Program-made: the position numbers and the translations under genes | NCBI RefSeq assembly: GCF_013389455.1 | Contig: NZ_CP058278.1 | Location: 3,472,001 to 3,536,000 of the forward strand | Length of the DNA: 64,000 bases | Reading direction: 5' to 3' | Source of the DNA: Flavobacterium inviolabile | GTDB taxonomy: Bacteria; Bacteroidota; Bacteroidia; Flavobacteriales; Flavobacteriaceae | In this document: positions 1 through 64,000 of the stretch, piece by piece | Numbering within the stretch: the first letter of the stretch is position 1 | Layout of the letters: each line of letters begins with the position of its first letter | The notes under the pieces: model-generated | Seen by the model: the letters and a program-made list of their open reading frames with translations, nothing else | The model's database searches: none | Told to the model about the DNA's origin: nothing

Positions 1-1000
1 GGAATTTCGATACGTCATAACTGATTTTATAATCCAGTCCCGGAGGGAAGGTTTCTTTCATTTCCTCCAGTTTGGCTTTTACCTGTTTGATGACATCGTT
101 TGCATTACTTCCGTAGTTTTGTTTTAATACGATTGAGGCAGAAGGGTGTCCGTCTAAATTGGAATAGATATCGAAGAATTCACTACCCAGCTCTGCTCTT
201 CCGATATCTTTCAGGCGTATGCTTTCTCCTTCGGCATTAGCACGGATAATTACATTTTCATATTCCGAAGGCTCACTATATCGTCCTTTATAGGTTAAAA
301 CGTATTCCAGCGATTGTGCCTGGATACCGGAACTCTGCCCGATACGTCCCGGACGACCAACGATACTCTGCTCGCCGAGCGCCTTCATCACTTCATCTAC
401 AGAAACATTATAAGCTCTCATACGGTCCGGATTCAGCCAGATACGCATTGCATAGGTTCTACTACCCAATATCTGAGACCGGGCTACCCCTTTGATCCTG
501 TTGATCTCCGGAAGCATTTTAACGTTGGCATAGTTGTACAGGAATTTTTCATCCATGTTTTTGCCTTTAGCATACAGGTTGATATACATCAGCATACTGG
601 GCTGGATCGGTGTAATAACAACCCCTTCCCTTTGTACCAGTTCGGGTAGTAACGGCATTACCTGATCCACCCTTGTTTTGACCCTTACTACCGCCTGGTT
701 CGGGTCGGTACCCGGTTCGAAAATGATTCTTAATGTGGCTTCCCCTGCACTGGTGGCATCGGTAGCCATATAACGCATATCCTGAACACCGTTGATGGCA
801 TTCTCCAAGGTGATCAATGTTGATTTTACCAATACGTCTGCACTGGATCCCGGATAGGCAATAAAAATATTTACTGTCGTTGGTGCAATATCCGGAAATT
901 GCGATGTTGGCAATTGTTTAATTGCCAGGGAACCCATAAAGACAATCATAATCGAAATTACAATCGCAAATACAGGTCTATGTATAAATTTACTAAACAT
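1..1000 (-). CDS. RND efflux permease, HAE1/AcrB type (partial, N-terminal 333 residues)
   Basis: This is an inner-membrane proton-driven multidrug efflux pump subunit; the gene runs off the left edge. Reading from the ATG at 1000, the protein opens with MFSKFIHRPVFAIVISI, a first membrane helix, then QLPTSQFPDIAPTTV, which is the typical start of AcrB/MexB-like permeases. The porter region follows with NLITLENAINGV-type sequence and DPNQAVVRVK. It lies 23 bp after the adaptor gene on the same strand, so the two form an operon. The family call is firm. The substrate cannot be told from the sequence. Confidence 0.93.
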   Translation of the reverse strand, partial: MFSKFIHRPVFAIVISIMIVFMGSLAIKQLPTSQFPDIAPTTVNIFIAYPGSSADVLVKSTLITLENAINGVQDMRYMATDATSAGEATLRIIFEPGTDPNQAVVRVKTRVDQVMPLLPELVQREGVVITPIQPSMLMYINLYAKGKNMDEKFLYNYANVKMLPEINRIKGVARSQILGSRTYAMRIWLNPDRMRAYNVSVDEVMKALGEQSIVGRPGRIGQSSGIQAQSLEYVLTYKGRYSEPSEYENVIIRANAEGESIRLKDIGRAELGSEFFDIYSNLDGHPSASIVLKQNYGSNANDVIKQVKAKLEEMKETFPPGLDYKISYDVSKF

Positions 1001-1023
1001 GTTTTCTCTTTTTAGTTATTCGA

Positions 1024-2109
1024 TTACTCTGCATATAGCTCCAAATGCGACATAACATATTCAGGCTTCTCTAATTTGTAGTTGATTTTTTCATTTTCTT
1101 TTACAAGACGTATTCCTTCAAGAAGTACTTTGTCGTTTAGCGACAAACCGTTTTTGATGATGAAAAGATGCGGCAATTCGGCTCCAATTTCAATCTCTCT
1201 TGATCGCAATACATTGTTTTTATCCACTACATACACATACTTTTTGTCAAGTACTTCAAAAGTTGCCTTTTGAGGAATCAGGATAGCATTTTTAAGCGGC
1301 ATTCCCATTTTGATATTACCGGTTTCACCGTGTCGTAACAGTCCTTTAGGGTTAGGGAAAGTTGCTCTGAACGCAATGTTTCCGGTTTCATTATTGAATT
1401 CTCCTTCAATAGTTTCCACCACACCGGAATAGTCAAACAATTTATTGTTTGCCATTAACAGGTTTACTTTTGGTGCATTATCGCTTTTTACCTTGGCTTT
1501 ATAATCCAGATATTCTGCTTCCGGTACATTATAGTACACCCACATTTTACTGTTATCAGACAGGTTTGTCAACAAATCACCTTCTTCAACAAGACTTCCC
1601 GGTCTTACGTGAAAACGGTCGATGATCCCGTCAAACGGTGCTCTGATTTCGGTAAATCCAAGATGAACCTGCGTTAACGCTAATTCGGCTTTCGCTTTAT
1701 CGAATTTGGCTTTAGCCATAGCCAGCTCATTCGGAGCGACTACATTTTTATCGGCAAGTCGTTTGGTGTTTTTATATTCAATTTCAGCAAAGCTGGCTTC
1801 AGCCGCAGCTTTCTGCGTTTCTGCCTGATACAGTTTAGGCATGATCTGGAATAACAGTTGTCCTTTTTTAACAAACTGTCCTTCGTCTACATAAATTTTT
1901 TCCAGATAACCTCTTTCCTGAGCTCTCAGCTCAATATGACGAATGGAATGAATCTGACTGACATAGTCTTTTGTAATCAGGGTATCCTTTTGGATGGGAT
2001 TCGTAACTAAAAATTTTACTTGTTCTTCTTTTTCTTGTTCTTTTTTTGACGTACAGGCAATTGTGCACATCAAGGCACACAACCCCGAGAGCATGAGGAT
2101 TCTCTTCAT
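1024..2109 (-). CDS. RND efflux periplasmic adaptor (membrane fusion protein), lipoprotein
   Basis: This 361-residue AcrA-like adaptor would link the inner-membrane permease to a TolC-type outer-membrane channel. A lipoprotein-type signal is visible (MKRILMLSG...TIAC, acylated Cys19). The split lipoyl-like hairpin is seen at about residues 66-92 (GYLEKIYVDEGQFVKKG) and 155-182 (RAPFDGIIDRFHVRPGSLVEEG), with a helical hairpin between. The length is normal for the family. It is the gene before the AcrB-type permease. No TolC gene follows within the window, because the operon leaves it on the left. Confidence 0.93.
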   Translation of the reverse strand: MKRILMLSGLCALMCTIACTSKKEQEKEEQVKFLVTNPIQKDTLITKDYVSQIHSIRHIELRAQERGYLEKIYVDEGQFVKKGQLLFQIMPKLYQAETQKAAAEASFAEIEYKNTKRLADKNVVAPNELAMAKAKFDKAKAELALTQVHLGFTEIRAPFDGIIDRFHVRPGSLVEEGDLLTNLSDNSKMWVYYNVPEAEYLDYKAKVKSDNAPKVNLLMANNKLFDYSGVVETIEGEFNNETGNIAFRATFPNPKGLLRHGETGNIKMGMPLKNAILIPQKATFEVLDKKYVYVVDKNNVLRSREIEIGAELPHLFIIKNGLSLNDKVLLEGIRLVKENEKINYKLEKPEYVMSHLELYAE

Positions 2110-2278
2110 AGTAATTTTGCTTTTAAGCAGTATGGTTTTTATTGATTTTTTTTAGACAGGTCACAGCAAACACGGCCAGCATTCCTAATTAGTGTTAACA
2201 CCAAAGAATGACGGATCGGGCAGTGACAAACTGAAACGGAAATAAAGGGCAATATAGAATTGCCTGTAGTGTATTAAA

Positions 2279-2710
2279 TCAAATCCTGATTACCCGAAAT
2301 ACGATGTACTTCTTACAAGAGGGCAGAAAAGAAAAATGCTTATCCAGAAAAGATAAGCGTTTGTTTATATCGCGGGAACCGATTTCCGGTACCTGAATAC
2401 ATAAAAGGGTGGTAAAGAGTGCACCTGAAGCGATTATTTTTTTTGAGGCAGCTAACTCATTTTCTTCATTCTCATTATCGTTGTGGTCATGATGAGAATA
2501 GGTTTTATTGTTTAGTTTCTCAAAATAGCACAAAGCATAATTGGTCACATCACTTTGTGAACCGGATATGCCTGCTGCCTGAAACTGCTCAATATTTTTT
2601 ACAGTCGTATAGTTAATATACTCCCCCTGACCAGCTAGGGCAAAGGATTGCACATATCCGCTCAACAGGAAAATTAACAGCGATGTAAAAATGCTAATTT
2701 TTAACTTCAT
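2279..2710 (-). CDS. small exported protein with His/Asp/Glu-rich centre, unknown function
   Basis: This is a 143-residue protein that I do not recognise. It has a signal peptide or single membrane anchor (residues 1-27), a central acidic/His cluster around residue 72 (HHDHNDNENEENE), a second hydrophobic stretch (IASGALFTTLLCIQVPEI), and a C-terminus ending YIVFRVIRI. Similar short exported proteins sit next to efflux operons in flavobacteria, and the HYC_CC_PP-like protein at 49191-49610 in this window ends comparably (FYCVYRI). It lies 169 bp upstream of the adaptor gene on the same strand and may head that operon. A metal-binding role for the His/Asp cluster is only a guess. Confidence 0.7.
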   Translation of the reverse strand: MKLKISIFTSLLIFLLSGYVQSFALAGQGEYINYTTVKNIEQFQAAGISGSQSDVTNYALCYFEKLNNKTYSHHDHNDNENEENELAASKKIIASGALFTTLLCIQVPEIGSRDINKRLSFLDKHFSFLPSCKKYIVFRVIRI

Positions 2711-2790
2711 AATACGGCACCAAAATTATACAAAGTTCTTACACCAGCAAGCACTATTCACTTTAATAATTTGTTAAAATTTTAATGTAA

Positions 2791-2820
2791 CCGTCAAAAA
2801 GTAACAAATGCCGTCAAAAC
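2791..2820. promoter_or_regulatory. direct repeat CCGTCAAAA x2, possible operator
   Basis: CCGTCAAAA occurs at 2791-2799 and again at 2811-2819, exactly 20 bp apart (about two helical turns) and on the same DNA face. It lies 80-110 bp upstream of the gene starting at 2710. This looks like a regulator site for the efflux cluster. The binding protein is unknown. Confidence 0.35.
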
Positions 2821-2904
2821 GCACTATTACTGAAAAAAGCCCCGTAAAAAGCCTGTTTTACACCTACTCCGCAGGAAAAAATATAGCCGCCGGGATATTC
2901 ACAA

Positions 2905-4929
2905 TCAGAGGTCTGTTGCCTGTTCGTATTGGTATCCCAATCTGGCAAATTCTTTTTCGAGTTTTATTCTGAGCGCCAGCGGATGTATAAAAAACACATA
3001 TTCATCACATTGGGTGTTCACAAACCCCAGCTGGAGATTATAAAAATGGAGTGCCTTGTCAAAGTCTATAAAAACAGTTCCATAGCTGATGGCCGCTTCC
3101 TCCGGATAGTCTGATGCAGAAGGCAGGATAACATCGATATCGAAATTTGTTTTCAGACTGTGTTTTATAGCCCATTCCAAATCCCCTATTTCCTGCTTCC
3201 AGTCCATACGCCACAAAAACGGGATGTTATGTTCTTCACAGAGGTAAATGATTTCATACAGCGGGTCGTCTTTGTCCTTTTGCTGATTGGTCATAAGGTG
3301 GTGCAGCAAGGCGATATACTCCGGTCCCAGACACATCGGCATGGCGCCCAGTAGCGAACAGATCTTTCCGCAGGCGATATCTTCCTGTTCCTGCAGATAT
3401 TGTTTGTTCATTTCAAAAATGACCCGCTCGAGTATTTCAAAATAGCGGATGGCCTTTTTGTACTTTTCCCGCTCTAAAATCAGCACCTCATAAGCTTCCG
3501 CGTCATATCCATTCTGATCCTGGGTGAATAAAACAGGAGCCAGACGGCCGTCTATCGTTTCTATTAAATCAAAATGGTAAAAGTCAAAGCTTCCATCCTG
3601 TGTTTCTTTGATGATCCCTATCCTCGGGCACGCACCCGGTTCTGCATCCTGCTGCCGGAACTGCCATTGAAAATCACGAAACCAGATTCTGCTGTCTTCT
3701 TCAACCGAATAATAGTTACTGTATTTTTCCCTGATTAACGGCAGGTTTAATATGGATTCCAGAATCTCCCGGCTAACTATTTTGTCAAACTGTTTCCGGT
3801 ACCACTCCATTTCAGAATAGTGTTCCAACAGTTTTTTCCAACGATCTTTCAAAAAAAGCCGGTAGGTTAACGGAGCGCTATTATTGAGCAACAGCCAGTC
3901 TCCGTCCGGAAACTGACGGAATGCCATAGCAAGTTTATAGTGCTTTTTACCCATGATTTTTTCCCAGAGTCCACCCTTATGGTTGCTGAAATATACCATG
4001 CAGACATGTTCCTGTTTGTATTGTACATACACACAGTATGAAAACGGCTGCCCGATCTCTACCAATACCCTGTAAAAAGAATCCCCTTCCCAATATTCCA
4101 GAACTTGCTCCTGCCCTTTTTGCGGCACAAATCCCGTCAACACATTGCTATCGCCAAAACGCTGCAGGTTTTTTGCACTGATCGCATCATCCGTAAAGAA
4201 AAACGGAATGGCAGTCTCTTTGGATTCCTTTTCGATCTTTTCCCGGATTAGCGGTTTTCCGGATTCCAGCGCTTCGAATATTTTACAATAATTAAGACGG
4301 TCCTTCCAGGAGTACAGATCGTCGATTACCTCGATTTCTTCGGCTACAAACTCCGGAAGAAATGTGCTCCGAATGGGTTCGGGGTTCTCAAAATCGTCAG
4401 TATCGGCTATTTCATCCCACAGCAGGCATTCGGTGGTGATATGTTCCCCGCTGGTGAATCGTTCAAAATCTACCCCATAATCGGTAATCAACAATACCTT
4501 TGCCCGGATTGCCCCTTCAACATTCAGGTTTCCGTGGTTATAGTCGCCCCAGAACAATTCTTTACAGGTCATGTGTCCGACTACATAGATTTCCTGGCCA
4601 CCAACAACGATATTATCGGCTTTCAGGTTTCCTAAAACGACCAGACCGGTAGCACCGTCCGTTACCCGGTTACAGCTATTACGAATCCTGCAATTACCGG
4701 TGACCAGTATAAAGTATATAAAGACATCCGGGGCATTTTCCCCGATAAGACACTTTAGCGGATCATCCAGATCCAGCAGCACTTCCAGATCAAGATCCCC
4801 TTCACAATAAAAAACATATTCTTCTGCAATTTCGGATTCACTTCCATTGAAAGGCGCATACATGGATTTTTCCGGTATCAGGTGTCTGATTTCATCATAT
4901 TTTACGATGCTGCAATTCTTGTGTTCCAT
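2905..4929 (-). CDS. 674-residue protein with bactofilin-like N-terminal repeats, unknown function
   Basis: No signal peptide is evident, so the protein is probably cytoplasmic. Residues of about 40-180 contain short beta-strand repeats of the type found in polymer-forming or beta-helical proteins (GATGLVVLGNLKADNIVVGGQEIYVV, split across rungs; then NHGNLNVEGAIRAKVLLI). The remaining 450 residues are rich in Trp, Tyr and acidic residues and match nothing I can name. The gene is monocistronic on the minus strand, with 175 bp of intergenic DNA before it. Comparable proteins in other genomes often lie near contact-dependent systems, but nothing adjacent here supports that. Function is unknown. 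Confidence 0.75.
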   Translation of the reverse strand: MEHKNCSIVKYDEIRHLIPEKSMYAPFNGSESEIAEEYVFYCEGDLDLEVLLDLDDPLKCLIGENAPDVFIYFILVTGNCRIRNSCNRVTDGATGLVVLGNLKADNIVVGGQEIYVVGHMTCKELFWGDYNHGNLNVEGAIRAKVLLITDYGVDFERFTSGEHITTECLLWDEIADTDDFENPEPIRSTFLPEFVAEEIEVIDDLYSWKDRLNYCKIFEALESGKPLIREKIEKESKETAIPFFFTDDAISAKNLQRFGDSNVLTGFVPQKGQEQVLEYWEGDSFYRVLVEIGQPFSYCVYVQYKQEHVCMVYFSNHKGGLWEKIMGKKHYKLAMAFRQFPDGDWLLLNNSAPLTYRLFLKDRWKKLLEHYSEMEWYRKQFDKIVSREILESILNLPLIREKYSNYYSVEEDSRIWFRDFQWQFRQQDAEPGACPRIGIIKETQDGSFDFYHFDLIETIDGRLAPVLFTQDQNGYDAEAYEVLILEREKYKKAIRYFEILERVIFEMNKQYLQEQEDIACGKICSLLGAMPMCLGPEYIALLHHLMTNQQKDKDDPLYEIIYLCEEHNIPFLWRMDWKQEIGDLEWAIKHSLKTNFDIDVILPSASDYPEEAAISYGTVFIDFDKALHFYNLQLGFVNTQCDEYVFFIHPLALRIKLEKEFARLGYQYEQATDL

Positions 4930-5110
4930 CTCTTATGTTTGTTTTTATTCTATATGAGAAATGGGGGCAGGTTATCTGTAAAAGCTGAATTGACAGGGAG
5001 GTATTCAATCAGGTTTACTGAAAAGTGAATGGTAATCCATCCCAGCTGCTGCAACCGGATATGCCGTACTAAAAAGAACAGCATTATGTATAAGACATCT
5101 TTTTCTGTTA

Positions 5111-6607
5111 TTATATTCTACCGATGATCCAGTATTGCGTCCCGTCAAACTGTACGACAAGTCCTTTCATCGATACATTTATAAAAATACTGGTAGGTCC
5201 CGCCTGGTTATCGATCAGCAACGTTGGTGCAGACAGGTAAACGTTATTGGCCGTCGCATCCGTTTTTTTTACGGTAAATTTTTTGCCGGTTCTGGGAGCA
5301 ACCGGTAAAAAAACGGTCACTGCTCCGGAACCAGCATTGATCAGTATGGTTTCATCCGATTCCAGTGCGGTATAACTGGTTACCGGTGCCTGGCTGGTCA
5401 TGGCATTGAATGCCGGAATGATATCGCCCTGACTGTTCGTTCCCAAGAGGCTCGTACCGGGTAAATTGGTGATACGCACACCGGAAGTACCGCCCGCAAT
5501 ACTTTTTACTTCCAGTGTATTTGCCGGAGTTGTTGTATTGATTCCGATATTCGCATAACCAGCAGCATTCACATTGGTTCCGTAAATAGTATTACCGATA
5601 TTCAACTGATTGTTGCCGGTAGTAACCACAGCTTTCGTCAGGTTACCGATAAAAATATTGCCGGCACCGGATAGCAGATTATCGCCGGCACTGGTACCGA
5701 CAGCAACATTATTACTACTGTTTGCCGCCGGATTTCCTGCCAGATTCTCCAACGCCTTTGCTCCGATAGCTGTATTATTATCACCTCTCACGTTCTTATT
5801 CAATGAAGAAGTTCCAATAGCCACATTATTTGCACCATAACTATTATTGTAACCGGAATATACTCCTATTCCGGTATTATAATTCCCCGTAGTATTATAA
5901 TATAAAGCATCATGCCCTATAGCAGTATTCATACGTCCTGAAGTATTATTTACCAGCCCGCTATTTCCTACTGCGGTATTACTGTCGCCAGAAGTGTCAT
6001 TAGCTAAAGTATTATTTCCGATAGCTATATTATAGGCCGCTGTAGTAACAGTATTTAATGTATAATAACCTATTGCTGTATTCTCACTCCCGGTAGTAAC
6101 CGATTGCAGGGAATTACTCCCTATAGCTGTATTCCCAACTCCTGTAGCTGCTAAAGGCAGACTTGCGCTACCTAAAACAGTGCGGGTTGTACCTAATGTT
6201 CCGGCAACAGCATTGTTCCGTTTCCATACCAGATCCGTATTATCTGTGGTTCCGATAAAATGGGTTCCGGCAGTCGTGCCGCTATTGCCTGTTGTATTCC
6301 AGGTATAAGCCGAACCGCCGTCCATTGTTGTCCAGTTCGTGCCGTTCCAGTAGTAATATCCGGGCATAACGGTATTGGGTGCCGTACCGGCTGTAGCGGT
6401 ATTGTAAATCAGTAAACCTGTTGCCGGTGCCGTAATGGTCGCAGCATCTGTAGTACCGGTCAAAGCGATCCTTGGAATCAGCAAGCCTTTACTGGAACTG
6501 CTGACATCCAAAACAGCTGACGGATCCGGAGCCGCTATCCCGATACCCACCTGGCAATAAACCGTATAGTTTAGCAGCATGGCTGCTATTATAAAATATT
6601 TTCTCAT
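5111..6607 (-). CDS. YadA-head-like surface protein (paralogue 1)
   Basis: This exported 498-residue protein has a signal peptide (MRKYFIIAAMLLNYTVYC) followed by the Bacteroidota surface-protein start VGIGIAAPDPSAVLDVSSSS. Residues of about 60-90 carry a block (LLIYNTATAGTAPNTV, PGYYYWNG) shared with the genes at 6735 and 23749. Residues of about 155-330 are YadA/Hep-Hag-type head repeats, each with an NTAIG or NVAIG core. The last 100 residues resemble the tip domains of phage tail fibres (ESDETILINAGSGAVTVFLP ... VVQFDGTQYWIIGRI). No T9SS sorting domain or YadA anchor is visible, so how it is held on the surface is unclear. It is the second of a tandem pair. Confidence 0.85.
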   Translation of the reverse strand: MRKYFIIAAMLLNYTVYCQVGIGIAAPDPSAVLDVSSSSKGLLIPRIALTGTTDAATITAPATGLLIYNTATAGTAPNTVMPGYYYWNGTNWTTMDGGSAYTWNTTGNSGTTAGTHFIGTTDNTDLVWKRNNAVAGTLGTTRTVLGSASLPLAATGVGNTAIGSNSLQSVTTGSENTAIGYYTLNTVTTAAYNIAIGNNTLANDTSGDSNTAVGNSGLVNNTSGRMNTAIGHDALYYNTTGNYNTGIGVYSGYNNSYGANNVAIGTSSLNKNVRGDNNTAIGAKALENLAGNPAANSSNNVAVGTSAGDNLLSGAGNIFIGNLTKAVVTTGNNQLNIGNTIYGTNVNAAGYANIGINTTTPANTLEVKSIAGGTSGVRITNLPGTSLLGTNSQGDIIPAFNAMTSQAPVTSYTALESDETILINAGSGAVTVFLPVAPRTGKKFTVKKTDATANNVYLSAPTLLIDNQAGPTSIFINVSMKGLVVQFDGTQYWIIGRI

Positions 6608-6734
6608 ACCCTAATTTCAATTTGTTTATGATCGCGTAAGTCATCATTTTTAGCTTTATTCCAAAAGCGGTAAAATCCAACCATTAAAACCGGAACAAGA
6701 CCAAAAGAGCATTGTCCTGCCTCCGGAAGGATCC

Positions 6735-8231
6735 TTACATCCTGTTTACAATCCAGTATTTACTAATGCCGTCAAACTGTACCACTATACCTGCCATGGA
6801 GGTGCCTATCGTGATGCTTGCCTGGTTATCTATCGTTGCTCCTCCTGCTGCTGCTATTACCATATTGCTTGACGTGGCATCTATCTTTTTAATAATAAAC
6901 CTTTTACCGGATACCGCTCCTGCTGGTAGCACCACTGCCACCGGTGCGGCAACATTCATCAGAATGGTTTCATCCGCCAGCTGCACTTCATAATAGCTAA
7001 CCGTTACGATTTTAATGGCACTAAAAGTCTCTATTATATCCCCCTGACTGTTTGTTCCCAACATACCGGCATTCGGAAAATTCGTTAACCGTAAACCGGA
7101 AGTATTGGCAGCACTGCTTCTTACTTCCAAAGCATTACCGGGATTTGCAGTGTTAATCCCGATATTCGCATAACCACCGTTATTGACATTGGTTCCGTAA
7201 ATATTACTGCCAATATTCAATATATTACTGCCAATACCGCCCGGAGCCGCAGACATCACATTCGCTCCGATTAAAATATTATTGCTGCCTATAAACAAAT
7301 CCATCCCCACATTAGTACCAATAGCAACATTGTTATGGCTGTTTGTTCCTGCCGGATCCTGCAGGCTAAAGAGTGCGCCGGATCCTATCGCTACATTATT
7401 GTTTCCTGCGCTACTATTATACAATGACTGATAGCCTACCGCAGCATTATAAGTTCCTGTGATATTACTAAAACCGGCATTACCTCCCATTGCGGTATTA
7501 TAAGACGCTGTTGTATTGTGATTCAAAGCCTGAAACCCTAAGGCTGTACCCATACGCCCGGTCGTATTGTCCACCATAGCCATATTACCTACAGCAGTAT
7601 TGGAGTCCCCACTGGTTGTATTATATAAAGCGGTATTTCCGATTGCGGTATTATAAGGCGCTGTGTTCTTGCTCAGTGTGTTATACCCTATAGCTGTATT
7701 CCCTCCTCCGGTAGTAACCGCTGTCAGCGCATTGCTTCCTATTGCGGTATTTCCGGTTCCGGTTGCCGCTAACGATAAACCGCTGTTCCCGAAAGCGGTA
7801 TTGGTTGAACCGATAAATCCGGAAACAATGTTGTTTCGTTTTAGTACCACATCTGTATTATCTGTTGTTCCTATAAAGTTGGTTCCTGCCGTTGTACTGC
7901 TGTTACCGGTTGTATTCCAGCTATTCGCAGCGGTCGCGCCATTGTCTAATGTTGCCCATTTTGTACCGTTCCAATAGTAATATCCGGGTACAACGGTATT
8001 GGGCGCCGTACCGGCTGTAGCGGTATTGTAGATCAGTAATCCTGTTGCCGGTGCCGCAATGGTTGTGACATCCGTACTACCTGTCAAGGCTATTCTCGGA
8101 GCCAGAAACCCTTTGTCGGAACTGCTTACATCCAAAGCTGAAGAGGCTTCCGGTGTGGTCGTTCCGATCCCGATCTGGCTATTGGCAGTATACCCCAACA
8201 GTATAACCGCCATCATAATGTACTTTTTCAT
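6735..8231 (-). CDS. YadA-head-like surface protein (paralogue 2)
   Basis: This is a close paralogue of the gene at 5111-6607, with the same domain order: signal peptide (MKKYIMMAVILLGYTANS), QIGIGTTTPEASSALDVSSS, the shared LLIYNTATAGTAPNTV block, about ten NTAIG/NVAIG head repeats, and a tail-fibre-like C-terminus ending VVQFDGISKYWIVNRM. An ATG five codons upstream (8246) is possible. I chose 8231 because it gives the signal peptide that aligns with paralogue 1. The genes are 127 bp apart. The head repeats differ in number and sequence between copies, so the pair is an old duplication rather than a recent one. Confidence 0.85.
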   Translation of the reverse strand: MKKYIMMAVILLGYTANSQIGIGTTTPEASSALDVSSSDKGFLAPRIALTGSTDVTTIAAPATGLLIYNTATAGTAPNTVVPGYYYWNGTKWATLDNGATAANSWNTTGNSSTTAGTNFIGTTDNTDVVLKRNNIVSGFIGSTNTAFGNSGLSLAATGTGNTAIGSNALTAVTTGGGNTAIGYNTLSKNTAPYNTAIGNTALYNTTSGDSNTAVGNMAMVDNTTGRMGTALGFQALNHNTTASYNTAMGGNAGFSNITGTYNAAVGYQSLYNSSAGNNNVAIGSGALFSLQDPAGTNSHNNVAIGTNVGMDLFIGSNNILIGANVMSAAPGGIGSNILNIGSNIYGTNVNNGGYANIGINTANPGNALEVRSSAANTSGLRLTNFPNAGMLGTNSQGDIIETFSAIKIVTVSYYEVQLADETILMNVAAPVAVVLPAGAVSGKRFIIKKIDATSSNMVIAAAGGATIDNQASITIGTSMAGIVVQFDGISKYWIVNRM

Positions 8232-8246
8232 ATAAATGTTTTTCAT

Positions 8247-9590
8247 TTTGTTTTTTATCTGCGCGATATTGTCTTTAGCAGTTTGGTATACTGCTATTTG
8301 TTTCTTTATTCTTAAAATCTCTGGTGATTCAAATGCTGTTTTAGTTTTTATCTTTTACGGAATCCGGTGTCGCAGTTCCGGTAGCTGCCTGACTAAGTCC
8401 ATAAAACCAGCATACCGTAAAGATTTAGTAATCGTGCTTTTTTTCATATCCAATCCTTATTATTTAAAGTAGTCCGCCTGTATTCTTTTATCAATATCAT
8501 TGTCAAAATGAGCTATTTCCAAACTGTCTAACTGTGTTTTTCAATACGGTTAACACATAATTTTTTTACTATTTACGATCAAAGGTAAAACCACCTAAAA
8601 AAACCAGCCGACAAAAAGGTCAATACTTTGGATGACAAATAGTAAAATCACTTTAAAACATCACTAAACAACTATTAATCAAGACTATAATCTTAAAACA
8701 AGCCTAAAAAACCCTGTTTTTTATCCGAAACAACAATGCACAACAAGCCAAGCACTCGGAAATACGCAAAATAATATTCCGGATGCTACACTACTAACCA
8801 TCAAGGATTTACCTCCTGAATTTCAACTATTTTTTCTAATGGAATTTTGCCACGAAAGGATCTCTTTTTTACATCACAAAACCTGTTATTTGTAAGGAAA
8901 GAAAAGAAAAGCCGCACTCAAACAGGCATTTAACCAATGTTTTTAAATTTCCCAATTTCAACCTTAAAAACACCAGACTTTTCTTCACTTCCTCTTCCCA
9001 ACTAATAATGACAGTTATTGGCTTATAAAAAATATAATCGTGACTTGAACTTTCTTTTAAAATACAGTAAAGAAGAAGAGCCAAACAACGACTGTTTATT
9101 TAACCCATTTTCTGAATAAAGCCCCCCTTCTTCAAAAAATTTTCAGGACTCTCCTTTTTACTATATAACCAAATAATGAGAATAACCCTTTCTTATAATC
9201 ATTATTTATATTGATCCCGGTAAGCTAACCGGTTTACTCTTTTTACTTGTTAGCTGGATGTTGTTTTCACTTTTTTCAGGAACAAAATTTCTTGCTAATG
9301 AAGATTTTATTACCTGTAAATACGTAATAAAACATAAAGGTATTTACTTACAATACTGTTCAGTATAAATACGTAAAGAGCTTATTTCTTTAACAAAACT
9401 ATAGCCTTTAAAAAGAAACTACCTGCAAAATCATAAACACTTCAAGTGACAAATTGTAAAATATTTTCAAATAAGTAAAAAAATAATTTTAACTACTTGA
9501 AAAACAGTTATTTATAAACATTATTTTTTAACAAAAAATTTACATTTTGTCTCAAAAAAATTTATATTTACGTAATATTCTGATCTGTTC
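8247..9590. other. 1.3-kb AT-rich intergenic region
   Basis: No convincing gene is seen on either strand. Short open frames, such as 8869-9084 on the minus strand, lack a recognisable product. The region carries poly-A/T tracts and, near its right end, three copies of a TACGTA-centred motif (described separately). It is flanked by divergent units: surface proteins to the left and AraC-type regulators to the right. It is therefore probably a shared regulatory region. Confidence 0.6.
9318..9579. promoter_or_regulatory. three TACGTA-centred motifs upstream of the AraC-type genes
   Basis: AAATACGTAATAA (9318-9330), AAATACGTAAA (9367-9377) and the near-palindrome ATATTTACGTAATAT (9565-9579) share a TACGTA core. 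The last copy lies 12 bp before the ATG at 9591. The spacing and position suggest sites for the AraC-type proteins themselves or another regulator. This is inference from the repetition only. Confidence 0.35.
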
Positions 9591-10748
9591 ATGAAGATTT
9601 TTGATGTCATATTGCTCTCAGTTCCTATTTTTTCTTCACTGACATGTGGTGCCATTTTTTTTGTCTCCTATCAGGATAAGCTTACCCCGGTTGAAAACAC
9701 CATTAAAAAGCTGTTGGTTTGCTATTTTCTGATGATGATTTTCTTATGGTTTAAGTTTGAGATCTATGTATCGCTACAGCAAACACTCCGGTATATCATC
9801 CCTTTGTATTGCCTTGTTTTACAAACCATCAATGTTGTTTTTTATAATTTTATTTATGCCTTAACGCCTTTGGGCAAACGGAAAACCATTCCTCTTTTTC
9901 ATTACCTGATTCCCTGTATTCTCTTTGTGATAGTGTCTGTTATCACCTTTGCTCACTATATCCATGATCCGGAATCGTTTATACCCCGAAAAGATGCTTT
10001 TATATTCCTGCGTCCGTATATCGTTATTTCCACCATTGTCTATATGATAATCTATATCGGCTTGTGTGTAAAACGGGTTTATCAATACCGCCAAAGCATT
10101 ATCCTGCAATACGGAAAAGAGAAATGGGAATCCATGCACTGGCTGTCCTTAGTAATTGGTTTGAGAGTCCTGTTTTTCGTTGTTTTTATTATAGACCTTA
10201 TTTTTCATATCAGGAATTTCGCGTTACTCATTTCATTTATTTCGACACCGTTACAGCACATACTTATAGTTTATAATATTATCCAGCGTAATTACCTGCT
10301 GTATACCCCGAAGCAAACCCAGACCATACTGGTTACTTCCGGCAATGTACTGCAAATCAAAAAGAGGAAACGAAAACGGGATATTTCCGAAAAAGAAGCC
10401 ATGGCTTTAGGAGAGCGGCTGATTGTGCAATCTGAATTTGAAAAGTACTTTAAAGAAAACAAGCCGTACCTGGATCCTCAGTTTAAAATCACGGATTTAA
10501 TCTTTCCATTCCATGTAAACCGGACCTATCTCTCCACTTTTATTAATAAAACCTATGGCATGAATTTTAGCAATTATGTCAATAACTGGCGGTTAATGGA
10601 AGTCAAACGGCTTGCCCGGCTGCCTCAAAATAAAGACAGGGATATTGCAGAACTGGTCGCAGAAGCCGGTTTTGGAAGTTTCCGAAATTACCTGAGGGTG
10701 AAAAAAGCGGAAGATTCCGATAATAATCCTGTAAACGACCAATACTAA
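9591..10748 (+). CDS. membrane-anchored AraC-type transcriptional regulator (1)
   Basis: This 385-residue protein has about seven predicted membrane helices in residues 1-240 and a cytoplasmic DNA-binding C-terminus. The AraC-type double helix-turn-helix lies at about residues 285-375 (KITDLIFPFHVNRTYLSTFI ... NWRLMEVKRLARL ... IAELVAEAGFGSFRNYLR). Regulators of this design are common in Bacteroidota and presumably sense a membrane signal. The downstream gene is a paralogue, 10 bp away, so the two form an operon. Targets may include the adjacent surface-protein genes, but this is inferred from position alone. Confidence 0.88.
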   Translation: MKIFDVILLSVPIFSSLTCGAIFFVSYQDKLTPVENTIKKLLVCYFLMMIFLWFKFEIYVSLQQTLRYIIPLYCLVLQTINVVFYNFIYALTPLGKRKTIPLFHYLIPCILFVIVSVITFAHYIHDPESFIPRKDAFIFLRPYIVISTIVYMIIYIGLCVKRVYQYRQSIILQYGKEKWESMHWLSLVIGLRVLFFVVFIIDLIFHIRNFALLISFISTPLQHILIVYNIIQRNYLLYTPKQTQTILVTSGNVLQIKKRKRKRDISEKEAMALGERLIVQSEFEKYFKENKPYLDPQFKITDLIFPFHVNRTYLSTFINKTYGMNFSNYVNNWRLMEVKRLARLPQNKDRDIAELVAEAGFGSFRNYLRVKKAEDSDNNPVNDQY

Positions 10749-10758
10749 TTTTTAAAAG

Positions 10759-11886
10759 ATGGATTTAAAGAATACCATACTGATCATGTCTTTTTCGGCA
10801 CCTGTCTTTTCAGCGTTGTTCTGTATTGTACTGCTATTGTTTAAATTAAACAAAACCAATACCGCTCAACTGAGAAGGCTCATCCGGCTGCTGGTATTTT
10901 TCTATACCCTGTTAGGACTGTTCTTTATTATTATGGCTTTATACTATTTTAACAGAATGGCTTATCTGTATATGGTTTCGATTGATTTCCTGTCCAGTTT
11001 GCTGCTTCCTGTAATGCTATACCATATTATTTTTAAGCTCACCCGAGTACGGAAACAGGAGCCTTTCCCGATACTGCACTATGTTTTTCCCATTATCCTG
11101 TATATCGTACACACCTTGTGGCTCACCTTTATCCCGCTGGATGTAAAGCTGTTACTGGTAGAAAAAAGGGTTTTCTTTGTTGAAGAATACGAATGGTTTT
11201 CGGCTTTTGACAGTTTTCGTTTTTTTATCCGGGCAGTGATCGGGATTTTTTACCTGTTGTTATCGGTTAAAAGAACCCGGAAATACCAGGAGAACATCAT
11301 TAATTACTCTGCCGATATCGGGCAGACTTCCCTGCGATGGGTCTATCAGATATTCCTGTGTATCATTATCCTGTTACCGGTTCCGCTATTGTATTATTTC
11401 TCTAAAAGCGGTAGTACAACAGAGTATTTGCTGATTATCCTGCCTAATTTTTTTACCATATTTTTAAATGTGGTTATGTGCTACAATATCTTTACCAATA
11501 ATTTTATACTGCTCACAGAAAATATTGTGGTCAAGCAATTTAAAGCGAAAGATAAAGACAAGGACAATAGCAAAACCAATATCGACCGGCAGCATTTTGA
11601 AAAATATATTCATGAAAAGAAACCCTATCTGGAACCTAAGCTGAAAATTACGGATCTGACACTGGAACTGGGTACCAACCGCAGCTATCTTTCTGCCTTT
11701 ATCAATACCAATTACAACATGAATTTTAGTGCTTACATTAACAAATGCCGTATAGCGGAACTGGAAATCATGCGGGAAGATCCCGCCTATGCCGACCTTC
11801 CGGAAATCGAACTGATCTACCTGTCCGGATTTAGTAATTACCGTGGCTATAAAAGAACAAAAGAACTTTTTGAAACGGTTTCTTAG
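10759..11886 (+). CDS. membrane-anchored AraC-type transcriptional regulator (2)
   Basis: This is a paralogue of the preceding gene, with the same layout. Hydrophobic helices span residues of about 8-245 and a C-terminal AraC-type domain lies at about 280-370 (KPYLEPKLKITDLTLELGTN, RSYLSAFI, NKCRIAELEIMRE, IELIYLSGFSNYRGYKR). The second helix-turn-helix is shorter and more degenerate than in paralogue 1. Co-transcription is likely because only 10 bp separate the genes. No terminator is obvious between its stop and the convergent locus A. Confidence 0.87.
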   Translation: MDLKNTILIMSFSAPVFSALFCIVLLLFKLNKTNTAQLRRLIRLLVFFYTLLGLFFIIMALYYFNRMAYLYMVSIDFLSSLLLPVMLYHIIFKLTRVRKQEPFPILHYVFPIILYIVHTLWLTFIPLDVKLLLVEKRVFFVEEYEWFSAFDSFRFFIRAVIGIFYLLLSVKRTRKYQENIINYSADIGQTSLRWVYQIFLCIIILLPVPLLYYFSKSGSTTEYLLIILPNFFTIFLNVVMCYNIFTNNFILLTENIVVKQFKAKDKDKDNSKTNIDRQHFEKYIHEKKPYLEPKLKITDLTLELGTNRSYLSAFINTNYNMNFSAYINKCRIAELEIMREDPAYADLPEIELIYLSGFSNYRGYKRTKELFETVS

Positions 11887-11895
11887 AGAATCGCT

Positions 11896-12060
11896 TTAGC
11901 AGTAATCAAAAAGATATTTCATTACGGCTGTTTTATCAAAATATACTTTCTCATTTGAAGGTATTGGTGGTAATTCTTCTGATAAATATACGTCTTCTTG
12001 TAATCCTACTTTTAACTTCCCGACATAATATTTATACTCATTCCTGCCCTTAAATAGTTG
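11896..12060 (-). pseudogene. 3' remnant of a gene downstream of the DUF6705-like gene in locus A
   Basis: Between a TAG (12061-12063) and a TAA (11896-11898) there is a 54-codon open frame without a usable ATG near its start. It reads QLFKGRNEYKYYVGKLKVGL, continues QEDVYLSEELPPIPSNEKV and ends YFDKTAVMKYLFDYC. Its composition is that of a genuine protein C-terminus rather than random sequence. It starts 21 bp after the stop of the DUF6705-like gene on the same strand. I read it as the truncated tail of a further partner gene in locus A. The family is not recognised. Confidence 0.5.
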
Positions 12061-12081
12061 CTATATAGATTTCTATCGTTA

Positions 12082-12708
12082 CTAATTCACTTTAGTCAAT
12101 ATTATATCGGTTGGAATTGTGAATGTACTCGGTTCATCTGATCCCCGCATCCCCATAGGTAAAGTTACTTTCCATTTTGCTGTAAGTGGATTAGAATTCG
12201 CATTTATTGTAAATACAAGATTACCTTCTATCCCCATTTGATAATTAGGATGTAATGACCCAGCAACATCAAATATTGTTCCTGTCATCTTATAACTCTC
12301 CAATGCTTTTCCAGCAGCAATAATTGTTGGCCATGGTGTCGAAGAGCTACCTATATTAATTTGTGAGGTATATATTACTGACTCATTGGGTTGCCCATAA
12401 TTCTGAACCATTTTGTAATGGCCGCTTAATTCATCATGAAACATTTTTTTTGAAGTACTTGTTGCCGGATATTCAACTTTCGTTTTCTTCCATAGCTGTA
12501 ATACAAAAGTTTGATTACCATTTTGATAAATCCATGTACCTATAAATGGGGTAAAATAATTATTTACATCTTTATAATAATATGTGAATAAATTCCCTTC
12601 TTTATTATTAGGATTATAATATTGTTTTAACTCTACTATCTTCTCTTGCTGTGCATGACAAAATTGTAAAGCAAACAACAATACAAATAATTTTAATATC
12701 TTTTTCAT
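12082..12708 (-). CDS. exported DUF6705-like protein (locus A)
   Basis: This 208-residue protein has a signal peptide (MKKILKLFVLLFALQFCHAQ). It carries the family motif YYKDVNNYFTPFIGTWIYQN at about residues 44-63 and then a series of beta strands. It resembles the six tandem genes at 58043-61823 in the motif YYKD-N-F-IGTW and in length, but it lacks their CxxC pair and ends differently (IPTDIILTKVN). It starts 13 bp after the stop of the locus A lipoprotein, so the two are co-transcribed. DUF6705 is a family without known function. The fixed position after a variable-tip lipoprotein suggests a cognate partner or immunity protein (inference). Confidence 0.75.
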   Translation of the reverse strand: MKKILKLFVLLFALQFCHAQQEKIVELKQYYNPNNKEGNLFTYYYKDVNNYFTPFIGTWIYQNGNQTFVLQLWKKTKVEYPATSTSKKMFHDELSGHYKMVQNYGQPNESVIYTSQINIGSSSTPWPTIIAAGKALESYKMTGTIFDVAGSLHPNYQMGIEGNLVFTINANSNPLTAKWKVTLPMGMRGSDEPSTFTIPTDIILTKVN

Positions 12709-12721
12709 AATATATTATTTT

Positions 12722-14251
12722 TTAATCTGTACATGGTTTATTTTTCACGACTCCTTTAGAATCAACCTCCAGTTTTTCTAAGGTTGTAAAATCTGCATTT
12801 ATTTCAAATAATGATATTCCTAAATTTGCCTCTTTTATAAAATTCAAAAATGCTTTTTTATCGTCATTAGGATTACTATTTACTTTTATACTTCCTTCTT
12901 CAATTTCATAGTACTTATCTTTTATCATCTTCATTTTCATCAGTCTTTTTGTATCAACAACGGTTCCTACTGGTTGATCAAATGGATAATAATGAAATTC
13001 TTTTAGACAAGAGACACAATCTATAGTCATTGCATATCGCGTGCCATCAGCTGTAAATACATAAAAAACAAATTCATTAGCATCAATATGATTATTTTGC
13101 ACTAATCTACTAATTGTGGCAATATCATTCCAAGAAAAAACAGAATATGTGCCATTGCCATCGGGACCATAAGCATCATGAGTATGTGCCAGCATTTCAT
13201 ATTTATATGCCGGGTTTATATCAATATTAATAATTCCTGCAGTTCCTGATGGTATGTTTTGAATTGGATTTACAGAAGTTGCTGTAGCACTCTTATCTAT
13301 AAAAATACCGTTTTCATGATTTTCCGAGGTAGTCTCTGCCAAGTTTATTAATTTCTGTTTTAATTCCGGAAATTTTGCCAATTGCTTATTGATTTTTTTA
13401 CAATTAGAAAGTACTTCTTCTTCCCCTTCCAACACCGGCACTGTTGTAAAATCAGGACAACGCGGACAAGGATTCGGCGGTGTCAGCCCATCATCATTTC
13501 CGGGTTCGCCATCACCGCCGCCACCTCCGGTACCGCCCATACCATCACCACCGGAATATTGTCCGGCGCCGGCACCAAAACTGCCGCCTCCGGCTACCAT
13601 ATCGCAGGTCGTGGTGGTTACCTCAAACAAGTGGTTCGGGTTGTTGCAATACTGAGTCGCCACATGCGGTGTGGTCGATCCGCTTCCCGACCAGGACTGG
13701 TCACACATCATCACTGTTGCCGTAACACAGACTATTTTTTTCCCTGCCAGCTCTGCATTGTATTCAATTGGTGTAATGCGGATCGCTCCGCTAAAATAAA
13801 AGGATTCGTGCGTGACACTCGGAACGATAGGTACTTCCGGAGTATATTTTACGATAAAAGCCCTGGTTGAGCCTGGATTATCCGTATGGATCACCAGGTT
13901 TTCAAAACAGGTACTGTCCGGTGTTTCCCGGACGATCTGAAAGGTATAGGAGGTTTTCCCTTCTTTTTCGATGACAATCGCTTTATCCGGTAAAATCGTA
14001 AAGCCGTATTGGGCTTCCATGATTGTTCCGGAGAAGCTGCCTTTGCCGTGTTTGCCTTTGTTTAAGCCGGAAAGTGCCTGTACAAAGGGCTGTTCCTTTG
14101 AGAGCGCTTCAAAAGTGCTGTTGCGTATGGCAAGCCGTTCCCGGTAAGCATTCTTCTGAATAACATCTTCTTCCAATTCACATCCGGTGAGCAATCCCCC
14201 AAGTATAAACAATACGGCATAACAAATGGTTTTAATTTGTTTTTGATTCAT
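12722..14251 (-). CDS. lipoprotein with JAMM/JAB-like C-terminal domain (locus A, variable-tip)
   Basis: This 509-residue lipoprotein has a signal with lipobox LLTGC (Cys24). Residues 1-275 are almost identical to the locus B protein: by eye only three conservative substitutions (E/D, K/R, I/V). This part has a beta-rich domain, then a Gly-rich linker (about residues 220-250) and a CPRCPDF segment. After Glu275 the two proteins are unrelated in sequence. The A tip contains E313 in an E-x-G context, H356-T-H358 and S373-x-x-D376, which fits the JAMM metallopeptidase pattern (Glu, HxH, SxxD), although the HxH-to-Ser spacing is longer than usual. A toxin or peptidase effector anchored at the envelope is the likely role (inference). 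Confidence 0.75.
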   Translation of the reverse strand: MNQKQIKTICYAVLFILGGLLTGCELEEDVIQKNAYRERLAIRNSTFEALSKEQPFVQALSGLNKGKHGKGSFSGTIMEAQYGFTILPDKAIVIEKEGKTSYTFQIVRETPDSTCFENLVIHTDNPGSTRAFIVKYTPEVPIVPSVTHESFYFSGAIRITPIEYNAELAGKKIVCVTATVMMCDQSWSGSGSTTPHVATQYCNNPNHLFEVTTTTCDMVAGGGSFGAGAGQYSGGDGMGGTGGGGGDGEPGNDDGLTPPNPCPRCPDFTTVPVLEGEEEVLSNCKKINKQLAKFPELKQKLINLAETTSENHENGIFIDKSATATSVNPIQNIPSGTAGIINIDINPAYKYEMLAHTHDAYGPDGNGTYSVFSWNDIATISRLVQNNHIDANEFVFYVFTADGTRYAMTIDCVSCLKEFHYYPFDQPVGTVVDTKRLMKMKMIKDKYYEIEEGSIKVNSNPNDDKKAFLNFIKEANLGISLFEINADFTTLEKLEVDSKGVVKNKPCTD

Positions 14252-14483
14252 AATCTCGCTTTTAGATTTACAAATAGTACCTGTTTACCGGGCAGTACTT
14301 TTGTGGGTTTACACAAAAAACACCCGGTGCAGCAAAAAGGCTATTCCTGTTGCTGTTTGTTTCGGTTATATGGGGAACGATAACCGTATGTTATTTTAAT
14401 GGGGAGTGTATGTTGTTGTTTTACAACAGGATAAACATAAAGCTTTATTTTGAGATATACAAATAATATTTAGAATAATGTTT
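13427..14483 (-). repeat. inverted repeat copy A (about 1.06 kb; leader plus lipoprotein N-terminus)
   Basis: This segment matches 56296-57351 in the opposite orientation, with a few substitutions and one or two single-base indels. It includes about 230 bp upstream of the ATG and 825 bp of coding sequence. Identity ends sharply at the codon for Glu275 on one side and near an A/T-rich run on the other. Confidence 0.93.
14414..14428 (-). promoter_or_regulatory. conserved palindrome TGTTG-N5-CAACA in the locus A leader
   Basis: TGTTGTTTTACAACA is an inverted repeat about 165 bp upstream of the lipoprotein ATG. The same element appears at 56351-56365 in locus B, with a changed centre but intact arms. 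This is what one expects of an operator or RNA hairpin. The binder is unknown. Confidence 0.45.
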
Positions 14484-14534
14484 AAAAAAAACAAAATACT
14501 GCGCTATAGTTATTACATTTCTACAGGTATTTTT

Positions 14535-14939
14535 TTAGCGGAGGTTTTTCTTATTCCGGTAATAAAGCGAAAAAGGATGCCCCAACCGCAGCAGCAGCAA
14601 GACCAAAAGCAGTAAGATTCCTTCTGCAACCGCCGCTTTGACATGGTGTTCCAGCAAATAGAAGCCGCTTATGACCACAAATCGTGAGGCCATTAAAAAA
14701 CAGCCCCATACAAATGCAGCCGGAAACAATATTATAACAGTATTTAAAACGGTCACGATTCCCAATACCATAATCCCCTCAGTAGAAAAACCACATTCAT
14801 AAAAAATGGCAACCAGGCTGGGCTTTCCGGTAATCAGGTCAATGCCTTTGAACAGTTCTTCAATTACTAAAAATACCGTGAGCAATATGCTGATATACCG
14901 CCCTAATTTCCCCGTTACCCTAACCCTTTTAGCTTCCAT
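14535..14939 (-). CDS. small integral membrane protein, unknown function
   Basis: This 134-residue protein has about four hydrophobic segments (residues 14-32, 55-73, 76-97 and 102-118). The N-terminus is basic (MEAKRVRVTGKLGRYIS) and the C-terminus is basic (YYRNKKNLR). The layout recalls small DoxX-like or phosphate-starvation-type membrane proteins, but no defining motif is visible, so I give no function. It sits just upstream of the locus A leader on the same strand, outside the duplicated segment. It has no counterpart at locus B. Confidence 0.65.
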   Translation of the reverse strand: MEAKRVRVTGKLGRYISILLTVFLVIEELFKGIDLITGKPSLVAIFYECGFSTEGIMVLGIVTVLNTVIILFPAAFVWGCFLMASRFVVISGFYLLEHHVKAAVAEGILLLLVLLLLRLGHPFSLYYRNKKNLR

Positions 14940-15012
14940 ATCAATCTCTTTTTTCGTATTGCTACCTGTAATTCCTTTTTAAACGTCATGTTATAACCAA
15001 CCACTTTTATTA

Positions 15013-15039
15013 AAAGAAGGGGCATAAAGCCCCTTCTTT
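15013..15039 (-). terminator. strong intrinsic hairpin below the T9SS cassette
   Basis: An 11-bp perfect stem (AAAGAAGGGGC / GCCCCTTCTTT) encloses a 5-nt loop and is flanked by T/A-rich sequence on both sides. It is about 310 bp downstream of the stop at 15353. It can serve as the terminator of the minus-strand operon 15353-19786. Confidence 0.65.
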
Positions 15040-15040
15040 A

Positions 15041-15071
15041 ATTTACCACTGGTTGCAGTCCCGTGGTAAAT
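15041..15071. other. second hairpin next to the terminator
   Basis: ATTTACCAC (15041-15049) pairs with GTGGTAAAT (15063-15071) over a 13-nt loop. It directly abuts the 15013-15039 hairpin. No U-tract follows, so it may be an RNA structure or a protein site rather than a terminator. Confidence 0.4.
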
Positions 15072-15352
15072 CCTAAAAACCAAAAAAAACTAACTTCCTG
15101 CTAAAGCTATTCACTTTGTGTGACCCTACCGGTCAACACTATTCTTACTAAGATCTCCAGTGTCCTCATAAATATAGCACCTCTTCCCTGTCACGTTCTT
15201 CTAAGATCACATCATACTATTATGGCCAAACAAATTGATTTCTTAAACCCCCATTAAAAAACCGCGATGGTACCATAAATCAAGACAATGCAGGAAAGAA
15301 GGCTATATCAAAACAACAGATTGGTAAATCTTACTAATACAGTCTATTTTAT

Positions 15353-17566
15353 TTATTCTTTTTCCGGTGCCTGATCTTTCAGGATAATAATGAATTCGGA
15401 ACGCCGGTTAAGCTCATGTTCGGCTTCTGTACATTTCACACCATTACCGCAATTGTTAATCAGCTGTGACTCTCCATAACCGTCACCCCAAATTCTTTCC
15501 GGAGAAATAGCACCTTTATGGATAATATAATCGATGGTCGCTTTTGCCCTGTTTTTGGATAGCCTCATGTTAAAGTCATCCTTCCCTCTGCTGTCTGTAT
15601 GCGAACGGACCTCAATGGAAATACTCGGACGGTTCTTAATCAGGTCAATCACTTTATCCAGTTCTTTTTCGGATGATTTCCGGATGCTGTAGCCTCCGTA
15701 ATCAAAATAAATCGGATTCAGTTTTAGTTTTTCCGTAAGGTCATCCCCTTCTTTCAGGGTTACGACCTTATCATCCACAATTACCGACAGTTCGTTAAAC
15801 AAGGCTACCGATATTTCTTTACGTTCTGAAATTTTCACCCCGTCCACAAGCACTTTCTCGGAAGCATATCCTTTCTTTTTAAACAGGAACGTATGGTTTC
15901 TGAGCGGTGGCAGATCCAGTGTATATTTTCCGAGTGAATCCGTTAAAACCGTTTTGATTTTTTCATTCCGTTCGTTGAAAATAACCACGCTCACGCCGGC
16001 TATCGGCTCCGTTGTCATGCTGTCTTTTACCGTACCGAAATAAACGGCATTCAGGTTAAACGGAAAGCGGATCGGCTTGTTTTCCAGAAATTCATACAGA
16101 TCATCATCGCCGCTGCCGCCCGGTTTGTTCGAGGTAAAAAAGCCTCTTTTTGTTTCGTTGTCAATCACGTAGGCAAAATCGTCATAGACCGAATTAACCG
16201 GTTCGCCGATATTGACCACCACATAGGTACCGTTACTGTCTTTTGCCGCAGCAAAAATGTCCAGACCACCCATACCGGGATGCCCATCTGAAGCAAAATA
16301 TAATATTCCGTTATCGTCTACAAAAGGAAAGGTTTCCCTGCCCAGTGTGTTGATCTTGTCGTCCAGTGCTTCCACCTTTGATTCCAAACCGCCGCCTTTT
16401 TTCCTGTTTACCACATAGATATCGGTATTTCCCATCTTATTTTTCCGGTTGGAAACAAAAAACAACTGGCTGTCGTCCGGGCTTAGAGCCGGATGTCCGG
16501 AAGAAGCGCCATCTACATTTATCGGATACGGAAGCTGCACAATATTTGTCCAGACCCCGTTGATTTTCTGTGCCTGATAAAGTTTTAGCTGACTGACTTC
16601 CTTTTTATTTTTTCCGGCTGTTTTTTTGTTGTGATACAATTCCAGACGGGTAAAATACATCATGGTGCCGTCTTTCGTAATTACCGGTGTACTCTGGTGG
16701 TACCGGGCATTAATATCGCCGGGCAGCTTCTTTTCATTTTCCAGTCTTCCTTCATTGTTAATCGTTGCGGTATATAATTTCAGGAACGGCTTTTCGTTCC
16801 AGTTGTGTTTGCGTTTGATAAAAACGCCGGAATCTTTTGCTGTTGCATAGATAATTTCCTTGTATTTGGGCAGCTGCTCAAATACTTTTACCGGCACATC
16901 TTCCTTATTTTTATTTTTTGCAGCGGTTTCGCTTCTTGCTGCCAGGGCACGCTCGTCGTCATCCATTCGCTGCTCTTTTTTTTCTCTGGCTATTCTTGCT
17001 TTTTCTTCTTTTTCAAACTGGGCAATTTCTCCCGCCTGCTTTATGGTTTCTTCGTTGGGTACTAAAGCCGCCCCCATGTCGGACAAACCGGAATTTATCC
17101 TTGCTTCCGTTATGTCATCATACCTTCCGGACTGTTCCGCTATTGCGGCCATATATTCTTTTAACCGCCATTTTTTAGCTTCTTCCTCTTTTCCCATTTT
17201 GGAATAATAGTTTTCCATAGCCGTTAATGCCTGGGAATAATCCTGATTGGCGCGTAACGCCTGCGAATACCTGAAATAGTATTCCGGAGCCGGTGTTCCG
17301 CCCAGGTCCATTAGTTTGGCATACCATTCCAGGGCTTTGGTATAGTCCGAATTAAAATAATAGGTGTCGCCCAAACGGCCGTATACTTCTTTGGTCGTAT
17401 AGCCTTTTTCAACCAGTTGTCCGTATAATTTCCGGGCTTCAATAAAGGAAAACTCCTCATATTTTTTGTTGGCTTTTTCCAGTCTTTTATCCGGTTTTTG
17501 TGAGAATCCGACAGTACTGCTTAAACCGAAAAGTAAAACCAATACCAGATTTCTATTTAATATCAT
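15353..17566 (-). CDS. OmpA-family protein with TPR and PD40 repeats, T9SS-associated
   Basis: This 737-residue envelope protein has a signal peptide (about 1-22), TPR-like helices (25-150), a Lys/Glu-rich charged stretch (170-225), PD40/WD40-like beta-propeller repeats (about 250-490), a carboxypeptidase-regulatory-like domain (about 510-590) and a C-terminal OmpA peptidoglycan-binding domain (about 620-730; IYFDYGGYSIRKSS, SHTDSRGKDDFNMRLSKNRA). Proteins of this kind are routinely encoded next to PorP/SprF and a large sorting-domain protein in flavobacteria. It probably links outer-membrane PorP/SprF to peptidoglycan. It is 21 bp after the PorP/SprF gene. Confidence 0.92.
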   Translation of the reverse strand: MILNRNLVLVLLFGLSSTVGFSQKPDKRLEKANKKYEEFSFIEARKLYGQLVEKGYTTKEVYGRLGDTYYFNSDYTKALEWYAKLMDLGGTPAPEYYFRYSQALRANQDYSQALTAMENYYSKMGKEEEAKKWRLKEYMAAIAEQSGRYDDITEARINSGLSDMGAALVPNEETIKQAGEIAQFEKEEKARIAREKKEQRMDDDERALAARSETAAKNKNKEDVPVKVFEQLPKYKEIIYATAKDSGVFIKRKHNWNEKPFLKLYTATINNEGRLENEKKLPGDINARYHQSTPVITKDGTMMYFTRLELYHNKKTAGKNKKEVSQLKLYQAQKINGVWTNIVQLPYPINVDGASSGHPALSPDDSQLFFVSNRKNKMGNTDIYVVNRKKGGGLESKVEALDDKINTLGRETFPFVDDNGILYFASDGHPGMGGLDIFAAAKDSNGTYVVVNIGEPVNSVYDDFAYVIDNETKRGFFTSNKPGGSGDDDLYEFLENKPIRFPFNLNAVYFGTVKDSMTTEPIAGVSVVIFNERNEKIKTVLTDSLGKYTLDLPPLRNHTFLFKKKGYASEKVLVDGVKISERKEISVALFNELSVIVDDKVVTLKEGDDLTEKLKLNPIYFDYGGYSIRKSSEKELDKVIDLIKNRPSISIEVRSHTDSRGKDDFNMRLSKNRAKATIDYIIHKGAISPERIWGDGYGESQLINNCGNGVKCTEAEHELNRRSEFIIILKDQAPEKE

Positions 17567-17587
17567 ATCTATTGAATTACATGTTAG

Positions 17588-18502
17588 TTAGAAAAATCTT
17601 GGTGACATCATTCTGGCTTTAAGAGGCGAAATCAAATCAAAGCGCAGGAAAATTTCATGCGATCCGGAATTGTATTTCCCCAGTCTCTCGGTATCAAAAT
17701 CATAGGCATAGCCAATATTCAGTCCTCTCGAGATCTGAAAACCTGCCATACCACTCACGGAAGCATCCCAACGGTACGCCACTCCTAAAGTGAATTTTTC
17801 ATTAAACAGGAAATTGGCTGAAATATCTACCGCCAGCGGAGCACCGTTAACGGCTTTAACCATCGCTGCCGGCTTGAACTGAAGGCTTTCATTCAGGTCA
17901 AAAACATACCCTCCCATCACATAAAAGTGCATTTTTTCTGTCGCTACAGAAGTTTGTATATCGTCATAGAATTCGGTTTCCAGAAAACGGGGAACCGATA
18001 GTCCGGCATACCATTTTTCGGCATGAAAATAGGCTCCGGCTCCAACATTCGGCGACGTCTGGTTGATCACTCCCCGCAATTCCGAATCGGGATTGTCGTG
18101 AATGGTCAGCCGGTTATAATCGACTTCCAAAAAGTTACCGGAAACACTGATCCCTAACGACAGTTTTACCGTAGCGGACAGTTGAATCGGATAGGAATAA
18201 CTGGCCGATACCGTTGTTTCTTTCGATACGCCAATCTGATCATTAACTACCGAAAATCCCAATCCCTGACCACTGGCCGTTATGGGGGAATGAATCGTAA
18301 ACGTACCGGTTTTAGGTGCGCCTTCCAGCCCTACCCATTGGGTGCGGTACAGTCCCAGTATGCTCATTACTCCCCTGGTTCCTGTATAACCGGGATTGAT
18401 ATTCATTGTATTGTACATGTATTGTGTGTACTGCGAATCCTGTTGCCCGTAACTATTCATACCCATTACAGCGATTAACAGCAGCATAATATTTTTTTTC
18501 AT
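17588..18502 (-). CDS. type IX secretion system membrane protein PorP/SprF family
   Basis: This 304-residue outer-membrane beta-barrel protein begins with a signal peptide (MKKNIMLLLIAVMGMNSYGQ) and then the family hallmark QDSQYTQYMYNTMNINPGYT. The C-terminus ends in aromatic beta strands (EIFLRFDLISPLKARM, SPRFF). SprF-like proteins in Flavobacterium johnsoniae are needed for secretion or attachment of a partner carrying a type B sorting domain. Here the gene just upstream (18566-19786) carries such a domain, so the two are a likely pair. Confidence 0.95.
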   Translation of the reverse strand: MKKNIMLLLIAVMGMNSYGQQDSQYTQYMYNTMNINPGYTGTRGVMSILGLYRTQWVGLEGAPKTGTFTIHSPITASGQGLGFSVVNDQIGVSKETTVSASYSYPIQLSATVKLSLGISVSGNFLEVDYNRLTIHDNPDSELRGVINQTSPNVGAGAYFHAEKWYAGLSVPRFLETEFYDDIQTSVATEKMHFYVMGGYVFDLNESLQFKPAAMVKAVNGAPLAVDISANFLFNEKFTLGVAYRWDASVSGMAGFQISRGLNIGYAYDFDTERLGKYNSGSHEIFLRFDLISPLKARMMSPRFF

Positions 18503-18565
18503 AGGTTTCTCTTTTTGAATCCGGAATACAGTATATTCTTGCTTCTTTACTTTTCCCGGAAACAG

Positions 18566-19786
18566 TTAATTTATCTGTAAATAGCCCACCCTGTCTTTGG
18601 TTCTGCCCATTAAGGTGACATATTTCAGCACATAGAAATAAGTGCCCGTTGGCAGTTTCTCTCCTTTATTAATTGTTGTTCTTCCTTCTGATATACCCCA
18701 AAACCAGTTGTTATTAATTCCATACGCCTGCGTATCATATACTTTCACACCCCATCGGTTATAGATTTCCAGCGAGTTATCCGGAAAATCGGCTAAACCG
18801 TCAATAAAGAAGTAATCGTTCATCCCGTCGCCATTCGGGGAAACCCCGTTGTAGATAACGATGTTGTCCGGTGTGTCTTCATAAACCCGTGCCAGCGTGA
18901 AAATCCCGTCATTTCTGATGGCTGCCGTTACCGTTTTATTGGCCGGATCTACTGCCGACGGATAGAATTTCCATTCGGCATCCGCTACGTCCCAGCGCAC
19001 AATGGCGAATACCGTATCCGGGTTTCCGTTAATAAAGGTTGCCGGAGTAGTATTTTCATTCCAGGTTAAGGTCAAAGCCAGATCAATACTGGTTTCCTGG
19101 CTTTCAAATTTCCAGTATTCCGTTTTGTCTATCTGTTCGATAATGGATTGCCGCTGGTTGTTCGGATATAAAGCATCGGAACCTTCCAGGTAGTAATGCC
19201 CTTCGAAACTATTACCGGGACTACCGCTGCTGCTAATGGCCATCGGTCTGAAATAACCGGCATCACCAAAAGGAAATTCAAACGCATTGTTACCTTTCCG
19301 CCCTACGGTACCGTCCACAAAACTGTCGTCGCTTGTATTGCTTTGGGTAGCCTCCGCTTCAAAAACAATTTCTCCGCCGGAACCGTCTACATCTACAATA
19401 CCTTCATAGAAATCTGCATTTCCGGCTATAGAAATAGCCCCGGTGAGCAGAAAGGCCGGCTGTATGGTATTATTATTAAAAAGCACACTGTAAAATTCAC
19501 TGGGCAACGAGCCGGAAATGGTCTGCGCGCCCGAACTGCTTTCAAAACGGGTAAATCCCGAATTGGATAAAGGCGTAAAGGTGAATAAACCGTCATTATT
19601 GAAATTACCATGAAGTATCAATTCACCGTCATTTACGACATCACCGGTTACTTCATTGTCAAAATCAAAATGAGTTGAAAAAACCGTTCCCGGGTTGATT
19701 TTCAGATCACCGGTATTGATGGTCTGGGCAGCAACACTGCCGGTAAAAAAAAGTGATAAAATAACGGCACTTAAATAAAATTTCAT
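18566..19786 (-). CDS. secreted protein with CHU_C/T9SS type B sorting domain
   Basis: This 406-residue secreted protein has a signal peptide (MKFYLSAVILSLFFTGSVAA). Residues of about 25-310 are a beta-rich region (DGELILHGNFNNDGLF, SGAQTISG). A C-terminal type B sorting domain occupies about 315-406 (IVIYNGVSPNGDGMNDYFFI, LEIYNRWGVKVYD, LPTGTYFYVLKY). The sorting domain marks it as T9SS cargo. It is unusually short, since many cassette partners exceed 1000 residues. It is first in the three-gene cassette and 63 bp from PorP/SprF. The adhesive or other role of the N-terminal part is unknown. Confidence 0.93.
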   Translation of the reverse strand: MKFYLSAVILSLFFTGSVAAQTINTGDLKINPGTVFSTHFDFDNEVTGDVVNDGELILHGNFNNDGLFTFTPLSNSGFTRFESSSGAQTISGSLPSEFYSVLFNNNTIQPAFLLTGAISIAGNADFYEGIVDVDGSGGEIVFEAEATQSNTSDDSFVDGTVGRKGNNAFEFPFGDAGYFRPMAISSSGSPGNSFEGHYYLEGSDALYPNNQRQSIIEQIDKTEYWKFESQETSIDLALTLTWNENTTPATFINGNPDTVFAIVRWDVADAEWKFYPSAVDPANKTVTAAIRNDGIFTLARVYEDTPDNIVIYNGVSPNGDGMNDYFFIDGLADFPDNSLEIYNRWGVKVYDTQAYGINNNWFWGISEGRTTINKGEKLPTGTYFYVLKYVTLMGRTKDRVGYLQIN

Positions 19787-19828
19787 TCTGTTATTTTTTA
19801 AAGTTAACTATCATTATGTCCTATCTGA

Positions 19829-21295
19829 CTAATTGTACGGAAGGCTTTCCTCCAGTTCGATCAGATCATTCGGAATACTTTTAATTTCATTGGTTTTACT
19901 GTCCAGCAGTACCATTGTCAGGGTTTGATAGACCACATAATTTCTGGCAATTTCATTTGAAACGCCGCCATCAAGCACCAGCTGCACCCAATCCGGATTA
20001 GCGGTTATAACATTGTTTCTTAAAGGAATGGCTTCCTCATCTTCGTCAATATTAATGGCGATGATTTCCAGCAAATCACTGTTCTTCTTTAGCTTGGTAA
20101 AGGAAGCCATTTCCCTGATCTGATCCAGACAATGTCCGCAGCCCGCCAGCCAGAAAATAATCAGCCGGTACGGTTTTGTGGGCAGGGTTGCGTACAACTG
20201 GAATTTCGGACTCATGTAATTCGACCGGGGCTCTGTTCTGGAAACAAAATCCGGCGCTTTATCGCCCACATTCAAATACTTGGATCCTTTCACTTTTAAC
20301 CGGACCAGTTCCACATTGTTTACCCAACAATTCCCTTCCATGGCTACTTTTTCAATGTAGGACATCGCTCTGGGGTACTGCCCCCTTTCAATGCCTTTAT
20401 ATAAAAAATCCACTGCCCAGCCGTATACTAACGGATGCCCGGCATATACTTTTCCCACGATATTGCGGGAAACTTCCAGCACCAGGCTGTCCTGAACATC
20501 ATAATCTTCCGGATACTGCAACGTAAACAGGTCAATATAGTTCTGGAAATACTTTGACAGCCGGTTGGTGGTGACCAACAGCGGATCTTCAAAATCCATA
20601 TTGTCAAAATACTGTTCCACAATACTGTCCGGAATCCTGATTCCTTTTTTATCAAAACGATACTCCGGATACCGGAAAAAAACATACAGATGCGAAACAT
20701 ACAGTTCCCGGTGCCTTGCTGCTTCTTTTTTAATCCAGTCATTGTATTCCGCTACCGCCTGCCGGTATTTTTCATACGGCTCCTGAGCCTGTCTTTCTTT
20801 TACCGGTTTTGTCTTCCCTGCAAGCACGTGTTCCAGTGCCTGTATGGCTTCCACTCTGTTTTCCTGCTCTTTTAAAAAACCGGAAAAAACCGGGTTTTCC
20901 AGATCGGACATTTCAAACTGTAAAAAAGCACTTCCTAACGGGTCTATCACGATATTCAAAGCTTCTTTTACAATTAAAAAATGCATTTTCTTCTTTCGGA
21001 CATCTCCTTTTGTTTTCACATATTCCGTTTGGAGTATCACCTCTCCGGGCAGGTATTTATCGGGTATCCTGAAAATCTCTTTCTTTCCTTTCGGAATGGT
21101 TTTACCGGAGATAATCTTTTTCTGCCCGATGCCGTCCTGGACCAGAATGGTAATACTGATGCTGTAACCAGAGGCCAGCGTGATGCTTAACGGGATCTTC
21201 TTTTCCTCTTTTTTAACAGCAGCATTCACTTTTATAAAAAAAGAGGTCAGACAGACGAAAAGCATCCAAAACGTTTTTTCCAAAGAAGATGTCAT
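19829..21295 (-). CDS. thioredoxin-like (TlpA-type) periplasmic protein with long N-terminal extension
   Basis: This 488-residue exported protein has a signal peptide or membrane anchor (residues 1-26). Residues of about 30-340 form a region typical of Bacteroidota TlpA-type proteins, with no motif I can name. The C-terminus is a thioredoxin fold with the active-site motif CGHC at 386-389 in the context FWLAGCGHCLDQI. Disulfide exchange in the periplasm is the likely activity. It is 43 bp upstream of the T9SS cassette on the same strand and may be co-transcribed, so a role in folding secreted cargo is possible but unproven. Confidence 0.85.
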   Translation of the reverse strand: MTSSLEKTFWMLFVCLTSFFIKVNAAVKKEEKKIPLSITLASGYSISITILVQDGIGQKKIISGKTIPKGKKEIFRIPDKYLPGEVILQTEYVKTKGDVRKKKMHFLIVKEALNIVIDPLGSAFLQFEMSDLENPVFSGFLKEQENRVEAIQALEHVLAGKTKPVKERQAQEPYEKYRQAVAEYNDWIKKEAARHRELYVSHLYVFFRYPEYRFDKKGIRIPDSIVEQYFDNMDFEDPLLVTTNRLSKYFQNYIDLFTLQYPEDYDVQDSLVLEVSRNIVGKVYAGHPLVYGWAVDFLYKGIERGQYPRAMSYIEKVAMEGNCWVNNVELVRLKVKGSKYLNVGDKAPDFVSRTEPRSNYMSPKFQLYATLPTKPYRLIIFWLAGCGHCLDQIREMASFTKLKKNSDLLEIIAINIDEDEEAIPLRNNVITANPDWVQLVLDGGVSNEIARNYVVYQTLTMVLLDSKTNEIKSIPNDLIELEESLPYN

Positions 21296-21468
21296 AATTA
21301 TTTTTTAGTTAGTTAGCCTGAATTAAAGTATTGTTTTGGGTTTACTTTACCGGAACTTTCCATCTTCCTGTTGCCCGCCGGATTTATAGCAGTTGCTCCT
21401 CACAACCGGGTACTGTATTGACAGCCCGCCGGAAGAGCAACGCTTTGCTCTGATTCCATTAAATTCAA

Positions 21469-23535
21469 TTAAGGAATCAAATAGCCTGAATCTGTATTTT
21501 CCTGAACATATTTAATTGCCCATGCCCATGTATTTGCATAAAGTAAACTGTTGTATACTGTGGTTCCCGGAGGAGCATAGGCTTTTGGCTGCGGTCTGCC
21601 GCTTGCATCAATTTTAGCCGGATAACTATATAAATTTTCGTGGGTTGAACTTCCTGACGCCCAGACTCCGTCTCCGCAGTAGAAGAATCCTAATGTATTA
21701 TGTTTGAATGCAAATACACCTGCCAATGTCGGATGAATTGCCAGTGGTGCTACCGTTGCCGGCAGTCCGCTTATAATGTAATTACGCTGGGCACTTCCAT
21801 CCTGACCTAATTTTAATCCCTGAATATTTCCGAAAGGACCGTTTAGTATCGGATCGGATACACTTGTAACAGTTGCCGAAATAGAACCTCCTCCCTGCGC
21901 ATTAATGGTTGCCGAAGCTCCACAGATGGTGTTTACCAAATTCTGCTCCTGTGTAAAATTGCTTTCATTTGATGCATAGATCAGTACTCCTTTTTTATTT
22001 TTGACAAAATTGTTCAATACTGAAGTCGTTTCCGCTGAAGGGCTATATCCTGTTCCTACAATAACAATATCAATATTATAAGTGTTGATAGTGCTTTTCA
22101 GAGAATATCCCTGGTTTGTACCGCCATTAAACAAGCTTATTCCCTGAACCGGTACCGTTCCGCTTGGTCCGAAATTTACCGTCGACATTAGTATTTCTTT
22201 AGGTGAATAGCCTGTTTGCGCTGTTGCCGGCTGTCCTAATCCTATTCCTAATCCCAATACCCGCATTGTACGGTACATATTGGTAAAGGCAATGCTTTTT
22301 GTACAACTGGCTCCGGAGTTACCCACACCGCTTACGGTAAACAGAAACGAACCTGCCGCCACCGGTACACCTGTTGCCATGAGTGTTACCACCTGGGTTC
22401 CTACCGTTGAAAAGGTTCCGCTTCCGGAAAAAGAGATACCGTTAACCACATCAGTAGAAATGGTATAGCTTCCAACGCTGGCCACCGTTACCGGTACTGT
22501 CATTTTGTTGGCCGCTGTCATTGCGGTTCCCGTCATATAACTGCCGCTTACCGTAATACCGCCGCAATTGATGGTATAAGATACCGGTGGTACCGCTACC
22601 GTAATGTTAACCGTACAGCTACCAGCTGTAGTGGCACTTCCGGTTAGCGTTACTGTATTGGCTCCCGGAGCTGCCGGAGTACCGCTTCCCTGTAGCACAA
22701 CCGTCTGGCTGCCTAAAGTGGTAAAGTTACCCGAACCGCTAAACGAATAGCCGTTTACGGTATTGGTACTGATCATATAATTACCCGCTGCGGTAACATT
22801 TACCGTTAGCGTTAGCGTATTCGAAGCATTCAGCGCCACACCCTGTACATAGCTTCCCCCCACCGTTATTGAAGGGCAAAGCATGGAAAATTCTGTAGCA
22901 GCCGGAATCACGGTAATCGTGAATGTACAGGATTGTACCACATTATTGATCGAGATCGTCACGGTTTCTGTTCCTGCCGCTACCGGTGTTCCAACACCCT
23001 GTAGCGTTAAAGTATAAGTCCCGGTCGTTGGAAAAGTCCCGCTTTTTTCAAAATAAAAGCCATTGGCTGTTCCTGTTATTTCATAGGTACCCGGCTGGGT
23101 TACCGTTACCGGAACCGTTATAAAATGGGTCTGGTTTAATGGTTCGCCCGCTTTATAAACACCCTGAACCGTTACGGCGCTACATTGTGCTACCGCTAAA
23201 TTTGCCTGTGGCAGCGTACCACACATACTCAGCCAGGTATGTATACTTTCCTGATAATAATTATAACAGTTGGTTGTGGTATTGAAAATCGTCAACCCGT
23301 TAATCAGCGAGCTCGTTGGAATAGCATCCCTTTCTGCTGTTGTCATACGGGACAGCAATACTCCTCTCATATTACTTTCGACCTCAAATAAAGCGCCAGG
23401 TGCCGGATTACTCGGAGTGCCCGGAACACTGTTATCTCTGATTTTAATACCAACCTGTCCTGAGACTGTCAAACTAATCAGCCCGATTAGCAAAACCAGA
23501 ATAAAATTTGATTTTATAGTATTTAATTTCCTCAT
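21469..23535 (-). CDS. surface protein with three Ig-like repeats and an amidotransferase-like C-terminus
   Basis: The protein is 688 residues from the ATG at 23535. An ATG six codons upstream would lengthen it but spoil the signal peptide. After the signal (MRKLNTIKSNFILVLLIGLI) comes QVGIKIRDNSVPGTPSNPAP, a degenerate form of the surface-protein start. Three repeats of about 90 residues follow (about 115-430), each with a V-x-G-x-Y opening and a TFTTxGTQxVTL-like strand. The last 260 residues contain a Rossmann-like segment (YNIDIVIVGTGYSPSAETTS, FVKNKKGVLIYASNE) reminiscent of ThuA/DUF4350-type folds. The gene end is PENTDSGYLIP-like with no sorting domain. Function is unknown. Confidence 0.75.
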   Translation of the reverse strand: MRKLNTIKSNFILVLLIGLISLTVSGQVGIKIRDNSVPGTPSNPAPGALFEVESNMRGVLLSRMTTAERDAIPTSSLINGLTIFNTTTNCYNYYQESIHTWLSMCGTLPQANLAVAQCSAVTVQGVYKAGEPLNQTHFITVPVTVTQPGTYEITGTANGFYFEKSGTFPTTGTYTLTLQGVGTPVAAGTETVTISINNVVQSCTFTITVIPAATEFSMLCPSITVGGSYVQGVALNASNTLTLTVNVTAAGNYMISTNTVNGYSFSGSGNFTTLGSQTVVLQGSGTPAAPGANTVTLTGSATTAGSCTVNITVAVPPVSYTINCGGITVSGSYMTGTAMTAANKMTVPVTVASVGSYTISTDVVNGISFSGSGTFSTVGTQVVTLMATGVPVAAGSFLFTVSGVGNSGASCTKSIAFTNMYRTMRVLGLGIGLGQPATAQTGYSPKEILMSTVNFGPSGTVPVQGISLFNGGTNQGYSLKSTINTYNIDIVIVGTGYSPSAETTSVLNNFVKNKKGVLIYASNESNFTQEQNLVNTICGASATINAQGGGSISATVTSVSDPILNGPFGNIQGLKLGQDGSAQRNYIISGLPATVAPLAIHPTLAGVFAFKHNTLGFFYCGDGVWASGSSTHENLYSYPAKIDASGRPQPKAYAPPGTTVYNSLLYANTWAWAIKYVQENTDSGYLIP

Positions 23536-23748
23536 AATATATGTTTTATTCATACTCCTTCTTAATTATATGGTTTGAAAAACAAACCGAAACAACAAAA
23601 GCGTCTGCCTCTTTTTCTGCTAAACTGCTCATTCCTATTCCATCCGGCAGACTCTTCACCGTTGTTGTTCTATCCGGATATTCTTTCACTCCGGGGAACC
23701 AGTGTTATTACCAACACCAGTTTCCCCAAAATGAAAAACTACCTCAAA

Positions 23749-26700
23749 TCACATTCCTAGTTTTGTCAGCTTTTTTTCAAGGCTGTCCATTCTTTCCTGC
23801 AATGCTTTTATCTCCTGATCTTTGGCATCCAACTGTCCCTGCTGCTCAATAATGTGCAGGTACAATTCTTCGATTTTTTCCAACGATTGTATGGAAAGTT
23901 CCGAGATGTTAAAGGAGTATCCTTCTTTTGTTTTTTCCAGCTTCGTGATTGGAGTAATGCCCGGCAAGTGTCTGTTTTTGTTTATAAATGCCTTCGTTTC
24001 TTCCAGCGATTTGAATTTGTAATCTGCTTTTAGATCGGAAGCACCATCAAAATAATCTTCAAAAACATAATCGGCATAGTATCCGTTTGTCGTGGTGATC
24101 GCCCCGTTTACGCGCAGCTTTTCATTTAAAGAGCCGGACGGCGCGGCATGTCCGATACCAACCCAACCCATAGTATACACATCTTCCATATTGGATGTTG
24201 CGCCAATGCTGTTCGTCACACTAAACCACGGTTCTTTTATTAACGGTCTTAAATCAAGTACATTGGTTGTTCCGTCTTCATCTTTATAATCCAGACTGCC
24301 AGCCCCGCTATTACCGGAAGCGTTTACCGTTAATGTGGTTAAGGTTTCAGCATCGCCCACCAGATCCTGCATTGCCAGTTCGTTTGCCGTACCCGCTTCA
24401 TCTGTATACACCAGTTTATGTGTTGTGTCGTTGTACGCTAATGCTGTTACCGTTTCATTGATGTTTGTTGTGGCACCGTCTTCATTCGTATAAACGGCAA
24501 TCTGATGCCCGGGAACAGTACCGGTTATGGTTGTGGTGGTCTCTTCGGCATCGATAATCTGGGTAATTTCATTTACAAACTGCTGATTTGTTACCAGGTT
24601 TGAAATAAACGTAGGATTGCTCGAAATAGCCGTTACCGGCATCGCTACCGCTACCGCCTGGTTATCGGTCAACGTCAGGTTATCATTGGTAATCGCTAAA
24701 CTCTGGTTGATGTTGTTTGTATCCAACCCGTTTATTAAAGCGGTCAAGTCAACTACAGTAGAATCTCCATTCTCATCGGTATACGTCAACGTACCGTTTG
24801 CTGAACTGTACACCAAAGTGGTTAAGGTTTCCGCTCCGCTTACCAGACTTAACAGATTCAGTGTATTAGCAGTACCATCTTCATCCGTATACGTTAGTGT
24901 ATTAGCCATTGGGTTATACGTCAAACTGGTCAGCGTTTCCTGATTCTGGATAATTGTTGTCAGGTTTGTAATAAACTCTGAGTTCTGTGTCAGGTTATCA
25001 ATAAAGGTATTGTTACTGGCAATATCTGCAACCGGCATCGTTACTATCACGCCCTGGTTATCGGTCAAAGCCAGGTTATCATTTGTATCGATTGCCAAAC
25101 TCTGGTTAATGTTGTTTAATCCTTCCGTGGTAATAATATTCGTAATATCATTGATAAACTCCGAATTTTGCGTCAGGTTATCAATAAAGGTATTGTTGCT
25201 GGAAATATCCGTAACCGGCATCGTTACCACCACACCCTGGTTATCGGTCAGAGCCAGATTATCATTTGTATCGATTGCCAATGTCTGGTTGATGTTATTC
25301 GTGTCCAGTGCGCCTACCAAAGTAGCCAGATCTATTACTGTATCATGATTATCCTCATCCGTATACGTCAGCGTATTCGCCGTTGCGTCATACTCCAAAT
25401 GGGTCAACGTTTCCTGACTCTGGATAATCGTTGTCAGGTTTGTAATAAACTCTGAATTCTGCGTCAGGTTATCAATAAACGTAGTGTTACTGGAAATATC
25501 CGTAACCGGCATCGTTACCACCACACCCTGATCATCGGTCAAGGCCAGGTTATCATTTGTATCAATTGCCAACGTATGGTTGATGTTGTTTGTGTCCAGT
25601 CCACCTACCAAAGCTGCCAAGTCAATTACTGTATTTTGATTATCTTCATCCGTATAGGTCAGTGTATTGGCCGTTGCGTCATACTCCAAATGGGTCAGCG
25701 TTTCCTGATTCTGGATAATCGTTGTCAGGTTCGTAATAAACTCTGAGTTCTGCGTCAGGTTATCAATAAACGTAGTGTTACTGGCGATATCCGTAACCGG
25801 CATCGTTACCACCACACCCTGGTTATCGGTCAGAGCCAGATTGTCATTTGTATCGATTGCCAACGTCTGGTTAATGTTGTTTGTGTCCAATGCACCGACC
25901 AGAGTAGCCAGATCGATTACTGTATCATGATTATCCTCATCCGTATACGTCAGCGTATTGGCCGTTGCGTCATACTCCAAATGGGTCAGCGTTTCCTGGC
26001 TCTGGATAATCGTTGTCAGGTTTGTAATAAACTCTGAGTTCTGCGTCAGGTTATCAATAAACGTAGTGTTACTGGCGATATCCGTAACCGGCATCGTTAC
26101 TACCACACCCTGATTATCGGTCAGAGCCAGATTGTCATTTGTATCGATTGCCAACGTCTGGTTGATGTTGTTTGTGTCCAGTGCACCTACCAGAGTAGCC
26201 AGATCGATTACTGTATTTTGATTATTTTCATCCGTATACGTCAGCGTATTCGCCGTTGAATCATACTCCAAATGGGTCAGTGTTTCTTGGCTCTGGATAA
26301 TAGTCGTTAACTCGGTTAAAAAGTTTGAACTGTTTAGAATCGTATTCGCATTGTTAATCACATCAGCGACCACATCAATGGTGGTTGTCGTATTATTTTC
26401 ACTCGTATATATATACACACCACTGGCTGTATTGACCAATGTGGTAATCGTTTCATAGGTTTTAACAATTGCCTCAAAATCAATTACAACCGGGTTTCCG
26501 TTTTCATCAATATAGGTAAATATATTTGTTGTCGGATTATAGATCACCACACCTTCAGACGGGGTTGCTTCACTGGAAATAACGATTCGATTCCATTTGT
26601 TATCATACCAGTAGTAATACCCCGGTGTCACATTATTGGGTGCCGTCCCTGCCGTAGCACTGTTAAACACCAATAAACTGTTCGGTATTCCTCCATTATT

Positions 26701-26883
26701 TAATATCGGGTTGCTGCTCGTTAAACTTTGAAGCGACACATTAGGAATTAAAACCCCTTTATTAGTTGCTGCAACATGCAATTGTGCAGACACATCAGGT
26801 GACTGGATTCCAATACCAACCTGCCCATAAGTCACATAACCACCTAACAATAAAAAAAGTAAGGGTAAAAATTTATTTTTCAT
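23749..26883 (-). CDS. 1044-residue repeat surface protein with tail-spike-like C-terminus
   Basis: The protein has a signal peptide (MKNKFLPLLFLLLGGYVTYG), then QVGIGIQSPDVSAQLHVAAT and the shared block LLVFNSATAGTAPNNVTPGY. Residues of about 190-580 contain four near-identical 97-residue repeats, followed by degenerate partial repeats to about 890. The C-terminal 120 residues (YYADYVFEDYFDG, FINKNRHLPGITPI, then a coiled coil ending MDSLEKKLTKLGM) resemble the intramolecular chaperone-type ends (peptidase S74-like) of tail spikes and Bacteroidota fibres. The Ser-Lys self-cleavage residues cannot be confirmed by eye. It is likely a trimeric fibre on the cell surface. It is the first gene of a minus-strand pair. 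Confidence 0.85.
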   Translation of the reverse strand: MKNKFLPLLFLLLGGYVTYGQVGIGIQSPDVSAQLHVAATNKGVLIPNVSLQSLTSSNPILNNGGIPNSLLVFNSATAGTAPNNVTPGYYYWYDNKWNRIVISSEATPSEGVVIYNPTTNIFTYIDENGNPVVIDFEAIVKTYETITTLVNTASGVYIYTSENNTTTTIDVVADVINNANTILNSSNFLTELTTIIQSQETLTHLEYDSTANTLTYTDENNQNTVIDLATLVGALDTNNINQTLAIDTNDNLALTDNQGVVVTMPVTDIASNTTFIDNLTQNSEFITNLTTIIQSQETLTHLEYDATANTLTYTDEDNHDTVIDLATLVGALDTNNINQTLAIDTNDNLALTDNQGVVVTMPVTDIASNTTFIDNLTQNSEFITNLTTIIQNQETLTHLEYDATANTLTYTDEDNQNTVIDLAALVGGLDTNNINHTLAIDTNDNLALTDDQGVVVTMPVTDISSNTTFIDNLTQNSEFITNLTTIIQSQETLTHLEYDATANTLTYTDEDNHDTVIDLATLVGALDTNNINQTLAIDTNDNLALTDNQGVVVTMPVTDISSNNTFIDNLTQNSEFINDITNIITTEGLNNINQSLAIDTNDNLALTDNQGVIVTMPVADIASNNTFIDNLTQNSEFITNLTTIIQNQETLTSLTYNPMANTLTYTDEDGTANTLNLLSLVSGAETLTTLVYSSANGTLTYTDENGDSTVVDLTALINGLDTNNINQSLAITNDNLTLTDNQAVAVAMPVTAISSNPTFISNLVTNQQFVNEITQIIDAEETTTTITGTVPGHQIAVYTNEDGATTNINETVTALAYNDTTHKLVYTDEAGTANELAMQDLVGDAETLTTLTVNASGNSGAGSLDYKDEDGTTNVLDLRPLIKEPWFSVTNSIGATSNMEDVYTMGWVGIGHAAPSGSLNEKLRVNGAITTTNGYYADYVFEDYFDGASDLKADYKFKSLEETKAFINKNRHLPGITPITKLEKTKEGYSFNISELSIQSLEKIEELYLHIIEQQGQLDAKDQEIKALQERMDSLEKKLTKLGM
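25140..26303 (-). repeat. four tandem 291-bp (97-residue) repeats inside the fibre gene
   Basis: The DNA unit recurs at exactly 291-bp spacing, for example with the TTGTCAGG landmark at 25431, 25722 and 26013. Units are approximately 25140-25430, 25431-25721, 25722-26012 and 26013-26303, followed to the left by a truncated 183-bp unit. The units differ at few positions, mostly silent, so they arose recently. Copy number is likely to vary between strains. Confidence 0.9.
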
Positions 26884-27854
26884 ACATTCATGATTTTAAA
26901 AAAGAGTGCCGCACTTTCCAGATGCCGCACCTAATTACATTAACTTCTCGATGCAAAGTGAGCCATTCTAAACAAGATATACCGCATAAGCATCCCCACT
27001 TATATACGCAACGCTTAAAAAAAACACAAAAACACTGAAAACCAATACAATAACATCTTATTTCTTTATACTCAAAACCTCACAACAATGCCATTTGAGT
27101 ACCAAAAAAGGAGTAAAAAAGTAACGTTGTCCGGATAAAAAAAGGAATTTATGCCATCCTTATACTCTTCAGGCAAAAAAAGTGCGGTAAATACAGCCGA
27201 AACATTAGCATTTTACAGCTATTTTTAATGTAAAACAGTTCTGACAATATCACTAACACACTGACAGTCATTTTTATGCAATCAGCTTATGATAACGTAT
27301 TGTTTTCAAATACGCAGCCAGAAGATTATATATCTTGCTGTAAAAAAAAGAGAGCAGCTTATTCCCCATCCATAAGCTGCTCTCAAACAAAAAAATAAAA
27401 ATTAATGTATAAAAAAAGTAATACTCATCCTTTACTATCCCTGCTTACAGCTTCGCAATAGCACATAAAGCCATAACGAAACGCACTCCTGATAGTTAAA
27501 AATCTCCGGAATCAATTATCAAACACACTAAAGCCTTATTTTCATACAGTAGAAAGGCATAGCGGATTGCCATTATTCAATAATCTTATCCGGAGATAAT
27601 AAAAAAAGTCATTAAATCTCATAAACAGTTTATACACTCCCCTGTCTATATTTTAAATATTTTTAAGGGAAATCCCTTTGTTCTATTGTATCCTATTTAC
27701 AGCTGCATTACTATTGCAATTCCTGCTACAAAATACTATTCAAAGCGTAAACAAACCATAATACCTGCGATAGATACCCTTTGTTTATTGCCCTTTGCTA
27801 TTTGCCTTTTTTCCTTTGCCTCTCCCAGAAGCATGATCCCCTAAAAGCTCCACT
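26884..27854. other. 0.97-kb intergenic region with a strong terminator and no recognised gene
   Basis: No coding region is supported. A strong minus-strand terminator lies at 27350-27384. ATCTCCGGA at 27502-27510 is repeated inverted at 27589-27597, and a TTGCC/TTTGC-rich low-complexity run lies at about 27780-27823. The 470 nt between the terminator and the peptide gene at 27855 could be an untranslated 3' region or hold a small RNA. Confidence 0.5.
27350..27384 (-). terminator. strong intrinsic terminator, minus strand
   Basis: A 12-bp perfect stem (GAGAGCAGCTTA / TAAGCTGCTCTC) with an 11-nt loop is followed, in the minus-strand sense, by a run of eight U. The nearest upstream minus-strand gene is the tiny peptide at 27855-27992, 470 bp away, so the transcript has a long non-coding part. 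Confidence 0.85.
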
Positions 27855-27992
27855 TTACTCATTACCAGCCATTTTCGCATTGAAACGGATCCCGGCATTG
27901 CTGTCCGGGAAATTCGTTCCCTGAGCAAAACTGTAACTCATCACTGAAACCATAAAAACATTAAAAAAAAGCCAAACAATAAAATTTTTCAT
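27855..27992 (-). CDS. 45-residue secreted peptide, unknown function
   Basis: From the ATG at 27992 the product starts MKNFIVWLFFNVFMVSVMSY, a signal peptide with a plausible cleavage after SFAQ. It leaves a mature peptide of about 20 residues (GTNFPDSNAGIRFNAKMAGN plus E). An in-frame ATG at 28040 would add 16 charged residues before the signal, which makes that start less likely. It stands alone, with an operator-like inverted repeat upstream (28044-28079), and the TPR/LuxR regulators are its nearest minus-strand neighbours. A signalling or surface peptide is possible, but nothing identifies it. Confidence 0.5.
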   Translation of the reverse strand: MKNFIVWLFFNVFMVSVMSYSFAQGTNFPDSNAGIRFNAKMAGNE

Positions 27993-28043
27993 TTTTTTAT
28001 TTCTGATTACATTTTCGAAACACTCTTTCGGTGAATTCATAAC

Positions 28044-28101
28044 AAATGTGAGTAAATTTTTAATTCAACACTCACATTTCACGCCCTCACATCTACTCAC
28101 A
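28044..28101. promoter_or_regulatory. cluster of ACTCACA half-sites upstream of the secreted peptide
   Basis: AAATGTGAGT (28044-28053) and ACTCACATTT (28070-28079) form a perfect 10-bp inverted repeat with a 16-nt spacer. Two more half-sites follow (CTCACAT around 28086-28092 and ACTCACA at 28095-28101). The cluster lies 50-110 bp upstream of the ATG at 27992. It has the look of a cooperative operator. Confidence 0.5.
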
Positions 28102-28196
28102 AACTTAAAAAACAGTATTACAAATAGTTGCAAAGCTTATTGTCCCAAAAATTTCTTTTCTTTTCTGGATTATCCTGAAAATAACGCTAAAAAAAA

Positions 28197-28224
28197 GCCG
28201 GCTTCCTGTATAAAAGAAGCCGGC
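28197..28224 (-). terminator. intrinsic terminator of the TPR/LuxR operon
   Basis: GCCGGCTTC pairs with GAAGCCGGC over a 10-nt loop, followed in the minus sense by a run of U (the A-run at about 28189-28196). It lies 145 bp after the stop at 28369. Confidence 0.85.
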
Positions 28225-28368
28225 CGGGAACAAATAAGTGTTTTATAGCAATTTTCCGGTACGTCAAATCCTGTTTTTGGTGACAATATAGCCGAAATGT
28301 TATTTAAAAAACAATACCGGAAGCCCTGAAAGTTGTTTACCCGATAAACATACCGGTACCATCTGTGC

Positions 28369-29838
28369 TTAAAATTCTGCGATCCATAAGCTGATGTCCT
28401 TATCGGAAGGAATAGCCGCTTTTTTACGTATCCGGAATATTCTTGACTCAACGGAACGAACCGTTACATCCGTATATAAGGCAATTTCTTTAATGGAGAA
28501 TCCTAATTTTAACAACGCACAGATTTTAAATTCGGCTGCCGTTAAGTTGGGTACTTCTTTGACCAGTTTATCATAGAAATCGGCATAGATGACCACAAAA
28601 TTGTTCAGAAATTCGGAATCATTTTCTTTGGCCAACTGGGCTATTTTTTCCAGATTCACCTGGTTCAGGATCACCTCTTTCTGCAATAGCTCTTCTTTGG
28701 CCAGCAATCGTTCGTTTTTTTCGGTGATGACCTTACTTTCTCTTTTTATCTTACGGTGAAACCGGACGGTTAAATAGAATAAAAACAAAGCCAGCAATAC
28801 AATGATGATTACCACAACAGTTGCTATTGTTCTGACTTTTTCAAATTTGGAATACCGGGTCTGTAGAATCTCCCTGACCGGTACTTCCACTGCTCTTTTT
28901 TGTGTTTTTAAAATACTGTCGTTAAGGCGGATATAGTTATCCGAATACCGTTCTTCCTCTTTGTCTGCTCCCAGTCTGCCATACGCTTTTGAAAGGTTCA
29001 GGTAAACATCCCGCAGGAGTTCTGCTTTTTTCAGCTTTTTGGCAAGCGTAAGGCTTTGCAGGTAATACGCTACTGCCGCTTCATCGTTTTTGCGTTCCAG
29101 TTCCATGTTCCCAAAATCAATCAGGGCATACAGCTTTGCCGAGTTGTATTGTATCTCATCTGCCAGCCAGATTGCTTTTTCAAGATAGATCCTTGCAGAA
29201 TCGTATTGTTTTAAGGCTAAAAAGCAGGCGCCCACATTGGCACTCGCCAACGACAGAGTTACTGCCCTTGTTTTTCCTTCTTTGATCTTGTCAAACTGCC
29301 TGTAACTCAGTGTAAAGTATTTTACAACAGAATCGATTGGCTTGCCGTTCCGGTCAAAGTCTACCGCCATATCGGTATAGATCAGTCCTTTTTGCCGTAA
29401 AGCATCGTCCGTTACCCTAATTTCATTTGCCGCAGCCAGTCCTTTTTTTAGCTCTATACCGGCTTCCCGGGACAATCCCAGCGCCGTATAGCAAATGCCT
29501 TTTAGCCGGAATGCTTCCGATAACAGTTTGTAATCGTCTACTTCTTCCAGTGCTTTTTGTGCTTTAATGGTATAATGAAGCCCTTTGTCATACTGGCTGG
29601 TATCGAAAAAATTCTTCCCGGCAAGCAGGGCGCTGAGTGCCATACCTTTTTTGTAGTTTATTTTCAGGGCATAACTGTAACATTCCAGGCTTTTCAGGAT
29701 GGCTTTGTCGGGAATACTGTCGCCCAGCCGCTGTACCTCTATTAGCAGGCTGTCAACCTGTTTTTTGGTATAATTTTGAGCCGTACTACTGTATATTGTT
29801 CCGAGAATAAATAACAGTATCAAGTATTTCTTTTTCAT
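28369..29838 (-). CDS. TPR-containing LuxR-type transcriptional regulator (1)
   Basis: This 489-residue protein has a signal or anchor (1-20), TPR helices (about 25-310), one membrane helix (about 335-357; TIATVVVIIIVLLALFLFYL), a coiled coil (360-420) and a C-terminal LuxR/GerE-like helix-turn-helix (LTAAEFKICALLKLGFSIKE, IALYTDVTVRSVESRIFRIR). The topology puts the TPR sensor in the periplasm and the DNA-binding end in the cytoplasm. This design is common in Bacteroidota, and ligands and targets are unknown. It follows a paralogue of equal length 15 bp upstream, so the pair is one operon. Confidence 0.88.
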   Translation of the reverse strand: MKKKYLILLFILGTIYSSTAQNYTKKQVDSLLIEVQRLGDSIPDKAILKSLECYSYALKINYKKGMALSALLAGKNFFDTSQYDKGLHYTIKAQKALEEVDDYKLLSEAFRLKGICYTALGLSREAGIELKKGLAAANEIRVTDDALRQKGLIYTDMAVDFDRNGKPIDSVVKYFTLSYRQFDKIKEGKTRAVTLSLASANVGACFLALKQYDSARIYLEKAIWLADEIQYNSAKLYALIDFGNMELERKNDEAAVAYYLQSLTLAKKLKKAELLRDVYLNLSKAYGRLGADKEEERYSDNYIRLNDSILKTQKRAVEVPVREILQTRYSKFEKVRTIATVVVIIIVLLALFLFYLTVRFHRKIKRESKVITEKNERLLAKEELLQKEVILNQVNLEKIAQLAKENDSEFLNNFVVIYADFYDKLVKEVPNLTAAEFKICALLKLGFSIKEIALYTDVTVRSVESRIFRIRKKAAIPSDKDISLWIAEF

Positions 29839-29853
29839 GTTCCGTTGTATAAA

Positions 29854-31323
29854 TTACATTTCTGCGATCCATTCATACAGGTCTACCTCCGATGGGATGT
29901 TTAATTTTTTCCGGAGCCTGTATTTTTTGGATTCAACAGCCTTTAACGTACTTTTTGTATAGGTTGCAATCTCTTTTGTTGAAAACCTAAGCTTTAGCAA
30001 GGCACAGAATTTCAATTCATTGTACACTATTGCAGGTGATTTTTCGGTTATTTTATCGCAAAATTCCGGATACATTTCTTTAAATTTTACAAAGAAAAGC
30101 GGACTGCCCTCAATGGCAAGCTGTACTATTTTTTTGGTGTCTGCTTCCTTGTTCTTACTCCTGGATTTCAGTTGTTTTATCAGTTCTCTTTTTTCTTTTA
30201 AAAGTTTTTCAATTTCCCACTTTTTCAGCAGCGTCTTACTGAATTTTTTATAATTGATTTTAATGTAAATGCAGGATAACAGGATAACCAATACACATAT
30301 AACAATAATAAAAGATAGTTTTTTAAAGCTCAGCTGCATGTGATCCTGTTCCTCATCTAAAAAGAGCCGTAATGATGTTTTAACAGCTCTTTTGTGAAAG
30401 TTTGCCAGGCTGTCATTCAGCGCGATATATTGTATGCGGTAATATTTCGAACTATCCGGAACCTCGAGCTCGGCATATACCCGGAAAAGGTTGTAATAGA
30501 GGTCGTTTATATAAAAGGTACGCTGCTTTTTTTTCGCTTCCGAAAGGGCTTGCAGGTAATATTCTTTAGCAGCTAGATAGTCTTCTTGGTAATAGTGCAG
30601 CGAACCCAGATCGGAAAGCGCCTGAATTTTGATAAAGTCCAGTTTTAGCTTTTTTGCGTGTTCCGCAGCAAATTGCAGATGGGTTTCAGCCTTTTGAAAC
30701 TGCCGCTTCTTCAGGTAAAAGGAACCTAAATTTACATTGGAAAAGGCAAGGCACCTGTTTTTATGAGGGTTGGTAGCACCCATTTTCATAAAAAAGGTAT
30801 GGCTCTTTTCATAAAAAAACTTTACCGAATCTTCCTGCTGGTCTTTTTCTTCATGATTGATCGCAAAATCGGCATAAATAAACCCCAGACTCCTGTTTTT
30901 ATCATTTTCATTTTTTATTTTATTCGCATAATACACCGCTTTATCCAGCTGCGTTGTTGCGGTCTGGTAAAATCCCAGCTGACCAAGCCCCAGGCCTTTT
31001 AAGCGCAGTGCTTTTGACATATAATAGCTGTCCGTAGCGGCAGTGTTTTTCTCGGCTTCTGTAGCATAAAAGAGTGCTTTCTCCCAATCTTTACTCCGAA
31101 CATAGCTCTCACTTATAAAAAGGTTACCCAGCATCAGCCCTTTTTTATAGTGCTGCTGGCGGGAGAGCAAAATAACTTCTAAAGCTTCCGATTGCGCCAG
31201 AAGCGGGTTTTCATTCTCGATATTAACTGCATGTTTAAACAAACGGTCAATGGCATTAATGTTATTCTGGGGAATACCATCTACTGACACGAATAACAGC
31301 ATGAAAAGTAGGGCTCTTTTCAT
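29854..31323 (-). CDS. TPR-containing LuxR-type transcriptional regulator (2)
   Basis: This is a paralogue of the next gene with the same length (489 residues) and domain order. It has a signal peptide (1-18), TPR array (about 25-315), a membrane helix (about 340-360; LSFIIVICVLVILLSCIYIK), a Lys-rich coiled coil, and a helix-turn-helix at the end (YNELKFCALLKLRFSTKEIA, KSTLKAVESKKYRLRKKL). Sequence identity outside the DNA-binding end is low, so the duplication is old. It is the first gene of the two-gene operon. It may control the neighbouring surface-protein genes or the small peptide (inference). Confidence 0.88.
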   Translation of the reverse strand: MKRALLFMLLFVSVDGIPQNNINAIDRLFKHAVNIENENPLLAQSEALEVILLSRQQHYKKGLMLGNLFISESYVRSKDWEKALFYATEAEKNTAATDSYYMSKALRLKGLGLGQLGFYQTATTQLDKAVYYANKIKNENDKNRSLGFIYADFAINHEEKDQQEDSVKFFYEKSHTFFMKMGATNPHKNRCLAFSNVNLGSFYLKKRQFQKAETHLQFAAEHAKKLKLDFIKIQALSDLGSLHYYQEDYLAAKEYYLQALSEAKKKQRTFYINDLYYNLFRVYAELEVPDSSKYYRIQYIALNDSLANFHKRAVKTSLRLFLDEEQDHMQLSFKKLSFIIVICVLVILLSCIYIKINYKKFSKTLLKKWEIEKLLKEKRELIKQLKSRSKNKEADTKKIVQLAIEGSPLFFVKFKEMYPEFCDKITEKSPAIVYNELKFCALLKLRFSTKEIATYTKSTLKAVESKKYRLRKKLNIPSEVDLYEWIAEM

Positions 31324-32046
31324 AGGAATTATTTCTTTTATTAATTAATCTGTTCCAAGGGAATTTCCCAATACTTTCTTGTGCTTTAATCTTTAAAACA
31401 CTTTTTATCAAACCGTTATTGGGGGGAAGTGCTGAGGATATATGCTTCAGCGTAACAACAATGATAAAAACAACCTGATCAAGACAGCTTGTCTGAATAA
31501 AACACTCCGGACTCTTTCAAATTGTAGATTTAAGGGGTAAACGAGGGGGGAAATATTGTTTACCTTTTTACCTACTTACAGCTACGCAAATTGTTAATTT
31601 GTGCCGTTAAATAACAGTAAATATAATAATGGTGACAAATTTAGTTAATAAAAACCTACCTGTTTGTAATAATTACTATTTTTTTACTTAAAAAAAATGT
31701 TTTAATTTTACATGCCCTCAGGCGACAATATCCTAAATCGACGGAATATTTTCTGTATTTTCGATTAAATCCGTTTAAGGATGGTATTCTAAAGCACGAA
31801 TTGGTTGCATCGCTATCAAAATAAATCGGTACTGTTTTTATTCATACTCAATGTCAGGAATTACACCAAAATATTTTTCTTAACATTTTGTATAATAAAT
31901 TCAATAATTGCACGATTAAAGTTAATATTGTAATCGCAAGTTATTATTATTTCTTTTTGTTACAGAAATAACAAAAAGAAAAATAGCTGGTGATCAATAT
32001 AACTATTTTGCCCCAAAAGAACCTAACACAACTTAACGCTATTGCC
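31324..32046. other. intergenic region between divergent units
   Basis: No gene is recognised. It holds the divergent upstream regions of the TPR/LuxR operon and the membrane protein at 32047. GGTAAAC (31536-31542) is repeated inverted as GTTTACC (31558-31564), a possible small operator. The rest is AT-rich. Confidence 0.5.
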
Positions 32047-32784
32047 ATGCAATCTTTAAACCAAACTAACCGTTTCTTCGGTTATTTCAAAAAATTCAAT
32101 AAGGAATCACGCCTTAAATTTGTACGAATAGATAAGCAGATAAAAAATTTACGGATAGATCTTGAAACGCTGAATTTCTCAAACGTATTTATCGCTTTTA
32201 CAGCCATACTTCCTTTAAGTATATTGCTGTACTGGAGTCAGTTTCTTGCCTATTTCCATACCAATTACTTCCGCTTTTGCTATTGCTTTGACGACATTGT
32301 CTATCTGATGTTTGACAAAGATGTATTCTTTTTACAAAGTATCTTAATTGCCGTTCCAATGGCCATAACCGTACTGATAACCCTGCGCCCCGAATGGCAC
32401 AGGACTGTTCTGGCTGTTATTGGCCTGGCGTTGATTGCCACTACAGCCGTATTGAAAGTAACCGGTTTTAACAATTTACAGGTTTTGTTTTTTTCATTAC
32501 TGCTGCTTACCGTTAGTACCGTGTTTGTGTTTTATAACAAACATGCCATATACGGTTACCTGTTTATCTTAGTGCTTTTCCTTAGTACTGCGGCACAGAA
32601 TGATGCCCGTACAGCAAAAGAAAGTCACCTGAGCATGGACGTTATTTCGAATAAAACGGATTCTGTTCTGATCAGCAAAGATGATATTTCACATTATTAT
32701 ATCCGCAGCACTTCCAAATTCAAATTAATCTTTAATGACAAAACGAAAGAAGTGGAAAAATACAGTCTCGTGGATATTAAATAA
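32047..32784 (+). CDS. membrane protein with four to five helices, unknown function
   Basis: The protein is 245 residues from the ATG at 32047. An ATG at 31990 would add 19 residues, but the later start gives a cleaner N-terminus (MQSLNQTNRFFGYFKKFNKE). Hydrophobic helices lie at about residues 48-66, 92-110, 118-136, 143-160 and 166-180, with a soluble C-terminal tail of about 60 residues (SMDVISNKTDSVLISKDDIS). I do not recognise the family. It lies 98 bp before the two-component genes on the same strand, but a separate promoter is possible. Confidence 0.65.
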   Translation: MQSLNQTNRFFGYFKKFNKESRLKFVRIDKQIKNLRIDLETLNFSNVFIAFTAILPLSILLYWSQFLAYFHTNYFRFCYCFDDIVYLMFDKDVFFLQSILIAVPMAITVLITLRPEWHRTVLAVIGLALIATTAVLKVTGFNNLQVLFFSLLLLTVSTVFVFYNKHAIYGYLFILVLFLSTAAQNDARTAKESHLSMDVISNKTDSVLISKDDISHYYIRSTSKFKLIFNDKTKEVEKYSLVDIK

Positions 32785-32882
32785 TAAAAAACAGTAATTC
32801 CTTATCGGCTAATCGCTTCATTTTACAATAACAATTTGCCTTCTTCAGAATTTCTTCGAAATTGAACCCGTATCTTAGCTAC

Positions 32883-33557
32883 ATGAAAATTCTTATTATC
32901 GAAGACGAAAAGGAACTGGCTCTGGATATAGCACAATATATGTCCGGGGAAAACTATTTGTGTGAGATAGCGGCTACTTATGATCAGGCACTTGACAAAA
33001 TCCGGTTTTACAATTATGATTGTATTTTACTGGATTTAATGCTGCCCGGCGGTGACGGCCTTAAAATACTGGATTTTTTAAAAGACGAGAACAAATCGGA
33101 AGGTGTTATTATACTTTCGGCTAAGAATTCCTTAGAGGACAAAATAAAAGGCTTACAGCTTGGTGCCGACGATTATCTCGCCAAACCATTCCACCACTCC
33201 GAATTGGCCGCAAGGATCCACTCTGTTATCAGACGAAAACAGTTTGACAATTCCAATACAATTGTACTCAATGAGCTGCGTATCGATTTACTCGCCAAAA
33301 CCGTTCACATTCACGACACCATAATCACGTTAACGAAAAAAGAGTTTGACCTGCTGATTTTCTTTATTGGCAACAAAAACAAAGTGATCTCCAAAAGTGC
33401 CCTCGCAGAACACTTATCCGGCGATATAGCCGACATGTTCGACAATCATGATTTTGTCTATGCGCATGTCAAAAATCTAAAACGGAAACTGCTGGAAGCC
33501 AATTGTGATCACTATTTAAAAACGATTTACGGAACCGGTTATAAATGGGAAATATGA
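32883..33557 (+). CDS. OmpR/PhoB-type response regulator
   Basis: This 224-residue protein starts at MKILIIEDEKELALD; a start at 32862 would add seven residues that precede the receiver domain without need. The receiver domain has the phosphoacceptor D51 (ILLDLMLPGGDG), the acidic pair at 8-9 and K101 (DDYLAKPF). The winged-helix DNA-binding domain lies at about 130-222 (TLTKKEFDLLIFFIGN, YVHVKNLKRKLL-like, IYGTGYKWEI). It overlaps the histidine kinase start as ATGA, so the two are translationally coupled. Likely targets are the outer-membrane protein and PAP2 genes downstream (inference). Confidence 0.93.
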   Translation: MKILIIEDEKELALDIAQYMSGENYLCEIAATYDQALDKIRFYNYDCILLDLMLPGGDGLKILDFLKDENKSEGVIILSAKNSLEDKIKGLQLGADDYLAKPFHHSELAARIHSVIRRKQFDNSNTIVLNELRIDLLAKTVHIHDTIITLTKKEFDLLIFFIGNKNKVISKSALAEHLSGDIADMFDNHDFVYAHVKNLKRKLLEANCDHYLKTIYGTGYKWEI

Positions 33558-34840
33558 GTAAATTATTAAACAAACCTTTTAAGGCATTTACCCTATATGC
33601 ACTGCTTACGCTGATAGGCAGTATTCCTGTTTACTACTATGTTGTGGATTATATCTGGATCAAAGAACTGGACGAACACAACCAGATCATAAAAGACCGT
33701 ATTGACGAACGGCTGCAAACCGTGAGCATCGAAAAACAAAAAATGGATACCATCCTGAAATTCTGGAATATCATGCAGCCCGGGACCACTTTGGTTCCGT
33801 CTGAAAACAATACCCTTATCCGGGACAGTATTTATACCGTGATACGGGAAAACAAACACGGTAATATACTCGAAAAAGATCGTTTCAGAGGTCTTGTCGC
33901 TCCCGTTTCCATTGCCGGGAAACATTACCGGTTAACAGTCGAAACCAATGTTGAAGAAACCGATGAAACACTGCTGGCGATTGCCCTGGTTACTTTCGTT
34001 TTTTTTAGCTTACTGGTGATTGGCTTTATTGTACTCAATAAAAAAATTGCCAAAGGAATCTGGCGCCCTTTCCAAAACACCCTCACCCAATTAAAAGCCT
34101 TTGACTTAACAAAGCACAAAAACATTCAGTTTGAAAAATCTGATATTGCCGAATTTGAAGAACTCAACGAAGAGCTGGAAAAACTCATTGCTAAAAATAT
34201 TACCGCCTATCATTTACAGAAGACCTTTATTGAAAATGCTTCTCATGAACTGCAGACACCGCTGGCAGTGCTGAAATCCAAAACCGATTTATTACTGCAA
34301 AACAAAGATATTACCAGTGAACAATTGCTGATCCTGAATGCCATTAATGTGCCTTTATCCAGAGTGAGCCGGATCAATAAGAACCTTTTATTGCTTGCCA
34401 AAATTGAAAACCAGCAGTTTGAAGATATCGAAACGGTAAACATTACCGCCATTCTGGATGAAAGTATCGAAATGCTGGCTGATTATATTACCGATAAAAA
34501 CATCGCATTACACTTTCAAAATAAGGCTTCCGTACTTATTTCCTGCAATAAATCGCTGCTGGAAATACTAATCAATAACCTGCTAACCAATGCAATCCGC
34601 CATAACAGCACCAATGGCAGCATTACAATAACCATCGAAGACGGGAAACTGACTTTTTCAAACTCCGGAGATAATCCGCTACGGCAAAATACATTATTCC
34701 AACGTTTTTCCGTGAGCTCATCGGCTACGACAAACAGCGGTTTGGGACTGGCAATTGTCAAAGAGATCTGCAACCGTTACCATTGGCAGATTGTTTACTC
34801 CTTCGAAAAAAATAAGCATCTGTTTTCGGTAACATTCTAA
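33554..34840 (+). CDS. sensor histidine kinase
   Basis: This 428-residue inner-membrane kinase has two membrane helices (about 12-33 and 150-172) around a periplasmic sensor region of about 115 residues. The phosphoacceptor His lies in FIENASHELQTPLAVLKS (about H231), the N box is ILINNLLTNAIRHNS and the G2 box is SGLGLAIVKEICNRYHW. The start is set by the ATGA overlap with the response regulator; the ATG at 33545 would overlap further. It phosphorylates the upstream OmpR-type regulator. The signal is not known. Confidence 0.93.
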   Translation: MSKLLNKPFKAFTLYALLTLIGSIPVYYYVVDYIWIKELDEHNQIIKDRIDERLQTVSIEKQKMDTILKFWNIMQPGTTLVPSENNTLIRDSIYTVIRENKHGNILEKDRFRGLVAPVSIAGKHYRLTVETNVEETDETLLAIALVTFVFFSLLVIGFIVLNKKIAKGIWRPFQNTLTQLKAFDLTKHKNIQFEKSDIAEFEELNEELEKLIAKNITAYHLQKTFIENASHELQTPLAVLKSKTDLLLQNKDITSEQLLILNAINVPLSRVSRINKNLLLLAKIENQQFEDIETVNITAILDESIEMLADYITDKNIALHFQNKASVLISCNKSLLEILINNLLTNAIRHNSTNGSITITIEDGKLTFSNSGDNPLRQNTLFQRFSVSSSATTNSGLGLAIVKEICNRYHWQIVYSFEKNKHLFSVTF

Positions 34841-34902
34841 GAATTCAGAATATCTTCTAAATTGGTATGGAACTTTGGTCTGTAAATTAATATGATCAGA
34901 CT

Positions 34903-37356
34903 ATGAAAGCCCTCCAATGTTTTGCTATTCCAAAATCATTCTTCAAAATTTTAGCCTTATCCGCTATGCTGTTTTTTATACCCGGCGGAACAACCTTATG
35001 TACTGCCCAAACGGTAAAAGTTACTGTTTCCGGTGTTGTAAACGATTCGCATAAAAAAGCTTTACCCTTTGTAAATGTTGTTGTTAAAACAGAAAAAGAA
35101 GCTGTTTTTGTAACCGGAACCGTTACCAGTGAAGAAGGACGGTTCAAGCTTACCGACCTTAGTCCCGGAAGCTATATCCTGGAGGTTTCCTTTATTGGCT
35201 ATACGTCCAGAACGGTACCGCTTTTTGTGGGAACTCTCAGTGATTATCTCGATATTCCTGCCGTGGAACTGGAAGAAAGCGTAACCGCTTTAAATGAAGT
35301 GATCGTAACGGCGGCGAAACCGGATGACAATACGGAAAAAATGGACAAAAAATCCTATGCCGTAAAAGACAATATCAGCCAGGCCGGAGGTTCGGTACTA
35401 CAGGCGATGCAAAATTTACCGGGAATTACCGTCCAGGATGGAAAGGTACAGCTTAGGGGAAATGAAAAGGTTACCGTTTTAGTCGACGGCAAACAAACGG
35501 CCATGACCGGCTTTGGCGGCCAGTCCGGGCTGGACAATATTCCTTCCTCTGCTATTGAAAAAATCGAGATCATCAACAATCCGTCTGCCCGCTATGATGC
35601 TAACGGTAATGCCGGTATTATCAACATCATCTATAAAAAGAACAAGCAACAGGGCTTTAACGGGAAAGTGGGTTTTACAACCGGATTGGGAGCTTTATGG
35701 GAGCGACATGAAAATTTGCCTTCCATACGTCCGCAGTATCAGGCAACGCCAAAAATAAATCCTTCCGTTTCCCTGAACTACCGCAAAAACAACATTAATG
35801 CTTTCTTCCAGGGGGATTACCTGTACACCCATACCTTAAATAAAAACGAGTTTGTTACCCGTACATACAATGACGGAACGGTTATTAACCAGCATACAAA
35901 GCGGAATCGCAATACCGGATTTCTAACACTAAAAGCCGGAACAGACTGGAATATTGACGATCGCAATACGCTAACCGTTTCCGGATTATTCAGCAGTGAG
36001 AAAATAATTGATCGCGGTGACGAACCTTTCTTTAATGCCGATTTAACCGAACGCCATCGTTTATGGCAGTTTCTGGAAGACGAATTAAAAACAACCGCGA
36101 TGTTTTCCGGTACCTATCAGCATAAATTTAAAGAAGCCGGGCATTTATTGAATATCGGACTTCATTATACCTTCCACCGCGAAGATGAAAAATATTTTTT
36201 CGACAACATTATGCCGGATTTTACCGGGAAAGATGCCTTTAAATTACTGTCGGACGAACATGTAACCGATTTTACAGCCGATTATATCCGTCCGCTAAAA
36301 TATGGCCGTATTGAAGGCGGTCTGAAATTCAGAAGACGGGAAATCCCAACGAACATGCAGTTTTTTCCGGGTTTAAATTCGCCTTTGGATGTTAATGCCG
36401 GCGGATGGGCAACCTATAAAGAAACGATTCCCGCCCTGTACGGAAACTATATTTTTGAAAATAAAAAACTGGAAGCCGAAATTGGCTTGCGCCTGGAATA
36501 TGTAAACCTGCAATATGATGTAAATCCGGAACACAATACCTATACCAGTAACGGGTACAATTATACACAGCCTTTTCCGAATGTCCGGTTTGCCTATAAA
36601 ATCAATACCCGAAACAAGCTGTCGTTTTTTTACAACCGCCGCGTGGACCGTCCGAATGAAATCGATATCCGTATCTTCCCGAAATATGATGATGCCGAAA
36701 TCATTAAAGTCGGTAATCCGGACCTGCGTCCGCAGTTTACCAATACGCTGGAACTTGGTTATAAAAACAACTGGAAAAGCGGTAGTTTCTATACGGCGCT
36801 CTACCATCGGTTTGCCAATGGAACCATTACCCGTATTGCCAGTACCGTTCCGGGAAGCAATCTGATTTATAATATTTTTCAAAACGTAAACAAAAGCTAT
36901 AATACCGGTATCGAATCGGTGATATCCCAGGAAGTCACACAATGGCTGAAGTTTAACCTCAATGCTAATTTTTATGAAAATCAGATCGATGCTTTTACCG
37001 TAACAAATAAATATCCTGTTACGCATACTTTCAGCGCCGAAAAACAGCAGCAATTTTCCGGGAATACGAAGCTGAACACCATTTTCAATTTGCCGAAAGA
37101 TTTCGATCTGCAGCTCACCACAACCTATTTGTTACCGGATATTATTCCGCAGGGAAAAATTGAAAGCCGGTTTTCTGTTGATATGGGTATCAAAAAAAGC
37201 ATACAGAAAGGCAAAGGCGAATTGTTTTTAAATGCTTCCGATCTATTCAGCACTTTAGTTATCAAAAAAGAGATACAAGGTGACGGTTTTAATTATACCA
37301 GCCGCGATTACTATGAAACACAGGTAATCCGCCTTGGTTACAACTATAAATTCTAA
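34903..37356 (+). CDS. TonB-dependent-type outer-membrane beta-barrel protein with CarboxypepD_reg-like domain
   Basis: This 817-residue protein has a signal peptide ending near TLCTAQ, a carboxypeptidase-regulatory-like domain (about 40-125; VSGVVNDSHKKALPFVNVVV, EEGRFKLTDLSPGSYILEVS), a plug domain (about 135-250; ITVQDGKVQLRGNEKVTVLV, IINIIYKKNKQQG) and a C-terminal barrel (OMP_b-brl_3 type) ending RLGYNYKF. It is 62 bp downstream of the kinase and 26 bp before the PAP2 gene. TonB-linked uptake or signalling is the general role. The substrate cannot be told. Genes of this order (two-component system, barrel, PAP2) recur in Bacteroidota. Confidence 0.9.
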   Translation: MKALQCFAIPKSFFKILALSAMLFFIPGGTTLCTAQTVKVTVSGVVNDSHKKALPFVNVVVKTEKEAVFVTGTVTSEEGRFKLTDLSPGSYILEVSFIGYTSRTVPLFVGTLSDYLDIPAVELEESVTALNEVIVTAAKPDDNTEKMDKKSYAVKDNISQAGGSVLQAMQNLPGITVQDGKVQLRGNEKVTVLVDGKQTAMTGFGGQSGLDNIPSSAIEKIEIINNPSARYDANGNAGIINIIYKKNKQQGFNGKVGFTTGLGALWERHENLPSIRPQYQATPKINPSVSLNYRKNNINAFFQGDYLYTHTLNKNEFVTRTYNDGTVINQHTKRNRNTGFLTLKAGTDWNIDDRNTLTVSGLFSSEKIIDRGDEPFFNADLTERHRLWQFLEDELKTTAMFSGTYQHKFKEAGHLLNIGLHYTFHREDEKYFFDNIMPDFTGKDAFKLLSDEHVTDFTADYIRPLKYGRIEGGLKFRRREIPTNMQFFPGLNSPLDVNAGGWATYKETIPALYGNYIFENKKLEAEIGLRLEYVNLQYDVNPEHNTYTSNGYNYTQPFPNVRFAYKINTRNKLSFFYNRRVDRPNEIDIRIFPKYDDAEIIKVGNPDLRPQFTNTLELGYKNNWKSGSFYTALYHRFANGTITRIASTVPGSNLIYNIFQNVNKSYNTGIESVISQEVTQWLKFNLNANFYENQIDAFTVTNKYPVTHTFSAEKQQQFSGNTKLNTIFNLPKDFDLQLTTTYLLPDIIPQGKIESRFSVDMGIKKSIQKGKGELFLNASDLFSTLVIKKEIQGDGFNYTSRDYYETQVIRLGYNYKF

Positions 37357-37382
37357 CAATACTTAATTTTAAAGGATACCCC

Positions 37383-38156
37383 ATGAAAGCTTTCTCCATT
37401 TCCGTCTTGTTTATCGGATGCTTTTTTACAGTTGCATCCGGATGCGCACAGGTTAAAACCGACAGTATTGCTATTACTGCTATTCCGCAGCCGCAGGCTT
37501 TAAAGTTCAATTACAAACAGCTCATCATTCCGGCAGCTTTAATGACATACGGTATTATTGGTATTGAAAGTGACGCCATAAAATACTGGAATTCCGAATT
37601 AAAGGATGAAGTAACGGAAAACATTGATAAAAAAATCACCATTGACGATTTTAGCCAATATGCACCTGCCGCAGCCGTATACGGTTTAAACCTGATGGGT
37701 GTAAAAGGGAAGCACAATCTAAAGGACCGAAGCATTATTCTGGGGACTTCCTATTTACTGATGTCGGGCAGCGTATTGGGTTTAAAAAGCCTTACAAAGA
37801 TTGAAAGACCGGACGGAAGCGGAAACAATTCCTTTCCTTCCGGGCATACGGCAACTGCATTTGCCGGAGCAGAATTTTTATGGCAGGAATATAAGGATGT
37901 TTCCATCTGGTATGGCCTTTCCGGATATGCTGTAGCCGCCGGTACCGGTTTTTTCAGGATGTATAACGACAAACACTGGCTTACCGATGTGGCCATGGGA
38001 GCCGGTATTGGTATACTGAGTACCAAAGTGGCCTATTGGATCTTTCCGTATGTAAACAACAAAATCTTTAAATCAAAAAAGAAAGAAGCGGCAATGATTG
38101 CTCCCTTTTACAGTGATCATCAGTATGGAATGGGACTGATTTACAATTTTAAATAA
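37383..38156 (+). CDS. PAP2-family phosphatase
   Basis: This 257-residue exported phosphatase has a signal or lipoprotein-like N-terminus (MKAFSISVLFIGCFFTVASG then C). The three PAP2 motifs are present: K-x6-RP (KSLTKIERP), PSGH (NSFPSGHTAT) and R-x5-H-x3-D (FFRMYNDKHWLTDV). It removes phosphate from a lipid phosphate such as undecaprenyl pyrophosphate or a phosphatidate, on the periplasmic side. It is 26 bp after the barrel gene, so it is probably in the same operon and under the same two-component control. It is followed by a bidirectional terminator. Confidence 0.93.
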   Translation: MKAFSISVLFIGCFFTVASGCAQVKTDSIAITAIPQPQALKFNYKQLIIPAALMTYGIIGIESDAIKYWNSELKDEVTENIDKKITIDDFSQYAPAAAVYGLNLMGVKGKHNLKDRSIILGTSYLLMSGSVLGLKSLTKIERPDGSGNNSFPSGHTATAFAGAEFLWQEYKDVSIWYGLSGYAVAAGTGFFRMYNDKHWLTDVAMGAGIGILSTKVAYWIFPYVNNKIFKSKKKEAAMIAPFYSDHQYGMGLIYNFK

Positions 38157-38211
38157 GCCAATCCGGTTTGGCATACGTCACCAGATCGGCTTTCTTTTTC
38201 CGCAATAAAAA

Positions 38212-38234
38212 AACCTTGTCCATGCGGCAAGGTT
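38212..38234. terminator. bidirectional intrinsic terminator
   Basis: AACCTTG (38212-38218) pairs with CAAGGTT (38228-38234). A-rich sequence lies to the left and T5 to the right, so it can end transcripts from both the PAP2 gene (plus) and the alcohol dehydrogenase gene (minus). Confidence 0.85.
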
Positions 38235-38263
38235 TTTCGTTTTATATCGAATACCGGCAAACA

Positions 38264-39289
38264 TTAAGGAACAAGTACTGCCCTTCCTTTTATCTGGCCA
38301 TGTCGTAATTTATCATACACTTCAAGTGCCTGATCCAGGCTGTATTTTTCTACTTCAATATGGATTTTCTTTTGTCTGGCAAGACCTATCACTTCGATTA
38401 ACTCAGTTCTGGAACCCCAATACGGATTGGTTAAACTCACGCCGAAAGGCAGTCCGTTCATATTGTATTCATATTTTCCGCCGCCTAATCCAACAATGGT
38501 TAAATCGCCGTCAAGCCCAACAATTTTTGTTCCCAGATCGATTGTGGAAGAAGCACCCACAAAATCGATCACAACTTTTGCTTTTTTAATGCCGGTGATC
38601 TTTTGTATCTGCTCGGCAGCATCTTTATCGGTTGAATTAATCGCATAGCCGGCACCGAGTTGTTTTGCAAATTCCAGTCTTTCCGGAGTGATATCGCAGG
38701 CAATGATCGTAGCACCGCTCATTTCCGATAAAATCTGTAACGCAACATGCCCCAATCCGCCAACTCCGATAACCACCACATACTCGTCCGGCATTAATTT
38801 GTGCAGAGAGCGTTTAATAGCCGAATAAGGCGTTAGTGCGGCATCGGTTAGCGGTGCGGCAATAACCGGATCCAAATCATGGATAGGCACCAATAAACGG
38901 GAAGATGGCACCAGCATATAGTCGGCCATACCGCCGTTAAGTCCTAATCCGCCGCCAAAAGCCTGTTCCGACTGATGGTCGCAATAGTTTTCCTGCGAAT
39001 GCTGGCAAGGCTTGCAATGTCCGCAGCCCCAAGGCCCGTAAACCAAAACCGCATCTCCTTTTTTAAATCCTTTTACATCCTGCCCGATCTCCTCTATCCA
39101 TCCTGCATTTTCATGTCCCAATGTAAACGTAACACCGGAAACGATTCCGTCGTCAATGATATGCAAATCGGAATGGCACACACCGGCTCCCCCGATTTTT
39201 AATAATACTTCATCTCCGGACGGAGTCGGTTTTTCTAAATCATTTATAATCCTTACATCTTTGTGTCCATAATATCGTACTGCTTTCAT
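38264..39289 (-). CDS. zinc-dependent NAD(P) alcohol dehydrogenase (MDR family)
   Basis: This 341-residue cytoplasmic enzyme has catalytic zinc ligands C38 and the GHE motif (H59, E60), and structural zinc cysteines C89, C92, C95 and C103 (GCGHCKPCQHSQENYC). The Rossmann nucleotide motif is GVGGLGHVALQ (about residue 175). The length and motif spacing fit class III/propanol-preferring dehydrogenases. It oxidises primary or secondary alcohols, and the substrate is unknown. It is monocistronic. Confidence 0.95.
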   Translation of the reverse strand: MKAVRYYGHKDVRIINDLEKPTPSGDEVLLKIGGAGVCHSDLHIIDDGIVSGVTFTLGHENAGWIEEIGQDVKGFKKGDAVLVYGPWGCGHCKPCQHSQENYCDHQSEQAFGGGLGLNGGMADYMLVPSSRLLVPIHDLDPVIAAPLTDAALTPYSAIKRSLHKLMPDEYVVVIGVGGLGHVALQILSEMSGATIIACDITPERLEFAKQLGAGYAINSTDKDAAEQIQKITGIKKAKVVIDFVGASSTIDLGTKIVGLDGDLTIVGLGGGKYEYNMNGLPFGVSLTNPYWGSRTELIEVIGLARQKKIHIEVEKYSLDQALEVYDKLRHGQIKGRAVLVP

Positions 39290-39509
39290 GATATTGTTTT
39301 TAAATGTTTTATCCTATAAATTTACTCAAAACAGACCGTATAAAAAGTTAATACATTCTTATAATTCTGTTTTATTTTCAAATATTTGCAAGTATTGTAT
39401 TGCAATTTTGCTGCTCAATCTCCGGCTTATTTTACGTTTCCAGAATAACAAAACCCTTGCAAACATTACGTTTACAAGGGTTTTACGGTATTCTGAAGTG
39501 GCTTTTCAG

Positions 39510-39725
39510 CTATAAGACATCGTCTTTTGTATATTCCAATAAATCACCCGGCTGGCAGTCCAGTGCTTTACAGATCGCTTCCAGCGTACTAAACCGTATT
39601 GCTTTGGCTTTACCGGTTTTAAGTATGGAAAGATTAGCCAATGTCAGTTCTACTTTTTCAGACAGCTCATTTAAAGACATCTTTCTTTTCGCCATCATTA
39701 CATCTAAGTTTACTATTATCGGCAT
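39510..39725 (-). CDS. XRE/Cro-CI-type small regulator
   Basis: This 71-residue DNA-binding protein has a helix-turn-helix at about 16-45 (LNELSEKVELTLANLSILKT) and the YozG-type end (FSTLEAICKALDCQPGDLLEY). It is the usual partner of a DUF2975 membrane protein, which lies immediately upstream (3 bp apart). The pair behaves as a small membrane-protein/regulator module of unknown signal. Confidence 0.9.
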   Translation of the reverse strand: MPIIVNLDVMMAKRKMSLNELSEKVELTLANLSILKTGKAKAIRFSTLEAICKALDCQPGDLLEYTKDDVL

Positions 39726-39728
39726 GAT

Positions 39729-40268
39729 TTATACGGTTAGTTCGTTTTCTGACTGGATTTCGATTCCTTTATTAAAGATTTGTGCTATAAAGTAGATAAT
39801 CCCTGCAAAAAACAGGTATTCGGCACCACCGCCTAAATGTTCATCCAAAACAGGCAGCACAACACTTTCTTCCGTTAGCCATTCCGCATAAGCGTTGCCC
39901 GTTACGCTAAAAACCCCGATCGCTAAGGCAACATAGCTGATCTTTAAAATCAGTGCTGCGATTTCCGTGCTGAAAGGATGGACAAAATTTATTTTCAGAA
40001 AGATCTTAATCACAAAATAAAACAGATAGGCTTTTAGAATCCACAACAAAACAAGTAAGGATCCCAGCCGCACATAATGGAAGGTGCTATAATCTTTAAG
40101 CGCATACAGATTAAGTTCCAGATACAGATTTTTTGCTCCTGCCGGATCTATAAAAAGGCTTACTAAAAAAGAGAAAAGTATAGCACCGGCTTTAATACAC
40201 AAACCGATAAATATAATCCAGGTAGCAACCTGCAATACCGATAAAATTTGTTTTGTATTTTTTTTCAT
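39729..40268 (-). CDS. DUF2975-family membrane protein
   Basis: This protein has 179 residues from the ATG at 40268. An open frame reaching 40367 would add 33 residues with no support. It has four membrane helices (about 10-32, 58-77, 102-125 and 150-170) and an FVHPFSTEIAALI-like loop typical of the family. It is followed after 3 bp by the XRE gene, the conserved pairing for this family. Its role is unknown. Confidence 0.88.
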   Translation of the reverse strand: MKKNTKQILSVLQVATWIIFIGLCIKAGAILFSFLVSLFIDPAGAKNLYLELNLYALKDYSTFHYVRLGSLLVLLWILKAYLFYFVIKIFLKINFVHPFSTEIAALILKISYVALAIGVFSVTGNAYAEWLTEESVVLPVLDEHLGGGAEYLFFAGIIYFIAQIFNKGIEIQSENELTV

Positions 40269-40436
40269 AACGGAGAATTTAGAATTACATGCCAAATATA
40301 AATAAATATTTATCGAAAAACAATAAATTTTTATTTTTAAAACATATATCCTATAATCCGCAATCACTGTTTGTAAATCCCTGTTTAAAAAACGGTATCT
40401 TTATGTTAACCGATTAACGACAGACAAATCAGCATT

Positions 40437-40916
40437 ATGACAACAGCAGCACAAATCGCAAAACATTTTAAAGACGTTCATTTTGGAGGTAACTGGACCT
40501 GTGTGAACATGAAAGATACTCTGGAAAATGTAGACTGGCAGCAGGCCACTACAACGGTATACAACCTCAACACTATAGCGGCTTTGGTTTTTCACATTAA
40601 CTATTATGTGGGCGCAATTTCGAGGGTAATGCAGGGAATGCCGCTGGAAGCCAGCGATAAGTTCAGTTTTGATGTCCCGGAAATCACTTCGGAAGCAGCA
40701 TGGCAGGATCTGGTAAATAAAACCTATGCCGAGGCGGAACAGCTGGCCTCGCTTATTGAAAATATAGCCGATTTAAAATTATCCGAAGCGTTTACCGATC
40801 CGAAATATGGAAGCTACTACAGGAATTTGCAGGGTGTTACCGAACACACGCACTATCACCTCGGACAGATCGTGCTGATCAGGAAAATAGTAAACGAAAT
40901 GAATCAGGATGTCTGA
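40437..40916 (+). CDS. DinB-family metal-binding protein
   Basis: This 159-residue four-helix-bundle protein has the three His of the DinB metal site: H53 (VFHINYY), H137 and H141 in EHTHYHLGQI. Members include thiol-dependent transferases with bacillithiol, but many have no known substrate. It is monocistronic and convergent with the GNAT gene. A weak -7 element (TATCTTTA) lies about 35 bp upstream. Confidence 0.88.
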   Translation: MTTAAQIAKHFKDVHFGGNWTCVNMKDTLENVDWQQATTTVYNLNTIAALVFHINYYVGAISRVMQGMPLEASDKFSFDVPEITSEAAWQDLVNKTYAEAEQLASLIENIADLKLSEAFTDPKYGSYYRNLQGVTEHTHYHLGQIVLIRKIVNEMNQDV

Positions 40917-40948
40917 ATCGCAATGCCGGAACGGTGCATTAGCGCAGC

Positions 40949-41497
40949 TTAATCCGCTGCATCCATGGCCATTTCCCAATCTTCTTTTTTAATTTCATAA
41001 ACGAAATTGCGTTTGGGAGCTTCTCCGTAATATGCGATATCTTCTTCGGCTATTTTAACCGCTCCTAATCGCGAAATGGCTATCTGCGATCGTACATTCA
41101 AGGCTCCTATATTAAAATATACCTTATCTACATACTGAAAGATATACTCCATCATTAACTTTTTAACAGACGGGTTCATCCCTTTGCCCCAAAACTTTGT
41201 TCCGTAAAAAGTATAACCAATCAGAATACTGTTGTCCTTTTCATTATAATCGTAAAAACGAGTACTTCCGGCCACTTCTCCGGTTTGGATATCCACAATC
41301 TTAAAAGCTCCTTTGCTCTGCATGGCGCCGTCAAAAAAGGATTGGAAAATATCTTTCTGCCAACGGTCTTTATTGGGATGCTGTTCCCATACTTTGGGAT
41401 CGGATGCTACTGCATACAAAGCGTCAAAATCATCTTTAAGCAAAGGAAAAAGGATTACCTTATCGTTTTCTAAAATTGGCTGTATCGAAAAATTCAT
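40949..41497 (-). CDS. GNAT-family N-acetyltransferase (RimJ/RimL type)
   Basis: This 182-residue cytoplasmic acetyltransferase shows ILIGYTFYGTKFWGKGMNPS, the acetyl-CoA-binding R/Q-x-x-G-x-G/A region, at about 92-112, followed by LGAVKIAEEDIAYYG near the end. The N-terminal half (VILFPLLKDDFDALYAVASD) is typical of the RimJ/RimL branch. The substrate is unknown. It is convergent with DinB, with 32 bp between. Confidence 0.88.
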   Translation of the reverse strand: MNFSIQPILENDKVILFPLLKDDFDALYAVASDPKVWEQHPNKDRWQKDIFQSFFDGAMQSKGAFKIVDIQTGEVAGSTRFYDYNEKDNSILIGYTFYGTKFWGKGMNPSVKKLMMEYIFQYVDKVYFNIGALNVRSQIAISRLGAVKIAEEDIAYYGEAPKRNFVYEIKKEDWEMAMDAAD

Positions 41498-41608
41498 AAC
41501 TACAAATCGTATTAATGTCCGTTGGTTTTACAAATGCAAACCTGTATATCAAAGATACTTTAATTTATACTAAAATCCGGAAATGTTGTGGTATTCATTG
41601 GAATAAAA

Positions 41609-41646
41609 CTGAAAAAAATCCTGCACGACAACAGGACTTTTTTCAG
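41609..41646. terminator. bidirectional intrinsic terminator
   Basis: CTGAAAAAA-A-TCCTG pairs with CAGGA-C-TTTTTTCAG with a single mismatch and an 8-nt loop. It is 35 bp downstream of the VOC gene stop (minus strand), and it is flanked by A and T runs that allow termination on either strand. Confidence 0.75.
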
Positions 41647-41680
41647 CTTATAATGCTTTTTGCCGGTGCTTTTTGCCTCT

Positions 41681-42097
41681 TTATTTTTCGGCATGAAGTC
41701 CAATCCTGTTACTCTCGGAATCTAAAATAACAGCTATATATCCGGCATTGATGCGCGTTTTGGGTACGATCACTTTTCCGCCTGCTTTTTCCGTTCGGTC
41801 CAGTACCGGTTGTATTTCCGGACTGGCATTGATATACAGCAGGGAACCGTTTTGTGACGGGGAATTGGTATCGGATTTTGTGAGTACGCCGGTTACCCTG
41901 CCCGATGTAGCCTGGATAACGTTCGGATCATAAGGGAAGAAACAAAGTTCCTCGGCTGTTTCCGGGAAAGTCCTTGTGGTCATTTCAATGTCCAGAATCG
42001 TTTCATAAAACGCTTTGGCGCTCTGCATATCCGAAACCGGGATCTCAAACCAGGTAATGACATTCGTTTTGGGATTGATTTTTTGTAACTGTTGCAT
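41681..42097 (-). CDS. VOC-family (glyoxalase/dioxygenase fold) protein
   Basis: This 138-residue protein carries two beta-alpha-beta-beta-beta modules. The start NPKTNVITWFEIPVSDMQSA and AKAFYETILDIEMT fit the VOC fold, and the end VAVILDSESNRIGLHA-like is typical. The metal-binding Glu/His positions cannot be assigned with certainty. Function is unknown. It is followed by a terminator and preceded by the Crp gene in convergent/tandem order on the same strand. Confidence 0.88.
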   Translation of the reverse strand: MQQLQKINPKTNVITWFEIPVSDMQSAKAFYETILDIEMTTRTFPETAEELCFFPYDPNVIQATSGRVTGVLTKSDTNSPSQNGSLLYINASPEIQPVLDRTEKAGGKVIVPKTRINAGYIAVILDSESNRIGLHAEK

Positions 42098-42162
42098 GAT
42101 CTATTTGTTTCTGCAAAGTTCAAAAAGGCCCGGGATTTCATCCTGTGACAATTGTCACATAA

Positions 42163-42735
42163 TTACATTTCCAGACTGCGTTTCCGGATCCGGCTTAACG
42201 TTTCGCGTGTCACACCAAGAAAGGAAGCCAGTTGCGTCAGCGGAATACGCTGCAGCATCAACGGATAATTGATCTCGACATAGCGCAATCGTTCCTTGGC
42301 TGCATACAATTTAAATAGCGTTGCAAATTCCTCCTGTTTGGTCGCCAGTAAGCGAAGGCAATTGCGCCCCAGTGCATCAACCTCGGGAGTTTGCCGGGCT
42401 ATTTGCAGCAGCTTTTGTTTATCAAAAAGCACCACTGTTAGCGGCTCGCAGGCTATAATATTGAATTCGGATTTCAAACCGGTGCCAAAACTGGTTATAT
42501 TGGTAGCGATCTCATTTTCAAAAAAGAAACCGGTATTTTTAATGATACCGTCTATCTCATAGTAACTTTTGCAATAGCCTTTTTCTACATAAAATAACGT
42601 ATCACAAACCTGTCCTTCCTGTAATAACAACTCATTTTTATGAAACTTCTTTTTGGTTAATGCCGGTTGCAGTTTTTCCCAGCTTTCCTCTGAAAAATCT
42701 GTCAGAAAATGTATATATTTTAAAAGGCTATCCAT
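42163..42735 (-). CDS. Crp/Fnr-family transcriptional regulator
   Basis: This 190-residue protein has an N-terminal cyclic-nucleotide-binding-like beta barrel (about 20-115; KNELLLQEGQVCDTLFYVEK, GYCKSYYEIDG) and a C-terminal winged helix (about 140-188; IPLTQLASFLGVTRETLSRI). No CxxC iron-sulfur motif of Fnr is present. Many Bacteroidota proteins of this group have lost nucleotide binding. It is 65 bp upstream of the VOC gene, which may be one of its targets. Confidence 0.9.
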   Translation of the reverse strand: MDSLLKYIHFLTDFSEESWEKLQPALTKKKFHKNELLLQEGQVCDTLFYVEKGYCKSYYEIDGIIKNTGFFFENEIATNITSFGTGLKSEFNIIACEPLTVVLFDKQKLLQIARQTPEVDALGRNCLRLLATKQEEFATLFKLYAAKERLRYVEINYPLMLQRIPLTQLASFLGVTRETLSRIRKRSLEM

Positions 42736-42879
42736 CCGGTTACTTATTATATATTTCTTTTATTGGGTCTGATAATCAATATGCAATACTTATTTTCTGC
42801 TAATTACGGATTTTTTAATTTATCCTACAACATCTTTTCGCATTGTAACAGTTAGTAAGCTTATTCTGAGCATAAAAAA

Positions 42880-42906
42880 GTCCTGCCAAAATAGTATTGA
42901 CAAGAC
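42880..42906 (-). terminator. terminator of the metal-efflux operon
   Basis: GTCCTGCCAA (42880-42889) pairs with TTGACAAGAC (42897-42906), allowing G-U pairs in the RNA, over a 7-nt loop. A run of U follows in the minus sense (A-run 42874-42879). It lies 28 bp after the stop at 42935. Confidence 0.75.
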
Positions 42907-42934
42907 CAATTATTAGGATTAATGTGTATATAAA

Positions 42935-43375
42935 CTAATGCCCGGCTATAAAATCCTGGTAATTCTTCTCACTTTCAAAATAGGCTACATTGCCGTGCAC
43001 TTCATCCAGCAGTACAATAAATGCCGTGGCTTTGTCCACCTTTGCGCCGGTATGTGCATCAACAGCCATGCGGACAGTGGCATCTTCCGGAATTCGCTTG
43101 ACACACATATCGCAGCAGCCGTAGTACATTTTCCCGTCAAAAGGAACTTCCATTTGCTTTTTGCCCATATAGGCATCATTAACCATACACACCAGTTCAT
43201 TCGGAACCTGCTCCCCTTTTTTATAGATTACCGGTAAAGCCCCCTTATCGGGTGTTACTGCCGTAACCGCTGTTTTCTTTTCAGGTATTACAGGCTTCTC
43301 TTTCGGATTACAGCTTATCATTAGGATACCTGTAAAGAAAAATATCCCGTATTTTTTTATTGTTCTCATACGCAT
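42935..43375 (-). CDS. periplasmic lipoprotein with TRASH/YHS-like metal-binding Cys motif
   Basis: This 146-residue lipoprotein has the lipobox MISC (acylated Cys at about 22; an ATG two codons downstream is equally possible). The mature part carries LVCMVNDAYMG and, 17 residues on, GKMYYGCCDMCVKRI, the pattern of YHS/TRASH metal-sensing domains (Cys ... YYxCCxxC). A periplasmic copper or other soft-metal chaperone is likely. It is the last gene of the efflux operon, about 100 bp after the adaptor, with a low-complexity TTGCC-rich spacer between. Confidence 0.75.
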   Translation of the reverse strand: MRMRTIKKYGIFFFTGILMISCNPKEKPVIPEKKTAVTAVTPDKGALPVIYKKGEQVPNELVCMVNDAYMGKKQMEVPFDGKMYYGCCDMCVKRIPEDATVRMAVDAHTGAKVDKATAFIVLLDEVHGNVAYFESEKNYQDFIAGH

Positions 43376-43394
43376 TGCTTTTTAATTATTATTC

Positions 43395-43475
43395 ATTGCC
43401 TTTTGCTTATTGCCATTTGCATTTGCATTTGCTCATTGCCCCTTGCCTTTTGCCCCTTGCCTTTTGCCTCTTCCT
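43395..43475. repeat. low-complexity TTGCC(N)TTTGC tract
   Basis: The stretch is made of imperfect repeats of TTGCC and TTTGC, for example CATTGCCCCTTGCCTTTTGC, between the adaptor stop and the lipoprotein gene. A shorter run of the same kind lies at about 27780-27823. Its role is unknown. Confidence 0.75.
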
Positions 43476-44563
43476 TATTCCCTCTTAACCATCATCCCCT
43501 CCTCAATTTCTTCCGTTGCTTTCAGCAGTATCTTATCGCCTTCTTTCAGGCTTCCGAAAACCTCAACCAGCTCCGGCAGCGAACGCCCTTTTGATACGGT
43601 GATGTGCTTTGTTTTCCCGTTAGCCACGCCAATCACATACAATCCCGTATTGCTTTCCACCAAAGCTGTTTTCGGGACAAAAAAGGTTGCTGTTTTTGCC
43701 TGTAACGGCAATACGGCTTCTACGACCATCAACGGTTTTAAATCATTGTTCGGATTCAGGATGTCTGCTTCAATGCGTTCGGAACGCAGTTTGAAATCCA
43801 GCACACCGGATTTACGGGAAATTCTTGCGGTATATTTCTTTTCGGGTAGTGACACCACTTTAAAAGGAATCGAATCCCCCAGATTTAAATAAGGCGTATG
43901 GGCTTCCGGCACCGAAAAGGATACCCTTAGTTTTTTTAGATCCTGCAAAACCAATAACGGTTTATCGGAACCTTTGCCCATAGGGCCCACATAGGAACCC
44001 AGATCCACATTCCGTTCCGCTACGATACCGTCAAACGGCGCCCGAATAACCAGGTAATCCGTCATAATCTGTATTTCCTGACAGGCTGATTTTGCTGCTT
44101 CCAGCTGCGCCTGATCGGCTAACTTCCGGGCGGTAATCTGGTCCAATGCATCTTTGGCAATAGCTCCAACGGTCTGGTTGGCTTTAAACAAACGGTCATA
44201 ATTGGCTTTTGTAGCAATATAAATCGCTTCCTGGGCTTTCCATTTCGATTTGGCCGCAACTAACTGTGCCTGGATTTCCGGTGCTTCCAGTGTCATTAAA
44301 ACCTGGCCTTTCGTTACCGTAGTTCCAATATCGACCGCCAGTTTTTTAACATAGCTGTTTACCTTGGCATAAATCGCGGTTTTCTGGTCGGCTGCTAATT
44401 CCCCGGCCAGTTTTAGCGGAATCAGCGGATTTTGTTTCGTCACGGCAACCGTTTCAAAACTTTGCATCATCATTGGCTTTGCCGGTGCTGCTGCTTTATT
44501 TTTATCGTTGGAATTACAGGATACCAATACTATTCCTATAAGCGTATAATAGATTAACTTCAT
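43475..44563 (-). CDS. RND efflux periplasmic adaptor (second system), lipoprotein
   Basis: This 362-residue CusB/CzcB-like adaptor has the lipobox VLVSC (Cys at about 16). The lipoyl hairpin is at about 65-95 (YVKKLAVDIGTTVTKGQVLM) and 165-200 (IRAPFDGIVAERNVDLGSYV). The C-terminal membrane-proximal domain ends EGDKILLKATEEIEEGMMVK. It is 4 bp after the permease gene. The pumped metal or compound cannot be named; a metal link is inferred from the two Cys-rich neighbours. Confidence 0.92.
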   Translation of the reverse strand: MKLIYYTLIGIVLVSCNSNDKNKAAAPAKPMMMQSFETVAVTKQNPLIPLKLAGELAADQKTAIYAKVNSYVKKLAVDIGTTVTKGQVLMTLEAPEIQAQLVAAKSKWKAQEAIYIATKANYDRLFKANQTVGAIAKDALDQITARKLADQAQLEAAKSACQEIQIMTDYLVIRAPFDGIVAERNVDLGSYVGPMGKGSDKPLLVLQDLKKLRVSFSVPEAHTPYLNLGDSIPFKVVSLPEKKYTARISRKSGVLDFKLRSERIEADILNPNNDLKPLMVVEAVLPLQAKTATFFVPKTALVESNTGLYVIGVANGKTKHITVSKGRSLPELVEVFGSLKEGDKILLKATEEIEEGMMVKRE

Positions 44564-44567
44564 GATG

Positions 44568-47500
44568 TTACTTTTCTAATGTTAAATAATGAATACTGTT
44601 TTCATCGTCCGGATCCAGTGACGGAGATGTTGTAGCGGTTTTATGCTGGATCCACACAAAAACCAACGGTAATAAGACCAATACGCTGAAGGAAGAGGCT
44701 ATTAATCCGCCAATCACCGCTCTTCCCAACGGAGCAACCTGGTCACCGCCTTCTCCATGACCAATTGCCATTGGCAGCATTCCGGCTATCATCGCCAAAG
44801 TGGTCATTATAATTGGACGGATCCGTAAAGATGCCGCCTGTAGCGCCGCCTGCATGGCATCGCCATTTTGCAGGCGTAAGGCTTCGGCATTACTGATCAG
44901 TAAAACAGCATTGGCAATGGAAACTCCAACAGACATAATGATTCCCATATACGATTGCAGATTCAGTGTTGAGCCGGTTATTTTCAGCAGCAGCAACGAT
45001 CCTAGGATTACAAAAGGAACCGTCGTCAGGATTACAAACGACACTTTAAAAGACTGGAAATTTGCAGTCAGCATCAGGAAAATCACCACAATTGCAATTA
45101 ATAATCCGGCAGCCAGACTGTTCATGGTTTCATCCAGTACCGGCACCATACCGGACACCTGAACATTCACGCCTTTGGGCAGTTCTCCTAAAGAAGCAAT
45201 AGCAGCCTGTACGTCTTTCTGAGCTCTTCCCAGATCGGACTGGTGGATATTTGCCGTTACCGGAGTGTAGCCCATCGTTCCCAGATTGTAGCTTTCGCCC
45301 ATTACTTTTGTTGGCGTAACGGTGGCAACATCTCCTAAAACCGGGCGGTCCCCGTTTTTCCCAAGAGGAGTATTCAGCAATGCTTCTTTGCTGTTCAGCA
45401 GGTTTTGAGGCGTTTGCACCTGTACGTCATAGGCAATTCCCATCATACCGCCTACCCACATATTCTTACTGGTATAGCGGGAGGATGCCGTTGTAGGAAT
45501 CAGCGAACGGCTTATATCCTGCGCATCAATCCCCAGTTGTGCCGCCCGTATCCTGTCTATATTAATCTCAAATGCAGGATACTGCAACGACTGAGGAATC
45601 TGCTGGTCGCGCAGGTAGTCGATTTCTTTTAGTTTTGCCAGTAATTTATTCGCATACATCACATTCATTTTTTTCATCATTCCCGAAAAACGAACTTCAA
45701 TAGGCGTATTCGTTCCCTGGCTCAGGATCTTCTCGGTCAGCTCTATCGGTTCAAAAGAAAATTGTATCGCCGGCATTTTCTCTTTCATGTGTTTCCTGAT
45801 TTTTTCTTTTAATGCATTGGTGTTTCCGCTAAAGTCCTTTAATGCCACCTGCATTAAGGCTTCGTGCGGACCGGCATTGTAGAGATAGATCGGGCTTACG
45901 GCGAAGGACGAAGGATGCTGTCCTATAAAAGCCGAAGAAATAGCAATGTGCTCTTTCCCGATAAGGGTTTCCAGTTCCCGTAAAGACTGTTTGATTATCC
46001 GTTCTGTTTTTTCAATACGGGTTCCTTCCGGTGCTTTGATGCGCACCTGAAACTGGCTGGAGTTAACCGTTGGCAAAACGTCTTTCCCGGTCAGGCTGAA
46101 CAGTACAAAAACACTCAGCAATACCAGTACAAAACTGCCAATGATAACCGGTTTCCGCTTTGGCATCAACCGCTGTACAAACTGTACAAAACGGTTTTTA
46201 AACCGATCGAATGCATCCGGCTGCTGTTCGTGCTGTCCGGCCTTGTCTTTCATCAGCCAGTTCGCCATTACCGGAACAAACGTCTGGGACAATATAAAGG
46301 AAAATACCATTGAAAATCCAATAGCCAGTGCTAATGGCATAAACAATGAACCCGGTATGCCCGTCATCATAAAAGCCGGGGCAAATACCGCCAGGATACA
46401 AAGCAGTATCAGCAATTTAGGAAAGGCTATCTCTTTACAGGCATCCAGAATGGCCCTTGCCCTGGTTTTGCCCATAGCGAGGTGCTGGTGAATGTTTTCA
46501 ATGGTAACGGTACTTTCATCCACAAGTATACCGATAGCCAGTGCCAGTCCGGACAGGGACATGATATTGATACTCTGCCCGAATAGTTTCAGGAACAATA
46601 CTCCGGAAATAACCGATATCGGAATGGTCAGCACCACAATTAAAGCGGCTCTCCTGTCACGCAGAAACAGTAACACCATTAATCCGGTCAGGATGGCTCC
46701 TAAAATACCTTCAACAATCAGGCTTTTTACGGCATTGATCACATATACCGACTGGTCAAATTCATACGAAATGGTTACATTTTCCGGTAAATTGTTCTGG
46801 ATGACCGGGATCGCTTTTTTCAGATTCCTGACCACGTCCCAGGTGGAGGCATTCCCCGATTTGGCAATATTGATATAAACGGAACGGACACCGTTAATCA
46901 AGGCATATCCGGTTGTAATATCGGCACCGTCCTTTACCGTTGCAATATCACGGATATAAATATTATCCACACCGCCTTTAAAAACCGGGATGTTTCCAAA
47001 ATCGGCCACATCTTTAATCGTGTTGTTTGTCGGCGTCAGGTAATTCGTGTCCGCTATATAAATATTTCCGGACGGCGAAGTGATGTTGTTGCGGTTTATC
47101 GCTTCTACCACCTGTTCCGGTGTTAACTGGTGGGTACGCAGTTTATTCGGATCGATATTGATCTCAATCGTTCTCGGGCTTCCTCCAAAAGGCGGAGCAG
47201 TTGTTAAACCGGGAATCTTAATCAGGAACGGACGTGCCGTAAAATTGGCGATATCCTGCAATTCATTATTGGTTTTATCCGGACTTCTGAAAACCAATTG
47301 GCCTACCGGCTGGGAAGAAGCGTCAAAACGGATGATAAACGGCGGTGGGGCACCCGGCGGTAAAAATACCTGCGAACGATTGGAAAGTGCATTGATTTCG
47401 GCTATTGCCTGTCCCATATCGGTTCCTTCATAAAAGTTAACTTTCATCAGCGTCAATCCCTGGGTATTTTTTGTTTCAATGCTTTCGATTCCGCTGGTAA

Positions 47501-47717
47501 ACAGCATCATGTTCACATACATCTTGGTAAAATAGCCTTCCATTTGCTGCGGCGTATAACCGTTAAAGGAATGGGCTATATAAACAACCGGAAGATTCAT
47601 ATCCGGCAGGATGTCGACTTTTATTTCTTTAGTAGCTTTAATCCCGAAGAATAAAAGCCCTAATACCATTACCATAACGGAAATGGGTTTGCGCAAGGCA
47701 AAGCGTATTAAATTCAT
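44568..47717 (-). CDS. RND efflux permease (second system)
   Basis: This protein has 1049 residues from the ATG at 47717. An open frame to 47798 would overlap the TolC gene and adds 27 non-helical residues, so I reject it. The first helix is MNLIRFALRKPISVMVMVLG, then the periplasmic porter domains and the central helices (GLALAIGILVDESTVTIENI is the R/D-motif helix with the proton-relay Asp). The second half shows SYMGIIMSVGVSIANAVLLI. It resembles AcrB/CusA relatives without clear metal-binding Met residues. It is 12 bp after the TolC gene. Confidence 0.93.
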   Translation of the reverse strand: MNLIRFALRKPISVMVMVLGLLFFGIKATKEIKVDILPDMNLPVVYIAHSFNGYTPQQMEGYFTKMYVNMMLFTSGIESIETKNTQGLTLMKVNFYEGTDMGQAIAEINALSNRSQVFLPPGAPPPFIIRFDASSQPVGQLVFRSPDKTNNELQDIANFTARPFLIKIPGLTTAPPFGGSPRTIEINIDPNKLRTHQLTPEQVVEAINRNNITSPSGNIYIADTNYLTPTNNTIKDVADFGNIPVFKGGVDNIYIRDIATVKDGADITTGYALINGVRSVYINIAKSGNASTWDVVRNLKKAIPVIQNNLPENVTISYEFDQSVYVINAVKSLIVEGILGAILTGLMVLLFLRDRRAALIVVLTIPISVISGVLFLKLFGQSINIMSLSGLALAIGILVDESTVTIENIHQHLAMGKTRARAILDACKEIAFPKLLILLCILAVFAPAFMMTGIPGSLFMPLALAIGFSMVFSFILSQTFVPVMANWLMKDKAGQHEQQPDAFDRFKNRFVQFVQRLMPKRKPVIIGSFVLVLLSVFVLFSLTGKDVLPTVNSSQFQVRIKAPEGTRIEKTERIIKQSLRELETLIGKEHIAISSAFIGQHPSSFAVSPIYLYNAGPHEALMQVALKDFSGNTNALKEKIRKHMKEKMPAIQFSFEPIELTEKILSQGTNTPIEVRFSGMMKKMNVMYANKLLAKLKEIDYLRDQQIPQSLQYPAFEINIDRIRAAQLGIDAQDISRSLIPTTASSRYTSKNMWVGGMMGIAYDVQVQTPQNLLNSKEALLNTPLGKNGDRPVLGDVATVTPTKVMGESYNLGTMGYTPVTANIHQSDLGRAQKDVQAAIASLGELPKGVNVQVSGMVPVLDETMNSLAAGLLIAIVVIFLMLTANFQSFKVSFVILTTVPFVILGSLLLLKITGSTLNLQSYMGIIMSVGVSIANAVLLISNAEALRLQNGDAMQAALQAASLRIRPIIMTTLAMIAGMLPMAIGHGEGGDQVAPLGRAVIGGLIASSFSVLVLLPLVFVWIQHKTATTSPSLDPDDENSIHYLTLEK

Positions 47718-47728
47718 AATTTCGGGGT

Positions 47729-49114
47729 TTAGTGTATAGCGTTCAGTAAAATGTTCAGATCGCCCATAGCGGCCGCTTTGATCCATAAGGCCTGCCAAAT
47801 ATTGTTCTGTGCGATTTCATACTCGATTTCTGCTCTGTTGAGCATATAGAATGCCTGGGTCAAATCGACAATGGTTGTTAGTCCGTTGTCGTACAAAGCC
47901 GTATGCTGACGATAAGCATCGTCTGCCGCTTTTACCTGGGTTTTCGTTTCTTCAAAATTCTCAAGGGCATTTTTGAGTTTATCGGCTGCCCATAACTGCT
48001 GCGCTTTAAGCTCCTGCTGCGTATAATCGTATTCCTTTTGCAGGGATTCCGTTATGAATTTTTGTTCCCGTATTTTCGAAGATTGCCGGTACAGGCTGGT
48101 CAGGTTCCAGCTCATCGTCAGCCCTACAATATAGTTGCTGCGGTCGATCCCTGCGCCATCCGAATAGGTTTTGGAAAAAGCGCTGTTATCCTGTACATAA
48201 TTCCAATTAAAACCCGAACCGCGTCCCTGCAATACCCCAAATGCGGCAAGCGTGGGAAGTCCCAAAGCCGATTGCAGTTTTTCCTGCTGCCCGCTTTTTG
48301 TAACAACACTTTTTTGCCATTCAAGTACCGGGTGCGCCGTTAGGTCTAACGCTGTTTCCGATGCAAAAAGCGGCATCGTAGTGGTAAAAACACTGTCCAG
48401 TTGGTAATGCGCATACTCCTCACCCAGCATGACCGCCAAGGTTTTGGAATATTCCAGCTCCATGTCAAACGCTTTTATCCTCGCCGACTGTGCATTGGCT
48501 ACTTCAGCTTTGGCAACCGAAAAGTCTACACCGGGAATCAATCCGCTGTTCGCACGGCTTTCGGTCGTTTCGGCAACAACTTTGGCCCGTTCCAGGTTTT
48601 TCTCCTGTACATACTTGATGCGCTGTGCTGCCAAAAGATTAAAATAGGCAGCGCCTACTTTGACTTTATGCTGAAACTTGGTTTGTTCTAAGTCCTTGTT
48701 TGCTACACTTTCATCTGCTTTTGCAATGGCAACCTGGTTTTTGAGTTTGCCGAAAGTAAAGAGATTCCAGTTTACATTGGCTAAATAAAGTGATCCGAAA
48801 GCGGCATTCCAGTTTTGTTCGGCCAGCGGCATGGATGTCGAGGCGACTCCCAAACCGCCATAGCCATATAAAGGTCCGTTTTGGGCATTAATAGTCCCGA
48901 AACTTTGTTGGGCTACCAGGGTCAGATCTGGTAAATACTGACTTTTTTGATACTGTATCGTTTGTTTTGAAGCTTTTTGTACCGCTTCTTTGGCTTTTAT
49001 TTTTTCGAAATTCTGAACAGAACGTTCAAGCGCATCAGCCAGTTTTGTGGTTTGTCCCTGGACGGATCCTGCGACAAAGCATAGCACTGACCATGCAAAG
49101 AATTGCATTTTCAT
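47729..49114 (-). CDS. TolC-family outer-membrane efflux channel
   Basis: This 461-residue protein has a signal peptide (MKMQFFAWSVLCFVAGSVQG) and two repeats of coiled-coil helices with barrel strands (SVQNFEKIKAKEAVQKASKQ, ARIKAFDMELEYSKTLAVML, RAEIEYEIAQNNIWQALWIK). It forms the exit duct for the RND pump encoded next to it. It is the second gene of the operon, 76 bp after the HYC_CC_PP-like gene. Confidence 0.93.
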   Translation of the reverse strand: MKMQFFAWSVLCFVAGSVQGQTTKLADALERSVQNFEKIKAKEAVQKASKQTIQYQKSQYLPDLTLVAQQSFGTINAQNGPLYGYGGLGVASTSMPLAEQNWNAAFGSLYLANVNWNLFTFGKLKNQVAIAKADESVANKDLEQTKFQHKVKVGAAYFNLLAAQRIKYVQEKNLERAKVVAETTESRANSGLIPGVDFSVAKAEVANAQSARIKAFDMELEYSKTLAVMLGEEYAHYQLDSVFTTTMPLFASETALDLTAHPVLEWQKSVVTKSGQQEKLQSALGLPTLAAFGVLQGRGSGFNWNYVQDNSAFSKTYSDGAGIDRSNYIVGLTMSWNLTSLYRQSSKIREQKFITESLQKEYDYTQQELKAQQLWAADKLKNALENFEETKTQVKAADDAYRQHTALYDNGLTTIVDLTQAFYMLNRAEIEYEIAQNNIWQALWIKAAAMGDLNILLNAIH

Positions 49115-49190
49115 ACATGATTATTTAAAATTAAACAATAGAAATTCGGTGGTAAATACCGGAAATACCACGCAATTCAATTGTTAACAA

Positions 49191-49610
49191 TCAAATACGG
49201 TAAACGCAATAAAAAATATAGAGGGGATTGGCAGGAAGGGGTTTGGAGTGATAAACGAACTTTGGGGTCGCTGTTGTTTCAACAGTTACTGCCGGTTCGA
49301 ACACAGCTCCGAAAAAACGGTGCGGTACTGCCTCACCTAAGTATTTATGGCTGACATCTAACTGTTTTGCCAATACCGTTTTTTCATTCAGCTTAAATTC
49401 CTGCTGCGCTTTTTTACAACAATCCTTCTGGTGTTTTTTGTTGTTCTTAATACAGTGCGGACAATTTTCGGCTGTTGGATTGTTTTCCTGATGTAACGTG
49501 ATGTTTTGCGTTACTCCTTTACATAAATGCGAATAGGTAGTAAATCCGGAGGATACTACCATATATAAAGTGGCTAAAAACAGGAGAACTATTCTTTTCA
49601 ATTTTCGCAA
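49191..49610 (-). CDS. HYC_CC_PP-family exported protein
   Basis: This 139-residue protein has a signal peptide/anchor (MRKLKRIVLLFLATLYMVVS). It contains the Cys/His groups that define the family: SHLCKG, CPHC at about 62-65, KDCCKK at about 74-79, and the two-residue PLPANPLY near the end. The C-terminus is FYCVYRI. The family is frequent in Bacteroidota directly upstream of metal or multidrug RND operons and probably binds metal in the periplasm, though no role is proven. It is the first gene of the operon. Confidence 0.88.
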   Translation of the reverse strand: MRKLKRIVLLFLATLYMVVSSGFTTYSHLCKGVTQNITLHQENNPTAENCPHCIKNNKKHQKDCCKKAQQEFKLNEKTVLAKQLDVSHKYLGEAVPHRFFGAVFEPAVTVETTATPKFVYHSKPLPANPLYIFYCVYRI

Positions 49611-49793
49611 TTATCGGTTCACAAAGCTACTGTTATTTATCCTGTTCTCTTTTTACTAATCACGCTTCTGTTTATACGATTCGGACATTTACCGGATCAA
49701 AACAGCAACATTACTACTTAAAACAGACATATTTCACTTTCACTCTTGTCCATATCACGCCCTGATCCGGTGCTGCCATACCGGCAAAAAAAA

Positions 49794-49818
49794 TACTGCT
49801 CCGAAACCCGAAGCAGTA
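49794..49818 (-). terminator. terminator of the H1-like gene
   Basis: TACTGCT (49794-49800) pairs with AGCAGTA (49812-49818), extended by CCG/CCG-type pairs, and is followed in the minus sense by eight U. It is 25 bp after the stop at 49843. Confidence 0.85.
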
Positions 49819-49842
49819 CACGATCATTATAAAATAAATGAA

Positions 49843-50019
49843 TTATTTTTTTGATTCTTCTACAGATACTTTTCTGAATTCTTTTAAAAGTTTGCTTAAT
49901 TCTAAAGCTGACTTACGGGCTCTTGTTCCGGCTGCTTTATTTCCTTTTTCTACTTGAATTTCAGATTCAGCTTTGAATGTCTCAATTTCGGCGTTGATTT
50001 TAACTAATAAGTCTTTCAT
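49843..50019 (-). CDS. histone H1-like small basic protein (58 residues)
   Basis: From the ATG at 50019 the product begins MKDLLVKINAEIETFKAESE and ends KEFRKVSVEESKK. It is the short Bacteroidota histone H1-like type, with a helical, Lys-rich sequence and the motif GNKAAGTRARKSALELSKLL. It is probably a DNA-binding nucleoid protein. The gene is monocistronic, has its own terminator, and is followed convergently by the metal operon 180 bp away. The length and composition match the family closely. Confidence 0.9.
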   Translation of the reverse strand: MKDLLVKINAEIETFKAESEIQVEKGNKAAGTRARKSALELSKLLKEFRKVSVEESKK

Positions 50020-50221
50020 GATAATATATTAAAATTAAGCTGCAAAAATACTAATTCCTCTTAATTCACGGGCTATTGAAAGGAATTATCTCCTAATTTA
50101 TTTAGCATCATACGGCTATCAAACAATAACTTTTACAGTAAGCAGCCGGCACGATATTCAACTTGTCGGTATTTTAAAACAGCAACCGCTTCTTTTACAG
50201 CATGCTACCGTAAAAATAAAA

Positions 50222-50247
50222 GAGAGGGAATGCAAACGTCCCCTCTC
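50222..50247 (-). terminator. orphan hairpin with a U-rich tail
   Basis: GAGAGGG (50222-50228) pairs with CCCTCTC (50241-50247). In the minus sense it is followed by UUUUAUUUUUA. There is no minus-strand gene within 630 bp upstream of it, so it may end an unannotated small RNA or act in the H1 leader. Confidence 0.4.
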
Positions 50248-50378
50248 CTTCTGCAAGGAAGTAATAATTTACTTAAGATTACTTTCAATTCACTTGTAAA
50301 CGCCCTACCAATCAAATTAAACAACTTCACAAAATTCTTGGCAAGTAATAATCTTTGTTTTCAATTTAACCGATAATT

Positions 50379-50435
50379 ATGACTACAACATTATTAGCAC
50401 TGTCATTGGCTTTTGCTTCCTTTTTTGTTAACTAA
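50379..50435 (+). CDS. possible 18-residue hydrophobic peptide
   Basis: The open frame from ATG to TAA reads MTTTLLALSLAFASFFVN. The sequence is hydrophobic and Bacteroidota-like, but the frame is very short and the RNA evidence is absent. It could be a chance frame. Confidence 0.2.
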   Translation: MTTTLLALSLAFASFFVN

Positions 50436-50824
50436 CTGTTTTTAATTCAATAACGACACGGCGACATCCGTTTCAATTATCTACGTTCCTAAATCTATTT
50501 ACACTTTTTAAACAATCATTTTCTTTAAAAAAGCTATCGCTAAGCTTTTTTCCCTTCCTGATACTTTCACCCTTTTTTAGCATTTCTACAGCTTTAGTTT
50601 CAGCATCAGGACACTACAAATGGAGAAAAAATAATGCTGAAAACAAAAAATTACACTACACAATTATACTCAATCCGGAAACTTTTTTTTGAACCCTTAT
50701 CTATACAGATATCCCAGCCCGCAAGTGTTTTGAGGCGAGTGATACTCAAAAAATGTTTTGTGTACAATTGCGTAGGATGGAACCGGAAAAGGACTGTTTA
50801 ATGGTGCTAATATGCGGCATTAAA

Positions 50825-50852
50825 AAACCGCCTCTTTTAGAAAAGGCGGTTT
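50825..50852 (-). terminator. ars operon terminator
   Basis: AAACCGCCT (50825-50833) pairs with AGGCGGTTT (50844-50852) with a 10-nt loop. A run of U follows in the minus sense. It lies 26 bp after the arsC stop at 50878. Confidence 0.88.
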
Positions 50853-50877
50853 GCTTTGAAAAATATCGTGTGCTGTT

Positions 50878-51306
50878 TTAATCCGTTTTTAGATTGTCCT
50901 GAACAAATTGCCAGCAGTATTCTTTAATACTTTGTCTTACTTCCCGAAATTGCCGGTGTATCTCCGGAAGCGTTCCGGTAGCCTGAGCCGGATCGGGAAA
51001 GTTCTGGTGCAGCTTTTGCGCTTTTGTCGGGAAAAACGGGCAGCGTTCTTTTGCATTATCACAAACGGTAATTACAAAATCGAAAGCGATGCCGGCATAT
51101 TCATCAATACTATTTGATGTATGCCCGCTGATATCCACACCGTCTTCTTTCATTATGGCAATAGCCAAAGGGTTCACACCGTGGGTTTCCACGCCTGCAC
51201 TGTAAATTTCGGCAGTATTGCCTGCAAAATGACGTAAATAACCTTCTGCCATCTGGCTTCTGCAACTATTACCGGTGCAGAGTATGAGTACTTTTTTTGG
51301 GGTCAT
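50878..51306 (-). CDS. arsC: arsenate reductase, thioredoxin-coupled (LMW-PTP type)
   Basis: This 142-residue cytoplasmic enzyme reduces arsenate to arsenite. The P-loop C-x5-R (C10, R16; LCTGNSCRSQ) and the redox pair C82 and C89 (TVCDNAKERC) match the pI258-type ArsC positions exactly. It overlaps the Acr3 gene by 38 bp at the operon's 3' end, so the proteins are coupled in expression. The reducing partner would be thioredoxin. Confidence 0.95.
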   Translation of the reverse strand: MTPKKVLILCTGNSCRSQMAEGYLRHFAGNTAEIYSAGVETHGVNPLAIAIMKEDGVDISGHTSNSIDEYAGIAFDFVITVCDNAKERCPFFPTKAQKLHQNFPDPAQATGTLPEIHRQFREVRQSIKEYCWQFVQDNLKTD

Positions 51307-52333
51307 AAAATTGTTTTTTAAGGTATAAACTTGTTCGGACTAACAGGATCAAGACGGGAACTTCTATCAAAGGCCCGATAACGCCAGCAAAGGCTTGCGG
51401 AGAATGGATTCCAAACACACCTATGGCTACAGCGATAGCGAGTTCGAAGTTGTTTCCTGTTGCGGTAAACGCCACGGCAGCATTTTTATCGTAAGGAATG
51501 CCAAAAGCTTTGCCGGTAAAAAAACTGATCAGGAACATCAGTACAAAATAGAGCAGCAAAGGGATGCTCACTTTAATTACGTCTTTGGGAAGTGCTAAAA
51601 AAGCTTCTCCTTTCAGGCTGAACATCAATACAATTGTAAACAACAGTGCATAGAGCGTAAAGGGACTTATAAAAGGCAGGAACCGGTTTTGAAACCAGTG
51701 TTTTCCTTTCATTTTTATACAAGTGTACCGGCTTAAAAAACCAAGTACAAAAGGCAATCCCAGGTACAGCAATACGCTTTCGGTTACATCCCGCATCGGA
51801 ACCGCAATATTAAAGCTACCGATTCCTAATTTTTCCGGTAGCACATTCAGAAACAGCCATACATAAAAACTATAGGAAAAAATCTGAAAAATACTGTTTA
51901 AAGCAATTAGTAAAGCGGCATATTCCCTATTGCCTTTTGCCAGATCGTTCCAGACAATGACCATCGCAATACACCTGGCTAACCCGATTAATATCAGGCC
52001 GGTCATATAGGCCGGTTCATCCCGCAGCAGTATGACTGCCAAGGTGAACATCAGTAATGGTCCGACTATCCAATTGAGTATCAAAGAAACGGATAATACC
52101 GTTTTGTTCTTAATCGCTTTCGGCAATAAGCCATACTCTACTTTTGTCAGCGGCGGATAAAGCATTAACAGCAAACCTATTGCCAGCGGAATATTGGTAG
52201 TTCCCCAGGACAGGCTGTCGATTAGCGTGGTTATACCCGGAAAGATATTCCCCAACAGTATACCGAAAAGCATTGCCAGAAAAATCCACAGGGTCAGATA
52301 CCGGTCTAAAAAACGAAGTTTGGTCTGCATCAC
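51269..52333 (-). CDS. acr3: ACR3-family arsenite efflux transporter
   Basis: This 354-residue integral membrane protein has about ten helices. The conserved Cys of the family sits in LIGLARCIAMVIVW (C121), and further conserved helices include AVAFTATGNNFELAIAVAIG near residue 300. It exports arsenite from the cytoplasm. The start is fixed by the spacing of 9 bp from the DUF6428 gene. The 3' end overlaps arsC in another frame. Confidence 0.95.
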   Translation of the reverse strand: MMQTKLRFLDRYLTLWIFLAMLFGILLGNIFPGITTLIDSLSWGTTNIPLAIGLLLMLYPPLTKVEYGLLPKAIKNKTVLSVSLILNWIVGPLLMFTLAVILLRDEPAYMTGLILIGLARCIAMVIVWNDLAKGNREYAALLIALNSIFQIFSYSFYVWLFLNVLPEKLGIGSFNIAVPMRDVTESVLLYLGLPFVLGFLSRYTCIKMKGKHWFQNRFLPFISPFTLYALLFTIVLMFSLKGEAFLALPKDVIKVSIPLLLYFVLMFLISFFTGKAFGIPYDKNAAVAFTATGNNFELAIAVAIGVFGIHSPQAFAGVIGPLIEVPVLILLVRTSLYLKKQFYDPKKSTHTLHR

Positions 52334-52342
52334 GGGTTCTAA

Positions 52343-52816
52343 TTAGCAGCATCCGGAATCCGGAAAACAACAGGCAGCTGTTCCGGAATGGATTTCTGAA
52401 AGTTTTATTTTTGTTTTTTGCGGCGGTATTCCGCAGGCATCGTTGGCCAGACAGGCCGTTGTTTTATTTTTCAGTATAAAATTGTTCCCGTTAAAATCAA
52501 GATCATATTTTCCGATCGTTTCACTTTGGTATTCCACTTCAATTTCCAGGTCTTCCATTTGTAGTTTTGCTTCGGAAAGTTCTATAATATGAAGCAGTTT
52601 AGCCGGTTTTAAACGGTGTTCATAATCATCAGCATCCCATAACTGGAAGTTGGCTACTTTTTCATGACGAACGGTACCGCCGCAATCTATAAAGTGGCGG
52701 GTAATGATTCCTACTTCTGTTACATGAAAGTGCTCGGGTACAAAACTTCCGTTTTCGAGCTGAAAAGCGACATTATCCAATGCCGGCAGCATTTCTTTTA
52801 CTTGTGATAGTTTCAT
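52343..52816 (-). CDS. DUF6428-family protein of the ars operon
   Basis: This 157-residue cytoplasmic protein is frequently found between arsR and acr3 in Bacteroidota. It begins MKLSQVKEMLPALDNVAFQL and shows a FVPEHFHVTEVG segment. The C-terminus is Cys-rich (SGTAACCFPDSGCC), which suggests arsenite or metal binding. The exact role is not known. It has its own operator-like palindrome 27-42 bp upstream. Confidence 0.88.
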   Translation of the reverse strand: MKLSQVKEMLPALDNVAFQLENGSFVPEHFHVTEVGIITRHFIDCGGTVRHEKVANFQLWDADDYEHRLKPAKLLHIIELSEAKLQMEDLEIEVEYQSETIGKYDLDFNGNNFILKNKTTACLANDACGIPPQKTKIKLSEIHSGTAACCFPDSGCC

Positions 52817-52842
52817 AAATGGTTGTTTTATTTAATTGTAAT

Positions 52843-52858
52843 ATCGCATTATTACGAT
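52843..52858. promoter_or_regulatory. ArsR-type operator, second copy (inside the operon)
   Basis: ATCGCATTATTACGAT is an imperfect palindrome differing at only one position from the one upstream of arsR. It lies between the arsR stop and the DUF6428 start, 27 bp before the latter. Confidence 0.7.
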
Positions 52859-52878
52859 GGTTTGTTTTAAAAAAAATG

Positions 52879-53208
52879 CTAACAGCATTTTTCTATTCCT
52901 GCGTTTTCAATAAAAAAGTTATTGAGTTCGCTTTTGATCTGTTTCCAGCTCTGTTCGTCAATACAATAACAAACACTGGTTCCTTCAATATTTCCTTTTA
53001 TAATCCCGATGTTTTTCAATTCTTTCAGATGCTGGGATATCGTTGCCTGTGCCAGTCCTAACTCTCCGACCAAATCATTACAAATGCAGCTGTTTGCTTT
53101 AATGATATGCTGCAGGATCGCTATCCGCGCCGGATGGGCCAATGCTTTCAGTATGGTTGCCAGCCGGTTTTGTTCTTCGTTAAATATGTCGGATTTGGTT
53201 ACGCCCAT
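52879..53208 (-). CDS. arsR: ArsR-family metal/arsenite-sensing repressor
   Basis: This 109-residue winged-helix repressor has Cys41 and Cys43 (NSCICNDLV) on the recognition helix side and C-terminal Cys108-109 (IEKCC). Both are likely arsenite ligands. The DNA-recognition helix is AQATISQHLKELKNIGII. It is the first gene of the operon, and an operator lies 15 bp upstream of its ATG, so it is autoregulated. Confidence 0.94.
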   Translation of the reverse strand: MGVTKSDIFNEEQNRLATILKALAHPARIAILQHIIKANSCICNDLVGELGLAQATISQHLKELKNIGIIKGNIEGTSVCYCIDEQSWKQIKSELNNFFIENAGIEKCC

Positions 53209-53223
53209 TTTTACTTTTATTAC

Positions 53224-53239
53224 ATCGCAATATTACGAT
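53224..53239. promoter_or_regulatory. ArsR-type operator upstream of arsR
   Basis: ATCGCAATATTACGAT is an imperfect palindrome (one mismatched pair), 15 bp before the arsR ATG. Palindromes of the type ATCG-N8-CGAT are typical of ArsR/SmtB repressors in Bacteroidota. Confidence 0.75.
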
Positions 53240-53316
53240 AATTAATTTGATTTAAAATCAATTCCTCCTTTTTTTGGTCTGTCTTTTCCCGAATACTACT
53301 ATTTCCCGGATTGTAT

Positions 53317-54027
53317 CTATTGCTTTTCGCTGTATATTTTTAATAATGCTAAAGCCAGATTCGGTTCAATACGGGTGATTCTTCCGGTAGTAATATTCAC
53401 CCCGACACCTACATTAGCAGGCCCTATCCCTATCCCGGTCATGCCGATACCCGAAAAACTAAGGAAAGTACTGTATTCGTTTTCTCTTCTTTTAATCCAC
53501 AAAGCCATCCCGGTAAAACCGCCTTTGCTCACTTTAATTTCTTCACCGATTTTTACATCGAATACTTTAAACTGCCCGTTGCCGATTTCATATTTTTCTC
53601 CCTGAACTTTATAGCTTTGTGTTTTGTTTTCGGTGAGGTCCTGACTGCCATAAACAAAAATCTTATTTTTAGGAATGTGTATAACGTTAGCTTCAAAAAG
53701 GGCATCCTCACAAAAAAAAGTGCTCAGAATCAATTCCCCGGTGGCATTGTCTAATTTTCTAAAACTTTCAAATTTAAAAGCATTGGCACCATATTTCTGG
53801 GTTTCGCTTTTTATCTTATCAAACAGCCGGACTACATTTTTAAGTTCCCCTGTTGCTTTTACTGTAGCAATTAACCGGGCATTGGCGAGATCCGTTTTTT
53901 CCGTTAAATAAATAAACTGCCTGTACTTAGGGTCTTCAATAGAATCATTTTTCCGGAGAAACTCGATATGCTGTGAAAAAGAGTAATGTGCTAAAAAAAG
54001 TAATCCTAAAATCAGTAGTTTTTTCAT
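53317..54027 (-). CDS. exported protein, unknown function
   Basis: This 236-residue protein has a signal peptide (MKKLLILGLLFLAHYSFSQ). Residues of about 20-150 are mixed alpha/beta, and the C-terminal part is Gly-rich (ISFSGIGMTGIGIGPANVGV-like at about 195-215), perhaps a small barrel or surface patch. I do not recognise the family. It is monocistronic between the ars operon and the lipoprotein gene. Confidence 0.7.
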   Translation of the reverse strand: MKKLLILGLLFLAHYSFSQHIEFLRKNDSIEDPKYRQFIYLTEKTDLANARLIATVKATGELKNVVRLFDKIKSETQKYGANAFKFESFRKLDNATGELILSTFFCEDALFEANVIHIPKNKIFVYGSQDLTENKTQSYKVQGEKYEIGNGQFKVFDVKIGEEIKVSKGGFTGMALWIKRRENEYSTFLSFSGIGMTGIGIGPANVGVGVNITTGRITRIEPNLALALLKIYSEKQ

Positions 54028-54186
54028 CTGCTTATTATATTAATGGTACCGGAAAAAAAGCAGACTAAAATAGCGCTTTTCCCTGAAATCCCGGTTAAAA
54101 ATGGTTTTGTTTATGGAATCGAAAAAACGTTAATATGCTTTTGTTCGGAACGGTTCAGCCGATAGCTGGCAGTACACCATAAAAAA

Positions 54187-54210
54187 AGCTGAAGTTTAAA
54201 AACTCCAGCT
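54187..54210 (-). terminator. terminator of the Ala/Lys/Glu lipoprotein gene
   Basis: AGCTGAAGTT (54187-54196) pairs with AACTCCAGCT (54201-54210) with one mismatch and a 4-nt loop. A run of U follows in the minus sense. It is 22 bp after the stop at 54233. Confidence 0.8.
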
Positions 54211-54232
54211 TCTCTAATTTATTTTTTAAACA

Positions 54233-54637
54233 CTATTTTTTGGCTTTGTCCAAAGCACCTTTAGCGTCTTCTTTTACTTTTTCAGCACCAGCTTTAACAT
54301 CTTCCACTGCTTTATTGGTAGCGTCTTTTACTTCACCAGCAGCTTCTGTAGCTTTTGCTTTAGCAGCATCCCAGGCGCTTTTCGCTTTATCAACAGCTTC
54401 CTGAGCTAATTTTTCAGCAGCTTTATCGCCTTTTGCTTTAGCTTCCTCTAAGGATTTTTCAGCGGCTTTTAAATCTTCCTGCAGTTTTGTTTCCTCCGGA
54501 TTTGCTTCAGGAGCTACCTCAGGTGCCGGCGGCGGTGCTACTTCCATAGTTTCTTCTTCCGGTTTTGGCGTTTCTTTTTTACAAGATGTTGCAAATAATA
54601 ATCCGCATAATGCCAGGGTTAATGTTAGCTTTTTCAT
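54233..54637 (-). CDS. Ala/Lys/Glu-rich coiled-coil lipoprotein
   Basis: This 134-residue protein has the lipobox ATSC (Cys at about 19). The mature part is a Pro/Glu-rich linker (KPEEETMEVAPPPAPEVAPE) and then an amphipathic coiled coil of KAK/AEK heptads, resembling LEA-type or histone-like repeats (KAKATEAAGEVKDATNKAVE, EKVKEDAKGALDKAKK). It may be a spacer or stress-related envelope protein. No function is claimed. Confidence 0.8.
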   Translation of the reverse strand: MKKLTLTLALCGLLFATSCKKETPKPEEETMEVAPPPAPEVAPEANPEETKLQEDLKAAEKSLEEAKAKGDKAAEKLAQEAVDKAKSAWDAAKAKATEAAGEVKDATNKAVEDVKAGAEKVKEDAKGALDKAKK

Positions 54638-54941
54638 TGATCTATAATTTTTATGGTTTAAACTTATTCCTAAAATTATAAAAAAAATAAATCAATTCAC
54701 TTATTTTCAGTGTAAATCATTATTTTTTAATAAAAAACAAATGATAAATACTTTTTTAAGCAGCTGTTTTTAAATATTTCTTTCTCTATTCCTTAATATG
54801 CATCAACAATGGACTGCTGTTTCAAAACAGCAATGCCGGTTTCGTATATCGGATTTTTATATTTCCGGCACACTTTACTGCTTTATTCTTTTCCTGTTTC
54901 ACAATTAGTCGGTATTTTTGTGTGCTTAAAGTCCTTTCCTA
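54638..54941. other. intergenic region between divergent genes, with a TAnnTTTG element
   Basis: No gene is seen. TATTTTTG at 54913-54920 is a perfect Bacteroidota -7 element (TAnnTTTG), 22 bp before the MFS ATG. No clear -33 TTG is visible at the expected distance. Confidence 0.6.
54913..54920 (+). promoter_or_regulatory. -7 promoter element of the MFS gene
   Basis: TATTTTTG fits the TAnnTTTG consensus, with a start site expected near 54927 and the ATG at 54942. The -33 half is not clear, so this is a moderate-confidence call. Confidence 0.5.
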
Positions 54942-56120
54942 ATGATTACTAAACCTTCCCATCCAATCTACAATATTCATTTTGGTTTGGTTTGCTTAAG
55001 CTCCCTGTTATTTTCTGCCAGTTTTAACATGCTCATTCCCGAGCTGCCGGATTATCTGAGCAGTATGGGCGGAGCAGAATACAAAGGATTGATCATTGCC
55101 TTATTTACGTTAACCGCCGGGATTTCCCGACCTTTTAGCGGCAGGCTGACCGATACCTTAGGGAGAGTGCCGGTAATGGCAACCGGTTCGATAGTATGTT
55201 TTATCTGCGGCTTTTTATACCCGGTATTGGGAACCGTTTCCGGATTCCTGTTTTTACGACTGCTTCATGGTTTTTCCACCGGTTTTAAGCCTACCGCCAC
55301 CGCTGCCTATGTGGCCGATATTATTCCGCGGGAACGCTGGGGCGAAGCACTCGGTATTCACGGGCTGTGTTTTAGCACCGGAATGGCAATAGGTCCCGCC
55401 ATAGGAAGTTCCATTAAGTTATATTCGTCCATGAATATGCTGTTTTATGCTTCTTCCGTATTTGCCTTATTATCAATTCTTATTCTGATGAATATGAAAG
55501 AAACGCTTAAAAATAAAGAGCGTTTCCGGTTTTCCATTCTTAAAATATCCCGAAAAGACATTATAGCCGTAGAGGTTTTACCGGCAGCAATTGTTACCTT
55601 TTTATCTTATGTTGCCTATGGTGCCATACTGACACTGATCCCGGACTGGAGCGAACACATGGGAATTGCCAACAAAGGTTTGTTCTTTATGGTTTATACC
55701 ATTGCCTCGCTGGTTATCCGTTTTGTTGCCGGTAAGGCTTCCGATAAATACGGCCGTATCCACGTTATAAAAATCGGTCTGGTACTCCTCTTTATATCGC
55801 TCTTTGTTATCGGCTACTCCGAAAGCTTTACCGGATTAATGCTCGGATCCACCATTTACGGAGTGGCAACCGGAATCTTATCGCCGGCTTTAAATGCCTG
55901 GACGGTCGATATGAGTCATGCCGATCACCGCGGTAAAGCAATGGCTACCATGTATATTGCTTTGGAGGCCGGAATCGGACTGGGCGCCCTGTGTGCCGGT
56001 TGGTACTATCAGGACGTGATTGCTAAAATACCGGTCATTATGTATGTAACGGCTGGAATTACCGTTTTGGCACTGCTATACATGCTGCTGCGTACAAAAA
56101 CGGAACTGAAAACAGAATAA
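54942..56120 (+). CDS. major facilitator superfamily transporter
   Basis: This 392-residue protein has twelve predicted helices. The MFS motif between helices 2 and 3 is GRLTDTLGRVPVM (about 72-84), and its second-half counterpart is GKASDKYGRIHVI (about 264-276). The overall look fits drug- or sugar-efflux (AraJ-like) MFS proteins. The substrate is unknown. It is monocistronic, with a terminator immediately downstream. Confidence 0.92.
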   Translation: MITKPSHPIYNIHFGLVCLSSLLFSASFNMLIPELPDYLSSMGGAEYKGLIIALFTLTAGISRPFSGRLTDTLGRVPVMATGSIVCFICGFLYPVLGTVSGFLFLRLLHGFSTGFKPTATAAYVADIIPRERWGEALGIHGLCFSTGMAIGPAIGSSIKLYSSMNMLFYASSVFALLSILILMNMKETLKNKERFRFSILKISRKDIIAVEVLPAAIVTFLSYVAYGAILTLIPDWSEHMGIANKGLFFMVYTIASLVIRFVAGKASDKYGRIHVIKIGLVLLFISLFVIGYSESFTGLMLGSTIYGVATGILSPALNAWTVDMSHADHRGKAMATMYIALEAGIGLGALCAGWYYQDVIAKIPVIMYVTAGITVLALLYMLLRTKTELKTE

Positions 56121-56143
56121 CTATTATTTCCTGATAAAATGAT

Positions 56144-56176
56144 AACGGGCGGCTATATAGCTGCCCGTTTTTTTTT
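56144..56176 (+). terminator. terminator of the MFS gene
   Basis: AACGGGC-GGCTA pairs with TAGCT-GCCCGTT (56144-56169), followed by a run of T. It is 24 bp after the stop at 56120. Confidence 0.9.
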
Positions 56177-56295
56177 GGACAGGCACGCCTGAAAAACAGC
56201 AAATTTTCCCCGGGCTGATTTCCGTATCTTTTTGTCTGAAACTACGTTTACATAACGGACAATTGGCTTTTTTTAGAATTAAACACTACTTTTTC

Positions 56296-57351
56296 AAACA
56301 TTATTCTAAATTTTATTTGTATATCTCAAAATAAAGTTTTATGTTTATCCTGTTGTAATACAACAATATACGCTCCCCATTAAAATAACATACGGTTATC
56401 ACTCCCCATATAACCAAAACAAACAGCAACAGGAATAGCCTTTTGCTGCACTGGGTGTTTTTTGTGTAAACCCACAAAAAAACTGCCCGGTAAACAGGTA
56501 CTATTTGTAAATCTAAAAGCGAGATTATGAATCAAAAACAAATTAAAACCATTTGTTATGCCGTATTGTTTATACTTGGGGGATTGCTCACCGGATGTGA
56601 ATTGGAAGAAGATGTTATTCAGAAGAATGCTTACCGGGAACGGCTTGCCATCCGCAACAGCACTTTTGACGCACTCTCAAAGGAACAGCCTTTTGTACAG
56701 GCACTTTCCGGCTTAAACAGAGGCAAACATGGCAAAGGCAGCTTCTCCGGAACAATCATGGAAGCTCAATACGGCTTTACGATTTTACCGGATAAAGCGG
56801 TTGTGATCGAAAAAGAAGGGAAAACCTCCTATACCTTTCAGATCGTCCGGGAAACACCGGACAGCACCTGTTTTGAAAACCTGGTGATCCATACGGATAA
56901 TCCCGGCTCTACCAGGGCTTTTATCGTAAAATACACTCCGGAAGTCCCCATCGTTCCGAGTGTCACACACGAATCCTTTTATTTTAGCGGAGCAATCCGC
57001 ATCACACCGATTGAATACAATGCTGAGCTGGCAGGGAAAAAAATAGTCTGTGTTACGGCAACGGTGATGATGTGTGACCAGTCCTGGTCGGGAAGCGGAT
57101 CGACCACACCGCATGTGGCGACCCAGTATTGCAACAACCCGAACCATTTGTTTGAGGTAACCACCACGACCTGCGATATGGTGGCCGGAGGCGGCAGTTT
57201 TGGCGCCGGCGCCGGACAATACTCCGGTGGTGACGGTATGGGAGGTACCGGAGGAGGTGGCGGTGATGGCGAACCCGGTAACGATGATGGACTGACACCG
57301 CCGAATCCTTGTCCGCGTTGTCCTGATTTTACAACCGTTCCGGTGTTGGAA
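56296..57351 (+). repeat. inverted repeat copy B (about 1.06 kb; leader plus lipoprotein N-terminus)
   Basis: This is the counterpart of 13427-14483 in the opposite orientation. It starts near AAACATTATTCTAAA and ends at the codon for Glu275, where sequence identity stops at once. Confidence 0.93.
56351..56481 (+). promoter_or_regulatory. structured leader of the locus B lipoprotein
   Basis: Three inverted repeats are conserved between loci A and B: TGTTGTAATACAACA (56351-56365), GGTTAT/ATAACC (56394-56415) and TTTTTTGTG/CACAAAAAA (56458-56481). In locus A the arms persist although loops differ, which points to selection on structure or on a protein site. Confidence 0.55.
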
Positions 57352-58035
57352 CCATCGGAACCAGCAGTACATTGCGATAAATTAAAAGAGCTTTTAAAAA
57401 GTGCAGCCGTTAAAAATGCTATTCGTGCCCTGAATAGTGAACAGGTTTTTGGCGGCACTAAAGAAAAAGGCTATAACCTGGCGCTGAACCCACAAAATAA
57501 ACTAATAGCAACCGAAGTGCCTTATCAGAGTACAGGAGAGAGTTCTGTTCGGTATTCTCAGTCTGCTATGCTTTTTGGAGGGATTCATTGTCATTTGTTT
57601 ACACATTTTCCGATGTTCTCTCATGCAGATGTAGCGATACTAAGTGGTTTTTATACCCGTCATAATTATTCAGGAAATAACGGGGTGCCGGATCCTACTA
57701 TTCCGGTACATATTTTAGTATCCGAAATGGGAGTATATGCCATTAGTGCTGATGATGTTGAAAGTTTGCAAAAATTAACTTCTATTTATTTGAATGATAG
57801 TAATAGAGATGATTTCGATAAAGATTTGGAGAAAAGATATACAAAAACAGAGAATAGAGATAATATTAGCGCTGTAGACTATCAAAAAGCTTTTTTGGAG
57901 TTTCTGAAAAAATATAATTTAAATATCTCAATGTATAAAGCAGATGATGATTTGACTAAATGGACTAAATTAGCATTAAATCCTGATTCAAATACAAATA
58001 TCAACAATCCTATAATAACAACCAATTGTAATTAA
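56527..58035 (+). CDS. lipoprotein with JAMM-like C-terminal domain (locus B, variable-tip)
   Basis: This 502-residue protein has the same lipobox (LLTGC), N-terminal 275 residues, Gly-rich linker and CPRCPDF segment as the locus A protein. The tip from residue 276 is unrelated in sequence. It nevertheless has E313 in an E-x-G context (TKEKGYNL), H354-C-H356 and S365-x-x-D368 (HCHLFTHFPMFSHAD), a close fit to the JAMM pattern. Seven bp after its stop begin six tandem DUF6705-like genes. The tip is AT-rich, unlike the N-terminal part, which suggests it was acquired separately. An envelope-anchored metallopeptidase or toxin is likely (inference). Confidence 0.78.
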   Translation: MNQKQIKTICYAVLFILGGLLTGCELEEDVIQKNAYRERLAIRNSTFDALSKEQPFVQALSGLNRGKHGKGSFSGTIMEAQYGFTILPDKAVVIEKEGKTSYTFQIVRETPDSTCFENLVIHTDNPGSTRAFIVKYTPEVPIVPSVTHESFYFSGAIRITPIEYNAELAGKKIVCVTATVMMCDQSWSGSGSTTPHVATQYCNNPNHLFEVTTTTCDMVAGGGSFGAGAGQYSGGDGMGGTGGGGGDGEPGNDDGLTPPNPCPRCPDFTTVPVLEPSEPAVHCDKLKELLKSAAVKNAIRALNSEQVFGGTKEKGYNLALNPQNKLIATEVPYQSTGESSVRYSQSAMLFGGIHCHLFTHFPMFSHADVAILSGFYTRHNYSGNNGVPDPTIPVHILVSEMGVYAISADDVESLQKLTSIYLNDSNRDDFDKDLEKRYTKTENRDNISAVDYQKAFLEFLKKYNLNISMYKADDDLTKWTKLALNPDSNTNINNPIITTNCN

Positions 58036-58042
58036 GATAGTT

Positions 58043-58657
58043 ATGAAAAATATACTCACAATACTATTAGTTTCTTTCTTTTTATCCTGTAAAGCACAGG
58101 TTATAGTACCACTTGCAAGTGATAGTGATATGGCATATAATAGTGGAACTTACAATAAGGATGTAGATAACGATTTTGATAAATATGTTGGAACCTGGAA
58201 GCACCAACAAGGTAATACATCATTAAAAATAGTATTAAAAAAAATAACATTTGATCATTTTGTGACTGAATATAAAAATTATTACCAGGATATTTTGGTT
58301 GGTGAATATCAATATATTGAAAACGGAATTGAAAAAGTCAATACTTTACAGCAAATGGAGTTAATGCCTTCAGAAGCAAGTGGCTATAATATCTCTGGAA
58401 ATTTGATCATCGGCAAGAATACATATCCAAAATGTTCTGAATGTAATTTAAATGAAAGAAGAATAAAACTACGATATAGAGATCCTGAAAGGAAATATTT
58501 AAGTAATGCTATTGTTTTGCGATACAAAAATGAAAATGGCGCAGAGAAGATAATTGCTAAAATCTATAAAAGTGATGGTTCATTTATGCAGCCTGATGGC
58601 TCCCCTGATGAAATGCGGGTTCCTTACGGTGAATATGTTTTGACAAAACAACCGTAA
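58043..58657 (+). CDS. DUF6705-like lipoprotein, copy 1 of 6 (locus B)
   Basis: This 204-residue protein has a lipoprotein-type signal (MKNILTILLVSFFLSCKAQ; lipobox near LSC). It carries the family motif YNKDVDNDFDKYVGTW, then YYQDILVGEYQYIENGIEKV, a CxxC pair (YPKCSECNLNERR) and the end VPYGEYVLTKQP. The stop overlaps the next ATG (TAATG). A 175-bp internal block is identical to copy 3. It is probably a cell-surface or periplasmic partner of the lipoprotein tip upstream. Confidence 0.8.
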   Translation: MKNILTILLVSFFLSCKAQVIVPLASDSDMAYNSGTYNKDVDNDFDKYVGTWKHQQGNTSLKIVLKKITFDHFVTEYKNYYQDILVGEYQYIENGIEKVNTLQQMELMPSEASGYNISGNLIIGKNTYPKCSECNLNERRIKLRYRDPERKYLSNAIVLRYKNENGAEKIIAKIYKSDGSFMQPDGSPDEMRVPYGEYVLTKQP

Positions 58658-59265
58658 TGAAAAGCATATTGATAATACTGTTAGTCTCTTTCCTTTTATC
58701 CTGTAAAGCACAGGTCATAGTACCTCTTGCGGATGATAGTGATTTGGCGTTTACAAACGGAACCTATAATAAAGATGTTGACAATGATTTTGATAAATAT
58801 GTGGGAACGTGGAAGTTTCAACAAGGAAATATGTCTTTGACTTTTGTGTTAAAAAAGATAACGTTTACGTACTACCAAAAAATGAATTATTATGAAGATT
58901 TGCTAATAGGTGAATATAAATTTATTGAAAATGGTATTGAAAAGGTAAATACGTTAAACCAGATTATTAATCCACCAGCGAAGACAGGAGATCATAATGT
59001 TTGGGGAAATTTATTATGGACAAACAATTTATATCCAAAGTGTAACGATTGTTTAGAAAACGAAAGAAGGGTGAAACTATCCATTACTGATCCATTAAGA
59101 AAATATCTTGAGAATGCTGTTATTCTACGTTACAAAAATGAAAATGGAACAGAGAAGATAATCGCTAAAATCTATAAAAGTGATGGTTCATTTATGCAGC
59201 CTGATGACTCCCCTGATGAGATGCGTGTTCCTTATGGTGAATATGTTTTGATAAAACAACCGTAA
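58657..59265 (+). CDS. DUF6705-like lipoprotein, copy 2 of 6
   Basis: This 202-residue paralogue has the signal MKSILIILLVSFLLSCKAQ and keeps YNKDVDNDFDKYVGTWKFQQ and a CxxC pair (YPKCNDCLENERR). The C-terminal half is nearly identical to copy 1 (KNENGTEKIIAKIYKSDGSF), while the middle differs (TYYQKMNYYEDLLIGEYKFI). It is coupled to copies 1 and 3 by TAATG overlaps. The end is VPYGEYVLIKQP. Confidence 0.8.
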   Translation: MKSILIILLVSFLLSCKAQVIVPLADDSDLAFTNGTYNKDVDNDFDKYVGTWKFQQGNMSLTFVLKKITFTYYQKMNYYEDLLIGEYKFIENGIEKVNTLNQIINPPAKTGDHNVWGNLLWTNNLYPKCNDCLENERRVKLSITDPLRKYLENAVILRYKNENGTEKIIAKIYKSDGSFMQPDDSPDEMRVPYGEYVLIKQP

Positions 59266-59879
59266 TGAAAAGCATATTGATAATACTGTTAGTTTTTTTC
59301 TTTTTATCCTGTAAGGCACAGATTGTAGTACCTCTTGCAAGTGATAGTGATATGACATATAAAAGCGGTACCTATAATAAGGATATAGATAACGATTTTG
59401 ATAAATATGTTGGAACCTGGAAGCACCAACAAGGTAATACATCATTAAAAATAGTATTAAAAAAAATAACATTTGATCATTTTGTGACTGAATATAAAAA
59501 TTATTACCAGGATATTTTGGTTGGTGAATATCAATATATTGAAAACGGAATTGAAAAAGTAAACACGCTACAGCAAATGATTACACAGCCTAATAATACG
59601 AGTGAATATAATATTTCAGGAAACTTAATCTGGACAAAAAACTTGTATCCAAAATGTTCAGAATGCGATGAAAATGAAAGGCGGATAAAATTATTTATCT
59701 CCGATCCATTAAGAGAATATCTTTCAAATGCTATTATTTTACGATATAAAAATGAAAATGGCACAGAAAAGATAATTGCAAAAATCTTAAAAAATGGTAC
59801 TTCATTTATGCCTCCAGATAACGCTCCGGATGAAATGCGTATTCCTTATGGAGAATATATTTTAGTAAAACAGCTGTAA
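59265..59879 (+). CDS. DUF6705-like lipoprotein, copy 3 of 6
   Basis: This 204-residue paralogue has the signal MKSILIILLVFFFLSCKAQ. From about 59386 to 59560 it is identical at the DNA level to copy 1, while the flanks diverge, which is the pattern left by gene conversion. It has the CxxC pair YPKCSECDENERR and the end IPYGEYILVKQL. It belongs with copies 1 and 2 to the lipoprotein subgroup. Confidence 0.8.
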   Translation: MKSILIILLVFFFLSCKAQIVVPLASDSDMTYKSGTYNKDIDNDFDKYVGTWKHQQGNTSLKIVLKKITFDHFVTEYKNYYQDILVGEYQYIENGIEKVNTLQQMITQPNNTSEYNISGNLIWTKNLYPKCSECDENERRIKLFISDPLREYLSNAIILRYKNENGTEKIIAKILKNGTSFMPPDNAPDEMRIPYGEYILVKQL

Positions 59880-60529
59880 TGAAAGCATATATATACAGTT
59901 TAATATTAGGATTTATCGTCTTTAATACCTATTCTCAAACACCTATCATAAACAGGTACGGTGTAGAAAAATACGGTAGAATAGAAGGGGCATATTACAA
60001 GGATATAAATGGATTTCACAATCAATATATAGGAACGTGGGTTTACAATAATGGCAATACAACATTTAAAGTTGTCTTTAAACCAAAAGATAGTTTCCAT
60101 GTAACTACGGATGTCAGAAATTATTATGCTGATTTTTTAATAGGCGAATTTCAATATATTGATAACGGAATCGAGAAGGTAAATACGTTTTCAAATATTA
60201 ACCAAACATATAGTAACATATTTGATTACAATATTGTTAGTGTAACACGTATATATAAATCAACGTATCCATTATGCCTCGAATGTGAAGAAGATGAAAG
60301 ACGTTTATTATTGTTCTTCAATGAGCCTTCCCGTAGAAATATTTGGGGAGGTATAAGTAATAAGTTTGTGATTAGAAGATTTATGCAAAACGGACAAGAA
60401 AAATTAAAAGTTCAATTTGTTTATACCGGTAACGGGCTTGAGTCTTTGAATACTATGGATGGACCTCCAGCAAATATAAATAGCTTTAGTGTACCTTATG
60501 GAGAATATATTTTAGTAAAACAACCGTAA
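59879..60529 (+). CDS. DUF6705-like secreted protein, copy 4 of 6
   Basis: This 216-residue paralogue of the second subgroup has an ordinary signal peptide (MKAYIYSLILGFIVFNTYSQ) rather than a lipobox. It shows YYKDINGFHNQYIGTWVYNN, the CxxC pair YPLCLECEEDERR, and VQFVYTGNGLESLNTMDGPP, an insertion absent from copies 1-3. The end is VPYGEYILVKQP. It is coupled by TAATG to both neighbours. Confidence 0.8.
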   Translation: MKAYIYSLILGFIVFNTYSQTPIINRYGVEKYGRIEGAYYKDINGFHNQYIGTWVYNNGNTTFKVVFKPKDSFHVTTDVRNYYADFLIGEFQYIDNGIEKVNTFSNINQTYSNIFDYNIVSVTRIYKSTYPLCLECEEDERRLLLFFNEPSRRNIWGGISNKFVIRRFMQNGQEKLKVQFVYTGNGLESLNTMDGPPANINSFSVPYGEYILVKQP

Positions 60530-61173
60530 TGAAAGTATCTATATACAGTCTGATATTTGTATGTACTATATTTAATATTTATCCTCAAACGCCAATAATT
60601 GATATGTATGGTAATGAAAAATTTGGAGGTATTGAAGGAGCTTATTACAAAGATGTCAACGGATTTAACGACCAATATGTAGGCACTTGGCTTTATTCAA
60701 ATGATGGTAACTCTTTCAAAATAACCTTTGTTAAAAAACTAATGTTTTATAATGTTACTGGTCCTAAAAATTATTATGAGGATTATTTAATTGGAGAATA
60801 CCAATATATTGAGAATGGAGTTGAAAAAGTAAATACCCTTTCAAATTTGAACAATTCTTTTACGGATATTACAGATTATAATCTTTATTCTCAAGCAAGA
60901 ATTTTTAAATCAACGTATCCATTATGCCCTGAATGCGGAGAAGACGAAAGAAGATTATTATTGAATTTTAATGAGCCCAGCAGGAGAAATATTTGGAATG
61001 GAATAAGTAATAAATTTGTTATTAGAACATTTGACGGACAAACAAAGCTTAAAGTTCAATTTGTTTATACCGGTAACGGGCTTGAATCTTTGAATACTAT
61101 GGATGGACCTCCAGCAAATGTAAATAGCTTTAGTGTGCCTTATGGAGAATATATTTTAGTAAAACAGCTGTAA
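60529..61173 (+). CDS. DUF6705-like secreted protein, copy 5 of 6
   Basis: This 214-residue protein has the signal MKVSIYSLIFVCTIFNIYPQ. It shows YYKDVNGFNDQYVGTWLYSN, the CxxC pair YPLCPECGEDERR and the same VYTGNGLESLNTMDGPP block as copy 4. The end is VPYGEYILVKQL. The middle (YEDYLIGEYQYIENGVEKVN) is close to copy 6. Confidence 0.8.
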   Translation: MKVSIYSLIFVCTIFNIYPQTPIIDMYGNEKFGGIEGAYYKDVNGFNDQYVGTWLYSNDGNSFKITFVKKLMFYNVTGPKNYYEDYLIGEYQYIENGVEKVNTLSNLNNSFTDITDYNLYSQARIFKSTYPLCPECGEDERRLLLNFNEPSRRNIWNGISNKFVIRTFDGQTKLKVQFVYTGNGLESLNTMDGPPANVNSFSVPYGEYILVKQL

Positions 61174-61823
61174 TGAAAGCATCTATATACAGTCTGATAT
61201 TAGGCTTTGTTTTATCAAGTGTTTATTCACAAAGCCCGATAATTCCAAGATTTGGTAGTGAAAGTGTTGGGAGAGTTGAAGGAGCCTACTATAAAGATAT
61301 AAATGGTTTTCTTGACCAATACGCAGGTACTTGGCTCTATATGAATGACAATGCGTTGTTAAAAATAGTACTTGTTAAAAAGCTTATGTTTTACAAAGTA
61401 ACAGGGTTTAAAAATTATTATGAGGATTATTTGATAGGAGAATACCAATATATTGAGAATGGAGTCGAAAAAGTAAATACCCTTTCAAACTTGAGCAATA
61501 CTTATACTGATATTACAGATTATAATCTTTATTCAGTTGCAATGGCTAAGAAATATTCACCTCCTTCATGTCCAGAATGTAGTGAGGATGAAAAGCGTTT
61601 ATTACTAGATTTTAATGAGCCAAGCCGAAGAAATATTTGGAATGGGATTAGTAATGATTTTGTTATTAGAAAATTTACTGAAAATGGGGTAACCAAATTA
61701 AAAGTTCAATTTGTTTATACCGGTAATGGACTTGAATCTTTGAATACTATAGACGGACCTCCAGCAAATGTAAATAGCTTTAGTGTTCCTTACGGTGAAT
61801 ATGTTTTGATAAAACAACCGTAA
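61173..61823 (+). CDS. DUF6705-like secreted protein, copy 6 of 6
   Basis: This 216-residue protein has the signal MKASIYSLILGFVLSSVYSQ. It shows YYKDINGFLDQYAGTWLYMN, the CxxC pair PPSCPECSEDEKR and the VYTGNGLESLNTIDGPP block. The end is VPYGEYVLIKQP, like that of copy 2. It is the last gene of the run, and no strong terminator is seen before the convergent gene at 61858. Confidence 0.8.
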   Translation: MKASIYSLILGFVLSSVYSQSPIIPRFGSESVGRVEGAYYKDINGFLDQYAGTWLYMNDNALLKIVLVKKLMFYKVTGFKNYYEDYLIGEYQYIENGVEKVNTLSNLSNTYTDITDYNLYSVAMAKKYSPPSCPECSEDEKRLLLDFNEPSRRNIWNGISNDFVIRKFTENGVTKLKVQFVYTGNGLESLNTIDGPPANVNSFSVPYGEYVLIKQP

Positions 61824-61857
61824 TTATTGGGCACTCTTGTCTATCCCAAAGCATGGG

Positions 61858-62460
61858 TTAAGGAACCTGGGCAACCAGTTCCAGCCGTTTCACAACACTA
61901 TGCTGCATCAATAATGTTCCGGGTGATAAAACGGCATTAGCCCCTACTTTTGTATTATCGCCCACCAAGGCACCAAATTTTTCAACTCCGGTCGCGACTA
62001 TACTGCCGTCATGCATAACAAAAATCAGTTTGTTATCCCGTTCGTTATAATGGTTCGCAATTACCGAACCCGCTTCAAAATTTACGTTACTGCCCACGAT
62101 GCTGTCGCCTATAAAATTAAAATGGGCAGCCGCTGTATTTTCAAGGAGAATGCTGGTTTTAATCTCACAACCGGGACCGATCTTTACGGAACTCGCCAGA
62201 TAAACACCGCCTCTCAGGTATGCATGCGCGCCTATAAAGCAGTTTTCAGCAATAATTACCGGTGCTTTTAAGGTTACGCCTTTTTCGATAACAGCCGTTT
62301 TATGAATCGCAATACCGTCAATAATGGTATATTCTTTTTCCGGTAATGTGGCTATTTTAGCATAAATACTATCCGGAATTTTAGAAGTTACTTCCCATGG
62401 TTTCCAATCTTTTTGAAAAGGAAAATGTTTGATAAAATCGGCGGTATAATGTGATAACAT
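61858..62460 (-). CDS. left-handed beta-helix (LbH) acyl/acetyltransferase-like protein
   Basis: This 200-residue protein has hexapeptide repeats (IHKTAVIEKGVTLKAPVIIA, SSVKIGPGCEIKTSILLENT, VGSNVNFEAGSVIANH, VGDNTKVGANAVLSPGTLLM) that fold into a left-handed beta-helix. It resembles the C-terminal part of GlmU/DapD-type transferases but has no uridylyltransferase domain. The substrate is unknown. It is convergent with the DUF6705-like run. Confidence 0.82.
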   Translation of the reverse strand: MLSHYTADFIKHFPFQKDWKPWEVTSKIPDSIYAKIATLPEKEYTIIDGIAIHKTAVIEKGVTLKAPVIIAENCFIGAHAYLRGGVYLASSVKIGPGCEIKTSILLENTAAAHFNFIGDSIVGSNVNFEAGSVIANHYNERDNKLIFVMHDGSIVATGVEKFGALVGDNTKVGANAVLSPGTLLMQHSVVKRLELVAQVP

Positions 62461-62536
62461 CTTGTCTTTGTAATTACAGTGATTTAAAAGTACAAAATCA
62501 TTTTATTTCCTCAGACTATATAATCGAATTAAAATG

Positions 62537-62567
62537 TTGCAAAATTATACCAATCGGTATATATTTG
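62537..62567 (+). promoter_or_regulatory. promoter of the TetR gene (TTG -33, TATATTTG -7)
   Basis: TTG at 62537-62539 is 20 bp before TATATTTG (62560-62567), a perfect Bacteroidota TAnnTTTG element. The TetR operator (62546-62561) overlaps the spacer and the -7, so TetR binding would block the promoter. Confidence 0.75.
62546..62561. promoter_or_regulatory. TetR operator 1
   Basis: TATACCAATCGGTATA is a palindrome with one mismatched pair. It overlaps the TetR promoter and matches the perfect copy at 63190-63205. Confidence 0.75.
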
Positions 62568-62586
62568 TATTGTATTTTTTATCGTC

Positions 62587-63171
62587 ATGAACAAAGCCGA
62601 AAAAACAAAGCAGTTTATTATTGAGAAGACCGCTCCTATTTTTAATATGAAGGGCTATTCCGGCACGTCCATGCAGGATATCACTTTAGCCACCGGACTG
62701 ACCAAAGGCAGTATATACGGGAACTTTAAAAATAAAGACGAAGTGGCACTGGCTGTTTTTCAGTACAATTATGAAAAAATGCAGACTTTGTTTATACAGG
62801 AGATCAGCAAAAAGACTACCTACCGGGAAAAATTAATGAGCTATCCGGAACTGTATGAAAAATTCGCCACCGAAAGATTTCCTTTGGGCGGCTGTCCGAT
62901 TATGAATACCGCAATTGAAGCAGACGATACCCATCCGCAGCTCAAAGCATTGGCAAAAAAAGCCATGCTGTTCTGGAAAGACAGCCTGGTACGCCTGATC
63001 AATAAAGGTATCGAAAAGAACGAATTCAAAAGCACTACTAACGCCGATGAAAATGCCCTGACCATTATCGCCCTGATTGAAGGCGCAATAATGATGATCA
63101 ACCTGACCGGCAAGTTGGACTATCATCAATCGATGATGAATACCCTCCGAAAAGTAATAACCGCACTATAA
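62587..63171 (+). CDS. TetR/AcrR-family transcriptional regulator
   Basis: This 194-residue protein has the helix-turn-helix at about 28-47 (SMQDITLATGLTKGSIYGNF) and a ligand-binding C-terminal domain (about 60-190; FPLGGCPIMNTAIEADDTHP). Operators lie both before it and before the thiolase gene that follows by 44 bp, so it controls itself and the thiolase. Fatty-acid metabolism is the likely field, as judged from the thiolase; the ligand is unknown. Confidence 0.92.
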   Translation: MNKAEKTKQFIIEKTAPIFNMKGYSGTSMQDITLATGLTKGSIYGNFKNKDEVALAVFQYNYEKMQTLFIQEISKKTTYREKLMSYPELYEKFATERFPLGGCPIMNTAIEADDTHPQLKALAKKAMLFWKDSLVRLINKGIEKNEFKSTTNADENALTIIALIEGAIMMINLTGKLDYHQSMMNTLRKVITAL

Positions 63172-63189
63172 AAATTTTTTAACCAAAAA

Positions 63190-63205
63190 TATACCGATCG
63201 GTATA
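63190..63205. promoter_or_regulatory. TetR operator 2 (perfect palindrome)
   Basis: TATACCGATCGGTATA is a perfect 16-bp palindrome 10 bp before the thiolase ATG at 63216. It differs from operator 1 at one position. The thiolase may thus have its own regulated start as well as read-through from tetR. Confidence 0.8.
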
Positions 63206-63215
63206 AAATAAAATT

Positions 63216-64000
63216 ATGAAAAACGTCAATATTATTCTCGCAAAAAGAACCCCGACAGGAGGTTTTCTCGGCAGTCTTTCACATTTGAGTGCCACCGAAT
63301 TAGGAAGCATTGCCATCAAAGCTGTTTTAGACCATACCGCGGTTCCGGCAGCTGCCATAGATTCGGTATATATGGGCAATGTATTATCGGCAAATCTGGG
63401 GCAGTCACCGGCACGCCAGGCAGCACTGTTTGCCGGTATTCCCAACGAAACCGACTGTACTACCGTTAACAAGGTTTGCGCCGCCGGGATGAAAGCCGTT
63501 ATGCTGGGCGCACAGCAGATTCAGCTGGGCATTGACCAGGCGGTAATAGCCGGCGGTATGGAAAGCATGAGCAATGTGCCGCACTATACCCAGCAGCGAA
63601 AAGGCAATAAAATGGGCAATTCCACTCTGGTAGACGGTTTACTGAAAGACGGTTTAACCGATGTTTACAACGGTTTCCACATGGGCAATGCCGCTGAGAT
63701 TTGTGTACGAAAATACCAGATCAGCCGCGAAGAACAGGATCTTTATGCGCTTGCTTCCTATAAAAAAGCGACCGACGCCACCCAATCCGGAAAATTTAAA
63801 AATGAAATTATCCCGATAAGCATCCAAACAAAAAACGATACACTTATTTTCCAGGAAGACGAAGACATTTACAAGATCATTCCGGAGAAAATCGGGAAAT
63901 TAGCGCCTTCTTTTGAAGAAAACGGAACCATTACCGCAGCCAATGCCAGCAATCTTAATGATGCTGCCTGTGCGATATTACTGGTTTCCGATGAAATGGT
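63216..64000 (+). CDS. acetyl-CoA acetyltransferase / thiolase (partial, N-terminal 261 residues)
   Basis: The gene runs off the right edge. The start MKNVNIILAKRTPTGGFLGS and the nucleophile C88 in TVNKVCAAGMKAV are typical of thiolases, followed by GGMESMSNVPHYTQQRKG and the TAANASNLNDAACAILLVSD end of the visible part. The enzyme makes or breaks acetoacetyl-CoA or longer 3-ketoacyl-CoA. The second active-site Cys and His would lie beyond the edge. It is under the TetR operator at 63190. Confidence 0.95.
   Translation, partial: MKNVNIILAKRTPTGGFLGSLSHLSATELGSIAIKAVLDHTAVPAAAIDSVYMGNVLSANLGQSPARQAALFAGIPNETDCTTVNKVCAAGMKAVMLGAQQIQLGIDQAVIAGGMESMSNVPHYTQQRKGNKMGNSTLVDGLLKDGLTDVYNGFHMGNAAEICVRKYQISREEQDLYALASYKKATDATQSGKFKNEIIPISIQTKNDTLIFQEDEDIYKIIPEKIGKLAPSFEENGTITAANASNLNDAACAILLVSDEM

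Follow-up and report, generated by a model that had tools for sequence, protein, structure and literature searches.

Polymorphic toxins, as outlined in PMC3482391, combine a constant N-terminal trafficking part with a variable C-terminal toxin, a downstream immunity gene and tandem immunity loci. The JAB-superfamily toxins of Bacteroidetes are described there as Tox-JAB-1, which goes with Imm65, and Tox-JAB-2 (DUF4329), Imm65 itself being described with a signal peptide and a lipobox. The SitA proteins of Myxococcus are presented as lipoprotein toxins with N-terminal escort-domain families, polymorphic C-termini and downstream immunity (PMC5562445, PMC8546572). In the T6SS arrays of Vibrio cholerae, old immunity genes are reported to be kept behind the current effector, with upstream homology serving as the anchor (PMC5361080), and the TANFOR toxins of Bacteroidetes are described with variable toxin ends and downstream immunity (PMC7073777).

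The locus analysed here lies in a 64-kb window (the whole stretch of DNA studied, chromosome positions 3472001-3536000) of a 3.91-Mb single-contig Flavobacterium genome, and encodes two lipoproteins, W12 and W56, each followed by genes for DUF6705 (PF20448) proteins. The arrangement resembles that of polymorphic toxins, but W12 and W56 differ from them in being only about 500 aa long with a lipobox and in having no Pfam match above cut-off, and DUF6705 was absent from the literature searched. The Tox-JAB toxins are described with RHS repeats and with a suggested nuclease role (PMC3482391), in contrast to the envelope target considered here. SitA, which can be likened by description only, relies on outer membrane exchange for its transfer and bears nuclease tips according to PMC5562445 and PMC8546572. 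The Vibrio cholerae arrays concern T6SS effectors rather than lipoproteins (PMC5361080), and in our case same-class members also appear tandemly duplicated. TANFOR toxins differ in that they are portrayed as being of large size, with a TANFOR domain and a T9SS-rich genomic setting (PMC7073777); the name TANFOR (TIGR02542) did not appear in the NCBIfam match lists of W12 and W56 at E values up to 1. Among the matches listed in a literature search (titles and abstract starts, with subscription papers and most preprints outside its scope) none dealt with lipoproteins of this class. We favour a polymorphic toxin-immunity system with a lipoprotein carrier, which works like SitA and Rhs/CDI but which we do not place within SitA, Tox-JAB-1 or TANFOR. 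W12, W56 and their paralogs are probably surface-lipoprotein polymorphic toxins with JAMM-like tips, DUF6705 immunity and recombining cassettes.

The inverted repeat pair and a third cassette

Self-BLAST of the window returned an inverted pair at 13427-14489 (minus strand) and 56290-57351 (plus strand), with 95.48% identity over 1063 columns, 47 mismatches and one gap. The first-pass annotation had reported such near-identical segments in opposite orientation, with coordinates that prove correct within 6 bp. The repeated unit, hereafter the constant cassette, consists of ~238 bp upstream of the ATG plus codons 1-275, and forms the start of W12 (12722..14251, minus strand, 509 aa, lipobox LTG|CELEED) and of W56 (56527..58035, plus strand, 502 aa, also with a lipobox). 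Both proteins share the sequence TTVPVLE and diverge immediately after its last residue, Glu275, the very codon at which identity had been said to end; beyond it the tips (12725..13426, minus strand, and 57352..58032, plus strand, respectively) are 21% identical. Over codons 1-274, synonymous changes number 32 and non-synonymous ones 3 (dS 0.19, dN 0.005); three amino-acid differences had originally been noted by eye. The shared non-coding leader (14252..14489 at W12), which is probably the W12 promoter region, can be aligned in three copies, and 13900-15400 contains 4 promoter-like sites versus 3.8 expected. Separately, the same interval holds 4 terminator-like sites versus 1.2 expected. A mobile element was considered and rejected: W56 had no match in the plasmid collection and W56.D1, the first DUF6705 gene behind it, none in the phage collection, and the window contains neither a tRNA gene nor an Rfam family above threshold, a single sub-threshold Rfam match being judged a chance hit.

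The third cassette belongs to g126, at ~127.2-128.2 kb of the same chromosome (the g-numbers of paralogs give kilobases), and is 96.2% identical to that of W12 and 96.8% to that of W56. It has the same 3′ end as the other two, and is joined to a tip of a third kind. The genome encodes seven tip-bearing genes altogether (W12, W56, g126, g1949, g2623, g3719 and g1192), with g2623 truncated by a stop codon shortly before its end. Besides these it has g1397, where the N-terminus alone is left, and, at 965 kb, a distant relative. The W12 tip is 58-60% identical to the tips of g1949, g2623 and g3719, the W56 tip is 76% identical to that of g1192, and the g126 tip has no close partner; W12, W56 and g126 have the N-terminus in common despite these different tip affinities. 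Furthermore, the public protein P0003 matches 99% of this N-terminus and carries a tip that is 78% like the W56 tip.

Both W12 and W56 point outward from the interval between the repeats, as previously stated, and this geometry would permit the proposed inversion of the intervening 42 kb. However, the sign of the GC skew is constant through the interval and resumes in the right flank. In 8-kb blocks the skew ranges from -0.06 to -0.12 between 3,476,001 and 3,524,000, is near zero in the blocks at 3,524,001 and 3,532,001, which contain the plus-strand W56 array, and is -0.02 to -0.11 beyond them; the left flank shows -0.03 to -0.10. Relative to each other, W12 and g126 are directly oriented. 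Three flank genes were present in 2, 2 and 7 of 40 genomes, our own included, which are too few relatives for a synteny comparison. The inversion as a switch was therefore rejected as unsupported, there being no trace of it in the sequence. The same evidence bears on antigenic or receptor variation, in which the tips would be recognition domains (for adhesion or phage escape) switched by repeat recombination, including the 42-kb inversion. A surface-type lipoprotein signal, a variable tip on a constant N-terminus and an inverted pair able to recombine would all suit such a role, but besides the skew, the invariance of catalytic-type residues amid divergence elsewhere, ends that match other hydrolase families and the pairing of each tip with its own DUF6705 make it very unlikely.

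JAMM-like tips, other ends and export signals

The JAMM/MPN+ metalloprotease motif consists of E, HxH and SxxD in this order. In the W12 tip the candidate metal ligands and catalytic residues are E313, H356, H358, S373 and D376, and the W56 tip represents a second JAMM-like class (HCH...MFSHAD). Among 45 aligned tips (taken from 48 with E<=1e-10 and a length within limits, weaker tips being excluded), E, H, H and D are invariant and S is conserved in at least 90%, at a mean identity of 23%. The tip of W12 and W56 thus looks like a divergent JAMM metalloprotease-like domain and resembles a hydrolase. Scans of 29 and 33 relatives of the two lipoproteins gave scattered weak Pfam matches only. PF15659 (Tox-JAB-1) had no match in the genome and none was listed for these 29 and 33 proteins, and DUF4329 (Tox-JAB-2) had no match in this genome either, with weak matches in one of the 33 relatives (E=1.7e-4) and one of the 29 (E=0.017). 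Searching PDB sequences with two profiles, we found no JAMM chain in the best 60 of 251 matches to profile A4 (best E 0.0028, mostly in the region of the Gly-rich linker), and none in the 13 matches to profile A5.

Other enzymes occur at the end of the same N-terminal family. The 965-kb relative (P0054; E=1.2e-10, 5e-29 with the first-round profile) has a Tae4 end (E=3.6e-17, above cut-off), Tae4 being an amidase effector family. The gene that follows resembles Tai4 weakly (E=0.084, below cut-off). In G043, another genome of the genus, the N-terminal family is joined to a Peptidase_M23 end (E=4.5e-9, above cut-off), and in L021, L022 and L023 to an SprT-like end that scored below cut-off. Five public proteins are 97-99% identical to P0054 over the searched residues 20-215. 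Pairs among these six whose alignment ends at residue 336-347 are 94.8-96.7% identical, and their ends are Tae4 (P0054, P0059), C39-like, just above cut-off (P0056, P0058), and SprT-like, below it (P0055, P0057); they may be alleles of one locus. In a genome of another family (G584), five loci share a different common N-terminus: nine of the ten pairs are 92-97% identical over only ~700-750 bp, while the remaining pair is 78% identical along the whole gene and two of the five copies are broken. Moreover, at L078 (G152) a full-length gene is followed by two tip-only ORFs that start with its linker and have their own DUF6705, an arrangement seen in one genome only; these ORFs are 96% identical to each other over 288 bp, and 74% (834 columns) or 83% (155 columns) identical to the full-length gene. 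The annotation had suggested looking for further tips on the same N-terminus, and g126, P0003, the six sister-N-terminus public proteins and the five-copy case of G584 all answer to this; neither a tip fixed to each copy nor a lack of further N-terminus copies was what we observed.

By pattern search, a lipobox is present in 34 of 42 long tip proteins, W12 and W56 included, and in 33 of these 34 the cysteine is closely followed by two or more acidic residues. Such residues resemble the signal for surface export that PMC5080379 describes in this phylum, and this motif points to surface display of the lipoproteins. For the DUF6705 proteins, crude patterns rather than a signal-peptide predictor indicated a hydrophobic N-terminus in 139 of 145 and a lipobox-like motif in 32 of 145. 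Because the predicted immunity protein would be exported, this argues for a target in the envelope rather than DNA.

DUF6705 genes behind the tips

All 24 DUF6705 matches in the genome lie behind the lipoprotein genes and none elsewhere, and each of the three cassette-bearing genes is directly followed by DUF6705 genes. Of the seven in the window, all above the curated cut-off, one lies behind W12 (at 12 kb) and six behind W56 (58-62 kb). W12.D1 (12082..12708, minus strand; E=7.8e-15), 13 bases behind the lipoprotein gene, is the predicted immunity gene for the W12 tip. W56.D1 (58043..58657, plus strand; E=7.3e-46) is the predicted cognate immunity gene of W56, and shares 67% identity with its counterpart in first position behind g1192, a gene with a W56-like tip. 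It is followed on the same strand by two genes of its own class, W56.D2 (58657..59265, 72% identical to D1) and W56.D3 (59265..59879, 81%), and then by three of the class found next to g126, namely W56.D4 (59879..60529, 77% identical to g126.D1), W56.D5 (60529..61173, 71% to D4) and W56.D6 (61173..61823, 67% to D4). The g126 array reads, in order, one gene of the W56.D4-D6 class, two of the W56.D1-D3 class and one shortened gene that is 66% identical to W12.D1.

DUF6705 matches were found in 71 of 249 genomes of the genus, 32 of 249 in a family sample, 13 of 296 in a phylum sample and none of 14 controls; the three samples each include this genome, and the counts are possibly low as 10-12 candidates were scored per genome. 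At 40 DUF6705 places from other genomes of the genus, picked by score and contig room (two, L094 and L102, had already come from the lipoprotein search), a tip gene lies directly upstream in 31, of which 29 were recognised by the first profile and L093 and L100 by a rebuilt one. In a set of 20 places that represents other genera and families, and to which G584 alone contributes five, the same holds for 11. The exceptions among the 20 are L120, with a small gene in between, L126, with a lipoprotein that has an unscored JAMM-like stretch, and seven places without an upstream tip gene, although at one of the seven (L112) a lipoprotein of the HExxH type is encoded two genes further up. In 39 tip/DUF6705 pairs, own loci included, the spacing between the end of one gene and the start of the next ranges from -57 to +29. 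Similarity of the tip and similarity of the adjacent DUF6705 go together over 49 tip genes (Mantel r=0.77). The structural model of DUF6705 is barrel-like, and Foldseek gave no match to it at E<=0.001. At the level of sequence, the marks of polymorphic toxins thus appear together: an N-terminus on unrelated C-termini, a co-varying downstream partner and orphan tip cassettes.

In 29 arrays of at least two DUF6705 genes, the correlation with the tip falls from 0.82 for the first gene to 0.62 for the second and 0.52 for the last (each p=0.0005), and in the 23 arrays outside this genome from 0.82 to 0.48 and 0.37. This is the pattern expected if old immunity genes are displaced but kept, as set out in PMC5361080, and within-class tandem duplication probably also contributes to the arrays.

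M23, SprT-like and C39-like domains occur in ordinary proteases. This fact, the complete set of JAMM residues and a partner with a hydrophobic N-terminus and a barrel-like model would also be compatible with housekeeping surface proteases that digest external or own surface proteins, with DUF6705 as a regulator or as an inhibitor against self-digestion and no antagonism involved. We regard this as improbable, since differing enzyme families sit on near-identical N-termini, one tip is a Tae4 amidase, DUF6705 copies unlike the adjacent one are retained, and the presence of matches in only part of the genus fits conflict better than nutrition. That the tips are hydrolase-like and that DUF6705 travels with them makes the whole resemble a toxin plus its immunity, although toxicity, immunity and delivery are here deduced from sequence.

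Probable exchange of cassettes and tips

For the seven loci of this genome, tip and first DUF6705 are tightly correlated (Mantel r=0.97, p=0.001), in contrast to N-terminus versus tip (0.08) and N-terminus versus DUF6705 (0.10). Across 23 loci from several genomes the corresponding values are 0.86 for tip versus DUF6705 (0.84 with the N-terminus held constant), 0.35 and 0.33. Among the three cassettes 60 sites vary, and they are arranged in 22 runs; 0 of 20,000 shuffles gave so few, and the longest W12-private run comprises 14 sites (p=5e-5). Such mosaic sites are the mark of patchwise conversion. Together with cassettes that are 95.5-96.8% identical versus tips that are 21-29% identical, they support the earlier proposal that the N-terminal part is homogenised while the tips diversify. 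Elsewhere, g1949 and g2623 have a dS of 0.011 and then 0 up to codon 385, followed by 0.34 in the rest of the gene and 0.57 in the first DUF6705, and W56 and g1192, whose N-termini are unlike, show 92-98% DNA identity over nt 841-1020, 87% to nt 1140 and mostly 60-77% from there to the gene end. The exchange border may therefore coincide with the start of the tip or fall downstream of the JAMM core, and variation within these two pairs is greatest in the unit made up of the last 100-120 codons plus DUF6705. A plain segmental duplication, in which one gene was recently copied twice and the tips were replaced later without ongoing conversion, would account for three copies merely 3-5% apart. It is nevertheless hard to reconcile with the mosaic sites, with the conversion-like tracts in g1949/g2623 and W56/g1192, and with tips (dS ~1.2 or more) far older than their N-termini (dS 0.09-0.19), and we give it very little credence.

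Under the preferred interpretation as polymorphic toxins, the lipoproteins would be lipidated and exposed on the outer surface, where the N-terminal domain of ~215 aa and the Gly-rich linker would display the tip or deliver it to neighbouring cells. The tip would be a hydrolase active in the target envelope, here a divergent JAMM metalloprotease, and the exported barrel-like DUF6705 encoded directly behind it would shield the producer by binding the cognate tip. N-terminal cassettes would be homogenised among loci through recombination, while tip and adjacent DUF6705 would travel as a unit, with displaced DUF6705 genes remaining as a growing array. More tentatively, and with a rather low probability, the JAMM tips could cut peptidoglycan cross-links of the target and be neutralised by periplasmic DUF6705 barrels, as a class across Flavobacteriia. 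The cross-link, a side-chain amine-carboxyl bond, is chemically similar to the isopeptides of known JAMM enzymes, and such a target would match the Tae4 and M23 tips with the same delivery domain. If true, this would be a JAMM enzyme with an extracellular substrate, the wall, in place of ubiquitin-like proteins.

The analysis gives DUF6705 and the divergent JAMM-like tip family a testable function, and marks an unnamed carrier domain. The two gene pairs with an alike JAMM core followed by diverged C-terminal 100-120 codons and a diverged DUF6705 provide a natural series in which to ask what region of the toxin is read by its immunity protein. Finally, near-identical N-termini with differing enzyme ends in close public relatives make tip exchange traceable at close range.

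Repeat-rich genes and a putative arsenic-type cluster in the window

Self-comparison of the window revealed two adjoining paralogous genes (5111-8246, minus strand; DNA identity 68.7%) with many NTAIG-type repeats, which we take to resemble YadA-type adhesin heads. The same comparison showed 291-bp tandem repeats, mutually about 90-91% identical across 25154-26307, in the gene of a predicted 1044-aa protein (23749-26883, minus strand). By eye, an RND-like efflux set (43475-49114) lies near a putative arsenic-type cluster made up of ArsR-like, phosphatase-like reductase and permease genes (50878-53208, minus strand).

Tae4-tipped relative and orphan tip cassettes

The distant lipoprotein relative at 965 kb of the source chromosome (G000:C1) carries a Tae4 amidase tip and has a weakly Tai4-like neighbour (L015:4383-6498), and public relatives whose N-terminus nearly matches it bear C39-like or SprT-like ends. 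At locus L078 (G152:C1, 5881-13186), two ORFs that encode only a tip lie behind a complete tip gene and have their own DUF6705; these orphan cassettes match each other at 96% identity across 288 bp.

Lipoprotein and DUF6705 loci in other genera and families

In another family, a small helix-turn-helix-like gene, divergently oriented, was seen by eye ahead of the lipoprotein gene (L120, L121, L125 and L126). At locus L112 (3251-8123), an HExxH-type lipoprotein without a JAMM tip is encoded two genes upstream of four DUF6705 genes, and therefore DUF6705, a predicted immunity family, may persist beyond its tip or work with other tips.
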